This document shows, piece by piece, positions 1 through 64,000 of a stretch of DNA of 64,000 nucleotides. A model generated the notes under the pieces. The model was not told the DNA's origin, searched no databases, and saw nothing but the letters and a program-made list of their open reading frames with translations. Source of the stretch: Tausonia pullulans (taxonomy: Eukaryota > Basidiomycota > Tremellomycetes > Cystofilobasidiales > Mrakiaceae); assembly GCA_951802195.1 (NCBI GenBank), contig OX637627.1, forward strand, positions 1,290,749 to 1,354,748, written 5' to 3'. Position numbers and translations under genes: made by a program. How positions within the stretch are numbered: position 1 is the stretch's first letter; the number at the start of each line of letters is the position of its first letter.

Positions 1-1032
1 GCTGCCGCTGGCCGAGCGGCGAGGTGGAGGAAAGGGAACAGAAGAGGGGGTTTCGGTCGGCGCCTCTCCCCCGAGGCCGAGCATGAGAGAGCCGGTTTTA
101 ACGTCTCGGGGGACGACGGACGCGCCCGAGCCGAGAGTTCCGAGCTCACCGGTGAGGAGCGCTTTGGCGGTCAGGTTAAGATCCTGTGTCCAGAGGAAGA
201 CGCGCGGCGACGAGGCCGATGAGAAGAAGGGCGAGGGCGGCCGTCGGAACGCGAGGGCGCATCGGAGAATATTATCGTCGTTCGAGGCGGACTAGAGAAG
301 GGAGGATCAGATCCATTCTTCGTGATGTGGAAGAGAGGGACGCCGGCTCACTGGGTCAAGATGACGCGTCGCAGCATCCGACGTCGGATCAAGCCGGTCC
401 CCTTGCAAGACGCCCGCTCCAGCGTGTCGCTCGCGTTCCTTGGCCTCGACGAGCCATCGGTTCGCCCGCCTAGCAAGCTCCCCGAGGCCGACAGCGTGCC
501 TGCTCATCTTGTTTCCTCCGCCAAGAGCTTGACTCCGGGACGAGTTCTTGAGCCCATCAAGCTCGCGGAGGACCACGACCGGGATGACCAGCAAGGTAAG
601 AGGAAGGCGACGGCCGTGGCCGCCCCCCGCAGCCGCAGCAGACACGGCGTCGGCGAGGAGAAGATTGTGGATGTGTGCAAGGAGGTCGAGGTGGGTGAGG
701 AGGACGTTGGTGTCGAGGCAGAGGATGAGAGGCGGGAGACTGACTCCGTCCGCGAGCGTCGGCTGCTCAGCCTCCCAGTCCATGCCGGCAAGATCAGCCT
801 CGAGCGGTCTAGCAGCGTAGCATTCCTCCCAGCGACCGCGCCCTGTGCTGGAGGTGGAAAGGGCGTCCTGGGCGGCCTCTTCGACCTGTTCGGCCAAGTC
901 GAGGTCGAGGTTCATGTGCTGGGTGATGACCTCGTGTTCCTCGTGGAGGCCGTCGATGACGAGCGAGACGGAGCCGCCATCGTCCGTGGCATAGGGCGAG
1001 GGCGGGACGGGGTTGGTATCCGCGTATGACAT
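1..1032 (-). CDS. PIN-domain protein, Swt1-like endoribonuclease (3' end outside window)
   Basis: Read from an ATG at 1032 leftward. The long first exon has an acidic N-terminal stretch (about residues 1-95), then the start of a PIN nuclease fold: a hydrophobic strand followed by the acidic LCLDTNVLL motif (Asp about residue 107), and later a VIPVVVLRELDGLK segment, typical of PIN domains of the Swt1/Nob1/Smg6 type. A stop at about 307 in the same frame is best explained by an intron (donor GTGAGC near 354, acceptor CTCTAG near 300). After it the frame continues with NDDNIL and then WTQDLNLTAKALLTGEL, the normal second half of a PIN domain (D..IL and T.D..L..KA). The gene then runs off the left edge. 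Swt1-type enzymes act in nuclear mRNA quality control. The Swt1 assignment is from motif pattern only; another PIN-family member is possible. Confidence 0.7.
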
Positions 1033-1259
1033 GGGGTGGAGGTGGTTGGCGTCGAGGAAGCAGAGAGACAGGATGGAGAGGTGAAAGAGGCCGAGGAAGG
1101 CCCGGGCAAGAAGAGGTCAGGCAACACGCGACTCACTTTCCTCGGTTACTCTTGGAGTCTGACCCCTGACTGTCAACCACTAGCACACGCGCTCTTCCTC
1201 ACTCACGGCAGGCCGCATTCCCTATCCTCGCTGATCTCGTCTTGCTTCTTTCTTCGACG

Positions 1260-3574
1260 ATGCGCCATACCGCGACTGTCCTCCTCGCGCTCACCTCGCT
1301 CGTCGCCGTCCGTGTCTCTGCTACTGCTGGTGCCGCGTGCGGCCCCGGCCTCAAGCTCTGCGGGTCCGATGCGCCCTGCTGCTCCGAGGTGAGTTCCTTC
1401 TCCTGCGGGGATGGCATCCCGGCTCTCTGGCTGGATTCTGGGCGGACTGGGAGTGGAAAGTTCCTTCGAGGGTCTTTACAGGAAATCGAGGAACAAAGGG
1501 GTCGAAGCACAGACGCCGAGGCCACCACTGGGCCCTTGTCGTCGTCGTCGTCGACTGTCTGCGGGCTTGGCGGGGGGCCGCATTGCCTCGTCCCATGCGT
1601 TGGCGTCTGCAGGAGAAGGGAGGCGCATTTTGGCGCCCAGTTGTCAGTCGTCAAAGAGGAGGTGGGAGGAAGAAGAGAGGAAATGAGAAAGCAACGACCG
1701 GCATTGGAGCGTCCATGCGCGCCCGTTTCGCTACCGAATTGGATCGACGGACACTGACTCGATCTCCATCCCTCTTCTTCTCGACTAGTTTGGATACTGC
1801 GGCGTGGGCACCTTCTGCCTCGGTGGCTGCAACCCGCTCTGGTCGAAGACGCCCCAATCGTGCGCCCCGGCGCCACTCTGCCTGCCCAACACGTACACTT
1901 TCAACGATCTCTCGCGGGTCCAGATGAACTCGACCAAGTACAACGGGAAGTGGGTGGTATCATCTTTTGCGAATCATGGCGGCGCTGCTGTATTATCGGC
2001 CAAGAGGATGGCTCCGCAGCTGCTCAGACGGTGTCGCTGATGCAGCTTCTTCCCCCAGTGCCACGGCGTACGACTGGGTCGTTGACAAGGGCGAGCTCAC
2101 GACCACGGGCCATGAAGCGGTTCTCAAGCTCACGGAGACCAATGGTTCGGGGGCGGGCTCTGTCGTTCAGTGACGTAGCCCACGGCAGCTCACCAGTTTG
2201 ACTTTCTCTCCAGGCGGCACCCGCATATCTTCTACCCGCTACGTCCAGTGAACACCCTTAGCTAGCTGTGTTGAAGAGTTATTGTGCTGAATTCAGGGGG
2301 TTTCCTTCAGCTACGGCACGATCACTGCACGAGTGCGTGCCTCTTGCTTCCTTTCTCGGACCATTACGCTGCGACTGACCTCAAGCTTTCATCTCAACAG
2401 CTCAAGACATCAAGCGCTCTCGGCGTTGTTACCGCTTTCATTACAATGTCAGACGTCAAAGACGAACTCGACGTCGAAATGCCCGGTGCTTCGACGGACG
2501 GATATCAGTCCAATTTGTTTTCCATGGGCGTTGCAAACTAGTCAGTAAAGTGGGGGATGGCTACTTTACCTTTGTCTGGACTGATAAGGCTCCTTTTATC
2601 AGCTCTTCCGGTCATGCTGGAAGCTTCTACAATCTGATCAGTAACTCACATGACGAGTGAGCATCCACACTCGCCTTTCTTTCGGAAACCCGCTTGACTC
2701 AAATTACCTTCGTAGGTACCATGACTACACCATCGACTGGCAGCCTGACAAGATCACCTGGAGCGTTGATGGGTGCGTTTTTTCGTCTACCTTGACGTTC
2801 GTTGTGTCGGCGCTCAGCTGACAGAGCTTTTGGTTTCTCCAGCACTGTCCAGAAGACGACGTACAAGACGGACACCCTTTCCCCAGACGGCCTGGTCTAG
2901 TGAGTGGTAGCCACCTTGCTCTCTGTCTACTGTCCACTCTGATGCTGAGACCTTTGCATTTGCAGCGAGTTGTGCGTCTCTCCCTATTGCGAACTGTCCA
3001 CACGCTCCTTTGACCTAGCATCCAACCTCTCAGTCCTTCGACACCCTCGCGCGTCCAGCTCTCAATCTGGCCCGCCGGCATCGAGTCGTCCGCCAGCGGA
3101 ACAGTGCGTTAATCTCATATGTCGCTCACCTTCAGCACACGCTGATTTTCTCTCTCCAGATCGACTGGGCCGGCGGCATGATTGACTGGACGACGTCCGA
3201 GTACACCTCCAACGGCTGCTACCGCGTCATGCTGGAGTCGGTTGCCGTCACGTGCTCGCCGACGCAGGCATCTCTCATCAACTCGACGAGCCAGAGCTAC
3301 GTTTATGCCATGAGGTGAGCGATGCGTCCGCTGCCTGTGTTGCGCTCTTCTTTGACTCAAGTCTCTTACCTCGCAGCAATGATACGTGAGGTTCTGCTTC
3401 CCTCGTCTCATGTCGCCCTCGTGCTGATTCTTGCTTCTTTCTACTAGTCACAACGTACCCTACGTGACCATCTCAACTCTCTCAACCATTTTCGGCGCCG
3501 CTTCGCCTCGACACAGTGCTATCAGCTTTACTGGAGTCGTTCTGGGCGCGGTCGCGTTGGCCCTTGCGCTCTAA
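1260..3574 (+). CDS. Crh-type GH16 chitin-glucan transglycosylase, secreted and GPI-anchored
   Basis: The ATG at 1260 opens a signal peptide of about 20 residues. Next comes a cysteine-rich chitin-binding (CBM18-like) segment, interrupted by an unusually long first intron (about 1389-1788) and resuming with FGYCGVGTFCLGGCNP. Later exons give YDWVVDKGEL, then the GH16 catalytic signature SDVKDELDVEMPG (two acidic catalytic residues within DELDVE), YHDYTIDWQPDKITWSVDG, and a YPSTPSRVQLSIWPAGIE segment, in the order found in fungal Crh1/Utr2 proteins. The last exon ends in a hydrophobic tail (VVLGAVALALAL) preceded by a small Ser/Thr-rich stretch, consistent with a GPI-anchor signal. Crh enzymes link chitin to beta-glucan at the cell wall. 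About eight or more short introns break the frame; exact joins in the 1950-2450 part are uncertain. Confidence 0.85.
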
Positions 3575-3927
3575 GTCTCTCTTTCTATTATTTTTCCATT
3601 TGCTTTTGCTTTACTGTTGCCACTGGAACGTAATCGCACTCTCGCGTTAAACTGGAGCTAAACACAGATACGTCCTCCCGTCGTCCTTCCTTACGGATCA
3701 TATCATTCAGATTCACTTCAAAGATCCGATGATTCACTGAATTTTGCAATCAACATTGCTTGTCACATTTCGCTGCTTTCATCATTGATGCAAGAACCAA
3801 GAGATCCGGTGTTGGAAGTTGATTTATGTTATTAAAACGTTTGCATTTATAAGACAATAGTCTGTATGAAATGATAACCTGAACCGGATCGGTTCAGGCT
3901 ATACAGTGCACAGGTGTATATGAATAG
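3575..3927 (+). other. 3' flank of the Crh-like gene
   Basis: AT-richer sequence directly after the Crh-like stop codon. It probably holds its 3' UTR and polyadenylation region. No coding signal seen. Confidence 0.4.
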
Positions 3928-4567
3928 TGTTAGGATGGCCCAAGGGTCAAAGGGCTGAGGAGGATGGGTGGGGAGAGGGGCGTCGGTGGAGGAGTGGAAC
4001 GGAAATAATGGCAGTGGCACGGGCTCGCTCGCTTTGAAGTCTTGGGCAGGTTTGTCGGGTTCAAATGATAGTCAGAGTGCAGAACAAAAGTCTATGATGA
4101 ACTGAGCGTCTATTGACGAGGGGTGAGAACAATGGAGGGGATGAGAAAGGTGAGATAGCAAAGAGTGTGGGACAGATGGGATAGGAGTATAAAATGGAGT
4201 TCATGCTTTAACCATTTCGACACGTGGCCCGGTTAAAGGCACTAAATCAGATCGCAAGAGACCCAGTTGCATGAGTCTAAGTCGCCAATAGTGACAACAG
4301 GAGGGGAAGGATAAAAAAACCAAGAGTGCGGGACAAGTGGTAAATGAGAAGAGAGGGAAGGATAACGAAGAAGGAGCGTGGGTAGGTGTGGCGAAAGAAG
4401 GAAGGAAGAAGAGAGCATGCTGAGCAAGTCAGGAAGAGGCTGGGCATGCGAACCACGTAGAACATCTAGAGCACATCGAATGGAAGACATGGTCGCAGGC
4501 CGCAAGATCGCAGTCGTGGAAGTGGCCAGGCCCAGGACTGAGATGACAAATCCGCGAGGTCCTGACA
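3928..4567 (-). repeat. Dispersed TG..CA-ended element (solo-LTR- or MITE-like), longer variant
   Basis: Read on the minus strand it begins TGTCAGGA and ends TCCTAACA, the same termini as the elements inside the 9.2-kb array units (31317-31719 and copies). It shares with them the inner blocks CAAATGATAGTCAGAGTGCA, GAGTGTGGGACAGAT and the Pro/Thr-poor GA-rich tract. The copy is diverged, and longer than the 403-bp array form because of extra sequence at about 4180-4400, where the 'gagtg.gggaca' block occurs twice. No reverse transcriptase or transposase is encoded, so it is non-autonomous. No clear target-site duplication is visible at its ends. Confidence 0.6.
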
Positions 4568-5047
4568 CCCCAGAACCTAGCTGAGCCCACGCAAGGGCAG
4601 TACCCGAGGGATAGAGATCCCCAATCCATCCGCCTTCACGAAGGGTAGCAGACAGATTGAGGGTGGCGCGCCCCCAAGCCGGACTAGCATCAGCAGCCCA
4701 TCGGGTCCTCGTGAGTATACCTCGGTCATACCTTTGTTGAAGGTCAAGGTTCGCCCTGGGGTCCAATGTGATTGCAAGCTTATATTATATAGCTACTCGA
4801 CTCTGCCCGCTTATATAGGTTTTACCGAGTGGCGTAGAAAGTGCTAGAGGGATGAGGAGAGAGGGATGGCCAACTGCTGACTAACTATGGAGGAGAAGGG
4901 GATGGAAATTACTGGACTATAGGTCTCCGCGAATCGCTCCTTCCAACATCCTTGACGCAAGCATGGCTTGACTGACTAGCTGCTTCGTTGTGTCAGGCGC
5001 TCCGTCGGCGGCCTTCAAGGTCTCTCACCCCTCGGACTTGAGAGGAT
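4568..5047. other. Intergenic region, no gene recognised
   Basis: Contains TATA-like AT runs (around 4780-4820) but no convincing open frame. It could be the upstream region of the small predicted gene at 5048. Confidence 0.3.
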
Positions 5048-5343
5048 GTACCCTGACAGTCCCGCAAGCGACCACGCGTCGGCTACAGCTACTCCTACAA
5101 AGTACTCGGCTCCTTCGATCGCGCCTGAACCACCTGCGCTTGCACCGAGTTTCATTCAGATCCTCGAACTGAAGGAGATTGTTGAGATCCTTGACGTAGA
5201 CCCCATCTTCTGAGCAAGGTGAGCACCTTGTCTTCCGTTTGAACATCAAGGTTCAGTATCTCGAGCAAGCGAGCAAAAATCCTACCGCGGCCATCAGTCA
5301 GTTCCTCATGGATCAATCGCACGGCACCTTGCGGCAAGTGTAG
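5048..5343 (+). CDS. Possible small two-exon gene of unknown function
   Basis: An ATG at 5048 opens a frame rich in Ala, Pro, Ser and Thr, then an amphipathic segment SFIQILELKEIVEILD. A stop follows at about 5210. If the GT just after that segment is a donor and the TTCAG near 5254 the acceptor, the frame continues as YLEQASKNPTAAISQFLMDQ and ends at 5343, giving roughly 80 residues. Amino-acid composition changes from low complexity to helix-forming in a way that looks protein-like, but I recognise no family and the splice model is weak. It could be a fragment or chance. Confidence 0.28.
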
Positions 5344-5725
5344 AACCTGCCCTTCCCCATCACCTCCCCTTGTTGCTCGTCCCTCGAACGTCGGCAGAGC
5401 ATCGAGCATTCACCATTTCGTAGATCTGTCTGTCTTCTGCGACCGCCCTATCCGTCATCTCGCCATCGTCTCCATCATCTCTCAACATATCACTCGTGTC
5501 TGTGGAGCACCCCGCCGAGACTAGTACCTCCCTCAGCCTGAATGTCTCTTCATATCTTGTTCTGCAGCCTTCCCATGCCCAATGTCCTTTTTTCCTCATC
5601 CTTTCCAGGCACCGTCGCTCGCAAGAGTACGCCGAGTCGATGAGCGTCGATAGATATGTATACGCACCAACTGTCCAGGTGTGTTCACTTTGTCCTTTCG
5701 CCGCACTTAATCCCTCGCCGTATCT

Positions 5726-7684
5726 TCAGATCGCCCTCTCCTCGATCATTTGCTTCTCCTTCTCTCCCTTGGGGATCCACCCAGACGCGGCTGCAAACAG
5801 CCCGACGACCGCACACAGGCCCGTGAAGATGATGGTCGCCCCCCAACGTCCGTCCTCAAGGCCAAATGCGCCCTTGGTGCCGGCGAAGGACGAGCCCGTC
5901 GAGGCGGTGAGGAGAGACGAGGTAAGCGGACCGGAGAAGAGGTTGCCTGCTCCGCGGGTGGCGACGAAGATGGAGAAGAGGAGGATCGTTTCGGACGGGT
6001 CTCCCTGCGCGATCGTGGTGAAGCCCGACCAGAAAGCGCCGTAGCCTACAAGTGAGTGCAAGAGACGCCTGATCAGTACGCGAAAGCCGATGGTTCTGAT
6101 TGACAGCGAGAGGAGTTACTCGGAGAGACAAAGCCGTAGAAGATGGCGAAGACGATGAGGGTCGGGTAGGACATGCTAAAGCCCCAGAGGAAGAAGACTG
6201 AGAGGATGGAGATCGATGAGGCGATGACGATGCCCATATTCAGGTGCTTGTCCGAGACTGCGAGCAAGTAGCTATGGATCAGTAGGGCCCTTCGATGCAC
6301 AAGAAGGGTAGGAGTGCGCTTCTCACAGTGTCCGAAGACCGGGTACCCGATGCCTACAGAATGAGGAAAGACTCAATCAGATGGGACTCATAGTAGAGCT
6401 TTGTCGTAGAGGACTGACCGTTGCTCACGTTCATCAAAGCGAGAACGAGGGTTCCCTGGAAACTGGTCAGGTTGAGAGCGCTGGCCGCGAACGTCGGAAG
6501 GTAGAGCTGAGGAGCGAAGTTGCCCATTCCCTGGACGAAGCTGACGACTGCAAGGCAAGGGAGGATGAGCGAGCGCCCTGCGGCAGGCGTGAAGAAGGCG
6601 CTCAGAGAGGGCCTCACCGAGGAAGAACCAGAACACCCGCTTGCGCATGAACTTGACGGTCAACTTTCGGTTCGTCTTGACGACCGCGTCGGGGATTCTG
6701 CCCTTGATGAAGGGCGCGACCGCGACGACCGAGACCGCGAAGGTGGCCGCCATGGCGAGGAGGGTCGTTCGGTGTCCGTACCGTCGCAGGAGAGCGTCGA
6801 TGAGCAGCGGGATCACAAAGCCGCCGAATCCAGTGCCGGAGAAGAGGATGCCCACAGCGAGTCCGCGCTTCTTGTCGAACCAGTCTCTGTGGCACAAGCG
6901 AGAGTAGACCTACGTATCAGTGTCGAAGTGAAAAGAATGAATGAAAAGAAGACGAGACCAACCAAAGGTACGTCGATGCGCTCCAGCTGAGATTCGACAG
7001 AGCAGAGCAAGTCAGCGGTGCGATCGACTGCATCAAAACAGGTAAGGCTCACTAGAGGACCGATCCGCCGACAGATAGGAGGAGTCCCTGAGTCATGAGC
7101 AGCTGCATTGGCGTAGATGAAAACGAGGCGCCCAGCAGTCCTGCGATGCAAAGCACGAGGCCGATGTACATGGCCGGTCGGCGGTGGGTAGGATAGGCCG
7201 TGAACCACGACATGGTGGGGAAGGCGAGGAGGTAATTGAGACCCGACGCGAGCGAACCGATCAACGGCAGCAGCGTCGAGGGCGAGTTCTTGAAGACCTC
7301 GCGCTCGTAGTACTCGAGGAAGATACCGTTCGCGAGCGGCACTCCCCAGACCGGACTTCGAGAACGTAGCTGGCTGCGAGGAAGGACCAGGCGCGAATGC
7401 CACTGTCCTGCGTGAAGGAGACAAAGACAGGGTCAGCAAGCGGCCCGGTACAGCTTGGGGATGAGGCATGGACTGACGATAGGAGGCAGCTCGATGGGAA
7501 ATTCCCTTATGCTCTCTCTCCTCGAGCGATCCCCAGCGCCCGGAGGAGCCTCCAACAGCCACGACGGACTGTCAACTTCGAGGTTAGTCGTCGAGAAGGG
7601 CTGGGAGTGTCGGTTTGAGGTGAGGTCGTCGAGCTCCAGGTCGAGCGAGGTTGTCGTCGTGCTGGGTTGGATGACGGCCGCCAT
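5726..7684 (-). CDS. MFS transporter, monocarboxylate-transporter (MCT/SLC16)-like; possible 1-nt frameshift
   Basis: The ATG at 7684 starts a polar cytosolic N-terminus (about 70 residues). Exons then follow in order: DSGIRAWSFLAASYVLE and WGVPLANGIFLEYYEREVF (TM1 with the MCT-type 'WG.P...G.F..YY' pattern), LLPLIGSLASGLNYLLAFP, HRRPAMYIGLVLCIAGLLG, the WFDKKRGLAVGILFSGTGFG loop, a central basic loop, FAPQLYLPTFAASALNL, MGIVIASSISILSVFFLWGF, and a last exon ending at 5726. Order and motifs match 12-TM MCT-like fungal carriers, which move monocarboxylates or related small solutes across the plasma membrane. Several introns are about 40-80 nt. In the first membrane exon the frame changes by one base near 7351-7354, between SYVLE and VWGVP, without an intron that would explain it. 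It is transcribed divergently from the Zn2Cys6 gene. Confidence 0.8.
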
Positions 7685-8283
7685 GGTTTGCCTCGAGGGG
7701 AGGAGAGTAGAGAGGGGTGGAGGGGAGAAGGACAAGGACTTGGCTGGAGAAAAGCAGGGAGGACTGAAACAGAGCCGGGGAACTCCGACCCGACCAGGTG
7801 TCAAGGTGGAGCTGACATGACTCCCCAGCCGCACAGTCTGAAAAAAGGAGGAGGCGCGGTGCCGAAGCCTGAGCAGCGGGGTGATGTTTCTTCCATAGGA
7901 GAGACAGGAGTAGGAGACAGTAAAAAGTCAACGCACAGGCCTAGAGGCTGTCCATAGCCCACGCAAGGCTTGCAGTAAAGACCGAAAGAGCGTTCGCTCT
8001 ATGAATGTCGCACGTCGAATTTGGGTTGAGAGAGATTTTCCAGGGGTCAGCCGGGAAAGAGCCTTTTCGACCTGCTCTCATGGATCGCTCAGCCAGCTGC
8101 ATACTCTCCATCGCATTATTTGAAGCATCAAACCAGTTATATGGGGCACCAAATGTACCTCTCATTTCGGCGGTCGATTTGGATTGCGCGATGGCCGTCA
8201 GGCAGAAACTTGCCATGGCAACGCAGGTCTCGCCTACTGATCCTGAACCCTGAAGCTGCGACCGCGCGAGGGTCCAGCAGATC
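7685..8283. promoter_or_regulatory. Divergent intergenic region between MFS transporter and Zn2Cys6 regulator
   Basis: About 600 bp between two start codons that point away from each other, so it must contain both promoters. I see no strong palindromic CGG(N)xCCG site that I would defend as an operator. Confidence 0.45.
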
Positions 8284-11200
8284 ATGCGTTCATCTGCCAA
8301 ACAACCACCCCTTCTTGCAGACAAGCCGGATACTTCGAGGACTGAACCAATGTCTACCAGCGACGCCGGTCTGTCTGGCCCCGAACTGGATAGTATCCAT
8401 CCCAACGCAAGCAAAGACTCAGGCAATCTAAGAGGACCTATATCCAAGAAGCGGAAGCTGCAACGGGCCTGTAAGTAGTCATTTTATTGTATTTTATTGT
8501 TCCTCCAGGGGAGTCTCCTCGCTTTCCTCCCCCAAGCATGCATGACAAGGTCTGGCACGGCATGAGGGCTGGACTGCCGGATGAGGAAGCATGCTTGGAC
8601 AGACAGAGAGACGCTCTTTATCTCCGCGACCGGGCTGACCTGGGCGACTTGGTGGGAATGTCGGGGAATGCTTTCGCCAGGCGATGGCTGTCGACGCAGG
8701 AAGGTGAGCTATCCGTTGACATTATCTGGATGAATGTCCCGATGTTACTATAAAGGGGCCTACCTGATGATCTCGTCCCGACAGCAACGCTGTGACGGCC
8801 CCGAGCGTGCCGATCGACGTAGGTGCCAGTGGGCCTTCGCCTGTATCGAGGTTCCTTTACAGAATGTTGACGTTCATGAACTCCGCCGTCTTGCTGCCAC
8901 CTAGGTTGCACCAACTGTACACTGGCCAAGGTGGCCTGCAGCTATGAGGTTGCCTCGACTCAGCGGGCGCCGCCGAAAGGGTGCGTCGAGTCTCGCTTCA
9001 GCGCGTCGCGTCGACTGAGGCTCAGCACGGGGGACCCGACGTAGGCTTCTGCTACACTGCGTGGTTGCTGATGGAGTCTCTATCTTTTGATGACTATCGA
9101 TCAGCTACGTCGAGAGTCTAGAACATCGTGTCGAGAGGCTGGAAGCTGTACGGTCCCAGCCATTGAGTTCTATGACACGCTTGTCTTGTCTCTGATTGAC
9201 TGTCGCTCTGCCACTTCCATCGCCTTCAGTTCATCACCCAGGTCCGGTCTTTCCTCCTGATTTGACAGGGTATGGCAGCCTGGCTCGCGACCTGACCCGC
9301 TTTCTCCTTTGCTCGATAGCATCATCCCAGCCTTGACATCGCGGCCGAGTTCGGTCCCGCCCTCTTTCCAGACCATTTCGGTGGCCGTAAACGGGCGGCT
9401 CTTGGACCTCCATCCTCCGGCCGACAGCATTCACTACGCGAGCGGTCGGCTTCGTGGTCGCGCTCGGAGGAGGTGGGATCCTTACATGCGGCGGGTCCTT
9501 CGACAAGCCGTCTAGCTTCATCGCTACCAACGCCTAGCTCCGCCACGGATGCTTCTCCTGGTGTCCATCGGCCTGCCGTCGCTTCTGGGGGGCCGCCCTT
9601 GGCTAAGGATACCCATTCGAGTGCAGGGCCGCCATCGCCGTCGTCTAAGATGGTCTCTGGCTTGCAACAGCCAGTGCATGATGCGACAGGATGGGTCAAG
9701 CGCAAACTGCATGTAATTCGGGAGGAGGTCTTGTTTCGGTGTGTCGAATCTCCCCTTGAGTCTTTTGAGTACGCCTCACAACGTTTCACACGTTGCCTTA
9801 ACATCTACAGACACTACATGGGCAGGGTCAGTTGCTGTGTCGCACGTGAAGGCTATCGCACATGATCCCCTTAAAGAGATCTCGCACTGACCGTCGATGT
9901 CCACGTAGTCATCGCCGTACCCTCTGCTTCATGAGGCTGCCGAATTTAAGCACGCCGGTCATGCGCAGCTGTGTGAGTCGAGTTGGTAATTTCATTACAA
10001 AATATCTCAGGGCTGATAGCAATCTGCAGTCGGCGAGGAGTACATCCTTCACGCCTCGGAGTCAAGACGAAATGTAGGCTAAGGCTAGCTTGGCGTTGCG
10101 TTGATACCTCGGTCGAGGGCTGATATTTCCTCGCGCAAAGTACTATCGGATACCGCCTTGGGAGGCGACACCTACAGTCACCTTGCCGGCCCGGACATCC
10201 CACGAGGACCTGACTCCACTGGAGCAGAAAGAGATCGAGGAACTGGACCCGCTTTACTACTGGCCTGACGATCAGCTTGCTCGGCATTTGATTGATCTCT
10301 ATGTGGGCTCATTCCACTGTACGATGTGGATACCGGTCCTCTGACACGATTCCCTCTGATTTCTTTCATTCCCCTCTGACGGCTGGTACTTGACTAGTTT
10401 GACCAAGTCAATACTTGCTACCCGCTTCTTCATCGACCGACTTTCCTTCGGTGAGCGCGACTCTCACTTTATACCTATGTTTGAAGCCATACTCACGCTC
10501 TGGATCAACCTCTAGGCAGTTCGATTCTCGGCTGTGGAAGGCAAACGCCGGCTTCGCTCAGGTCTGCTATCTCGTCTTTGCCGTTGGCTCCAGCTTCGTG
10601 CATGAAGACGAAGCTCGGGTCCGCATGCCCCATCCGAGCGGTGGCTTGTACGAAGGTGAGCCTGGGGATGGCCGAAAGCGCGCTTGATGCTCAACATGGC
10701 GTTCAACATTGATGCTTAACTTCGACGCTCAACATTGACGCTCGAATGGCGTTTCTCCATCGATTGATCTTGCAGCAAGATCCGCCGGTTGGGTGTACTA
10801 TCACGCTTTCACTCGCTTCATCCGCCACCGCTCTGCACCGACTCAGCTCTTCGACCTCCAGATCTCGGTTGTCGGTGTCTTCCCTCAGCTCAATCGCCGA
10901 AGTTTCCCTTTTCACTTCTGACGAGACGGGGACCATCAGCTCCTTGTGCATTTTCTCCAGCATTCCTCGCAGCCGATTGCGACCTTGGTGGCTATCTCTG
11001 AAGGGCTGAGATATGCACAGGTGGGTCGTCCTCTTCTAGCCTATGAAACCTGTACCCATGCCATTCGTTGTAACTGAAGCTGACGGTGATTCTTTAGAAC
11101 ATTGGACTTCACCGGCATCGCGTCGAACGAACTTTGGACCCTGTGGAGAATGAACTGTACCGCAGGGCGTTCTGGTGGTGCGCCCCGTTTTTTACCCCTC

Positions 11201-13069
11201 GCTGTCGCTAGCTTGGTCAGCCCAATCAGGACTGACAATCTCTGGCAGCCTATACGTCCAGGACTGCTTCCAAGCAGCCCACTGGGGTCGTCCGGTGTCG
11301 CTGTCAAAAGAAGAGTGCGTCTGGCTTGGGGGCTACATCTGTTTATCCCGACTGATGAACGGTCGATCCCAGCTTTGACTCTGATCTGCCGCACAACTGC
11401 GACGACGAGTTCTGGATGATGGGCGCCGACGAAATGCGCTTCCAGCAGCTGGCTGATCGACCAAGCTCGATGTCGTGTTTCATTGCTCTCATTGGACTTT
11501 CCAAGATTCTTGCGTCCATTTTGACGCAGCTGGTGAGAAGCTGTCTAATGTTTGTTGTTCCATCTCGTCGCCAAAAGCTCATGACGTCCGTCTTGTTCTT
11601 GCTAGTACGCGATCAAGCCGTCGAAGCGGACCGTTGGAGACGTCGTGCACGAGCTTGATGGACGGCTTGTAAAGTGGCACTCCGAGCTTCCTCCACAGTG
11701 CGACCATCTTGTCACTCCCTCGTGTGTCGATCCTTGAAGGTTAAACAGACGATTCACTTCTCTTTTTGTTGCAGCGTCCAGTGGGATATCAACCAACCAG
11801 ACCCGGTGTTCTTCCTCCAGAGTTCACACGTGAGAACATCACACCTTGCCCGATCCTGGATGGACAGCATGGCACGGCACTGAAGGTCTCTCTCTTCGTG
11901 CCTCTTTCAGCTGCACACTCAATACTACCTCGTCTTGACATTTCTCTACCGTCCCTACCTTCCGACTATCCGAACGCCGACATCGGCGTCGAGAAAGTCA
12001 TTCATTATCTGCGTCGATGCCGCCAACAGAGGGGCGGCTATTGGTCAGCTGTACTTTCAGCGGACGGGCAGGATCCTGCCAGACTCGATCTTCAGCGTCT
12101 ACGTGAACTTCTTACTCCTTTTCGCTACAACCACGGGATCCGGACTGACAGCTGGGTTTACTGTTATTTTGCTTTAGACATCCGGTCTCATCCTTCTCAT
12201 TGCGACCTGGGGCACTCAGTCGACAGGTCTTGTCGGCGACCCGGCAACTGTCATTTCTGGGGTAGAGCGATGCATCTGTCTCCTCACAGAAGTCTACAAG
12301 CGGAATGGAGTCATCATGCGCGCTTTGTAAGGACTTGAACTCGATGGCGTTTTGCTTTTCTAGTCGAACTTCTGGCTGACGCATTTCTTACTCTGTGGAA
12401 TGAACCTAGAGAGACCCTGCAGGTCCTTGTCGCGCCTCGAGTCGACTACTTTGCTGAATCGCTCTCGCGCCGACAAGAGCGCGAGCAAAAGATGCTGGAG
12501 GGCAAGGCGAAGCTCGAGAGGGTCAGCGAAGACGAGGGTCACTATGACACTATGCCCCTCGTCTGCGTTGCCCGCTCCTCCTCTACTAGCTCTCGTGCTC
12601 AGATGGGTTCACCCTCTGTACTAGACGCGAATGTGGTTGAGGAGGGCCAGGAGGCGCTCTCGATGCTGAATGCTACCATCGCCAGCGGGGGTCCAGAGGC
12701 TTGGGCAGAAATCTGGGATCTCTTCGGTGGTCAGTCCTGGCTGTCCTCGATATGCAGCGATCTGAAGGCCCGCGCCCGCTTTCTTATGTGCTTGTTGACT
12801 TACTAACCCGCCTTCTCTGTAGTTCCTGAGTTGCACCAGCTCACGGGCATGTTCCCGCCACCCTCTCCTGAAGGTCAGTGTGCGGCTGCTCTTCTTGGAG
12901 CGGGCGGTGAGTGCCATAAGAGATCGCGGCTGAGCGGTGTTGCTTTCTTGCAGTGCCTCTCAACTTTGGAACTCCTTCCTCGACCAGCACCAGCGAGGCG
13001 AATAGCGCTCTTGGAGGACTTGTGCCGATGGATCCGATGCTTGCGATGCTAGGTCAACTTCCCCAGTAG
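8284..13069 (+). CDS. Zn2Cys6 fungal transcription factor
   Basis: A basic stretch ISKKRKLQRA leads into a textbook binuclear zinc cluster. Assembling exons split at 8470/8681, 8703/8785 and 8818/about 8903 gives six cysteines spaced C-x2-C-x6-C-x9-C-x2-C-x6-C (ACDGC, RRRKQRC, CTNC, TLAKVAC). Exon 2 is only 23 nt. A linker and short coiled coil (YVESLEHRVERLEA) follow. The large middle part has the fungal_trans signature, including a DLPHNCDDEFWMM-like segment and MSCFIALIGLSKILASIL near 11480. The frame continues through many introns to a stop at 13067-13069. Such proteins bind CGG half-sites as dimers and control nearby metabolic genes; the adjacent divergent MFS gene is a natural candidate target (inference). 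Start ATG is 8284 or 8351, both in frame. Confidence 0.85.
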
Positions 13070-13288
13070 ACGTTGTTTTCTCCTTGTCTCGTTCTCCGTC
13101 TTCTATTTTATTCATTTCGATGGCCCTCTACTTTATCTGGGACGTCGTCTGCCGCCGTTGCGTCGCATGACATCGCTTGCGAACTCTTGGACATGTCGTC
13201 AGACAGGCTCAATTCCAGGCCGTGACTGCACCCGTCCGCTCATGCTTACTGAACACGTCTCTTTGCACTCCTTCCTCAAACCATCACA

Positions 13289-14142
13289 ATGGCAGAACCC
13301 GGAGACAACATCACCATCATTGGAGCCATTGCTGATAACGGCAAGCATGGCTGGGATCTATTGTGGAAAGCCTCCGTCACTCATTGGGATCGCGGCCAAG
13401 CCGACCCGTATCTCGTTGCATTCCTCAAGGCGCCGCCGGCAGCAGTCAAAATACCCAATTTTGGCATGGGGCTTGTTGCTGGATGTGGAAGAGTAAGTCG
13501 ACACGCCATCGGTTTTGCTGTCTGCATTCTGATTGATTCGGTCGTAGGGGTACGACGCGGCTGCCCTCGCCGAGGTCGGCGACCATAAACGATCGACATG
13601 GGGGCTCGACCTTTCAGAGACGGCCGTCGCAGCAGCCAAAGAGTACCTAAAGTATTCCATGCGTGGGTATGTGTTTGTGCTTACATCGCTTCGTCTTCAC
13701 AGGTGGCTTGCGTCACGGGACGTGATCGAGCCTGATGCGCGGCCGGTCGAGATTCATTGTGCCGATTTCTTTACATTCGAGCCGCCCTCAGAAGGCTTTT
13801 CTGTGAGTGGTCCCCGTCTTCTTCTGGTTGACACGCCTCACGACTCAGCATATACTGATAGCTCAAATCCAGCTCGCTTGGGACCTCACATTCCTCTGCG
13901 CCCTGCCGCCGGACATGCGTGATCGTTGGGCCGACCGCTACACCGAGCTCTTGTCCTCTCAGCCGGACTCACTTTTGCTCACAGCGTGTTGGCCGATGTG
14001 GAAAGAAGAGAACCAGCACACGGGTCCGCCGTGGATCCTTTCACCACAAATCTACAAGGATTTGCTTGAGCCGCGTGGCTGGAAGCTTGCCTGGGAGGGC
14101 GAGTTTGGCGAGCGCGGCCGCCTGCTCGCTTGGGCGCTGTAA
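13289..14142 (+). CDS. TPMT/HOL-type S-adenosylmethionine methyltransferase, stand-alone copy
   Basis: Four exons (13289-13492, 13548-13666, 13703-13802, 13873-14142) give 230 residues. Motif I appears as GLVAGCGRGYDAAALAEVG, followed by WGLDLSETAVAAAKEY (SAM ribose binding), then HCADFFTFEPP, AWDLTFLCALPPDMRDRWAD, and GPPWILSPQIYKDLLEPRGW. This order matches the plant HOL and fungal thiol/halide methyltransferase branch of the TPMT family, which methylates halides, thiocyanate, bisulfide or small thiols. The true substrate cannot be read from sequence. The gene body, introns included, is almost identical to the inverted copies in the 9.2-kb array (one silent A/G difference seen near 14047), while both flanks are clearly diverged. 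Confidence 0.85.
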
Positions 14143-15167
14143 AAACCTTTGATCATGAATATATTGGTATGGGCGAAAGCGTATTCTTGTTCTGTCCGTG
14201 TTACGTCCTCGAAGAGCTCATTAGTGTCAAGTAGAGGTTAGGGGCAAGATCAGCGGTTATGCTCGCATGCAGGAAAGAAGATGAGCGGATCATGAAAGGT
14301 CCAGACGGAAAAAAGAATGGAGAGTAGTTCTTCAATTGAATCCTTTTCCTGAAGTTACGGATATATTTTGCTGACTTCCCTTACCTACATTGTTCTATCA
14401 ACTAGAGGCTGATTACCTTGGAGACCTACTGCGGTTATGAGTACTACCACAGGCGTGAAAATAATACGTTCCGTTGGTGTTTCAAGGACTGCCAGGAACG
14501 CACCGGACTGAACAAAGGTGTTCAGCTCTACCCGCCATTGAACCCTAGCTCTGGATAATCCGATTTCAGGGTTGTAGGCGGTTAAGGAGATAAGAGAACT
14601 CTTCCCGGGGCCCCTGCCAGTGTCACCAACTTCATTTACGTTGCCGTCAAAGATCCACATCCCGGCTCCGGAATCTTTAACCGGATTCCCTTTCGATAGT
14701 GACGCGAATAATCGCGTGCTTTAAAACGGAGGTTCCCTATCTCCTGGGATGGGGCTCACTTGCCTCAATAAGCGATGTATATAGAACTGAGCAAGACTCG
14801 GTGGCCGCGTGTACGTCACTGCATCTCCTCCGGTGGCCGCGCATTGCGATGTCTGCCTCCGGCGCGCGATTGTGAGACTTCTCCACTGTCGCAGAACGTC
14901 GGTGTGCACTGGCCCATGAAAGGTAGAAATCGAGAGCAGGCAGTTCCTTCTCGGGTCTCCCTTACCTTTTTTCCCCTTTTCCCATGAGTTGCCCCCAACC
15001 TTCACCAGCCTTTCTCCCGTACCTCTTGTCCAACCGGCCGACTAACTGTCCAGTCCTTGGCTGGTCTTTTGCCTTCCGTATAGGTCGAGCTTCTCGGAAA
15101 CAACCTCTCGCCGTTCTCCCCTCACACCATACCTGCCATCCTACCAACATCCTAGCCGTCCACTATC
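14143..15167. other. Intergenic; first 200 bp homologous to array, rest unrecognised
   Basis: From 14143 to about 14208 it is identical to the 3' flank of the array methyltransferase copies. From about 14209 to 14342 it is similar but diverged, and beyond that unrelated. The remainder holds no convincing gene and leads into the CT-rich upstream region of the glycosyltransferase. Confidence 0.5.
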
Positions 15168-18100
15168 ATGACGAGACCTTCCCCTGCCTTGCCGTCGGAC
15201 TCTGCCTTGCCACCTCGCAATCCTTCGGCCGCTTCATCCTCATCGGCCCATGTCTCGACCCCCTCTCTTCCCGTCTACCCTTCACCTTAGATTGTCGTCG
15301 ACGAAGAGCAGCTGGAATCGTTCCGATTTGACTCTGAGGCGTTCGCTCAGGATAGTACACTCGATCCGGAAGGTGAGCCCGACACTGAACTGCGTCTTGC
15401 CAGCTGGACCCCGTTCGCCTGCCTGTCCCTTCTGTCGAGCGCATCGTTGACGACGCCTCCGGTCGTCCAGTCCCTGATCCATCCCAGCTTCAAGCCGAGA
15501 CCGAAAACATCAAGGCCAAAGCCCGAATCACGGAAGATGGTCGAATTGCAGTCAACGTCAAGACGACCCATCTGCCTGATCTTCCGCCAGACTATTATCT
15601 CGTCACAGACGAGCCCGAGCCCTACGTCGAGAAACTCAAGGAGGGACTCGATGGCCGGAGAGAAGGTCAGGTCCCAAAGCTCAACATTCTGCTCCTCATC
15701 GTTGGCTCCAGGGGTACGTCGGGCATGCCGTTTCCAACTGTCGATACACTTGACTGACGTATGGCTCATGATGTTCTTGTGAACTTCTCATCGTGGACTC
15801 GTCATCGTGGACTCTTTGTTCAGGCGACGTCCAACCTTACATCTCGCTCTCTCTTGCTCTCGTCGCCGATGGTCACCGCGTCCGTCTCGGCACTGTATGT
15901 AATCATCTCGCCGTCTTTCCGTCTGCTTCCGGTCTCGTTGGGAAATTCAAGCTCACAGAAACCCTCATGTTTGATCAGCACGCTGAGTTTGAAACATTCG
16001 TCCTAGAAGCTGGCCAGGGCCTCGTCGAGTTCTTCGACATAGGGGGCGATCCACGCGATCTCATGGCCTATATGGTCAAAAGTGCGTTTATTTTATCATT
16101 TGATCCAACTATTTCACGATCCCCTCGGCCTTCGCTCACCACTTGTTCCTCTAAGACCCTGGACTCATACCCGGATTCGAGGTAAGGATATGCCCACCCT
16201 TAAGCGAGCTCGGAAGAAGCTGACCTGATTTCCCCACTTCCGCAGAGTTGGACCAACGGAGACTTTCGGCGGAAGACCAAGATGATCTTTGAGATTATGA
16301 GCGGGTCCTTCAAGGCTGCGTTCTATCCAAATGCTGCGAAGGATACCGCTCCCTTCGCTGCGGATGCCCTCATTAGCAACCCACCAGTGTTCGCCCACAT
16401 CCATATTGCAGAGGCCTTGGGAAGTAAGTGGGAAGTTCATTGCTTCTTCTAAGACAACAGTGTATTAATTTCTCACGGGTCTCGGTTTTCTCAGTCCCTC
16501 TCCACATGTCATTCAGTAAGACGAACAGCACAGTCATGTAGTTCGTTAAGATCCTGATTGATCTTCGTTTCTCCATAGCCATGCCTTGGGCGCCGACGAC
16601 GTCGTTTTGCCACCCGCTTGTTCAACTTGAGAGCTCCGGTGCCGAACCAAGGCTTGCAAATTATCTCACCTATACTCTCGCGAACCAGATGACCTGGTCC
16701 GGTCTCTCTGGCTCAATCAACACATTCCGCACGAAGACGCTCGGCCTCGAGGCGCTTAAGATGAGAGAGGGCCCTTCAGTACTCGATAGGCTTAAAGTGA
16801 GGGCACTTGGCAGTACTTTCCTGTCTTTATCAAAGCAATGAATTGACCCGCAATCGCCCACAGCTTCCCTGGATCTACTCCTTCTCCCCCGGCCTAATTC
16901 CTAAGCCTAACGACTGGCGTGCCAACATTGATCTCGCCGGATTCTTCTTCCTCGATCTTGCATCGGTGAGCTTGAGCGGACTATCACTCCTTGTCACCCG
17001 TCATTCAAGAAGCTGATCTTTGGTGAGTAGGATTACCGACCTCCTGCAGCGCTCTTAAACTTCCTCCAGGCTGGCCCACCGCCGATCTACATTGGGTGAG
17101 ACCGATATCCGCCTTTCGACTTCTATCTTCTGTCTTCTTCTGAGGTCTGAACCTGCTTACTGAATCTCCATCTCCCATGTGTTAGCTTCGGATCCGTCCC
17201 CGTCAAAGATCCCTAGGCTATGTCTCGCACCCTCTTCAGTGCTGTCCAAGCTGCTGGCGTCCGGGCAATCATCTCCTCTGGCTGGGCAGGTCTCGCCTCG
17301 ACTTCGTCTGACCCGAACATCTTCATCCTGGACTTTGCCGTCCCACATGACTACCTCTTCACGAAGATGTCGGCAGTCGTCCACCATGGAGGAGCGGGGA
17401 CGACGGCGATCGGACTGCTGAACGGCCTTCCGACGCTCGTTGTCCCCTTCTTCGGAGACCAGGTGTTCTGGGGCGAGATGATTGCGCGGGCGGGTGCTGG
17501 TCCGAAACCGTGAGTAGGCCGTCGGCCGGTCCTTAGTTTAGGCATCTGCTGACCGTTCCGGCCCTTGACGTGCTGACACTTCAATCGATGGATCAGAATC
17601 CCATCGAAGGATCTCAATGTTGAGCGACTTGCTGAGGGAATCCGGTTCCTTATGGCTCCAGGCACGGCCGGCCAAGCCAAGAAGCTTGGAGCGCAGATTC
17701 GGAGTGAGGTGGGTCCTCGGCAGTCTTCCATCTTTCTATCGCTTTTCGTGAAGATCGAGAGACAGATACTAATGCTGATTTGCTTGCTCGGACGTGCGCG
17801 GCAGCGGGGAGAACGGACAGCCATTGATGCGTTCTACAGCCACTTACCGCTTCAGGTGTGTCATCGAACTCGATGAGCCGATGGACTTCTCTAACTGATC
17901 TATTGTTTGCTCACTGGCTACCTTGGCTCTTCGCAGAACATGCGTTGCGACCTCGATCCGACGCGGGTTGCTGTCTGGTGGTGCAAGAAGTATCGCCTGC
18001 GTCTCTCAGCCTTTGCAGCTCAAGTACTCATCGATGAAGGCAAGATCAAGGGTGCTGGCGCCTTGAAGCTGCATCGCGTGAAGGAGTATGATACTAAGTG

Positions 18101-19156
18101 GGTCTTTGGTCTCTGTTTCGGTCTTCTGAGAACAGAGCGGCGTTTGATTTTTGTTGATTCACAGGCAAGGGGCGTCTAACCCCATCCTGGGCGCAGCCTC
18201 CCCGGCCTTGAATGCGATCAAGGAGTTCGCCGTCGATGGCCTTGGCCAAATGTTTATCAACCCTCTCAAGTCCGCCAAGGCCATCGGCACGATGTTCCCC
18301 AAGGGTTCGTCCTTTTTCGCTTTCTACCCGCATACCCTTCTATGTGACTAAAACCTTGGGCTCGCGCTCCTCGCTCGTACTTCCAGCGCTCTACAACACC
18401 ATGGATGGAATCACGACGGGCCTGGAGAACGCTCCGAAACTCTACGGCTCTGAGGTTCGCAAGAAGGGCAAGATCTCGGGCGTCGGAAGTGGCTTTAAAG
18501 AAGGCGGCATGGTGAGCTTTCATTTCACTCGGAATGACCCTCTGGCTTTCGCTCTAACTTCTTTCATTTTTGATCTTAGTCTTTTGCTGAGAACTTTGCC
18601 GACGGCATCATGGGGTTTTATAAGGATCCTGTCAAAGGTTACAAAGAGGGTGGCGTGACGGGAGGTGAGCGAGCAGCGTCAATGAGATGAACGACGACCA
18701 TCTGATCAACATGTGCACCTCATCTAGCTGCCATCGGCGTCAGTCGGTCACTCGCCAATCGTAAGTCTTGAAACCATGATCCGCTCCCCAATCCCCTTTT
18801 GCTGCTGACCCTTTCTTGTCCACCTTCTCCAAGTTGCCATCAAGCGTGGGTCTTCCCTCGACGCTTATTTACCCCCCCTGGCCCAATTCCTTACTGATGT
18901 GTCCCTTTTCTTTCTGATAATGGGGTCTCTAGCCGCGGCCGGCATATTCTCCCTTTTTAACGGCCCCATGGTCGGTATCTATGAAGGCTTTCGGTCCCTC
19001 ATCGTCACACAGGATACCAAGCGTCTGCGGGCGATTCGCACCACTGACGGGCTTCAGCATGCTCGTTCCGCGACGCAACATCAGAGAGGGGAGATCCTTC
19101 AGATGTTTGGGGCTCTTGAAGGGACAGTCAAGGATCGGAAAAAGCTGCAAAAGTGA
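15168..19156 (+). CDS. GT28-type UDP-glycosyltransferase, sterol 3-beta-glucosyltransferase-like
   Basis: The ATG at 15168 opens a Ser/Pro-rich N-terminus. After two short introns comes a linker, then the donor-fold start LNILLLIVGSRGDVQPYISL and the next exon HAEFETFVLEAGQGLVEFFD (GT28 N-terminal domain). Further exons give MPWAPTTSFCHPL, NYLTYTLANQMTWSG, YSFSPGLIPKPNDW and PPIYIGFGSVPVKDP, then the nucleotide-sugar motif VHHGGAGTTAIGLLNGLPTL and PFFGDQVFWGEMI. This is the architecture of fungal Atg26/Ugt51-like sterol glucosyltransferases, but I see no PH or GRAM domain upstream, so it is the short type. A long C-terminal tail rich in Gly and Lys, with repeated short 'GF.EG'-like segments, follows to 19156. 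It likely glucosylates sterols or a related lipid at membranes. Roughly 15 introns. Confidence 0.82.
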
Positions 19157-19870
19157 TTCAGTCTGGAGGAGTAGTCGAAATAGCATGGACGATTATGAAA
19201 GCGGTGCTGATTTACAGCGAGGATCAACGGACAAACATTCTTAGATCTTCACAGATACTCTTTTATTTACCTTTGTATGGAAGTTCCTGTTCGTATGTTT
19301 TCGGTGTGGCAGTAGTATATAAAAGACTGATGGACTAGTATTATTTTGCCTCGAGAAAAACTGTTTACAAGCGAGAATTCTTGCCGTTTCTAGCCATTCT
19401 TCACCTTCAGTCCGTCTGATGGGCAAGGTGGACCCCGCCGGCCTGGAATGCGAAAGAAACCGGAAGCGAGATCAATGCTAAGATGGACCCGTCTGGCTCA
19501 AGGAAATCGAAAGATGAACATCGTCCGAGCATTCATCTGCTCGGCTTCGCTTGAGACTGAAGTGTTTGCCAGTCTAACCTGCTTTTGGTAGCGATAGCAC
19601 CCTTAGTTTCCTTACATTACAGCAGATACGCCGAGGCAGCGATGTCGAAGACCGCGACCACGACGCTGTCCGCTGCAGCAGACTTGAAGCACTTCAAAGT
19701 CATCTGAAGTCTAACCCATAAGGATTATATGTAGGTATAAGGGAAGCAGGAAACGGCTCAAGAAAAGGGTAATTGGCAAAGTCCAGAAAGTGAAAGAAGG
19801 GGTGACAGGAAGACAAACAGTCCCCAGATATGAAGCCTGCGATCGACAACAGTCCGCCTTGACTCTCGAC
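19157..19870. other. Convergent 3' intergenic region
   Basis: Lies between two genes ending toward each other. AT-richer at 19250-19340. Nothing coding recognised. Confidence 0.4.
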
Positions 19871-21772
19871 TCAGGCGGCGTACTTGATTGGATACGTCCC
19901 CTCGTCGAGCTCCATGTTGTTCGGGACGTAAGCAAAGCTTCTGTCCAGGAGGAGGCGTGGAGGCCAAAAGATGCAGTACAGTAGCATGGATACAGCCTGA
20001 TGTAGGCAGCGAACCGTAACGAAGTCAGTCGGTCGTTCTTGGACTTGTGCCTGACCAGTCAGCACGACGGATAGAAGACAGAGCACTCACAAGAGGGAGG
20101 GCATCCAGGATATAGAAAAATCCCTCGTGGAGGACAAGGTAGCCAGAGTAGCCTTGACCGAACTCGATCTGAACGTGTGCACATGGAGCACGTCAGACAT
20201 GGCTCTGTCATTTTTGAGTGAGATGATCGACGTGCAATTCGGAACAAGCATCGACAGCTGACGGCGAGACATTGGAAGCAGAGCACCCAGAAGATCATCT
20301 TCCAGTTTCCCGGCCGGTTATCGCTTTGCTCCCATATCTGAGGGTAGCGGTTGCGCCTAAGCCAGAGAAGCAGAGGAGAGAAGGGTCAGCTAGCCTGTGC
20401 AAACTTGGGCAGAGACCAAGTCGAGCACTCATGATCCACGAACAAGCGCTTTCCGAAGAGCAGAAGCTGGGCGGTGAAGAAGACGAAGAAGCAGAGCTGA
20501 ATGACGAGACCAACGATGGATATCTAAAAGAGGAGAGCGTCAGTCAAAGTGACAGGTCTGCGGTAGCAGTAAGTAGGAGGGAGGGGTGGGGGGATGGGGG
20601 GAGAGGGGTTTCCCTACTTTCTCCCCAAGTTTAGCCGTTTCTCCACCCATTGCCGCCATGCCTCCTCCTGCACTCTGAAGGAGGAACGTGACACAGTCGA
20701 CGCAAAGGCTGATGGAGGAATCGAAAGATCATTAGCACAACATGCTGCTCGTGGACTTGTACGGCAAAGGACTGACAAGAGCTTGACCGTCAAGCTTGGG
20801 CGGAGGATGAGGCAGTCTCGCCCGACAGTATCGTTGCCGAGGAACGCAGTGATGTGGGCGAGGCAAACGTAGATGGCGGCGATGAAACCGCAGGCTTGGA
20901 GCGAGAGGAGCGAGATGAATGAGAGCAATGGGAGAGGCAAGTGAAGTGCACATGATGAGAGTGGCACAGACGAGGGTAACATGTCAGCGTACGAACGAGT
21001 AAAACCTTATATGAAGGGGTACGAAAGCTGCTCACGCGATAGGAGCAGAAGCTGCGGTTTCAGGGGAAGATCCACGGGAAAACCAAGCGTCCGGAGTTGT
21101 CAATCGACTATCATCATGCATTCGAGGCCAGAGAGAGATATAAGGACGCCGTACCAGCTGCTGTATCGAGTATATTGGGATAGAGTACAAGTTCTGGCTG
21201 TACAGCATCCGAACGGCAAACCCGACTGTCCTGTAGGTCATGCCAGGCGTGCACATTCATGCATCGTCAGCGCCGCGCATCTATGCGACCCGTCCGGGTC
21301 AGGCCGCCACAGCCACTCACATCATGGTAAGAGATATGGGGAGCACAAGGAACCACTTCTTCCCCTGACGGAAGAGCACTGGAGCAACGGATGATGATGA
21401 CGGTAAGTATGGCCAACTCCATGACATTGGCCCAAAACATGCCCAGAACTCACGAAGCCAAGATACGATGGCGAGCACGCCGTATGTTCCAAGTCCCGCG
21501 AGCGAGGCCCAGTTCTTCGGGGCAAAGCCTGCTATTGGGCGTCGATGATCTGTCGACTCGGCCGCTGCCCGTGCGAGGAGGGCGGTAGCTGAGGAGATCT
21601 GCAGTGAGGCGTGCCATGCGAGCCGAAGCGGGTGGTGGTCAAATGCCAGACTGCAGACTGCAGACCAGACAGAAGTGCACCAGACCAGAAGAAAGGAGGG
21701 ATCCAGGGGACAGGAGGAACGTAGAAGAGAAAGACTCACGACGGCAGAAGACAGGGCAGGGAACAGGGCCAT
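19871..21772 (-). CDS. RTA1-like 7-transmembrane protein, copy A
   Basis: The first exon starts at 21772 and joins to ATALLARAAAES, then GFAPKNWASLAGLGTYGVLA (TM1). Later exons give GKKWFLVLPISLTMM, RMLYSQNLYSIPIYSIQQL (the RTA1 'R....Y...Y..Q' pattern), CGFIAAIYVCLAHITAFLG and CLILRPSLTVKL, then LNLGRK, an aromatic TM, WEQSDNRPGNWK-like loop residues, IFWVLCFQCLAV, a 'HEGF.Y.LDALP'-like block and a final PPRLLLDRSFAYVPNNMELD tail ending at 19871. Members of this family (Rta1, Rsb1, Pug1) are plasma-membrane proteins linked to resistance to toxic lipids or sterol-like compounds. Many short introns make exact joins uncertain. Paralogue of the gene at 22570-24143. Confidence 0.75.
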
Positions 21773-22569
21773 GTCGAAGCTGGCCAGGGGAGTGGGAGAG
21801 AGAGGCGGAGATAGAGACAGAGTAGAGAATATGCGTGTATGCCGACCAGCCAGCAGCTGGGATTGCAGTTGATGGGAAGCGAGGGAGGGAGCGTTGTTGC
21901 GTCCTTTTTCACTGAACGTCGTCAGCGGTTAGCTTTGTTCTCTCATGAGCGGCCACCGTTGCCGAAAACGAAATTCACAGCATGTTTCCCAGGGCAGCGG
22001 TTTGCGGCATATAGCGGCGCGGCGTTGAGCACAAGAGACCGGCCAGCGCGGTAGAGGTCCGCGACGACGGCGCCCGAGGGGAAGAATCGGGGCACACGCT
22101 AGCTGAGGCAGGAAAACACGACCCTCGCAGTGGGGCCAGACAAACTCCTGACTGGGAAGATAAGCTGTTCCAGGACGGAATTCCTGGTTCGGTATCACGC
22201 CGGAGCCAGCAATAGATGGACGGATGACTGCACCGCTTCCGGTTTGGTTTCGTTGGGAATGCTCCCTTCGGAAAACGGGAAACGAGCCTGTAGTGTGCGC
22301 CCGTGCTGGTTCATCAGCTGTGCGACGACCGGCCAGAGATAAACTGCATCAAGGCCAGTGATATGCTCGACAAGCGATCTTAGCTGTCCTTGACTTCCAG
22401 AGTAAATCGATCGTATATGAATGGTATATGACATAGTGAGACAGGCTGGCCCGTAAAAGAAATAGGCAACGAAAGCACACTAGCACAATTCTTGGGCAGA
22501 AGAAACACAAGAGACAGAATTTCATGCAATGTAGTGGGGCGGCACTTTAATTCTATACCATACGGACGT
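21773..22569. other. Intergenic region between the two RTA1-like genes
   Basis: Upstream region of copy A and 3' flank of copy B. No gene, RNA or repeat recognised. Confidence 0.4.
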
Positions 22570-24143
22570 TCAGAGAGTGGCGACTTTAGAAGAGTTCTCG
22601 TACATCTGCAAGCCGCCGCGGCCCGGCTCGAGATCCAAGCCCTGTTCAACCTGAATTCGGTCAAAGGGAAGGACGAGGGGGGGCCAGACGAGAATGTAGA
22701 GGAGCATTGCAGCAGCCTGCAGGGAACGGAGGAAGCTGGTGATCAACATCGTTGCCTCTCGCCGTGTCCTACTGACGACACACGAAGAGAGACTCACCAG
22801 TGGAGCAGCGTCGAGGGCATAGAAGTAACCCTCGTGAACGACAAGATAACCCCTGTAGCCTTGAGAGAACTCGGCCTGCAGAAGCAGAGGAAAGGGGGAA
22901 GCACGCAGTGATAGAAGAGTCAGCCGGGGGAAGCGGCGCATGGCGATCCGAACAGACGAGATTGTATTCACAATCCTAAAGATACACCTGATGAGGATGG
23001 CGATACATATGGGGATGAGAGAGAGGTAGAGAGCCTTGTAGTTTCCCGGCCGCCCGTCTGTCCGAGCCCACACGTCAGGGTGGAGCTTCTTACTGTACAG
23101 CGAGCGCATGAGAAGTAGTCTCAGCTTCTACTCGTAATAAATTCGCTCTCGTCAGGCTCGCTCTCGTCATCGGGACCCACAGTCGATAGCCAAAGACCAG
23201 GAGCGTGAAGCAGAAGCACGAGAAGGAGACGAGCTGGATGGCGAGACCGGCGATCGAGATCTAGAGCGAAAGAATGGACAGAGATATGAGGATCTGTTAG
23301 CACGACATAGCGCGGACTTTCGGATCTGCAGTCTGTGGGATCTCACTTTCTCCCCGAGTTTACCAAGCGATGCTACAGAAGACATCCCGCCTCCTGCAGC
23401 CTGAATGAGGAAACAGGCTACATCGAAGAGAACACTGCGAGGAACCTGGGTTAGAATGATACCTAGACAGAGGCGGAGAGAATGGGTGCGCAGACACACA
23501 AGAGGCGGACGATGATTTCCGGCTTCAGGATCAAGCACTCGGTCCCGATGGTGTCTCGTCCAAGGAAGAATGCAATGCGCGTCAGAGCGATGTAGACAGC
23601 AGCGATGAAGCCACAGGGGGCGAGCAAAAGGAGCTGCGTAAAGAAAACGTGGGATGACGGAGTCAGCTGTTGTGGGCAGAGACCAGATCCCTCAGTGGCT
23701 CACCAGCTGCTGGACGGCATAGATGCCCACGCTGTAGTAGCTGCTAGTCAGAGGAATCCTGACGCAAAACCCAAGCTATGTTACGGCGAGGAAGAGGCTG
23801 TCAGCATTGGATGATTGGCGTGCATCTGCAGACAGCAATGCTGGTCTTACCGCCATGGCCGCGAGGCTGATGGGAAGGACCATCATCCACCGCTGTCGGC
23901 CGAAGCGGAAGAAGTCTGTCGGCAATGCAGGCTGGTCAGCCAAAAGATCCAGGGGACCGACAGTAACTCGGCGCTGTTCTCACAGAATGCGGCCAGGGTG
24001 GCAAGGATGGCATAGACGGCGATTCCAACGGCGGTGGCCCAGATCTTTGGAATAAACCCTCCGACCGGTATCGCAGTCGTCTCTGCCGCTCGGGCGACGA
24101 GGAGGACAGTTCTGGTCTGCAAGGCATGAAGGACGATCTGCAT
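22570..24143 (-). CDS. RTA1-like 7-transmembrane protein, copy B
   Basis: The ATG at 24143 (alternative upstream start at 24201) gives a short N-terminus with RTVLLVARAAETTAI, then GFIPKIWATAVGIAVYAILA (TM1), closely paralleling copy A. Following exons contain CGFIAAVYIALTRIAFFLG-like and ECLILKPEIIV-like blocks near 23490-23620. VACFLIQAAGGGMSSVASLG is the diagnostic RTA1 'D..s...Q..GGG' motif, in which a VLFDVACFL context keeps the Asp. RCIFRIVN, YLVVHEGYFYALDAAPL and PPLVLPFDRIQVEQGLD follow, ending at 22570. Same orientation and exon plan as copy A, so a tandem duplicate. It is the last unique gene before the amplified array, whose first base lies about 425 bp upstream of its start codon. 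Confidence 0.75.
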
Positions 24144-24567
24144 CAGGACCTGGCGCGGGGCACCTCGAAGGTAGAGTACAAACAGGCTCGGACTGAATCA
24201 TGCAAGCGTGGGGTAGTCGGCGTTCGAGAGAGGGATGCAGGGGTGCAGGGATAGACGAAGGAAGGTCTGGTCCGGCGAAGGATGGGAAGATTCCGGTTGT
24301 TGGCCAAAATGGGTCTGTCGCTGGGTTATGGTTGAGAGGAAAGGAAGAAAGGAGACGGAAAGGAGGACGAAAGAAGTAGGAATTGGTCCCGGTGATTTAC
24401 CGTAAGAGGATGAGGAGCCATCCTGGCTCGGCCAATTATGAAGGAGCGGTGCAGATATGGAGACAGCGCTGGCCGTCGATGTGCCCGGTGGCCGGCATGG
24501 AAATCTCGGCGGCCGGGACGCAGAAAGCGGGAAAAGCGTCGACCCGTACGTGCGCTGTGCGCCATAA
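24144..24567 (-). promoter_or_regulatory. Upstream region of RTA1-like copy B, up to the array edge
   Basis: Unique sequence between the start codon and the left boundary of the 9,178-bp array. In other units the bases matching this side are replaced by methyltransferase 5' flank, so the boundary is sharp at 24568. Confidence 0.45.
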
Positions 24568-25398
24568 TTTAGTGACAACGCAAGAGTGGGGCGGGCAGGC
24601 CGATTCGTCAGCAGGCAGAGAGGAAGTTCCCGCACTGACCTCGCTTGTCATCTCTGTGTTGGCAATCGACTGGTAAGCTATCTCTTTCAAACGCCGGAGC
24701 TCGGACGGCAACTAGGGCGAACCCACTCGAGCAGATGCAGGACACTTGCTTCCCGATTCCTCGGCACACGTGAATGATTGAGCGATGCGCATGGGACCTC
24801 TCATATTCGAATATATGCTGATTTTAAGACTCATAGTGAGTGACAAATATCAGCAGCCGTTCTTAAGGACTTCGCTGTCGATTATCAGTCTATCCCCTGC
24901 ATCTGGCCATACTGCTGATATCTTCCTCTTGATCACAACGGTGCGCTCATGCTTTCTTCCCCAACCAGTTTCGGCGTTACGACACATATTGTTGAAGTGA
25001 CTAAGCATATAGTACATTCGGTGGTGTAGTCATGTGCAACCAGAAGTCCTCATCTCCTTCCGTGCATCCTTCATCTCTGCAACCGATGTTTACGCGACAT
25101 CCTAGACTTATATCTTCATGTTCAAGCTGGCTGTTTTCGTGTATTCGATCAAACTCTCCAATTTCTTTCAATCACTCAACATTGTATGCAAGCCGCCGTC
25201 TCCGGTGCATCAGACACACGTTCGAACTGCCCTACGAGATCAGGCCACATAAGCCAAACGTCTTAAGCCAAAGATATTCTCTCATCTTATATACCTCTAG
25301 CTTTCTCACAACCCGAACAGCTTGATGAGGTCGAGCACATGCTTATGCCCATCCTGTCAACTCTTCTTCCTTCCATTGCCCTCTGAACCAGACGACGC
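24568..25398. other. Non-coding left part of the unit
   Basis: 3' flank of GFA1 plus about 750 bp in which I see no gene. AT-rich stretches at 24810-25000. The equivalent regions are 33746-34576, 42924-43754, 54077-54907 and 63255-64000. Confidence 0.5.
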
Positions 25399-26253
25399 TC
25401 AGATCTCTTTGGCCATCATACCCTCAAAGAGCTTTGTCTTGCGTGCGGCGCATTCACTGCAGATCCGTGATCGTTAGCGGCGAGGAACGAGGTTGAGATT
25501 GCGAGCGGCATTTAAGTAGTGCGAAGTACGCACGCAGACGTTCCCTTGATGGCTCTCTCCACGAACTGCAATGGGAAAGTAACAGACATAAATAATTAGA
25601 GATTACAGGTGTGACTGGGCTAGAGAATGATTCATAAGTAAACTCACAATCTCGACGGCCGGCTTGACCCTGGCCAATTGGTCAAGAACGCCAGCCTGTT
25701 CAATCAATGAAGAATTCGGCACAGGCATGTTAAGCCTTATTTCGTTCTTTTTTTCTCCTGTTTTCACTTCATTTGGAGCAGATATAAAACGCACCTTGAC
25801 GAACACTACGTCGGGCATCGATTCGGGATACGCGTAAAGCGCAGAGCCGCACTTGCCGCAGAAGGCGCGGTGGATGGTGTAACCCGAGTCGGCGCCAGTG
25901 TCATCGTACATCTAGTGACGATAAACAACCAGTGAGTCCATCTTCTTAAAGTAACAGGCGAGAGATCGTGACTCTATGGCTAGACCTACGTTAGGCTCTC
26001 CTTTGGTAACCTTCAGCTGCTCCTTCTTGAACTGAGCGTTGTACGACTGAAAGGTGTGCAGCTTCTGGCACGTCTGAGAGGGGACCACAAGGACACAAGG
26101 AAGACCATATCAGCATGTGTTTCAGGATCAACAGGCGGAGGGACAAACTCGGCAGTGGCAGATGACTCCAGGAATGTCTTCAGCTGAGACGTCGGCGACC
26201 TCGAAGGCGATGGAGCCGCAATAGCACGAGGCAGTAAGCGTAGAAGTAGACAT
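25399..26253 (-). CDS. GFA-domain protein GFA1 (CENP-V/GFA fold), unit 1
   Basis: The ATG at 26253 begins a six-exon gene for about 147 residues. Zinc ligands of the glutathione-dependent formaldehyde-activating (GFA) fold are all present: CYCG (residues 10-13), ICHCRTCQK (exon 1/2 junction) and FCGKCGSALY. The end is KTKLFEGMMAKEI. GFA proteins bind structural and catalytic zinc; characterised bacterial members accelerate S-hydroxymethylglutathione formation, but most fungal members have no tested activity. Introns are 40-90 nt with standard borders. The gene is head-to-head with the MDR gene across a 717-bp intergenic region. Full-length, no defects seen. Confidence 0.85.
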
Positions 26254-26970
26254 AGCGGTGAAGGGCTGAAGTGAGCGAAGCGAGATGATGGTTGTAAGAG
26301 GTAGCTTGAGGCATTTGCCGAGTTAAGAACGGTCCTGCACCAGGCGCCGTCACCGCAAGCGTCATAGACTGGCAACTGAGAGTCAGTCGCCGGCCTCGGG
26401 CTCAGCCACTCAGCGCGTGTGGCTGGCTGAGTTCGGCGTTTGCTCGAGTTGTGACATGAACGGACTTGCCTGTTCTAGGGATAAAAAATACTGAAGCTCA
26501 CATATTCTTTATGTCAAGTGGAGGAAAGCCGGAACGCGCAAAGCCCGGAAAAATTGATAAGCTTACAAAGTCCATAAAATCGTCCTCGTCAGCAGAGGCT
26601 CGTTTTGATGGGAGGGAACCGGCAGAGACATGTGGGAAATCGCGGGAATATCTGCAAACTGCTTCCGTGCTCTTTTCTCAGCCTCCTTCAGAAGAGTGAA
26701 GAGTAGGACGCTTCCTACGACCTGAATCAGCTGAAACTATGGATGAGCAATCACAAGTGATGAGGAATCAGCCTCCACCTGCAATGAATGTTACGAAGGC
26801 GTTTCCCTAAAAGGACAAAATCAGGGACGGCGAAAGGGAGAGACGACATCGACGACAGTGTTTCATCTGAGGTTTAAAAGCGGCTAAACCCTCACCGTTT
26901 GTGTCTGCACCCCGACCATCACTAGCCGCGTCGCCTCCCACCTCCAACCAGCATCTGTCTCTATCACAAC
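26254..26970. promoter_or_regulatory. Bidirectional promoter region GFA1 / MDR oxidoreductase
   Basis: 717 bp between divergent start codons. A TATA-like TTTAAAAG lies at 26873-26880, about 90 bp before the MDR start. On the GFA1 side, 26343-26571 is the block that also occurs, diverged, before the TPR gene at 50111-50341. Equivalent regions: 35432-36148, 44610-45326 and 61683-62399; at 52646-53221 only the GFA1-proximal part remains. Confidence 0.6.
26343..26571 (-). repeat. GFA1 promoter block shared with the TPR gene (unit 1 copy)
   Basis: About 229 bp ending about 90 bp before the GFA1 start codon. Identical in all five GFA1 promoters (also 35521-35749, 44699-44927, 52904-53132 and 62082-62310), and about 93% identical by eye to 50111-50341. 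Confidence 0.8.
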
Positions 26971-28643
26971 ATGTCCCCTATCCCATCCACTGTCAAGGCC
27001 CTGGCTGCATCCCCAGACCTAGGACTCCCTAATGTTATCGAGATCCCCTTTGGAACTCGTGAGGCCGTAAAGAATCTCAGCCCGCAATCCGTCGTGGTCG
27101 CCAATCGTGCTATCGGACTTAATCCGTGCGTTTATTGTAATTGACCTAACACATCTTCGTCCTGACTTGGCCGGTACGTTATGTTTGCTTTGTGGCTGGG
27201 TTGTGCAGCACCGACTATAAGGTAAGGCTACTGCCTTTCGACAATTGTCTCATTCATTTCAGGCTGATAATCCTTCTTTCCTCTAGCACGCACACGGTGA
27301 CTGGAGCGCCAAGAAGCTCGTCATCATCGGCACTGACAGTGCCGGCACCGCCCTCAAGGTCGGCTCGGGCGTCAGCCACATCAAAGAGGGCGACCGTGTT
27401 GCCGGCATGGTCTACGGCTGCTCCACCGAAGAGCAGGGAGCCTGCTCTGAGGGTACGTGATTGGAGCTGCATGAATCGTTTCACCGCATTGTTGACCCAT
27501 TTGACGCGTTGTCGTTGCTGAAAACTTCTTCAGGCGTCGTTTTCGATGCAGCGAATGCTTTCGTCATGCCTCCGGGCATGAGCGATGTCGAGGGTGCCGC
27601 CTTCACTGTGAGTGTATCTGACTACAGGCTCTGCTTTTTGTCCATTCTGAGCCTCCATCTGACGCCTCACATGTTCAGGCTGTCCACTTGACTGTCGTTC
27701 AGACCTTTTACATGCGCTGGAACCTTCCTAAGCCTTCGGCTCCCGACACTTCCTCGCCCAAGCAGATCATGCTTGTCTGGGGCGGTGAGTTGCTCGGCAG
27801 TCTCTGCTTCATGTTAGGCGCCACAACTGACAATCTTGTATTCGTATTGGTTAGGGTCCACCGCCGTTGGCCATCACGCCGTGCAGCTTGCCACGCTCTC
27901 TGGCTATCGAGTCTTTGTGACTGCCTCGCCGGAGAACCATGCTCGGCTCCGCGAGATCGGCGCCGATCAGTGTTTTAACTACAAGGACCCCAATGTTGTC
28001 GAGGCGATCAAAAAGGCTGCCGGCGAACAGGGAGTCTTTGCCGCTTACGACACCGCTGGTGCGAACGGCTCGCTCGAAAGCTGCATCGGTAAGTGCTTGT
28101 TCCCCTTTTTATACAGCTAGGTCTTAATCTTACGGAAGATCGAGCGCATTTCAGACGCCATTGGCTCAAAGGGCGGCCGTGTGATGTGCACTCTTCCCTT
28201 TGGGGATGAAGCTGCCAACCGTCGCAGTGACGTCAAGGCTGAGTTTGTGAGCGTCTATACTGTCGTTGGCTACCCTGTGAGTGTTTTGTCCTCTGTTTAC
28301 GCAAGAGCTTGTCATTCTCCTCTTGATTTGTCTGCACGCATCCGCTGTAGTCATTTACTTCGTTGCTGACAACGCTCGTCAATTGGATCGCTCGATTTAG
28401 TTCACCTTCGCCAACGTCTTCGACTTCCCCGCTATACTCGATGATAGGGCTCGCTCGCTCGCTTGGGTATCGGAGGAGCTTCCTTTGCTCCTCGAGGGCT
28501 GGGAGGAGGGTATTGGTTCGCGCAGGTACAAACCTCAGAAGCTTCGCATCATGGAGGGTCAGCTTGACCGCGTTCACGAGGGGCTCGACATTCTCGGACG
28601 TGGAGACTACAAGGCCGAGAAGCTCGTCTACAAGCTTGCCTAA
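26971..28643 (+). CDS. MDR-superfamily zinc-type alcohol dehydrogenase/enoyl-reductase-like, unit 1
   Basis: About 370 residues over nine exons. The N-terminal GroES-like domain has VVVANRAIGLNPTDYKHAHG (the 'NP.D.K' motif of ToxD/LovC-like members) and KEGDRVAGMVYG. The Rossmann part has MLVWGGSTAVGHHAVQLATL (nucleotide loop), SGYRVFVTASPENHARLREI and GADQCFNYKD. The C-terminus ends GDYKAEKLVYKLA at 28643. Exon 2 is only 13 nt (27209-27221). The catalytic-zinc Cys-His pattern of true alcohol dehydrogenases is not evident, so it is more likely an NADPH-dependent quinone, enone or enoyl reductase. Substrate unknown. No disruption seen. Confidence 0.85.
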
Positions 28644-29059
28644 GCTTCCGTTTTCTGGGTGAACAGTTACCTCGCGATCTTGTCGCCAGCGAGGCTGATG
28701 ACGAACGATACTGGAGTGGGCGCAGTGTTGGTTTATTTCAATCTACCTAGCTTACCTTTGTTCCAACTTTGAGTTCATACATGTCAATAACCTATGATTT
28801 TCAACATCGAAACCTTTTATCTGACAGATAACGACATTGGCGCCGAAGGTTGCATTGCCGCCTAAGCTCTGTCCGTCGTCTTCCTGCGTTTCATCCTCCG
28901 GCTACCGCCAGACTGAGGTCTGTTCATGAACTACGGAAATGGACGGTACTCACTGCTTGTGACCTCTGCAAGAGAGCTCTTGAAGATGGCTTGTCACAAT
29001 GAGGAAGTCTATGTGGAACAATCGAAGGAAGTTAGGGCACTCTGGAAGTGACTGATTAG
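28644..29059. other. Non-coding region after MDR gene
   Basis: 3' UTR-like AT-rich stretch, then unrecognised sequence up to the repeat element. Confidence 0.4.
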
Positions 29060-29387
29060 AATGGAGTTGCCTTGTTAACTCGGCGCCGAGGTAGCTTTTC
29101 CCTTGCTCACTCAGCATTTCCATCTCTTCGCTCCTCATTTTGTCTCCTCTGTTACACGTTCCTTGCTCTCCGGTCCTTCCTATCCCCCCTTATTCTCGCC
29201 CCCGTCCATAAAACGCGCAGTTCATTGTACATTTTGTTCTGCACTCTGACTATCATTTGGATTCGAAAAACCTGCCCAGAACCTTTACGGGAGCCTGTGT
29301 CACTGCCAGCACTTCAGTCCACTCGTCCACCTACGCCCCCCTTCTCACCCATCCTCCTCAGCCCTTGACCCTTGGCCAATCCTAACA
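29060..29387 (+). repeat. TG..CA element, single diverged copy inside the unit (unit 1)
   Basis: Ends CCTTGGCCAATCCTAACA like the other elements and shares the CGTCCATAAAACGC, TTCTGCACTCTGACTATCAT and CTTGACCCTTGG blocks. Its left end is not intact. Repeated in units 2, 3 and the inverted unit (38238-38565, 47416-47743 and 59266-59593). Confidence 0.65.
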
Positions 29388-30101
29388 AGCACCCCAACCA
29401 ACGCCCCGCTTTATAATGTTCCGCAGAGATTCAATTCGGTTCGTTGCGCCGTTTGCAATCGCATGTTTCGTGATATGGATGTCTCTGATTTGAAGAATGT
29501 CTTGTGGGACAAGTTGTCCTAGAGATATCCACATGGTGGGGCACGAAGCAGTCGCTCTCCCGCGATCATGCTGGCTTTGGCGTCTGTTTCGTCAAACGCC
29601 GAGCCGCCTTCAACAAGCTTCTAAGCATGTTCATAATCCCTGTTTGGACGGATGTCCACCAACCCGCTGAGCCTAGGATCAGTCTCACCTGATTGAGTGT
29701 AACGGCGTTTGAATGGAAGGATGGTCCACCTGGGTAACGGCGTTTGAACTGAGGGTCGGTTCAACTGGACAAGCTCAAAGACCGGGCATCGCAAGCTTCA
29801 CCTGAAGTAGCGGGACGGCCTTTGAACTGAGGGCAATCTCACCTGGACTAGCACAGATTTCGGGTTTTGGACATCAACCTTGTAAGCCGAAACATGCCTT
29901 GTTTACCGCTCACGTTTCAGTCAGCTGGACGCAGCCGGCTCGATCACTCTTGTGTCAGCTTGCCCGGTGACTCAAGGAGGTCGTATGTCTCCTTTCATGT
30001 GTTGACCTCTGCCTGATTTCTCTGCTTTTATACGCGATTAATCACGTCTCTTCGCATGCGACAACCATCTCGCTCACAACCCATTCGCTTCTACATTCAA
30101 C
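29388..30101 (+). promoter_or_regulatory. GFA2 upstream region with degenerate short repeats
   Basis: Between about 29690 and 29860 the motif ACGGC[GC]TTTGAA, often followed by CTGAGGG and then CACCTG or CAACTGGA, recurs three times with irregular spacing. A TATA-like TTTTATA sits at 30026-30032, about 70 bp before the GFA2 start. Otherwise nothing recognised. Confidence 0.4.
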
Positions 30102-30904
30102 ATGACTACCCCCTCGTCCACTTCGACTATTACAGGCTCCTGCTACTGTGGGGCCACGGCTTACAAGGTCGTCGACGTCCCTGCCGGACCAGTTGATGGA
30201 ATTATCTGCCACTGCAAAGTGCGTCACCTCTGAGCTCTCTGTATCACAGCTGAGTAAAACTGAGGCTGTCTCCTTGGCTGCAGACCTGCCAGAAACTGCA
30301 CACCTTCCAGTCCTACAACGCGAGTTTCCCAAAGGACACACTTTCGGTCACAAAGGGCAATCCTTCGGTTGGTTTTTCTCGACTGCCCCTGCAAACCTTC
30401 TATTCCCTCTGACTTAAGGGCGCTTTTCTGTTTCATGTCAGATATACAAGGATGTGACCACCGATTCCGGAAAGCCCATTTACCGCCATCTATGTGGGCA
30501 ATGTGGTTCGGCACTTTTCAGTTACCCTGACCTTGTACCGAACGCTGTCTTCGTTAAGGTATGACAAGTTTCCGCTCCTGTGCGGTAGCCCGTTCCCGAT
30601 GGGTTTACCTGCATCATGAATTAGGTTGGATCGCTTGACGTCATCGATAGGGTCGTGCCGGCCGCCGAAATCGTAAGTCCCTTGTCCTCAAAACAAGCAA
30701 TTGAGGTGCTCATTTGACTGTCGATCGGGTCTATCATTCGACACCAGTACATCGAGCGTGCTATCCAAGGAACCGCCGCGTACGTCTCACTCCACGTTTT
30801 ATTAGTTTCCTTAACCTGGTGGAGAATAACGTTTTTTCTTTCGTAGTACTAGTGCGGACCGCAAGACCAAGCTTTACAAGGGCATGATGGCTGAGGAGAT
30901 ATAA
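30102..30904 (+). CDS. GFA-domain protein GFA2 (CENP-V/GFA fold), unit 1
   Basis: About 151 residues in six exons. Zinc-ligand motifs: SCYCGATAYKV, IICHCKTCQKLHTFQSYNA, LCGQCGSALF. Ends YKGMMAEEI. Clearly a paralogue of GFA1 with the same exon plan, roughly 60% alike by eye, so the two split long before the array formed. Glutathione- or formaldehyde-related activity is possible by family but untested. Intact in every copy. Confidence 0.85.
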
Positions 30905-31169
30905 GAGATGTCTCTGGTCAATCGTTATGTCGAGTCTTAATCTCCTCATAGTCTACCTGCATATCTTATGCATCTCAGGCGGACGACGCTTTCTCAGGTA
31001 ATCGCCTCGCGCTTGAGCTTCCAGACAATGAACCAGAGCCCGGAAACGACGGACTCCTTTCACCAATTCTCTAGATGACAGTCCCACAGGTCTCGCTCGT
31101 GTCAGACCGCTCTCAGATCAGAGGATGAGAGCTTGAAATCGACAGAGGAGGTTGAGGTGGAAAACGTAC
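30905..31169. other. Non-coding region after GFA2
   Basis: No gene recognised. Includes the 3' flank of GFA2 and the decayed tail of the hydrolase remnant. Confidence 0.35.
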
Positions 31170-31316
31170 AAGTGATTCGCCTCTTTCGCCTCGGTGATAT
31201 GCCCTCTATGCCCAGCTTCTTAGACTTCTCGGCAGATTCGTAGCTCTGCGAAGGCGCCACAACATTATCTGCGTCTCCAGTGACAAGGAAGGTTGGTGGA
31301 AAGTTGGCGCCGACGA
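31170..31316 (-). pseudogene. Alpha/beta-hydrolase C-terminal remnant, unit 1
   Basis: Translated on the minus strand it gives NFPPTFLVTGDADNVVAPSQ, then SYESAEKSKKLGIE, the 'PP.l...G..D..V....s' region that carries the catalytic Asp in alpha/beta hydrolases. A one-base frame change then leads to GHITEAKEANHL, where the catalytic His would be expected. Everything upstream is replaced by the TG..CA element, so this is a truncated, frameshifted fragment. Same remnant at 40348-40494, 49526-49672 and 57337-57483 (+). Confidence 0.6.
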
Positions 31317-32080
31317 TGTCAGGATCTCGCGGACTTGCCACTTCGACCCTGCGCCTGGCCAACGCGGCGCCAGTGTAGCCTTTCCCTTGCTTGATCAGCA
31401 TTCCCATTTCTTTATTCCTTCGTTGCCTAATCTGTCCCACACTCTTTGCTTTCTAAACTTTCTCATCCCTCTCTTGTTCTCATCACTCCCTTGTTCTCAC
31501 CACTCGTCCATAAAACGCTCATTTCATCGTAGTTTTGTTCTGCACTCTGACTATCATTTGGACACGACAAACTTGCCCAAGACCCTTAAGCGAGCCCGTG
31601 CCACCTCCATCACTTCAGTTCCCTTTCATCCCCCGCCACCGCTCTCAGTACACTTCGTCACTAACGTCCCTCTCCTCGCCCAGTCTTCTCTGCCCTTGAC
31701 CCTTGGGCCAATCCTAACAAGAAGACTGAGTGAGGAGAGAGACGTTGGCGACGGAGTGGACTGAGCGGCGGCGGGTGGTGGATTTAAACTGAAGTGGTGG
31801 AGGTGACACGGGCTCGCTCGAGGTCTTGGGCAGGTTTGTCAGGTCCAAATGATAGTCAGAGTGCAGAACAAAATATACGATGAACTGAGTGTTTTATGGA
31901 CGGGGTGAGAACAAAAGGGGGGGGGGGGGGATAGGAAGGACCCGAGAGCAAGGAATGTGTAACAGATGAGACAAAGAAGGAATGAAGAAACGGGAATGCT
32001 GGTCAAGCAAGGGAAAAACTACACCGGCGCCAAGTTGGCTAGGCGCAGGGTCGAAGTGGCAAGTCCGCGGGATCCTGACA
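31317..32080. repeat. Foldback of two tail-to-tail TG..CA elements, unit 1
   Basis: Arm A (31317-31719, 403 bp) runs TGTCAGGATC to ATCCTAACA. Arm B (31720-32080, 361 bp) is the inverted counterpart, lacking about the last 30 bp, and ends GATCCTGACA. The arms pair along most of their length (for example GACTTGCCACTTCGACCCTG in A and its complement in B), giving a long imperfect palindrome. Arm B carries a 14-nt G run at 31917-31930. Also at 40495-41258 and 56573-57336. Unit 3 keeps only arm A (49673-50075). Confidence 0.8.
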
Positions 32081-32847
32081 TCCATCTGTCAAACGGCAGG
32101 GAACAAGCCTGCTGCTTGCAGGTCCCCCACAAGGGAGACAAGATGGCGTGGCGTGCCTGGAAGGGGACGTGATGCGCGATAGACTCCGGGAACGACCGCA
32201 GTCTGGGAGGCGAGATCAGCGAGTGGCGTGTGAAGCGTTCGCTCTGCTGTGGTCGAGGGACGAGATTCGGCATCTGAGTGAAGGCGCCAACGTAGAAGAC
32301 GAGGGCGAAAGGGATTTCAGGGAAAGAGGAAAGGAAAGAAGAAAATAAATTCAAATGCTGCAGAAGGAAAATAAACAATATCATGGAGACAGTGCCAGAG
32401 ATCGACCCATCCGTCCGCTGCACCGTCTGGTCTAGCACCTTGACTTTACCACCGCGATCTTAGCCCATTCCTCTTATTCCCACCTTGCACCTGGGAAATT
32501 CAACTATTAGATCACTAGTCCTTACTTAAGTGCTCACTTCTCAACCTTCGGGTTTGCTTTGAACCGTGCGTATCTTGCCGTACCCTAACCAGTTATATTG
32601 TCCTCCAACCATGATCCTTCACCCTGCCGAACTTATGCAAACAGCATCACTCAATTGAACAACTACTCTCCATCCTTTCTTCCGTTGGACCTTTCATGAT
32701 CCGCTCATCTTCTTTCCTGCAAAGCGAGCCTAACCTCTTCTCCCGCCCCTAACCTCTACTTGACACTAATGAGCTCTTCGAGGACGTAACACGGACAGAA
32801 CAAGAATACGCTTTCGCCCATACCAATATATTCATGATCAAAGGTTT
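32081..32847. other. Unrecognised region between foldback and methyltransferase
   Basis: An open frame of 139 codons on the minus strand (about 32019-32438) overlaps the foldback, and its composition (Phe/Leu/Pro/Arg mix) does not look like a conserved protein. The last 200 bp are the 3' flank of the methyltransferase. Confidence 0.4.
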
Positions 32848-33701
32848 TTACAGCGCCCAAGCGAGCAGGCGGCCGCGCTCGCCAAACTCGCCCTCCCAGG
32901 CAAGCTTCCAGCCACGCGGCTCAAGCAAATCCTTGTAGATTTGCGGTGAAAGGATCCACGGCGGACCCGTGTGCTGGTTCTCTTCTTTCCACATCGGCCA
33001 ACACGCTGTGAGCAAAAGTGAGTCCGGCTGAGAGGACAAGAGCTCGGTGTAGCGGTCGGCCCAACGATCACGCATGTCCGGCGGCAGGGCGCAGAGGAAT
33101 GTGAGGTCCCAAGCGAGCTGGATTTGAGCTATCAGTATATGCTGAGTCGTGAGGCGTGTCAACCAGAAGAAGACGGGGACCACTCACAGAAAAGCCTTCT
33201 GAGGGCGGCTCGAATGTAAAGAAATCGGCACAATGAATCTCGACCGGCCGCGCATCAGGCTCGATCACGTCCCGTGACGCAAGCCACCTGTGAAGACGAA
33301 GCGATGTAAGCACAAACACATACCCACGCATGGAATACTTTAGGTACTCTTTGGCTGCTGCGACGGCCGTCTCTGAAAGGTCGAGCCCCCATGTCGATCG
33401 TTTATGGTCGCCGACCTCGGCGAGGGCAGCCGCGTCGTACCCCTACGACCGAATCAATCAGAATGCAGACAGCAAAACCGATGGCGTGTCGACTTACTCT
33501 TCCACATCCAGCAACAAGCCCCATGCCAAAATTGGGTATTTTGACTGCTGCCGGCGGCGCCTTGAGGAATGCAACGAGATACGGGTCGGCTTGGCCGCGA
33601 TCCCAATGAGTGACGGAGGCTTTCCACAATAGATCCCAGCCATGCTTGCCGTTATCAGCAATGGCTCCAATGATGGTGATGTTGTCTCCGGGTTCTGCCA
33701 T
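32848..33701 (-). CDS. TPMT/HOL-type methyltransferase, array copy unit 1
   Basis: Same four-exon 230-residue gene as at 13289-14142, in opposite orientation. Protein unchanged; one silent codon difference seen. It sits at the right edge of the unit with only 44 bp of its own 5' flank before the next unit begins, so its upstream promoter is now the GFA1 3' side of the next unit (in unit 1, unit 2 DNA). Expression could therefore differ from the stand-alone gene. Confidence 0.85.
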
Positions 33702-34576
33702 TGTGATGGTTTGAGGAAGGAGTGCAACGAGACGTAATCAGTAAGTTTAGTGACAACGCAAGAGTGGGGCGGGCAGGCCGATTCGTCAGCAGGCAGAGAG
33801 GAAGTTCCCGCACTGACCTCGCTTGTCATCTCTGTGTTGGCAATCGACTGGTAAGCTATCTCTTTCAAACGCCGGAGCTCGGACGGCAACTAGGGCGAAC
33901 CCACTCGAGCAGATGCAGGACACTTGCTTCCCGATTCCTCGGCACACGTGAATGATTGAGCGATGCGCATGGGACCTCTCATATTCGAATATATGCTGAT
34001 TTTAAGACTCATAGTGAGTGACAAATATCAGCAGCCGTTCTTAAGGACTTCGCTGTCGATTATCAGTCTATCCCCTGCATCTGGCCATACTGCTGATATC
34101 TTCCTCTTGATCACAACGGTGCGCTCATGCTTTCTTCCCCAACCAGTTTCGGCGTTACGACACATATTGTTGAAGTGACTAAGCATATAGTACATTCGGT
34201 GGTGTAGTCATGTGCAACCAGAAGTCCTCATCTCCTTCCGTGCATCCTTCATCTCTGCAACCGATGTTTACGCGACATCCTAGACTTATATCTTCATGTT
34301 CAAGCTGGCTGTTTTCGTGTATTCGATCAAACTCTCCAATTTCTTTCAATCACTCAACATTGTATGCAAGCCGCCGTCTCCGGTGCATCAGACACACGTT
34401 CGAACTGCCCTACGAGATCAGGCCACATAAGCCAAACGTCTTAAGCCAAAGATATTCTCTCATCTTATATACCTCTAGCTTTCTCACAACCCGAACAGCT
34501 TGATGAGGTCGAGCACATGCTTATGCCCATCCTGTCAACTCTTCTTCCTTCCATTGCCCTCTGAACCAGACGACGC

Positions 34577-35431
34577 TCAGATCTCTTTGGCCATCATACC
34601 CTCAAAGAGCTTTGTCTTGCGTGCGGCGCATTCACTGCAGATCCGTGATCGTTAGCGGCGAGGAACGAGGTTGAGATTGCGAGCGGCATTTAAGTAGTGC
34701 GAAGTACGCACGCAGACGTTCCCTTGATGGCTCTCTCCACGAACTGCAATGGGAAAGTAACAGACATAAATAATTAGAGATTACAGGTGTGACTGGGCTA
34801 GAGAATGATTCATAAGTAAACTCACAATCTCGACGGCCGGCTTGACCCTGGCCAATTGGTCAAGAACGCCAGCCTGTTCAATCAATGAAGAATTCGGCAC
34901 AGGCATGTTAAGCCTTATTTCGTTCTTTTTTTCTCCTGTTTTCACTTCATTTGGAGCAGATATAAAACGCACCTTGACGAACACTACGTCGGGCATCGAT
35001 TCGGGATACGCGTAAAGCGCAGAGCCGCACTTGCCGCAGAAGGCGCGGTGGATGGTGTAACCCGAGTCGGCGCCAGTGTCATCGTACATCTAGTGACGAT
35101 AAACAACCAGTGAGTCCATCTTCTTAAAGTAACAGGCGAGAGATCGTGACTCTATGGCTAGACCTACGTTAGGCTCTCCTTTGGTAACCTTCAGCTGCTC
35201 CTTCTTGAACTGAGCGTTGTACGACTGAAAGGTGTGCAGCTTCTGGCACGTCTGAGAGGGGACCACAAGGACACAAGGAAGACCATATCAGCATGTGTTT
35301 CAGGATCAACAGGCGGAGGGACAAACTCGGCAGTGGCAGATGACTCCAGGAATGTCTTCAGCTGAGACGTCGGCGACCTCGAAGGCGATGGAGCCGCAAT
35401 AGCACGAGGCAGTAAGCGTAGAAGTAGACAT
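34577..35431 (-). CDS. GFA-domain protein GFA1, unit 2
   Basis: Identical to the unit 1 gene at 25399-26253. Confidence 0.85.
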
Positions 35432-36148
35432 AGCGGTGAAGGGCTGAAGTGAGCGAAGCGAGATGATGGTTGTAAGAGGTAGCTTGAGGCATTTGCCGAG
35501 TTAAGAACGGTCCTGCACCAGGCGCCGTCACCGCAAGCGTCATAGACTGGCAACTGAGAGTCAGTCGCCGGCCTCGGGCTCAGCCACTCAGCGCGTGTGG
35601 CTGGCTGAGTTCGGCGTTTGCTCGAGTTGTGACATGAACGGACTTGCCTGTTCTAGGGATAAAAAATACTGAAGCTCACATATTCTTTATGTCAAGTGGA
35701 GGAAAGCCGGAACGCGCAAAGCCCGGAAAAATTGATAAGCTTACAAAGTCCATAAAATCGTCCTCGTCAGCAGAGGCTCGTTTTGATGGGAGGGAACCGG
35801 CAGAGACATGTGGGAAATCGCGGGAATATCTGCAAACTGCTTCCGTGCTCTTTTCTCAGCCTCCTTCAGAAGAGTGAAGAGTAGGACGCTTCCTACGACC
35901 TGAATCAGCTGAAACTATGGATGAGCAATCACAAGTGATGAGGAATCAGCCTCCACCTGCAATGAATGTTACGAAGGCGTTTCCCTAAAAGGACAAAATC
36001 AGGGACGGCGAAAGGGAGAGACGACATCGACGACAGTGTTTCATCTGAGGTTTAAAAGCGGCTAAACCCTCACCGTTTGTGTCTGCACCCCGACCATCAC
36101 TAGCCGCGTCGCCTCCCACCTCCAACCAGCATCTGTCTCTATCACAAC

Positions 36149-37821
36149 ATGTCCCCTATCCCATCCACTGTCAAGGCCCTGGCTGCATCCCCAGACCTAG
36201 GACTCCCTAATGTTATCGAGATCCCCTTTGGAACTCGTGAGGCCGTAAAGAATCTCAGCCCGCAATCCGTCGTGGTCGCCAATCGTGCTATCGGACTTAA
36301 TCCGTGCGTTTATTGTAATTGACCTAACACATCTTCGTCCTGACTTGGCCGGTACGTTATGTTTGCTTTGTGGCTGGGTTGTGCAGCACCGACTATAAGG
36401 TAAGGCTACTGCCTTTCGACAATTGTCTCATTCATTTCAGGCTGATAATCCTTCTTTCCTCTAGCACGCACACGGTGACTGGAGCGCCAAGAAGCTCGTC
36501 ATCATCGGCACTGACAGTGCCGGCACCGCCCTCAAGGTCGGCTCGGGCGTCAGCCACATCAAAGAGGGCGACCGTGTTGCCGGCATGGTCTACGGCTGCT
36601 CCACCGAAGAGCAGGGAGCCTGCTCTGAGGGTACGTGATTGGAGCTGCATGAATCGTTTCACCGCATTGTTGACCCATTTGACGCGTTGTCGTTGCTGAA
36701 AACTTCTTCAGGCGTCGTTTTCGATGCAGCGAATGCTTTCGTCATGCCTCCGGGCATGAGCGATGTCGAGGGTGCCGCCTTCACTGTGAGTGTATCTGAC
36801 TACAGGCTCTGCTTTTTGTCCATTCTGAGCCTCCATCTGACGCCTCACATGTTCAGGCTGTCCACTTGACTGTCGTTCAGACCTTTTACATGCGCTGGAA
36901 CCTTCCTAAGCCTTCGGCTCCCGACACTTCCTCGCCCAAGCAGATCATGCTTGTCTGGGGCGGTGAGTTGCTCGGCAGTCTCTGCTTCATGTTAGGCGCC
37001 ACAACTGACAATCTTGTATTCGTATTGGTTAGGGTCCACCGCCGTTGGCCATCACGCCGTGCAGCTTGCCACGCTCTCTGGCTATCGAGTCTTTGTGACT
37101 GCCTCGCCGGAGAACCATGCTCGGCTCCGCGAGATCGGCGCCGATCAGTGTTTTAACTACAAGGACCCCAATGTTGTCGAGGCGATCAAAAAGGCTGCCG
37201 GCGAACAGGGAGTCTTTGCCGCTTACGACACCGCTGGTGCGAACGGCTCGCTCGAAAGCTGCATCGGTAAGTGCTTGTTCCCCTTTTTATACAGCTAGGT
37301 CTTAATCTTACGGAAGATCGAGCGCATTTCAGACGCCATTGGCTCAAAGGGCGGCCGTGTGATGTGCACTCTTCCCTTTGGGGATGAAGCTGCCAACCGT
37401 CGCAGTGACGTCAAGGCTGAGTTTGTGAGCGTCTATACTGTCGTTGGCTACCCTGTGAGTGTTTTGTCCTCTGTTTACGCAAGAGCTTGTCATTCTCCTC
37501 TTGATTTGTCTGCACGCATCCGCTGTAGTCATTTACTTCGTTGCTGACAACGCTCGTCAATTGGATCGCTCGATTTAGTTCACCTTCGCCAACGTCTTCG
37601 ACTTCCCCGCTATACTCGATGATAGGGCTCGCTCGCTCGCTTGGGTATCGGAGGAGCTTCCTTTGCTCCTCGAGGGCTGGGAGGAGGGTATTGGTTCGCG
37701 CAGGTACAAACCTCAGAAGCTTCGCATCATGGAGGGTCAGCTTGACCGCGTTCACGAGGGGCTCGACATTCTCGGACGTGGAGACTACAAGGCCGAGAAG
37801 CTCGTCTACAAGCTTGCCTAA
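36149..37821 (+). CDS. MDR oxidoreductase, unit 2
   Basis: Identical to the unit 1 gene at 26971-28643, including the 13-nt exon. Confidence 0.85.
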
Positions 37822-39279
37822 GCTTCCGTTTTCTGGGTGAACAGTTACCTCGCGATCTTGTCGCCAGCGAGGCTGATGACGAACGATACTGGAGTGGGCG
37901 CAGTGTTGGTTTATTTCAATCTACCTAGCTTACCTTTGTTCCAACTTTGAGTTCATACATGTCAATAACCTATGATTTTCAACATCGAAACCTTTTATCT
38001 GACAGATAACGACATTGGCGCCGAAGGTTGCATTGCCGCCTAAGCTCTGTCCGTCGTCTTCCTGCGTTTCATCCTCCGGCTACCGCCAGACTGAGGTCTG
38101 TTCATGAACTACGGAAATGGACGGTACTCACTGCTTGTGACCTCTGCAAGAGAGCTCTTGAAGATGGCTTGTCACAATGAGGAAGTCTATGTGGAACAAT
38201 CGAAGGAAGTTAGGGCACTCTGGAAGTGACTGATTAGAATGGAGTTGCCTTGTTAACTCGGCGCCGAGGTAGCTTTTCCCTTGCTCACTCAGCATTTCCA
38301 TCTCTTCGCTCCTCATTTTGTCTCCTCTGTTACACGTTCCTTGCTCTCCGGTCCTTCCTATCCCCCCTTATTCTCGCCCCCGTCCATAAAACGCGCAGTT
38401 CATTGTACATTTTGTTCTGCACTCTGACTATCATTTGGATTCGAAAAACCTGCCCAGAACCTTTACGGGAGCCTGTGTCACTGCCAGCACTTCAGTCCAC
38501 TCGTCCACCTACGCCCCCCTTCTCACCCATCCTCCTCAGCCCTTGACCCTTGGCCAATCCTAACAAGCACCCCAACCAACGCCCCGCTTTATAATGTTCC
38601 GCAGAGATTCAATTCGGTTCGTTGCGCCGTTTGCAATCGCATGTTTCGTGATATGGATGTCTCTGATTTGAAGAATGTCTTGTGGGACAAGTTGTCCTAG
38701 AGATATCCACATGGTGGGGCACGAAGCAGTCGCTCTCCCGCGATCATGCTGGCTTTGGCGTCTGTTTCGTCAAACGCCGAGCCGCCTTCAACAAGCTTCT
38801 AAGCATGTTCATAATCCCTGTTTGGACGGATGTCCACCAACCCGCTGAGCCTAGGATCAGTCTCACCTGATTGAGTGTAACGGCGTTTGAATGGAAGGAT
38901 GGTCCACCTGGGTAACGGCGTTTGAACTGAGGGTCGGTTCAACTGGACAAGCTCAAAGACCGGGCATCGCAAGCTTCACCTGAAGTAGCGGGACGGCCTT
39001 TGAACTGAGGGCAATCTCACCTGGACTAGCACAGATTTCGGGTTTTGGACATCAACCTTGTAAGCCGAAACATGCCTTGTTTACCGCTCACGTTTCAGTC
39101 AGCTGGACGCAGCCGGCTCGATCACTCTTGTGTCAGCTTGCCCGGTGACTCAAGGAGGTCGTATGTCTCCTTTCATGTGTTGACCTCTGCCTGATTTCTC
39201 TGCTTTTATACGCGATTAATCACGTCTCTTCGCATGCGACAACCATCTCGCTCACAACCCATTCGCTTCTACATTCAAC

Positions 39280-40082
39280 ATGACTACCCCCTCGTCCACT
39301 TCGACTATTACAGGCTCCTGCTACTGTGGGGCCACGGCTTACAAGGTCGTCGACGTCCCTGCCGGACCAGTTGATGGAATTATCTGCCACTGCAAAGTGC
39401 GTCACCTCTGAGCTCTCTGTATCACAGCTGAGTAAAACTGAGGCTGTCTCCTTGGCTGCAGACCTGCCAGAAACTGCACACCTTCCAGTCCTACAACGCG
39501 AGTTTCCCAAAGGACACACTTTCGGTCACAAAGGGCAATCCTTCGGTTGGTTTTTCTCGACTGCCCCTGCAAACCTTCTATTCCCTCTGACTTAAGGGCG
39601 CTTTTCTGTTTCATGTCAGATATACAAGGATGTGACCACCGATTCCGGAAAGCCCATTTACCGCCATCTATGTGGGCAATGTGGTTCGGCACTTTTCAGT
39701 TACCCTGACCTTGTACCGAACGCTGTCTTCGTTAAGGTATGACAAGTTTCCGCTCCTGTGCGGTAGCCCGTTCCCGATGGGTTTACCTGCATCATGAATT
39801 AGGTTGGATCGCTTGACGTCATCGATAGGGTCGTGCCGGCCGCCGAAATCGTAAGTCCCTTGTCCTCAAAACAAGCAATTGAGGTGCTCATTTGACTGTC
39901 GATCGGGTCTATCATTCGACACCAGTACATCGAGCGTGCTATCCAAGGAACCGCCGCGTACGTCTCACTCCACGTTTTATTAGTTTCCTTAACCTGGTGG
40001 AGAATAACGTTTTTTCTTTCGTAGTACTAGTGCGGACCGCAAGACCAAGCTTTACAAGGGCATGATGGCTGAGGAGATATAA
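39280..40082 (+). CDS. GFA-domain protein GFA2, unit 2
   Basis: Identical to the unit 1 gene at 30102-30904. Confidence 0.85.
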
Positions 40083-40347
40083 GAGATGTCTCTGGTCAAT
40101 CGTTATGTCGAGTCTTAATCTCCTCATAGTCTACCTGCATATCTTATGCATCTCAGGCGGACGACGCTTTCTCAGGTAATCGCCTCGCGCTTGAGCTTCC
40201 AGACAATGAACCAGAGCCCGGAAACGACGGACTCCTTTCACCAATTCTCTAGATGACAGTCCCACAGGTCTCGCTCGTGTCAGACCGCTCTCAGATCAGA
40301 GGATGAGAGCTTGAAATCGACAGAGGAGGTTGAGGTGGAAAACGTAC

Positions 40348-40494
40348 AAGTGATTCGCCTCTTTCGCCTCGGTGATATGCCCTCTATGCCCAGCTTCTTA
40401 GACTTCTCGGCAGATTCGTAGCTCTGCGAAGGCGCCACAACATTATCTGCGTCTCCAGTGACAAGGAAGGTTGGTGGAAAGTTGGCGCCGACGA
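40348..40494 (-). pseudogene. Alpha/beta-hydrolase remnant, unit 2
   Basis: Same truncated and frameshifted fragment as at 31170-31316. Confidence 0.6.
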
Positions 40495-41258
40495 TGTCAG
40501 GATCTCGCGGACTTGCCACTTCGACCCTGCGCCTGGCCAACGCGGCGCCAGTGTAGCCTTTCCCTTGCTTGATCAGCATTCCCATTTCTTTATTCCTTCG
40601 TTGCCTAATCTGTCCCACACTCTTTGCTTTCTAAACTTTCTCATCCCTCTCTTGTTCTCATCACTCCCTTGTTCTCACCACTCGTCCATAAAACGCTCAT
40701 TTCATCGTAGTTTTGTTCTGCACTCTGACTATCATTTGGACACGACAAACTTGCCCAAGACCCTTAAGCGAGCCCGTGCCACCTCCATCACTTCAGTTCC
40801 CTTTCATCCCCCGCCACCGCTCTCAGTACACTTCGTCACTAACGTCCCTCTCCTCGCCCAGTCTTCTCTGCCCTTGACCCTTGGGCCAATCCTAACAAGA
40901 AGACTGAGTGAGGAGAGAGACGTTGGCGACGGAGTGGACTGAGCGGCGGCGGGTGGTGGATTTAAACTGAAGTGGTGGAGGTGACACGGGCTCGCTCGAG
41001 GTCTTGGGCAGGTTTGTCAGGTCCAAATGATAGTCAGAGTGCAGAACAAAATATACGATGAACTGAGTGTTTTATGGACGGGGTGAGAACAAAAGGGGGG
41101 GGGGGGGGATAGGAAGGACCCGAGAGCAAGGAATGTGTAACAGATGAGACAAAGAAGGAATGAAGAAACGGGAATGCTGGTCAAGCAAGGGAAAAACTAC
41201 ACCGGCGCCAAGTTGGCTAGGCGCAGGGTCGAAGTGGCAAGTCCGCGGGATCCTGACA
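40495..41258. repeat. Foldback of two TG..CA elements, unit 2
   Basis: Arm A 40495-40897, arm B 40898-41258; same as unit 1. Confidence 0.8.
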
Positions 41259-42025
41259 TCCATCTGTCAAACGGCAGGGAACAAGCCTGCTGCTTGCAGG
41301 TCCCCCACAAGGGAGACAAGATGGCGTGGCGTGCCTGGAAGGGGACGTGATGCGCGATAGACTCCGGGAACGACCGCAGTCTGGGAGGCGAGATCAGCGA
41401 GTGGCGTGTGAAGCGTTCGCTCTGCTGTGGTCGAGGGACGAGATTCGGCATCTGAGTGAAGGCGCCAACGTAGAAGACGAGGGCGAAAGGGATTTCAGGG
41501 AAAGAGGAAAGGAAAGAAGAAAATAAATTCAAATGCTGCAGAAGGAAAATAAACAATATCATGGAGACAGTGCCAGAGATCGACCCATCCGTCCGCTGCA
41601 CCGTCTGGTCTAGCACCTTGACTTTACCACCGCGATCTTAGCCCATTCCTCTTATTCCCACCTTGCACCTGGGAAATTCAACTATTAGATCACTAGTCCT
41701 TACTTAAGTGCTCACTTCTCAACCTTCGGGTTTGCTTTGAACCGTGCGTATCTTGCCGTACCCTAACCAGTTATATTGTCCTCCAACCATGATCCTTCAC
41801 CCTGCCGAACTTATGCAAACAGCATCACTCAATTGAACAACTACTCTCCATCCTTTCTTCCGTTGGACCTTTCATGATCCGCTCATCTTCTTTCCTGCAA
41901 AGCGAGCCTAACCTCTTCTCCCGCCCCTAACCTCTACTTGACACTAATGAGCTCTTCGAGGACGTAACACGGACAGAACAAGAATACGCTTTCGCCCATA
42001 CCAATATATTCATGATCAAAGGTTT

Positions 42026-42879
42026 TTACAGCGCCCAAGCGAGCAGGCGGCCGCGCTCGCCAAACTCGCCCTCCCAGGCAAGCTTCCAGCCACGCGGCTC
42101 AAGCAAATCCTTGTAGATTTGCGGTGAAAGGATCCACGGCGGACCCGTGTGCTGGTTCTCTTCTTTCCACATCGGCCAACACGCTGTGAGCAAAAGTGAG
42201 TCCGGCTGAGAGGACAAGAGCTCGGTGTAGCGGTCGGCCCAACGATCACGCATGTCCGGCGGCAGGGCGCAGAGGAATGTGAGGTCCCAAGCGAGCTGGA
42301 TTTGAGCTATCAGTATATGCTGAGTCGTGAGGCGTGTCAACCAGAAGAAGACGGGGACCACTCACAGAAAAGCCTTCTGAGGGCGGCTCGAATGTAAAGA
42401 AATCGGCACAATGAATCTCGACCGGCCGCGCATCAGGCTCGATCACGTCCCGTGACGCAAGCCACCTGTGAAGACGAAGCGATGTAAGCACAAACACATA
42501 CCCACGCATGGAATACTTTAGGTACTCTTTGGCTGCTGCGACGGCCGTCTCTGAAAGGTCGAGCCCCCATGTCGATCGTTTATGGTCGCCGACCTCGGCG
42601 AGGGCAGCCGCGTCGTACCCCTACGACCGAATCAATCAGAATGCAGACAGCAAAACCGATGGCGTGTCGACTTACTCTTCCACATCCAGCAACAAGCCCC
42701 ATGCCAAAATTGGGTATTTTGACTGCTGCCGGCGGCGCCTTGAGGAATGCAACGAGATACGGGTCGGCTTGGCCGCGATCCCAATGAGTGACGGAGGCTT
42801 TCCACAATAGATCCCAGCCATGCTTGCCGTTATCAGCAATGGCTCCAATGATGGTGATGTTGTCTCCGGGTTCTGCCAT
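42026..42879 (-). CDS. TPMT/HOL-type methyltransferase, unit 2
   Basis: Identical to the array copy at 32848-33701. Confidence 0.85.
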
Positions 42880-43754
42880 TGTGATGGTTTGAGGAAGGAG
42901 TGCAACGAGACGTAATCAGTAAGTTTAGTGACAACGCAAGAGTGGGGCGGGCAGGCCGATTCGTCAGCAGGCAGAGAGGAAGTTCCCGCACTGACCTCGC
43001 TTGTCATCTCTGTGTTGGCAATCGACTGGTAAGCTATCTCTTTCAAACGCCGGAGCTCGGACGGCAACTAGGGCGAACCCACTCGAGCAGATGCAGGACA
43101 CTTGCTTCCCGATTCCTCGGCACACGTGAATGATTGAGCGATGCGCATGGGACCTCTCATATTCGAATATATGCTGATTTTAAGACTCATAGTGAGTGAC
43201 AAATATCAGCAGCCGTTCTTAAGGACTTCGCTGTCGATTATCAGTCTATCCCCTGCATCTGGCCATACTGCTGATATCTTCCTCTTGATCACAACGGTGC
43301 GCTCATGCTTTCTTCCCCAACCAGTTTCGGCGTTACGACACATATTGTTGAAGTGACTAAGCATATAGTACATTCGGTGGTGTAGTCATGTGCAACCAGA
43401 AGTCCTCATCTCCTTCCGTGCATCCTTCATCTCTGCAACCGATGTTTACGCGACATCCTAGACTTATATCTTCATGTTCAAGCTGGCTGTTTTCGTGTAT
43501 TCGATCAAACTCTCCAATTTCTTTCAATCACTCAACATTGTATGCAAGCCGCCGTCTCCGGTGCATCAGACACACGTTCGAACTGCCCTACGAGATCAGG
43601 CCACATAAGCCAAACGTCTTAAGCCAAAGATATTCTCTCATCTTATATACCTCTAGCTTTCTCACAACCCGAACAGCTTGATGAGGTCGAGCACATGCTT
43701 ATGCCCATCCTGTCAACTCTTCTTCCTTCCATTGCCCTCTGAACCAGACGACGC

Positions 43755-44609
43755 TCAGATCTCTTTGGCCATCATACCCTCAAAGAGCTTTGTCTTGCGT
43801 GCGGCGCATTCACTGCAGATCCGTGATCGTTAGCGGCGAGGAACGAGGTTGAGATTGCGAGCGGCATTTAAGTAGTGCGAAGTACGCACGCAGACGTTCC
43901 CTTGATGGCTCTCTCCACGAACTGCAATGGGAAAGTAACAGACATAAATAATTAGAGATTACAGGTGTGACTGGGCTAGAGAATGATTCATAAGTAAACT
44001 CACAATCTCGACGGCCGGCTTGACCCTGGCCAATTGGTCAAGAACGCCAGCCTGTTCAATCAATGAAGAATTCGGCACAGGCATGTTAAGCCTTATTTCG
44101 TTCTTTTTTTCTCCTGTTTTCACTTCATTTGGAGCAGATATAAAACGCACCTTGACGAACACTACGTCGGGCATCGATTCGGGATACGCGTAAAGCGCAG
44201 AGCCGCACTTGCCGCAGAAGGCGCGGTGGATGGTGTAACCCGAGTCGGCGCCAGTGTCATCGTACATCTAGTGACGATAAACAACCAGTGAGTCCATCTT
44301 CTTAAAGTAACAGGCGAGAGATCGTGACTCTATGGCTAGACCTACGTTAGGCTCTCCTTTGGTAACCTTCAGCTGCTCCTTCTTGAACTGAGCGTTGTAC
44401 GACTGAAAGGTGTGCAGCTTCTGGCACGTCTGAGAGGGGACCACAAGGACACAAGGAAGACCATATCAGCATGTGTTTCAGGATCAACAGGCGGAGGGAC
44501 AAACTCGGCAGTGGCAGATGACTCCAGGAATGTCTTCAGCTGAGACGTCGGCGACCTCGAAGGCGATGGAGCCGCAATAGCACGAGGCAGTAAGCGTAGA
44601 AGTAGACAT
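43755..44609 (-). CDS. GFA-domain protein GFA1, unit 3
   Basis: Identical to the unit 1 gene. Confidence 0.85.
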
Positions 44610-45326
44610 AGCGGTGAAGGGCTGAAGTGAGCGAAGCGAGATGATGGTTGTAAGAGGTAGCTTGAGGCATTTGCCGAGTTAAGAACGGTCCTGCACCAGG
44701 CGCCGTCACCGCAAGCGTCATAGACTGGCAACTGAGAGTCAGTCGCCGGCCTCGGGCTCAGCCACTCAGCGCGTGTGGCTGGCTGAGTTCGGCGTTTGCT
44801 CGAGTTGTGACATGAACGGACTTGCCTGTTCTAGGGATAAAAAATACTGAAGCTCACATATTCTTTATGTCAAGTGGAGGAAAGCCGGAACGCGCAAAGC
44901 CCGGAAAAATTGATAAGCTTACAAAGTCCATAAAATCGTCCTCGTCAGCAGAGGCTCGTTTTGATGGGAGGGAACCGGCAGAGACATGTGGGAAATCGCG
45001 GGAATATCTGCAAACTGCTTCCGTGCTCTTTTCTCAGCCTCCTTCAGAAGAGTGAAGAGTAGGACGCTTCCTACGACCTGAATCAGCTGAAACTATGGAT
45101 GAGCAATCACAAGTGATGAGGAATCAGCCTCCACCTGCAATGAATGTTACGAAGGCGTTTCCCTAAAAGGACAAAATCAGGGACGGCGAAAGGGAGAGAC
45201 GACATCGACGACAGTGTTTCATCTGAGGTTTAAAAGCGGCTAAACCCTCACCGTTTGTGTCTGCACCCCGACCATCACTAGCCGCGTCGCCTCCCACCTC
45301 CAACCAGCATCTGTCTCTATCACAAC

Positions 45327-46999
45327 ATGTCCCCTATCCCATCCACTGTCAAGGCCCTGGCTGCATCCCCAGACCTAGGACTCCCTAATGTTATCGAGAT
45401 CCCCTTTGGAACTCGTGAGGCCGTAAAGAATCTCAGCCCGCAATCCGTCGTGGTCGCCAATCGTGCTATCGGACTTAATCCGTGCGTTTATTGTAATTGA
45501 CCTAACACATCTTCGTCCTGACTTGGCCGGTACGTTATGTTTGCTTTGTGGCTGGGTTGTGCAGCACCGACTATAAGGTAAGGCTACTGCCTTTCGACAA
45601 TTGTCTCATTCATTTCAGGCTGATAATCCTTCTTTCCTCTAGCACGCACACGGTGACTGGAGCGCCAAGAAGCTCGTCATCATCGGCACTGACAGTGCCG
45701 GCACCGCCCTCAAGGTCGGCTCGGGCGTCAGCCACATCAAAGAGGGCGACCGTGTTGCCGGCATGGTCTACGGCTGCTCCACCGAAGAGCAGGGAGCCTG
45801 CTCTGAGGGTACGTGATTGGAGCTGCATGAATCGTTTCACCGCATTGTTGACCCATTTGACGCGTTGTCGTTGCTGAAAACTTCTTCAGGCGTCGTTTTC
45901 GATGCAGCGAATGCTTTCGTCATGCCTCCGGGCATGAGCGATGTCGAGGGTGCCGCCTTCACTGTGAGTGTATCTGACTACAGGCTCTGCTTTTTGTCCA
46001 TTCTGAGCCTCCATCTGACGCCTCACATGTTCAGGCTGTCCACTTGACTGTCGTTCAGACCTTTTACATGCGCTGGAACCTTCCTAAGCCTTCGGCTCCC
46101 GACACTTCCTCGCCCAAGCAGATCATGCTTGTCTGGGGCGGTGAGTTGCTCGGCAGTCTCTGCTTCATGTTAGGCGCCACAACTGACAATCTTGTATTCG
46201 TATTGGTTAGGGTCCACCGCCGTTGGCCATCACGCCGTGCAGCTTGCCACGCTCTCTGGCTATCGAGTCTTTGTGACTGCCTCGCCGGAGAACCATGCTC
46301 GGCTCCGCGAGATCGGCGCCGATCAGTGTTTTAACTACAAGGACCCCAATGTTGTCGAGGCGATCAAAAAGGCTGCCGGCGAACAGGGAGTCTTTGCCGC
46401 TTACGACACCGCTGGTGCGAACGGCTCGCTCGAAAGCTGCATCGGTAAGTGCTTGTTCCCCTTTTTATACAGCTAGGTCTTAATCTTACGGAAGATCGAG
46501 CGCATTTCAGACGCCATTGGCTCAAAGGGCGGCCGTGTGATGTGCACTCTTCCCTTTGGGGATGAAGCTGCCAACCGTCGCAGTGACGTCAAGGCTGAGT
46601 TTGTGAGCGTCTATACTGTCGTTGGCTACCCTGTGAGTGTTTTGTCCTCTGTTTACGCAAGAGCTTGTCATTCTCCTCTTGATTTGTCTGCACGCATCCG
46701 CTGTAGTCATTTACTTCGTTGCTGACAACGCTCGTCAATTGGATCGCTCGATTTAGTTCACCTTCGCCAACGTCTTCGACTTCCCCGCTATACTCGATGA
46801 TAGGGCTCGCTCGCTCGCTTGGGTATCGGAGGAGCTTCCTTTGCTCCTCGAGGGCTGGGAGGAGGGTATTGGTTCGCGCAGGTACAAACCTCAGAAGCTT
46901 CGCATCATGGAGGGTCAGCTTGACCGCGTTCACGAGGGGCTCGACATTCTCGGACGTGGAGACTACAAGGCCGAGAAGCTCGTCTACAAGCTTGCCTAA
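45327..46999 (+). CDS. MDR oxidoreductase, unit 3
   Basis: Identical to the unit 1 gene. Confidence 0.85.
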
Positions 47000-48457
47000 G
47001 CTTCCGTTTTCTGGGTGAACAGTTACCTCGCGATCTTGTCGCCAGCGAGGCTGATGACGAACGATACTGGAGTGGGCGCAGTGTTGGTTTATTTCAATCT
47101 ACCTAGCTTACCTTTGTTCCAACTTTGAGTTCATACATGTCAATAACCTATGATTTTCAACATCGAAACCTTTTATCTGACAGATAACGACATTGGCGCC
47201 GAAGGTTGCATTGCCGCCTAAGCTCTGTCCGTCGTCTTCCTGCGTTTCATCCTCCGGCTACCGCCAGACTGAGGTCTGTTCATGAACTACGGAAATGGAC
47301 GGTACTCACTGCTTGTGACCTCTGCAAGAGAGCTCTTGAAGATGGCTTGTCACAATGAGGAAGTCTATGTGGAACAATCGAAGGAAGTTAGGGCACTCTG
47401 GAAGTGACTGATTAGAATGGAGTTGCCTTGTTAACTCGGCGCCGAGGTAGCTTTTCCCTTGCTCACTCAGCATTTCCATCTCTTCGCTCCTCATTTTGTC
47501 TCCTCTGTTACACGTTCCTTGCTCTCCGGTCCTTCCTATCCCCCCTTATTCTCGCCCCCGTCCATAAAACGCGCAGTTCATTGTACATTTTGTTCTGCAC
47601 TCTGACTATCATTTGGATTCGAAAAACCTGCCCAGAACCTTTACGGGAGCCTGTGTCACTGCCAGCACTTCAGTCCACTCGTCCACCTACGCCCCCCTTC
47701 TCACCCATCCTCCTCAGCCCTTGACCCTTGGCCAATCCTAACAAGCACCCCAACCAACGCCCCGCTTTATAATGTTCCGCAGAGATTCAATTCGGTTCGT
47801 TGCGCCGTTTGCAATCGCATGTTTCGTGATATGGATGTCTCTGATTTGAAGAATGTCTTGTGGGACAAGTTGTCCTAGAGATATCCACATGGTGGGGCAC
47901 GAAGCAGTCGCTCTCCCGCGATCATGCTGGCTTTGGCGTCTGTTTCGTCAAACGCCGAGCCGCCTTCAACAAGCTTCTAAGCATGTTCATAATCCCTGTT
48001 TGGACGGATGTCCACCAACCCGCTGAGCCTAGGATCAGTCTCACCTGATTGAGTGTAACGGCGTTTGAATGGAAGGATGGTCCACCTGGGTAACGGCGTT
48101 TGAACTGAGGGTCGGTTCAACTGGACAAGCTCAAAGACCGGGCATCGCAAGCTTCACCTGAAGTAGCGGGACGGCCTTTGAACTGAGGGCAATCTCACCT
48201 GGACTAGCACAGATTTCGGGTTTTGGACATCAACCTTGTAAGCCGAAACATGCCTTGTTTACCGCTCACGTTTCAGTCAGCTGGACGCAGCCGGCTCGAT
48301 CACTCTTGTGTCAGCTTGCCCGGTGACTCAAGGAGGTCGTATGTCTCCTTTCATGTGTTGACCTCTGCCTGATTTCTCTGCTTTTATACGCGATTAATCA
48401 CGTCTCTTCGCATGCGACAACCATCTCGCTCACAACCCATTCGCTTCTACATTCAAC

Positions 48458-49260
48458 ATGACTACCCCCTCGTCCACTTCGACTATTACAGGCTCCTGCT
48501 ACTGTGGGGCCACGGCTTACAAGGTCGTCGACGTCCCTGCCGGACCAGTTGATGGAATTATCTGCCACTGCAAAGTGCGTCACCTCTGAGCTCTCTGTAT
48601 CACAGCTGAGTAAAACTGAGGCTGTCTCCTTGGCTGCAGACCTGCCAGAAACTGCACACCTTCCAGTCCTACAACGCGAGTTTCCCAAAGGACACACTTT
48701 CGGTCACAAAGGGCAATCCTTCGGTTGGTTTTTCTCGACTGCCCCTGCAAACCTTCTATTCCCTCTGACTTAAGGGCGCTTTTCTGTTTCATGTCAGATA
48801 TACAAGGATGTGACCACCGATTCCGGAAAGCCCATTTACCGCCATCTATGTGGGCAATGTGGTTCGGCACTTTTCAGTTACCCTGACCTTGTACCGAACG
48901 CTGTCTTCGTTAAGGTATGACAAGTTTCCGCTCCTGTGCGGTAGCCCGTTCCCGATGGGTTTACCTGCATCATGAATTAGGTTGGATCGCTTGACGTCAT
49001 CGATAGGGTCGTGCCGGCCGCCGAAATCGTAAGTCCCTTGTCCTCAAAACAAGCAATTGAGGTGCTCATTTGACTGTCGATCGGGTCTATCATTCGACAC
49101 CAGTACATCGAGCGTGCTATCCAAGGAACCGCCGCGTACGTCTCACTCCACGTTTTATTAGTTTCCTTAACCTGGTGGAGAATAACGTTTTTTCTTTCGT
49201 AGTACTAGTGCGGACCGCAAGACCAAGCTTTACAAGGGCATGATGGCTGAGGAGATATAA
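48458..49260 (+). CDS. GFA-domain protein GFA2, unit 3
   Basis: Identical to the unit 1 gene. Confidence 0.85.
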
Positions 49261-49525
49261 GAGATGTCTCTGGTCAATCGTTATGTCGAGTCTTAATCTC
49301 CTCATAGTCTACCTGCATATCTTATGCATCTCAGGCGGACGACGCTTTCTCAGGTAATCGCCTCGCGCTTGAGCTTCCAGACAATGAACCAGAGCCCGGA
49401 AACGACGGACTCCTTTCACCAATTCTCTAGATGACAGTCCCACAGGTCTCGCTCGTGTCAGACCGCTCTCAGATCAGAGGATGAGAGCTTGAAATCGACA
49501 GAGGAGGTTGAGGTGGAAAACGTAC

Positions 49526-49672
49526 AAGTGATTCGCCTCTTTCGCCTCGGTGATATGCCCTCTATGCCCAGCTTCTTAGACTTCTCGGCAGATTCGTAGC
49601 TCTGCGAAGGCGCCACAACATTATCTGCGTCTCCAGTGACAAGGAAGGTTGGTGGAAAGTTGGCGCCGACGA
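49526..49672 (-). pseudogene. Alpha/beta-hydrolase remnant, unit 3
   Basis: Same fragment as in unit 1. Confidence 0.6.
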
Positions 49673-50075
49673 TGTCAGGATCTCGCGGACTTGCCACTTC
49701 GACCCTGCGCCTGGCCAACGCGGCGCCAGTGTAGCCTTTCCCTTGCTTGATCAGCATTCCCATTTCTTTATTCCTTCGTTGCCTAATCTGTCCCACACTC
49801 TTTGCTTTCTAAACTTTCTCATCCCTCTCTTGTTCTCATCACTCCCTTGTTCTCACCACTCGTCCATAAAACGCTCATTTCATCGTAGTTTTGTTCTGCA
49901 CTCTGACTATCATTTGGACACGACAAACTTGCCCAAGACCCTTAAGCGAGCCCGTGCCACCTCCATCACTTCAGTTCCCTTTCATCCCCCGCCACCGCTC
50001 TCAGTACACTTCGTCACCAACGTCCCTCTCCTCGCCCAGTCTTCTCTGCCCTTGACCCTTGGGCCAATCCTAACA
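49673..50075 (+). repeat. TG..CA element at the inner edge of the direct array
   Basis: Arm A alone, TGTCAGGATC to ATCCTAACA, at the array/unique junction. Carries the private T-to-C change near 50018. Confidence 0.8.
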
Positions 50076-50110
50076 GAGGGTTTCTACTGACATGGGCTAA
50101 AATTTGGAGA

Positions 50111-50341
50111 ACTTTGTAAGCTTATCAATTTTTTTCCGGGCTTTGCGCGTTCCGGCTTTCCTCCACTTGACAGAAAGAATATGTGAGCTTCAGTATTTTT
50201 TATCCCTAGAACAGGCCAGCCCGTTCGTGTCACAACTCGAGCAAACGCCGACCTCAGTCAGCCACACGCGCTGACCGGCTGAGCCCGAGGCCGGCGACTG
50301 ACTTTCAGTTGCCAGTCCAAGACGCATGCAGCGACGGCGCC
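50111..50341 (+). promoter_or_regulatory. Diverged copy of the GFA1 promoter block, upstream of the TPR gene
   Basis: 231 bp aligned to 52904-53132 with about 14-16 substitutions and one 2-nt indel. Similarity stops abruptly at both ends. It ends about 113 bp before the TPR start, a position comparable to its place before GFA1, so it likely supplies the promoter and implies co-regulation. Confidence 0.75.
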
Positions 50342-50454
50342 ATCGTCACTTCCTTTCATCGACCGCTTCATTTGACCGCTCACCCACTCACCATCCACCG
50401 ACCTTAGTCTCCACACCTGCCAGTCCACTGCCACCACCGCCGAAAAGTCTCACC

Positions 50455-52185
50455 ATGGCTTCCACCACCCCTGCTTCGCCCGACCCTGTCGACATTTTCA
50501 CCGGCTTCCAGCCCATCGCCGTCGACGCCTACCAGTACGACTTGGGTACCTGGACCCGCCCTGTCAAGACCACCTCTCGCGCCGCCCAAACATGGTTCGA
50601 CCGCGGCATGCTCTGGACTTACGGCTTCAACCACGAAGAGGCCGTCCGGTGCTTCCAGCAGGCGCTGGCGCTTGACCCGCAGTGCGCCATGGCCTATTGG
50701 GGTTACGCGTACGCCAAGGGCCCCAACTACAACCGGCCGTTCGAGCTTCTTTCCAAAGATCAGCTCCCCTCCATTCTAAAGGCCTGCAACCAGGCGTGTC
50801 AACTCGCCATTGAACACGCGGCCGACCCGCTCGAGCGCGCTCTCGCCGAGGCCCTCATCCACCGGTTTCCTAAGGACGCACTCGCTGAGGACTTCAAGGG
50901 CTGGACAAAGCGGTGGGGCGACGAGATGTACAAGGTGTACGCCCAGCATGGCGCCGACCTCGACGTCGCCGTCGTCTACGCGGACAGCCGGATGAACATC
51001 GCGGCCTGGCAGCTGTGGGACATCCCGACCGGCGCACCCAACCCGGAGACGCACACACTGGAGGTGCGCGACGTCCTTCAGAAGGCCCTCGGCGACCCGA
51101 AGAGCAAGACGCACGCCGGCGTGTTGCACTTCTGGATCCATCTGATGGAGCTCTCGCCCACGCCCGAGGCTGCTATCGTACCCGGCGACCGGCTGCGCGG
51201 CCTCATCCCGGACTCGGGCCACCTGCATCACATGCCGACACACATCGACATCATTATTGGCGACTACCGGCGAGCGATCGCGTCCAACGTGCAGGGAATG
51301 ACCTCGGACCTCAAATACGAACAGCTCACGTCCGATTCGGACTTTTACACCCTCTACCGCCTGCACAATATCCAGTTCCTCATCTACGCCGCCATGTTTA
51401 ACGGCCAGTACGAGTACGCGCTCGAGGGAGTCGCAAGGCTCGAGCGTGCGCTGCCCGAGCAACTACTGCGCATCAACGGCAACGCCGATTGGTTTGAGGA
51501 TTTCAGCACCGTCAAGATCCACGTCTACGTCCGCTTCGGCAAGTGGGACGAGATCCTTGCGATGCCCTTCCCGGCCGACGAGGAGCTGTACTCTGTAACG
51601 ACCGCGACGCTCCGCTACGCGCGCGGCGTCGCGCACGCCGTCCTGGGCAACGTCAACGAGGCGGAGGTCGAGCAGCGCCTCTTCGCACAGGCGCGCGCGG
51701 CGGTCCAGCCAACCCGGATGAACTGGCCCAATCAGTGCAAGAACATCCTCGGCGTCGGGGAGGCCATGCTCGCGGGCGAGCTCGAGTATCGCAAGGGCAA
51801 TTACGACGTTGCCTTTGACCACCTACGTGAGTCAATCGCGCGGTCCGACGGCCTCGTCTACTCGGAGCCTTGGGGCTGGATGCAGCCTCCCCGCCACGCA
51901 TACGCCGCGCTGTTGCTTGAGCAGGGACATGTTCAAGAGGCTGCAGACGTATACGCCGCGGACCTCGGGTACGACTCGACGCTTCCGCGCGCGCTCCAGC
52001 ATCCACACAACATTTGGGCGCTACACGGCTACCACGAGTGCCTGCAGAAACTCGGCAGGGCTCAGCACGCCGACATCGTCAAGGTCGAGCTCGGCACGGC
52101 CCTCGCGGTCGCTGACATTGAGATCAAGTCAAGCTGTTACTGCCGCAAGGTCGAGGCGGAGGACGTGATGACTTGCTGCCGATAG
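50455..52185 (+). CDS. Intronless TPR-repeat protein, single copy in the island between half-arrays
   Basis: An uninterrupted frame of 576 codons from an ATG in a CACCATGG context. An in-frame ATG at 50326 is less likely because the intervening stretch is CT-rich and lies partly in the promoter block. Residues about 45-100 hold a clear TPR pair (FDRGMLWTYGFNHEEAVRCF, then ALALDPQCAMAYWGYAYAKG). The middle has SGHLHHMPTHIDIIIGDYRR, a histidine-dense motif shared with bacterial TPR proteins. Further helical repeats follow (AMLAGELEYRKGNYDVAFDH; RHAYAALLLEQGHVQEAADV). The tail is cysteine-rich (SSCYCR..TCCR). TPR domains are protein-interaction scaffolds; no enzyme function can be assigned. Lack of introns and higher GC than its neighbours suggest horizontal origin or a retro-copy (inference). 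Confidence 0.85.
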   Translation: MASTTPASPDPVDIFTGFQPIAVDAYQYDLGTWTRPVKTTSRAAQTWFDRGMLWTYGFNHEEAVRCFQQALALDPQCAMAYWGYAYAKGPNYNRPFELLSKDQLPSILKACNQACQLAIEHAADPLERALAEALIHRFPKDALAEDFKGWTKRWGDEMYKVYAQHGADLDVAVVYADSRMNIAAWQLWDIPTGAPNPETHTLEVRDVLQKALGDPKSKTHAGVLHFWIHLMELSPTPEAAIVPGDRLRGLIPDSGHLHHMPTHIDIIIGDYRRAIASNVQGMTSDLKYEQLTSDSDFYTLYRLHNIQFLIYAAMFNGQYEYALEGVARLERALPEQLLRINGNADWFEDFSTVKIHVYVRFGKWDEILAMPFPADEELYSVTTATLRYARGVAHAVLGNVNEAEVEQRLFAQARAAVQPTRMNWPNQCKNILGVGEAMLAGELEYRKGNYDVAFDHLRESIARSDGLVYSEPWGWMQPPRHAYAALLLEQGHVQEAADVYAADLGYDSTLPRALQHPHNIWALHGYHECLQKLGRAQHADIVKVELGTALAVADIEIKSSCYCRKVEAEDVMTCCR

Positions 52186-52645
52186 GCGAAGAGGCCTGTT
52201 GGGGAGATGTTGGGAGGGCTATGCGCATGTCTTCACCGTCACCTGGCTTACGTCGATGCAGGAGCGCATGCAACGCAATCAACGGCAGTGGGGATGTCCC
52301 TGGTAAGCGTTTGAGATTGGCATCGACAGCCCAGGACTTTACTTTGACTGGACCAGCGACGACATGGAGACGTTCCTTCGAGGACATGCATGGATTTGTC
52401 ATATTGACAAGGGTGGAAAGGAGGCAATACCCACCGTCTCAGACGTTGTTCCTCGTGTACGCACGTGACAAATTGCATGCATTCTGACTGAGAAAGGGTC
52501 TAGCTTCGTGGCTGCACTTTGACAACATCTGGACGGAGCTCGGGTTTTCCCGACCCGCAGGATGAAGCCAGCTTCAGGTATACGGACAAATACCGTGCGA
52601 GTCCCCGTAACGTTAGGTAGACCCAGGCGGATGAGAGAAGGTTGG
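52186..52645. other. Unique 3' flank of the TPR gene
   Basis: 460 bp before the inverted array begins. No gene, element end or RNA recognised. Confidence 0.45.
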
Positions 52646-54907
52646 GTCCCTGATTTTGTCCATTTTAGGAAAACGCCTTCGTAACATTCATTGCAGGTGG
52701 AGGCTGATTCCTCATCACTTGTGATTGCTCATCCATAGTTTCAGCTGATTCAGGTCGTAGGAAGCGTCCTACTCTTCACTCTTCTGAAGGAGGCTGAGAA
52801 AAGAGCACGGAAGCAGTTTGCAGATATTCCCGCGATTTCCCACATGTCTCTGCCGGTTCCCTCCCATCAAAACGAGCCTCTGCTGACGAGGACGATTTTA
52901 TGGACTTTGTAAGCTTATCAATTTTTCCGGGCTTTGCGCGTTCCGGCTTTCCTCCACTTGACATAAAGAATATGTGAGCTTCAGTATTTTTTATCCCTAG
53001 AACAGGCAAGTCCGTTCATGTCACAACTCGAGCAAACGCCGAACTCAGCCAGCCACACGCGCTGAGTGGCTGAGCCCGAGGCCGGCGACTGACTCTCAGT
53101 TGCCAGTCTATGACGCTTGCGGTGACGGCGCCTGGTGCAGGACCGTTCTTAACTCGGCAAATGCCTCAAGCTACCTCTTACAACCATCATCTCGCTTCGC
53201 TCACTTCAGCCCTTCACCGCTATGTCTACTTCTACGCTTACTGCCTCGTGCTATTGCGGCTCCATCGCCTTCGAGGTCGCCGACGTCTCAGCTGAAGACA
53301 TTCCTGGAGTCATCTGCCACTGCCGAGTTTGTCCCTCCGCCTGTTGATCCTGAAACACATGCTGATATGGTCTTCCTTGTGTCCTTGTGGTCCCCTCTCA
53401 GACGTGCCAGAAGCTGCACACCTTTCAGTCGTACAACGCTCAGTTCAAGAAGGAGCAGCTGAAGGTTACCAAAGGAGAGCCTAACGTAGGTCTAGCCATA
53501 GAGTCACGATCTCTCGCCTGTTACTTTAAGAAGATGGACTCACTGGTTGTTTATCGTCACTAGATGTACGATGACACTGGCGCCGACTCGGGTTACACCA
53601 TCCACCGCGCCTTCTGCGGCAAGTGCGGCTCTGCGCTTTACGCGTATCCCGAATCGATGCCCGACGTAGTGTTCGTCAAGGTGCGTTTTATATCTGCTCC
53701 AAATGAAGTGAAAACAGGAGAAAAAAAGAACGAAATAAGGCTTAACATGCCTGTGCCGAATTCTTCATTGATTGAACAGGCTGGCGTTCTTGACCAATTG
53801 GCCAGGGTCAAGCCGGCCGTCGAGATTGTGAGTTTACTTATGAATCATTCTCTAGCCCAGTCACACCTGTAATCTCTAATTATTTATGTCTGTTACTTTC
53901 CCATTGCAGTTCGTGGAGAGAGCCATCAAGGGAACGTCTGCGTGCGTACTTCGCACTACTTAAATGCCGCTCGCAATCTCAACCTCGTTCCTCGCCGCTA
54001 ACGATCACGGATCTGCAGTGAATGCGCCGCACGCAAGACAAAGCTCTTTGAGGGTATGATGGCCAAAGAGATCTGAGCGTCGTCTGGTTCAGAGGGCAAT
54101 GGAAGGAAGAAGAGTTGACAGGATGGGCATAAGCATGTGCTCGACCTCATCAAGCTGTTCGGGTTGTGAGAAAGCTAGAGGTATATAAGATGAGAGAATA
54201 TCTTTGGCTTAAGACGTTTGGCTTATGTGGCCTGATCTCGTAGGGCAGTTCGAACGTGTGTCTGATGCACCGGAGACGGCGGCTTGCATACAATGTTGAG
54301 TGATTGAAAGAAATTGGAGAGTTTGATCGAATACACGAAAACAGCCAGCTTGAACATGAAGATATAAGTCTAGGATGTCGCGTAAACATCGGTTGCAGAG
54401 ATGAAGGATGCACGGAAGGAGATGAGGACTTCTGGTTGCACATGACTACACCACCGAATGTACTATATGCTTAGTCACTTCAACAATATGTGTCGTAACG
54501 CCGAAACTGGTTGGGGAAGAAAGCATGAGCGCACCGTTGTGATCAAGAGGAAGATATCAGCAGTATGGCCAGATGCAGGGGATAGACTGATAATCGACAG
54601 CGAAGTCCTTAAGAACGGCTGCTGATATTTGTCACTCACTATGAGTCTTAAAATCAGCATATATTCGAATATGAGAGGTCCCATGCGCATCGCTCAATCA
54701 TTCACGTGTGCCGAGGAATCGGGAAGCAAGTGTCCTGCATCTGCTCGAGTGGGTTCGCCCTAGTTGCCGTCCGAGCTCCGGCGTTTGAAAGAGATAGCTT
54801 ACCAGTCGATTGCCAACACAGAGATGACAAGCGAGGTCAGTGCGGGAACTTCCTCTCTGCCTGCTGACGAATCGGCCTGCCCGCCCCACTCTTGCGTTGT
54901 CACTAAA
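52646..54907 (-). repeat. Array unit, inverted, truncated (2.26 kb)
   Basis: Reverse complement of unit positions 24568 to about 26830. The first 25 bp (GTCCCTGATTTTGTCC, then an extra base and two changes relative to 61827 onward) are diverged; from about 52671 it matches the other copies. Holds the GFA1 promoter, GFA1 and the unit's non-coding left part. Confidence 0.92.
53222..54076 (+). CDS. GFA-domain protein GFA1, inverted copy a
   Basis: Identical protein to the unit 1 gene. Downstream of the TPR gene in the same orientation, so two copies of the shared promoter block lie as direct repeats 2.8 kb apart, flanking the TPR gene. Confidence 0.85.
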
Positions 54908-54951
54908 CTTACTGATTACGTCTCGTTGCACTCCTTCCTCAAACCATCACA

Positions 54952-55805
54952 ATGGCAGAACCCGGAGACAACATCACCATCATTGGAGCCATTGCTGATA
55001 ACGGCAAGCATGGCTGGGATCTATTGTGGAAAGCCTCCGTCACTCATTGGGATCGCGGCCAAGCCGACCCGTATCTCGTTGCATTCCTCAAGGCGCCGCC
55101 GGCAGCAGTCAAAATACCCAATTTTGGCATGGGGCTTGTTGCTGGATGTGGAAGAGTAAGTCGACACGCCATCGGTTTTGCTGTCTGCATTCTGATTGAT
55201 TCGGTCGTAGGGGTACGACGCGGCTGCCCTCGCCGAGGTCGGCGACCATAAACGATCGACATGGGGGCTCGACCTTTCAGAGACGGCCGTCGCAGCAGCC
55301 AAAGAGTACCTAAAGTATTCCATGCGTGGGTATGTGTTTGTGCTTACATCGCTTCGTCTTCACAGGTGGCTTGCGTCACGGGACGTGATCGAGCCTGATG
55401 CGCGGCCGGTCGAGATTCATTGTGCCGATTTCTTTACATTCGAGCCGCCCTCAGAAGGCTTTTCTGTGAGTGGTCCCCGTCTTCTTCTGGTTGACACGCC
55501 TCACGACTCAGCATATACTGATAGCTCAAATCCAGCTCGCTTGGGACCTCACATTCCTCTGCGCCCTGCCGCCGGACATGCGTGATCGTTGGGCCGACCG
55601 CTACACCGAGCTCTTGTCCTCTCAGCCGGACTCACTTTTGCTCACAGCGTGTTGGCCGATGTGGAAAGAAGAGAACCAGCACACGGGTCCGCCGTGGATC
55701 CTTTCACCGCAAATCTACAAGGATTTGCTTGAGCCGCGTGGCTGGAAGCTTGCCTGGGAGGGCGAGTTTGGCGAGCGCGGCCGCCTGCTCGCTTGGGCGC
55801 TGTAA
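54952..55805 (+). CDS. TPMT/HOL-type methyltransferase, inverted copy
   Basis: Identical to the array copies at 32848-33701 and 42026-42879. Carries CCG where the stand-alone gene has CCA, which leaves proline unchanged. Confidence 0.85.
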
Positions 55806-56572
55806 AAACCTTTGATCATGAATATATTGGTATGGGCGAAAGCGTATTCTTGTTCTGTCCGTGTTACGTCCTCGAAGAGCTCATTAGTGTCAAGTAGAGG
55901 TTAGGGGCGGGAGAAGAGGTTAGGCTCGCTTTGCAGGAAAGAAGATGAGCGGATCATGAAAGGTCCAACGGAAGAAAGGATGGAGAGTAGTTGTTCAATT
56001 GAGTGATGCTGTTTGCATAAGTTCGGCAGGGTGAAGGATCATGGTTGGAGGACAATATAACTGGTTAGGGTACGGCAAGATACGCACGGTTCAAAGCAAA
56101 CCCGAAGGTTGAGAAGTGAGCACTTAAGTAAGGACTAGTGATCTAATAGTTGAATTTCCCAGGTGCAAGGTGGGAATAAGAGGAATGGGCTAAGATCGCG
56201 GTGGTAAAGTCAAGGTGCTAGACCAGACGGTGCAGCGGACGGATGGGTCGATCTCTGGCACTGTCTCCATGATATTGTTTATTTTCCTTCTGCAGCATTT
56301 GAATTTATTTTCTTCTTTCCTTTCCTCTTTCCCTGAAATCCCTTTCGCCCTCGTCTTCTACGTTGGCGCCTTCACTCAGATGCCGAATCTCGTCCCTCGA
56401 CCACAGCAGAGCGAACGCTTCACACGCCACTCGCTGATCTCGCCTCCCAGACTGCGGTCGTTCCCGGAGTCTATCGCGCATCACGTCCCCTTCCAGGCAC
56501 GCCACGCCATCTTGTCTCCCTTGTGGGGGACCTGCAAGCAGCAGGCTTGTTCCCTGCCGTTTGACAGATGGA

Positions 56573-57336
56573 TGTCAGGATCCCGCGGACTTGCCACTTC
56601 GACCCTGCGCCTAGCCAACTTGGCGCCGGTGTAGTTTTTCCCTTGCTTGACCAGCATTCCCGTTTCTTCATTCCTTCTTTGTCTCATCTGTTACACATTC
56701 CTTGCTCTCGGGTCCTTCCTATCCCCCCCCCCCCCCTTTTGTTCTCACCCCGTCCATAAAACACTCAGTTCATCGTATATTTTGTTCTGCACTCTGACTA
56801 TCATTTGGACCTGACAAACCTGCCCAAGACCTCGAGCGAGCCCGTGTCACCTCCACCACTTCAGTTTAAATCCACCACCCGCCGCCGCTCAGTCCACTCC
56901 GTCGCCAACGTCTCTCTCCTCACTCAGTCTTCTTGTTAGGATTGGCCCAAGGGTCAAGGGCAGAGAAGACTGGGCGAGGAGAGGGACGTTAGTGACGAAG
57001 TGTACTGAGAGCGGTGGCGGGGGATGAAAGGGAACTGAAGTGATGGAGGTGGCACGGGCTCGCTTAAGGGTCTTGGGCAAGTTTGTCGTGTCCAAATGAT
57101 AGTCAGAGTGCAGAACAAAACTACGATGAAATGAGCGTTTTATGGACGAGTGGTGAGAACAAGGGAGTGATGAGAACAAGAGAGGGATGAGAAAGTTTAG
57201 AAAGCAAAGAGTGTGGGACAGATTAGGCAACGAAGGAATAAAGAAATGGGAATGCTGATCAAGCAAGGGAAAGGCTACACTGGCGCCGCGTTGGCCAGGC
57301 GCAGGGTCGAAGTGGCAAGTCCGCGAGATCCTGACA
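56573..57336. repeat. Foldback of two TG..CA elements, inverted copy
   Basis: Arm B 56573-56933, arm A 56934-57336; same composition as the direct-unit copies. Confidence 0.8.
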
Positions 57337-57483
57337 TCGTCGGCGCCAACTTTCCACCAACCTTCCTTGTCACTGGAGACGCAGATAATGTTGTGGCGCC
57401 TTCGCAGAGCTACGAATCTGCCGAGAAGTCTAAGAAGCTGGGCATAGAGGGCATATCACCGAGGCGAAAGAGGCGAATCACTT
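57337..57483 (+). pseudogene. Alpha/beta-hydrolase remnant, inverted copy
   Basis: Same fragment as in the direct units. Begins immediately after the TG..CA element end. Confidence 0.6.
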
Positions 57484-57748
57484 GTACGTTTTCCACCTCA
57501 ACCTCCTCTGTCGATTTCAAGCTCTCATCCTCTGATCTGAGAGCGGTCTGACACGAGCGAGACCTGTGGGACTGTCATCTAGAGAATTGGTGAAAGGAGT
57601 CCGTCGTTTCCGGGCTCTGGTTCATTGTCTGGAAGCTCAAGCGCGAGGCGATTACCTGAGAAAGCGTCGTCCGCCTGAGATGCATAAGATATGCAGGTAG
57701 ACTATGAGGAGATTAAGACTCGACATAACGATTGACCAGAGACATCTC

Positions 57749-58551
57749 TTATATCTCCTCAGCCATCATGCCCTTGTAAAGCTTGGTCTTGCGGTCCGCA
57801 CTAGTACTACGAAAGAAAAAACGTTATTCTCCACCAGGTTAAGGAAACTAATAAAACGTGGAGTGAGACGTACGCGGCGGTTCCTTGGATAGCACGCTCG
57901 ATGTACTGGTGTCGAATGATAGACCCGATCGACAGTCAAATGAGCACCTCAATTGCTTGTTTTGAGGACAAGGGACTTACGATTTCGGCGGCCGGCACGA
58001 CCCTATCGATGACGTCAAGCGATCCAACCTAATTCATGATGCAGGTAAACCCATCGGGAACGGGCTACCGCACAGGAGCGGAAACTTGTCATACCTTAAC
58101 GAAGACAGCGTTCGGTACAAGGTCAGGGTAACTGAAAAGTGCCGAACCACATTGCCCACATAGATGGCGGTAAATGGGCTTTCCGGAATCGGTGGTCACA
58201 TCCTTGTATATCTGACATGAAACAGAAAAGCGCCCTTAAGTCAGAGGGAATAGAAGGTTTGCAGGGGCAGTCGAGAAAAACCAACCGAAGGATTGCCCTT
58301 TGTGACCGAAAGTGTGTCCTTTGGGAAACTCGCGTTGTAGGACTGGAAGGTGTGCAGTTTCTGGCAGGTCTGCAGCCAAGGAGACAGCCTCAGTTTTACT
58401 CAGCTGTGATACAGAGAGCTCAGAGGTGACGCACTTTGCAGTGGCAGATAATTCCATCAACTGGTCCGGCAGGGACGTCGACGACCTTGTAAGCCGTGGC
58501 CCCACAGTAGCAGGAGCCTGTAATAGTCGAAGTGGACGAGGGGGTAGTCAT
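57749..58551 (-). CDS. GFA-domain protein GFA2, inverted copy
   Basis: Identical to the unit 1 gene. Confidence 0.85.
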
Positions 58552-60009
58552 GTTGAATGTAGAAGCGAATGGGTTGTGAGCGAGATGGTTGTCGCATGCG
58601 AAGAGACGTGATTAATCGCGTATAAAAGCAGAGAAATCAGGCAGAGGTCAACACATGAAAGGAGACATACGACCTCCTTGAGTCACCGGGCAAGCTGACA
58701 CAAGAGTGATCGAGCCGGCTGCGTCCAGCTGACTGAAACGTGAGCGGTAAACAAGGCATGTTTCGGCTTACAAGGTTGATGTCCAAAACCCGAAATCTGT
58801 GCTAGTCCAGGTGAGATTGCCCTCAGTTCAAAGGCCGTCCCGCTACTTCAGGTGAAGCTTGCGATGCCCGGTCTTTGAGCTTGTCCAGTTGAACCGACCC
58901 TCAGTTCAAACGCCGTTACCCAGGTGGACCATCCTTCCATTCAAACGCCGTTACACTCAATCAGGTGAGACTGATCCTAGGCTCAGCGGGTTGGTGGACA
59001 TCCGTCCAAACAGGGATTATGAACATGCTTAGAAGCTTGTTGAAGGCGGCTCGGCGTTTGACGAAACAGACGCCAAAGCCAGCATGATCGCGGGAGAGCG
59101 ACTGCTTCGTGCCCCACCATGTGGATATCTCTAGGACAACTTGTCCCACAAGACATTCTTCAAATCAGAGACATCCATATCACGAAACATGCGATTGCAA
59201 ACGGCGCAACGAACCGAATTGAATCTCTGCGGAACATTATAAAGCGGGGCGTTGGTTGGGGTGCTTGTTAGGATTGGCCAAGGGTCAAGGGCTGAGGAGG
59301 ATGGGTGAGAAGGGGGGCGTAGGTGGACGAGTGGACTGAAGTGCTGGCAGTGACACAGGCTCCCGTAAAGGTTCTGGGCAGGTTTTTCGAATCCAAATGA
59401 TAGTCAGAGTGCAGAACAAAATGTACAATGAACTGCGCGTTTTATGGACGGGGGCGAGAATAAGGGGGGATAGGAAGGACCGGAGAGCAAGGAACGTGTA
59501 ACAGAGGAGACAAAATGAGGAGCGAAGAGATGGAAATGCTGAGTGAGCAAGGGAAAAGCTACCTCGGCGCCGAGTTAACAAGGCAACTCCATTCTAATCA
59601 GTCACTTCCAGAGTGCCCTAACTTCCTTCGATTGTTCCACATAGACTTCCTCATTGTGACAAGCCATCTTCAAGAGCTCTCTTGCAGAGGTCACAAGCAG
59701 TGAGTACCGTCCATTTCCGTAGTTCATGAACAGACCTCAGTCTGGCGGTAGCCGGAGGATGAAACGCAGGAAGACGACGGACAGAGCTTAGGCGGCAATG
59801 CAACCTTCGGCGCCAATGTCGTTATCTGTCAGATAAAAGGTTTCGATGTTGAAAATCATAGGTTATTGACATGTATGAACTCAAAGTTGGAACAAAGGTA
59901 AGCTAGGTAGATTGAAATAAACCAACACTGCGCCCACTCCAGTATCGTTCGTCATCAGCCTCGCTGGCGACAAGATCGCGAGGTAACTGTTCACCCAGAA
60001 AACGGAAGC

Positions 60010-61682
60010 TTAGGCAAGCTTGTAGACGAGCTTCTCGGCCTTGTAGTCTCCACGTCCGAGAATGTCGAGCCCCTCGTGAACGCGGTCAAGCTGACCCTCC
60101 ATGATGCGAAGCTTCTGAGGTTTGTACCTGCGCGAACCAATACCCTCCTCCCAGCCCTCGAGGAGCAAAGGAAGCTCCTCCGATACCCAAGCGAGCGAGC
60201 GAGCCCTATCATCGAGTATAGCGGGGAAGTCGAAGACGTTGGCGAAGGTGAACTAAATCGAGCGATCCAATTGACGAGCGTTGTCAGCAACGAAGTAAAT
60301 GACTACAGCGGATGCGTGCAGACAAATCAAGAGGAGAATGACAAGCTCTTGCGTAAACAGAGGACAAAACACTCACAGGGTAGCCAACGACAGTATAGAC
60401 GCTCACAAACTCAGCCTTGACGTCACTGCGACGGTTGGCAGCTTCATCCCCAAAGGGAAGAGTGCACATCACACGGCCGCCCTTTGAGCCAATGGCGTCT
60501 GAAATGCGCTCGATCTTCCGTAAGATTAAGACCTAGCTGTATAAAAAGGGGAACAAGCACTTACCGATGCAGCTTTCGAGCGAGCCGTTCGCACCAGCGG
60601 TGTCGTAAGCGGCAAAGACTCCCTGTTCGCCGGCAGCCTTTTTGATCGCCTCGACAACATTGGGGTCCTTGTAGTTAAAACACTGATCGGCGCCGATCTC
60701 GCGGAGCCGAGCATGGTTCTCCGGCGAGGCAGTCACAAAGACTCGATAGCCAGAGAGCGTGGCAAGCTGCACGGCGTGATGGCCAACGGCGGTGGACCCT
60801 AACCAATACGAATACAAGATTGTCAGTTGTGGCGCCTAACATGAAGCAGAGACTGCCGAGCAACTCACCGCCCCAGACAAGCATGATCTGCTTGGGCGAG
60901 GAAGTGTCGGGAGCCGAAGGCTTAGGAAGGTTCCAGCGCATGTAAAAGGTCTGAACGACAGTCAAGTGGACAGCCTGAACATGTGAGGCGTCAGATGGAG
61001 GCTCAGAATGGACAAAAAGCAGAGCCTGTAGTCAGATACACTCACAGTGAAGGCGGCACCCTCGACATCGCTCATGCCCGGAGGCATGACGAAAGCATTC
61101 GCTGCATCGAAAACGACGCCTGAAGAAGTTTTCAGCAACGACAACGCGTCAAATGGGTCAACAATGCGGTGAAACGATTCATGCAGCTCCAATCACGTAC
61201 CCTCAGAGCAGGCTCCCTGCTCTTCGGTGGAGCAGCCGTAGACCATGCCGGCAACACGGTCGCCCTCTTTGATGTGGCTGACGCCCGAGCCGACCTTGAG
61301 GGCGGTGCCGGCACTGTCAGTGCCGATGATGACGAGCTTCTTGGCGCTCCAGTCACCGTGTGCGTGCTAGAGGAAAGAAGGATTATCAGCCTGAAATGAA
61401 TGAGACAATTGTCGAAAGGCAGTAGCCTTACCTTATAGTCGGTGCTGCACAACCCAGCCACAAAGCAAACATAACGTACCGGCCAAGTCAGGACGAAGAT
61501 GTGTTAGGTCAATTACAATAAACGCACGGATTAAGTCCGATAGCACGATTGGCGACCACGACGGATTGCGGGCTGAGATTCTTTACGGCCTCACGAGTTC
61601 CAAAGGGGATCTCGATAACATTAGGGAGTCCTAGGTCTGGGGATGCAGCCAGGGCCTTGACAGTGGATGGGATAGGGGACAT
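60010..61682 (-). CDS. MDR oxidoreductase, inverted copy
   Basis: Identical to the unit 1 gene. Confidence 0.85.
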
Positions 61683-62399
61683 GTTGTGATAGAGACAGAT
61701 GCTGGTTGGAGGTGGGAGGCGACGCGGCTAGTGATGGTCGGGGTGCAGACACAAACGGTGAGGGTTTAGCCGCTTTTAAACCTCAGATGAAACACTGTCG
61801 TCGATGTCGTCTCTCCCTTTCGCCGTCCCTGATTTTGTCCTTTTAGGGAAACGCCTTCGTAACATTCATTGCAGGTGGAGGCTGATTCCTCATCACTTGT
61901 GATTGCTCATCCATAGTTTCAGCTGATTCAGGTCGTAGGAAGCGTCCTACTCTTCACTCTTCTGAAGGAGGCTGAGAAAAGAGCACGGAAGCAGTTTGCA
62001 GATATTCCCGCGATTTCCCACATGTCTCTGCCGGTTCCCTCCCATCAAAACGAGCCTCTGCTGACGAGGACGATTTTATGGACTTTGTAAGCTTATCAAT
62101 TTTTCCGGGCTTTGCGCGTTCCGGCTTTCCTCCACTTGACATAAAGAATATGTGAGCTTCAGTATTTTTTATCCCTAGAACAGGCAAGTCCGTTCATGTC
62201 ACAACTCGAGCAAACGCCGAACTCAGCCAGCCACACGCGCTGAGTGGCTGAGCCCGAGGCCGGCGACTGACTCTCAGTTGCCAGTCTATGACGCTTGCGG
62301 TGACGGCGCCTGGTGCAGGACCGTTCTTAACTCGGCAAATGCCTCAAGCTACCTCTTACAACCATCATCTCGCTTCGCTCACTTCAGCCCTTCACCGCT

Positions 62400-63254
62400 A
62401 TGTCTACTTCTACGCTTACTGCCTCGTGCTATTGCGGCTCCATCGCCTTCGAGGTCGCCGACGTCTCAGCTGAAGACATTCCTGGAGTCATCTGCCACTG
62501 CCGAGTTTGTCCCTCCGCCTGTTGATCCTGAAACACATGCTGATATGGTCTTCCTTGTGTCCTTGTGGTCCCCTCTCAGACGTGCCAGAAGCTGCACACC
62601 TTTCAGTCGTACAACGCTCAGTTCAAGAAGGAGCAGCTGAAGGTTACCAAAGGAGAGCCTAACGTAGGTCTAGCCATAGAGTCACGATCTCTCGCCTGTT
62701 ACTTTAAGAAGATGGACTCACTGGTTGTTTATCGTCACTAGATGTACGATGACACTGGCGCCGACTCGGGTTACACCATCCACCGCGCCTTCTGCGGCAA
62801 GTGCGGCTCTGCGCTTTACGCGTATCCCGAATCGATGCCCGACGTAGTGTTCGTCAAGGTGCGTTTTATATCTGCTCCAAATGAAGTGAAAACAGGAGAA
62901 AAAAAGAACGAAATAAGGCTTAACATGCCTGTGCCGAATTCTTCATTGATTGAACAGGCTGGCGTTCTTGACCAATTGGCCAGGGTCAAGCCGGCCGTCG
63001 AGATTGTGAGTTTACTTATGAATCATTCTCTAGCCCAGTCACACCTGTAATCTCTAATTATTTATGTCTGTTACTTTCCCATTGCAGTTCGTGGAGAGAG
63101 CCATCAAGGGAACGTCTGCGTGCGTACTTCGCACTACTTAAATGCCGCTCGCAATCTCAACCTCGTTCCTCGCCGCTAACGATCACGGATCTGCAGTGAA
63201 TGCGCCGCACGCAAGACAAAGCTCTTTGAGGGTATGATGGCCAAAGAGATCTGA
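62400..63254 (+). CDS. GFA-domain protein GFA1, inverted copy b
   Basis: Identical to the unit 1 gene; fifth copy in the window. Confidence 0.85.
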
Positions 63255-64000
63255 GCGTCGTCTGGTTCAGAGGGCAATGGAAGGAAGAAGAGTTGACAGG
63301 ATGGGCATAAGCATGTGCTCGACCTCATCAAGCTGTTCGGGTTGTGAGAAAGCTAGAGGTATATAAGATGAGAGAATATCTTTGGCTTAAGACGTTTGGC
63401 TTATGTGGCCTGATCTCGTAGGGCAGTTCGAACGTGTGTCTGATGCACCGGAGACGGCGGCTTGCATACAATGTTGAGTGATTGAAAGAAATTGGAGAGT
63501 TTGATCGAATACACGAAAACAGCCAGCTTGAACATGAAGATATAAGTCTAGGATGTCGCGTAAACATCGGTTGCAGAGATGAAGGATGCACGGAAGGAGA
63601 TGAGGACTTCTGGTTGCACATGACTACACCACCGAATGTACTATATGCTTAGTCACTTCAACAATATGTGTCGTAACGCCGAAACTGGTTGGGGAAGAAA
63701 GCATGAGCGCACCGTTGTGATCAAGAGGAAGATATCAGCAGTATGGCCAGATGCAGGGGATAGACTGATAATCGACAGCGAAGTCCTTAAGAACGGCTGC
63801 TGATATTTGTCACTCACTATGAGTCTTAAAATCAGCATATATTCGAATATGAGAGGTCCCATGCGCATCGCTCAATCATTCACGTGTGCCGAGGAATCGG
63901 GAAGCAAGTGTCCTGCATCTGCTCGAGTGGGTTCGCCCTAGTTGCCGTCCGAGCTCCGGCGTTTGAAAGAGATAGCTTACCAGTCGATTGCCAACACAGA

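Follow-up and report, generated by a model that had tools for sequence, protein, structure and literature searches.

The right end of contig C8 carries one block of DNA in several copies and in both orientations, and the question is whether this arrangement is a true amplification and by which events it could have been built. The window, i.e., the whole stretch of DNA that was analyzed (64,000 nt), was compared with itself, and five copies of the block were aligned; the unit length was exactly 9,178 bp throughout.

Organization of the Array

Direct copies 1 (24568–33745, + strand) and 2 (33746–42923, +) are full-length, and copy 3 (42924–50075, +) is cut at unit position 7152, the 3′ end of a long terminal repeat, LTR A. 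An island of 2,570 bp (50076–52645, +) separates them from a short inverted copy (52646–54908, −), which runs from unit position 2261 to 1, and a longer one (54909–64000, −), which runs from 9178 to 87 and stops at the contig end. The layout and period proposed in the sequence-only reading, namely two full and one cut direct copies, a 2.57-kb island and two inverted copies of a 9,178-bp unit, were thus recovered. Copies 1 and 2 showed no differences over 9,178 aligned bases, and three private differences in total were present across the five copies. At least two near-identical units therefore stand head to tail, as in a tandem array. Copy 3 has its private change at unit position 7095, 57 bp from the join with the island; the short inverted copy has a substitution at 2238 and one inserted base at 2245. 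The inverted arm is 11,355 bp long in the assembly and spans parts of two units, crossing one unit-to-unit join. We consider the direct array likely to be real, and the inverted half more likely real than not.

Gene Content of the Unit and the Island

The description of the block as a multigene unit was appropriate in that several genes are present; their coding parts, however, are split by introns and were recognized exon by exon through homology and domain matches, and a search with bacterial code and starts found no open reading frame of at least 150 aa in the unit. In copy 1, a GFA-type gene (PF04828) was marked by a domain match at 25762–25893 (−), and a zinc-binding dehydrogenase gene (PF00107/PF08240; 26971–28637, +) by domain and homologue matches, its pieces covering residues 1–369 of a 370-aa homologue. 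A candidate second GFA-type gene (30454–30570, +) matched weakly, with an E value of 0.02 that does not reach the curated cut-off. A TPMT-like methyltransferase gene lies on the − strand within the approximate limits 32651–33701, with a PF05724 match at about 32905–33135. The tRNA scan of the 64,000-nt window found none. Ribosomal DNA was ruled out as the identity of the unit, because all rRNA matches reaching gathering scores (5.8S-like, 3701–3820; LSU fragment, 14404–14793) were outside the array.

The unit also contains LTR A (403 bp, TG...CA ends; 31317–31719, +), with further copies at 40495–40897, 49673–50075 and, inverted, 56935–57337. It stands head-to-head with a shortened LTR B (31720–32080, −), forming an inverted repeat of 79–80% identity. 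In 28 loci of the 403-bp repeat, 19 distinct copies fit the TG...CA end pattern; the 5-bp target duplication was perfect in six of these, had one mismatch in one and was absent in 12. LTR A in the unit has no matching 5-bp target duplication at its own flanks. A copy on contig C15 adjoins reverse transcriptase (RVT_1), integrase and chromodomain sequences. The repeat is a Ty3/gypsy LTR. Other genomic copies are mostly 87–94% identical to LTR A, and a single base distinguishes the LTR in copy 3 from it. MicroRNA matches at the LTR pair were rejected, because they fell far below the gathering scores and the hairpin shape accounts for them.

The island carries a TPR protein gene with an open frame of 619 aa and no visible intron (50326–52185, +). 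The best protein matches (60–71% identity) were unnamed or metagenome proteins, and the nearest named ones came from Kwoniella (54–55%) and Cryptotrichosporon (56%). This central gene had been called unique, which holds only inside the window and even there incompletely. Nucleotides 1–2176 of the island are 91% identical to positions 15245–17417 of contig C3, where the paralogous frame is likewise open, and island positions 36–266 are 93% like unit positions 1776–2004, so that the TPR and GFA promoters resemble each other. Identity between the C3 paralogue and the island is 68–86% over the initial 300 bp and 94–95% across most of the coding part. The promoter similarity, together with a paralogue that diverges most in those 300 bp, is a sign of exchange between the TPR and GFA promoters.

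Junctions Within the Array

The unit-to-unit join (33745/33746, 42923/42924 and, inverted, 54908/54909) was located by alignment and paralogue comparison; the left flank meets the array at 24567/24568. An inverted copy of unit positions 8084–9178 (98.5%) is present in the left flank at 13245–14339 (−), and a further paralogue of the unit end was found on contig C19. Past unit position 9178, both paralogues agree in continuing, and the array departs there. The join is blunt, with 0 bp of microhomology, and two array-only substitutions relative to both paralogues lie within 10 bp of it. This cluster is only suggestive, since the left-flank copy differs from the unit at 14 of 1,096 positions anyway. 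The join is identical at all three occurrences, as a single founder event predicts.

At the array-island join (50075/50076), the exact 3′ end of the LTR abuts GAGGG at the TPR promoter. The 5′ flank of this LTR is GACGA, and contig C3 has GAGGG at the corresponding place and no LTR. Because the two flanks differ and GAGGG occurs on C3 without the element, the LTR at this join looks recombinant.

No inverted homology (0 bp) was visible at the inverted join (52645/52646) in the five-copy alignment, a comparison in which the native right flank of the island is absent. Compared with copies 1 and 2, the 11,355-bp inverted arm has two differences, both no farther than 24 bp from this join; by post hoc arithmetic, random placement would give such a clustering with a chance of about 5e-6. 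A genome-wide search for a donor of the variant bases, using the 24-bp pattern with up to three mismatches, found one place, the join itself. Base changes are thus present near each of the three kinds of join (unit-to-unit, LTR/TPR and inverted). Promoter homology between island and unit was rejected as the cause of the inverted join, which lies elsewhere, and the 2,570-bp island between the arms rules out a spacer-free palindrome formed by sister fusion.

Contig End and Probable Subtelomeric Setting

Contig C8 (1,354,748 bp) ends with base 64000 of the window. The suggestion that the array continues past the window found no support, because the window ends at an uncapped contig end. The 20 large contigs have 40 ends, 33 of which bear a 13-bp telomere repeat; it was not found at the right end of C8, an unfinished contig, which is one of the seven ends without it. 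Among open-licence PMC papers, nothing related to this 13-bp motif was found. The last ~0.5 kb of the unit (8643–9178) adjoins the telomere on C19 (218–749, 96%), and the TPR segment of the island recurs 15 kb from the start of C3. Segments common to other chromosome ends are therefore present, in an assembly without telomeres at the C8 right end and the C3 start. Judging from these two matches, the array locus is probably the right subtelomere of C8.

Origin of the Array

We lean toward a recent repair-driven amplification, in which an error-prone, end-joined tandem duplication was expanded, linked through an LTR to the TPR segment and folded back. The layout and copy identity, the subtelomeric matches, the C8 right end without telomere repeat and the details of the three kinds of join were counted in favor of this proposal. 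At the blunt join, homology-free error-prone repair would have connected the end of a 9,178-bp block to its start, and the identity of the copies suggests that this founder join was then propagated through unequal exchange or break-induced copying. Recombination at a Ty3/gypsy LTR may then have connected the array with a subtelomeric segment carrying the TPR gene, at the observed LTR join. Finally, if the inverted join of the assembly is real, a broken end at 52645 could have folded back, primed at unit position 2261 and copied the array in reverse. Priming in copy 3 (45184) would give a loop of 7,461 bp (45185–52645), and priming in copy 2 (36006) one of 16,639 bp. Because the inverted arm continues into unit position 9178, copy 1 cannot have served on its own as one unbroken template. 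At this locus, the assembly contains the island once, and the array part of the putative loop is itself repeated. We infer an order of events that is polarized at the unit-to-unit join only. The proposed loop is plausible in size, since spacers at 21 human fold-back junctions ranged from 766 to 70,466 bp in the available part of the report (PMC3907307). In yeast, palindromes arise after telomere loss, and survival depends in part on polymerase zeta subunits (PMC4981268, available in part). In addition, repeats at the ends were absent or shorter than 5 bp in 12 of the 14 C. parapsilosis RTA3 tandem arrays (PMC9600344, as far as available).

Several observations were counted against this proposal. 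Most human fold-back junctions show some inverted homology, whereas none is visible here, and the LTR of copy 3 is one base away from LTR A, compared with mostly 87–94% identity for the other genomic copies. The inverted arm makes up the terminal 11.36 kb of a contig that is not closed, a possible site of a chimeric read, and incomplete polishing of a chimera would likewise leave changes only in the 24 bp next to the join. The inverted half could then be an assembly product of a chimeric or fold-back read, or of a graph walk through an unresolved repeat, with the direct array being real; we give this a minor but appreciable probability. The contig breaks off 86 bp before a unit boundary, which is a natural branch point, the arm differs from copies 1 and 2 nowhere but beside the join, and artificial palindromes have been described in long reads from whole-genome-amplified DNA (PMC6218980, available in part). 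However, the structure is not a plain hairpin, because the arms are separated by an island with an open gene, and the arm crosses a unit-to-unit join. That join, which requires at least two adjoining units, also makes it improbable that most of the array is an over-expansion of one or two true units by the software. The identity of copies 1 and 2 leaves the copy number without support from internal differences, but the lack of a telomere repeat here, as against 33 of 40 ends, is as expected of a long identical array.

Origin-dependent inverted-repeat amplification (ODIRA) or double rolling-circle copying might have built the whole structure in one process. The head-to-head LTR pair at 31317–32080, with the array-island join at the boundary between both LTRs, would suit such a process, as would the co-occurrence of direct and inverted copies, which is also seen in CNV-B of C. 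parapsilosis (available part of PMC9600344). We consider it very improbable, as the available sequence contains one inversion only, although a second could lie past the contig end, and the five-copy alignment revealed no matching bases flanking the inverted join. We assign a similarly slight probability to an array-capped end, in which the telomere was lost and repeated fold-back and break-induced copying of the 9.2-kb block maintain the chromosome end. The base changes beside the three joins would then be the footprint of error-prone synthesis, and the situation would resemble, in a natural fungus, that of survivors of telomere-deficient laboratory yeast.

If the inverted half is real, a single locus preserves three joins of a natural amplification (tandem without homology, at an LTR and by fold-back), with changed bases near each, and the steps of a subtelomeric gene amplification would be legible from one sequence. 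The dosage of the dehydrogenase, GFA-type and methyltransferase genes would rise, an effect that could be tested for as a trait. Should the direct array alone be real, the locus amounts to ordinary subtelomeric copy-number variation and a reminder to interpret contig ends with care.

Comparison With Known Amplifications

Among the open-licence PMC papers surveyed (part of the results), no title concerned this locus. The following comparisons refer to the available parts of the cited papers. Tandem gene amplification in yeasts is known for ALS4 in Candida auris and for telomere-adjacent ARR3 in Cryptococcus neoformans, cited in the same paper (PMC10035925), as well as for RTA3 and ARR3 in C. 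parapsilosis (PMC9600344). The present array shares with these the head-to-tail units and, with several of them, a location (probable here) near a chromosome end; as in RTA3, its breakpoints have little or no homology. In contrast, the unit is 9.2 kb long with several genes, compared with 2.3–4.5 kb for ORF-including RTA3 units (PMC9600344), an inverted arm follows, and no phenotype or selecting agent is attached. The earlier comparison with selected amplification structures fits in that a fungal genome carries a near-identical multigene array with an inverted-duplication-type layout, but nothing here shows selection.

Direct repeats plus inverted copies are also combined in CNV-B of RTA3, which is DUP-TRP/INV-DUP-like; its unit, however, is 269 bp with interspersed inverted copies (PMC9600344), whereas a single inversion is seen around a gene-bearing island here. 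As in human terminal fold-back duplications (PMC3907307), an inverted arm follows a non-palindromic spacer of some kilobases in the assembly, but the arms are a tandem array, and their join lacks visible inverted homology. Breakage-fusion-bridge and inverted-repeat copy-number variants on the chromosomes of the fungi Zymoseptoria tritici (PMC3681731) and Candida albicans (PMC7371428) likewise involve inverted duplication and joins associated with repeats; these are larger and backed by karyotype, depth or long reads, whereas the 9-kb unit is seen in the assembly. The locus had also been regarded as unusual for fungal chromosomes. Its probable subtelomeric position, where fungal gene amplification is well known, speaks against this, whereas the combination of features is unusual: it looks like an amplification of a known kind in an unusual combination.

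Organization and copy identity of the array

The assembly containing the window comprises 23.86 Mb in 21 contigs, and contig C8 terminates at the final base of the window. Mapping by self-BLAST and a five-copy alignment reproduced both the layout described in the sequence-only reading (two full and one cut direct copies, an island, and two inverted copies) and its exact 9,178-bp period. The direct copies occupy positions 24568–33745 (copy 1), 33746–42923 (copy 2), and 42924–50075 (copy 3, cut at unit position 7152); they are followed by the island (50076–52645), a short inverted copy from unit 2261 to 1 (52646–54908), and a long inverted copy from unit 9178 to 87 (54909–64000). No differences were found between copies 1 and 2 across 9,178 bases, and the five-copy alignment revealed three differences in total: one private to copy 3 at unit 7095, 57 bp before its end, and, in the short inverted copy, a substitution at unit 2238 and a 1-bp insertion at 2245, both within 24 bp of its start. 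The near-absence of differences thus points to an array that is recent or homogenised. For unit 1–6433 as a block, the 40 scored candidates of 367 contained no further genomic copy, only repeat-element and promoter pieces.

Gene content

No ORF of at least 150 aa was found in the unit, the genes of which are interrupted by introns. Three genes were recognised by their domains in six-frame scans: one of GFA type (E 5.6e-9), one for a zinc-binding dehydrogenase (E 2e-11), and one for a TPMT-like methyltransferase (E 7.3e-9). A further GFA-type match was weak (E 0.02), falling short of the curated cut-off. In tblastn, residues 1 to 369 of a 370-aa dehydrogenase homologue were matched piecewise at unit 2404–4070; therefore, this gene appears complete. 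The dehydrogenase query matched Kwoniella proteins at 53–56% identity and one unnamed protein at 58%. By position, the assembled part holds five copies of the first GFA-type gene, four of the dehydrogenase (copies 1, 2, 3, and the long inverted copy), and three array copies of the methyltransferase, in addition to a 98.5% copy at 13245–14339 in the left flank.

An open frame of 619 aa in the island encodes a TPR protein. Among the best 120 of 4,008 matches, its nearest named relatives belonged to Kwoniella (54–55%) and Cryptotrichosporon (56%), and unnamed or metagenome proteins matched better, up to 71%. Taken with the dehydrogenase matches, these relatives make a tremellomycete source likely. 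A paralogue of the TPR segment, its frame open, sits 15 kb from the start of C3, which lacks the telomere repeat. Promoter sequence is common to the TPR gene (50111–50341) and the first GFA-type gene (unit 1776–2004; 93%), and in this stretch their likeness exceeds that between the two TPR paralogues, which suggests promoter exchange or conversion between these genes.

The left flank contained matches to an RTA1-like membrane protein (about 20079–20168 and 22573–23433, −), one glycosyltransferase-like match with an EryCIII-like C-terminal domain (about 17313–17504, +), an isolated 5.8S-like sequence (3701–3820, −), and a partial LSU rRNA sequence (14404–14793, −). Relatives of the LSU piece lie 26 kb from the C13 start and 20 kb from the C18 end; for the 5.8S-like sequence, no second assembly copy was found among 39 of 795 candidates scored.

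Junctions and repeats

Past unit 9178, contig C19 and the inverted near-copy at 13245 share the same continuation, and the array departs from both. Microhomology is absent from this unit-to-unit join (9178|1). Within 10 bp of it, the array has two substitutions absent from both paralogues; the cluster is only suggestive, because the 13245 copy differs from the unit at 14 of 1,096 positions anyway. All three occurrences of the join are identical, which argues for a single founder join that was multiplied.

Copy 3 breaks off precisely where a 403-bp LTR has its 3' end, a repeat with copies at more than 30 genomic places. The sequence beside the C15 copy encodes reverse transcriptase, integrase, and a chromodomain, a content that assigns the element to the Ty3/gypsy chromoviruses. 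Target duplications were perfect (5 bp) in 6 of 19 distinct copies fitting the end pattern (28 loci), carried one mismatch in another, and were missing in 12. GAGGG follows the LTR at the array–island join and is found at the corresponding point of C3 without the LTR, whereas the other LTR flank is GACGA; the LTR thus appears to be recombinant. In full units, its 3' end meets an inverted, truncated LTR, so the break falls where the two members of a head-to-head pair touch.

The join between the island and the inverted arm (52646–64000) has no matching bases on its flanks, and a genome-wide search for its variant matched the join alone. Over 11,355 bp, the arm shows two differences from copies 1 and 2, both within 24 bp of the join; by post hoc arithmetic, the chance of such placement at random is about 5e-6.

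Elsewhere, three LTR copies at exact 4,534-bp spacing (C15:185449–197918), with surroundings (3.4 kb each) 99.97–100% identical, form a head-to-tail retrotransposon array. Large intra-contig inverted repeats with Ty3/gypsy-type LTRs are present at C9:710307–737566 and C20:269685–313299, where sampled mirrored pieces of 1.9–3.4 kb are 98.4–99.96% identical. These are possibly centromeres, by analogy with the palindromic centromeres mentioned for Cryptococcus in an excerpt of PMC10568926.

Chromosome-end setting

Telomeric ends in this genome carry a 13-mer repeat, (CCCAACCTACCGA)n, e.g., at C19:1–217. This motif differs from those in use, according to the source excerpts, for Cryptococcus and Kwoniella (TAAC(4,5); PMC11185503) and Cutaneotrichosporon (CCCCTAA; PMC10568926), and a full-text literature search for it retrieved nothing related. 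The survey covered the start and the end of each of 20 large contigs and excluded C21 (18.8 kb), which has two tRNAs within its first 300 bp. The repeat was present at 15/20 starts and 18/20 ends (33/40), and was missing from five starts (C3, C5, C11, C17, and C20) and two ends (C8 and C9); the C17 and C20 starts read N over the 300 bases inspected. The right end of C8 is thus among the few left unclosed in the assembly. Unit 8643–9178 directly adjoins the C19 telomere.

Origin of the array

The direct array is probably real. A subtelomeric tandem copy-number variant accounts for it well: end-joining at the unit-to-unit join would have started it, this one founder join then being multiplied. 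The inverted half is also probably real DNA, with less assurance. It may be a fold-back duplication with the layout arm, spacer, inverted arm; the loop would measure 7,461 bp (45185–52645) with copy 3 as template, or 16,639 bp with copy 2. Copy 1 as one uninterrupted template is ruled out, since the inverted arm extends to unit 9178.

The leading alternative is an assembly artefact limited to the inverted half. The contig ends with the window, 86 bp before a unit boundary, and changes solely beside the join would also be expected if array reads had polished a chimera; however, the fold at the island is more complex than a simple hairpin, and a unit-to-unit join lies within the inverted arm.

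Comparison with known systems

Every component of the structure is already known; their combination, a tandem array folding back around an LTR-joined gene with all joins readable, did not appear in the listed titles of open-licence papers. The following comparisons draw on excerpts of the cited sources. Fungal inverted duplications from breakage-fusion-bridge cycles are known at larger scales (PMC3681731, PMC7371428). Yeast cells that lose telomeres form palindromes, and subunits of polymerase zeta are important for their survival (PMC4981268); this role would fit the base changes near the joins here, although the same enzyme is not proven. The 21 sequenced human fold-back junctions have spacers of 766 to 70,466 bp and mostly short inverted homology (PMC3907307), which the inverted join here does not show. 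The direct array is comparable to the RTA3 and ARR3 arrays of C. parapsilosis (PMC9600344) and to subtelomeric ALS4 of C. auris (PMC10035925, which also cites ARR3 of Cryptococcus). For RTA3, 12 of 14 tandem arrays end in no repeats or repeats of <5 bp, and one additional array has direct and inverted copies mixed (PMC9600344).
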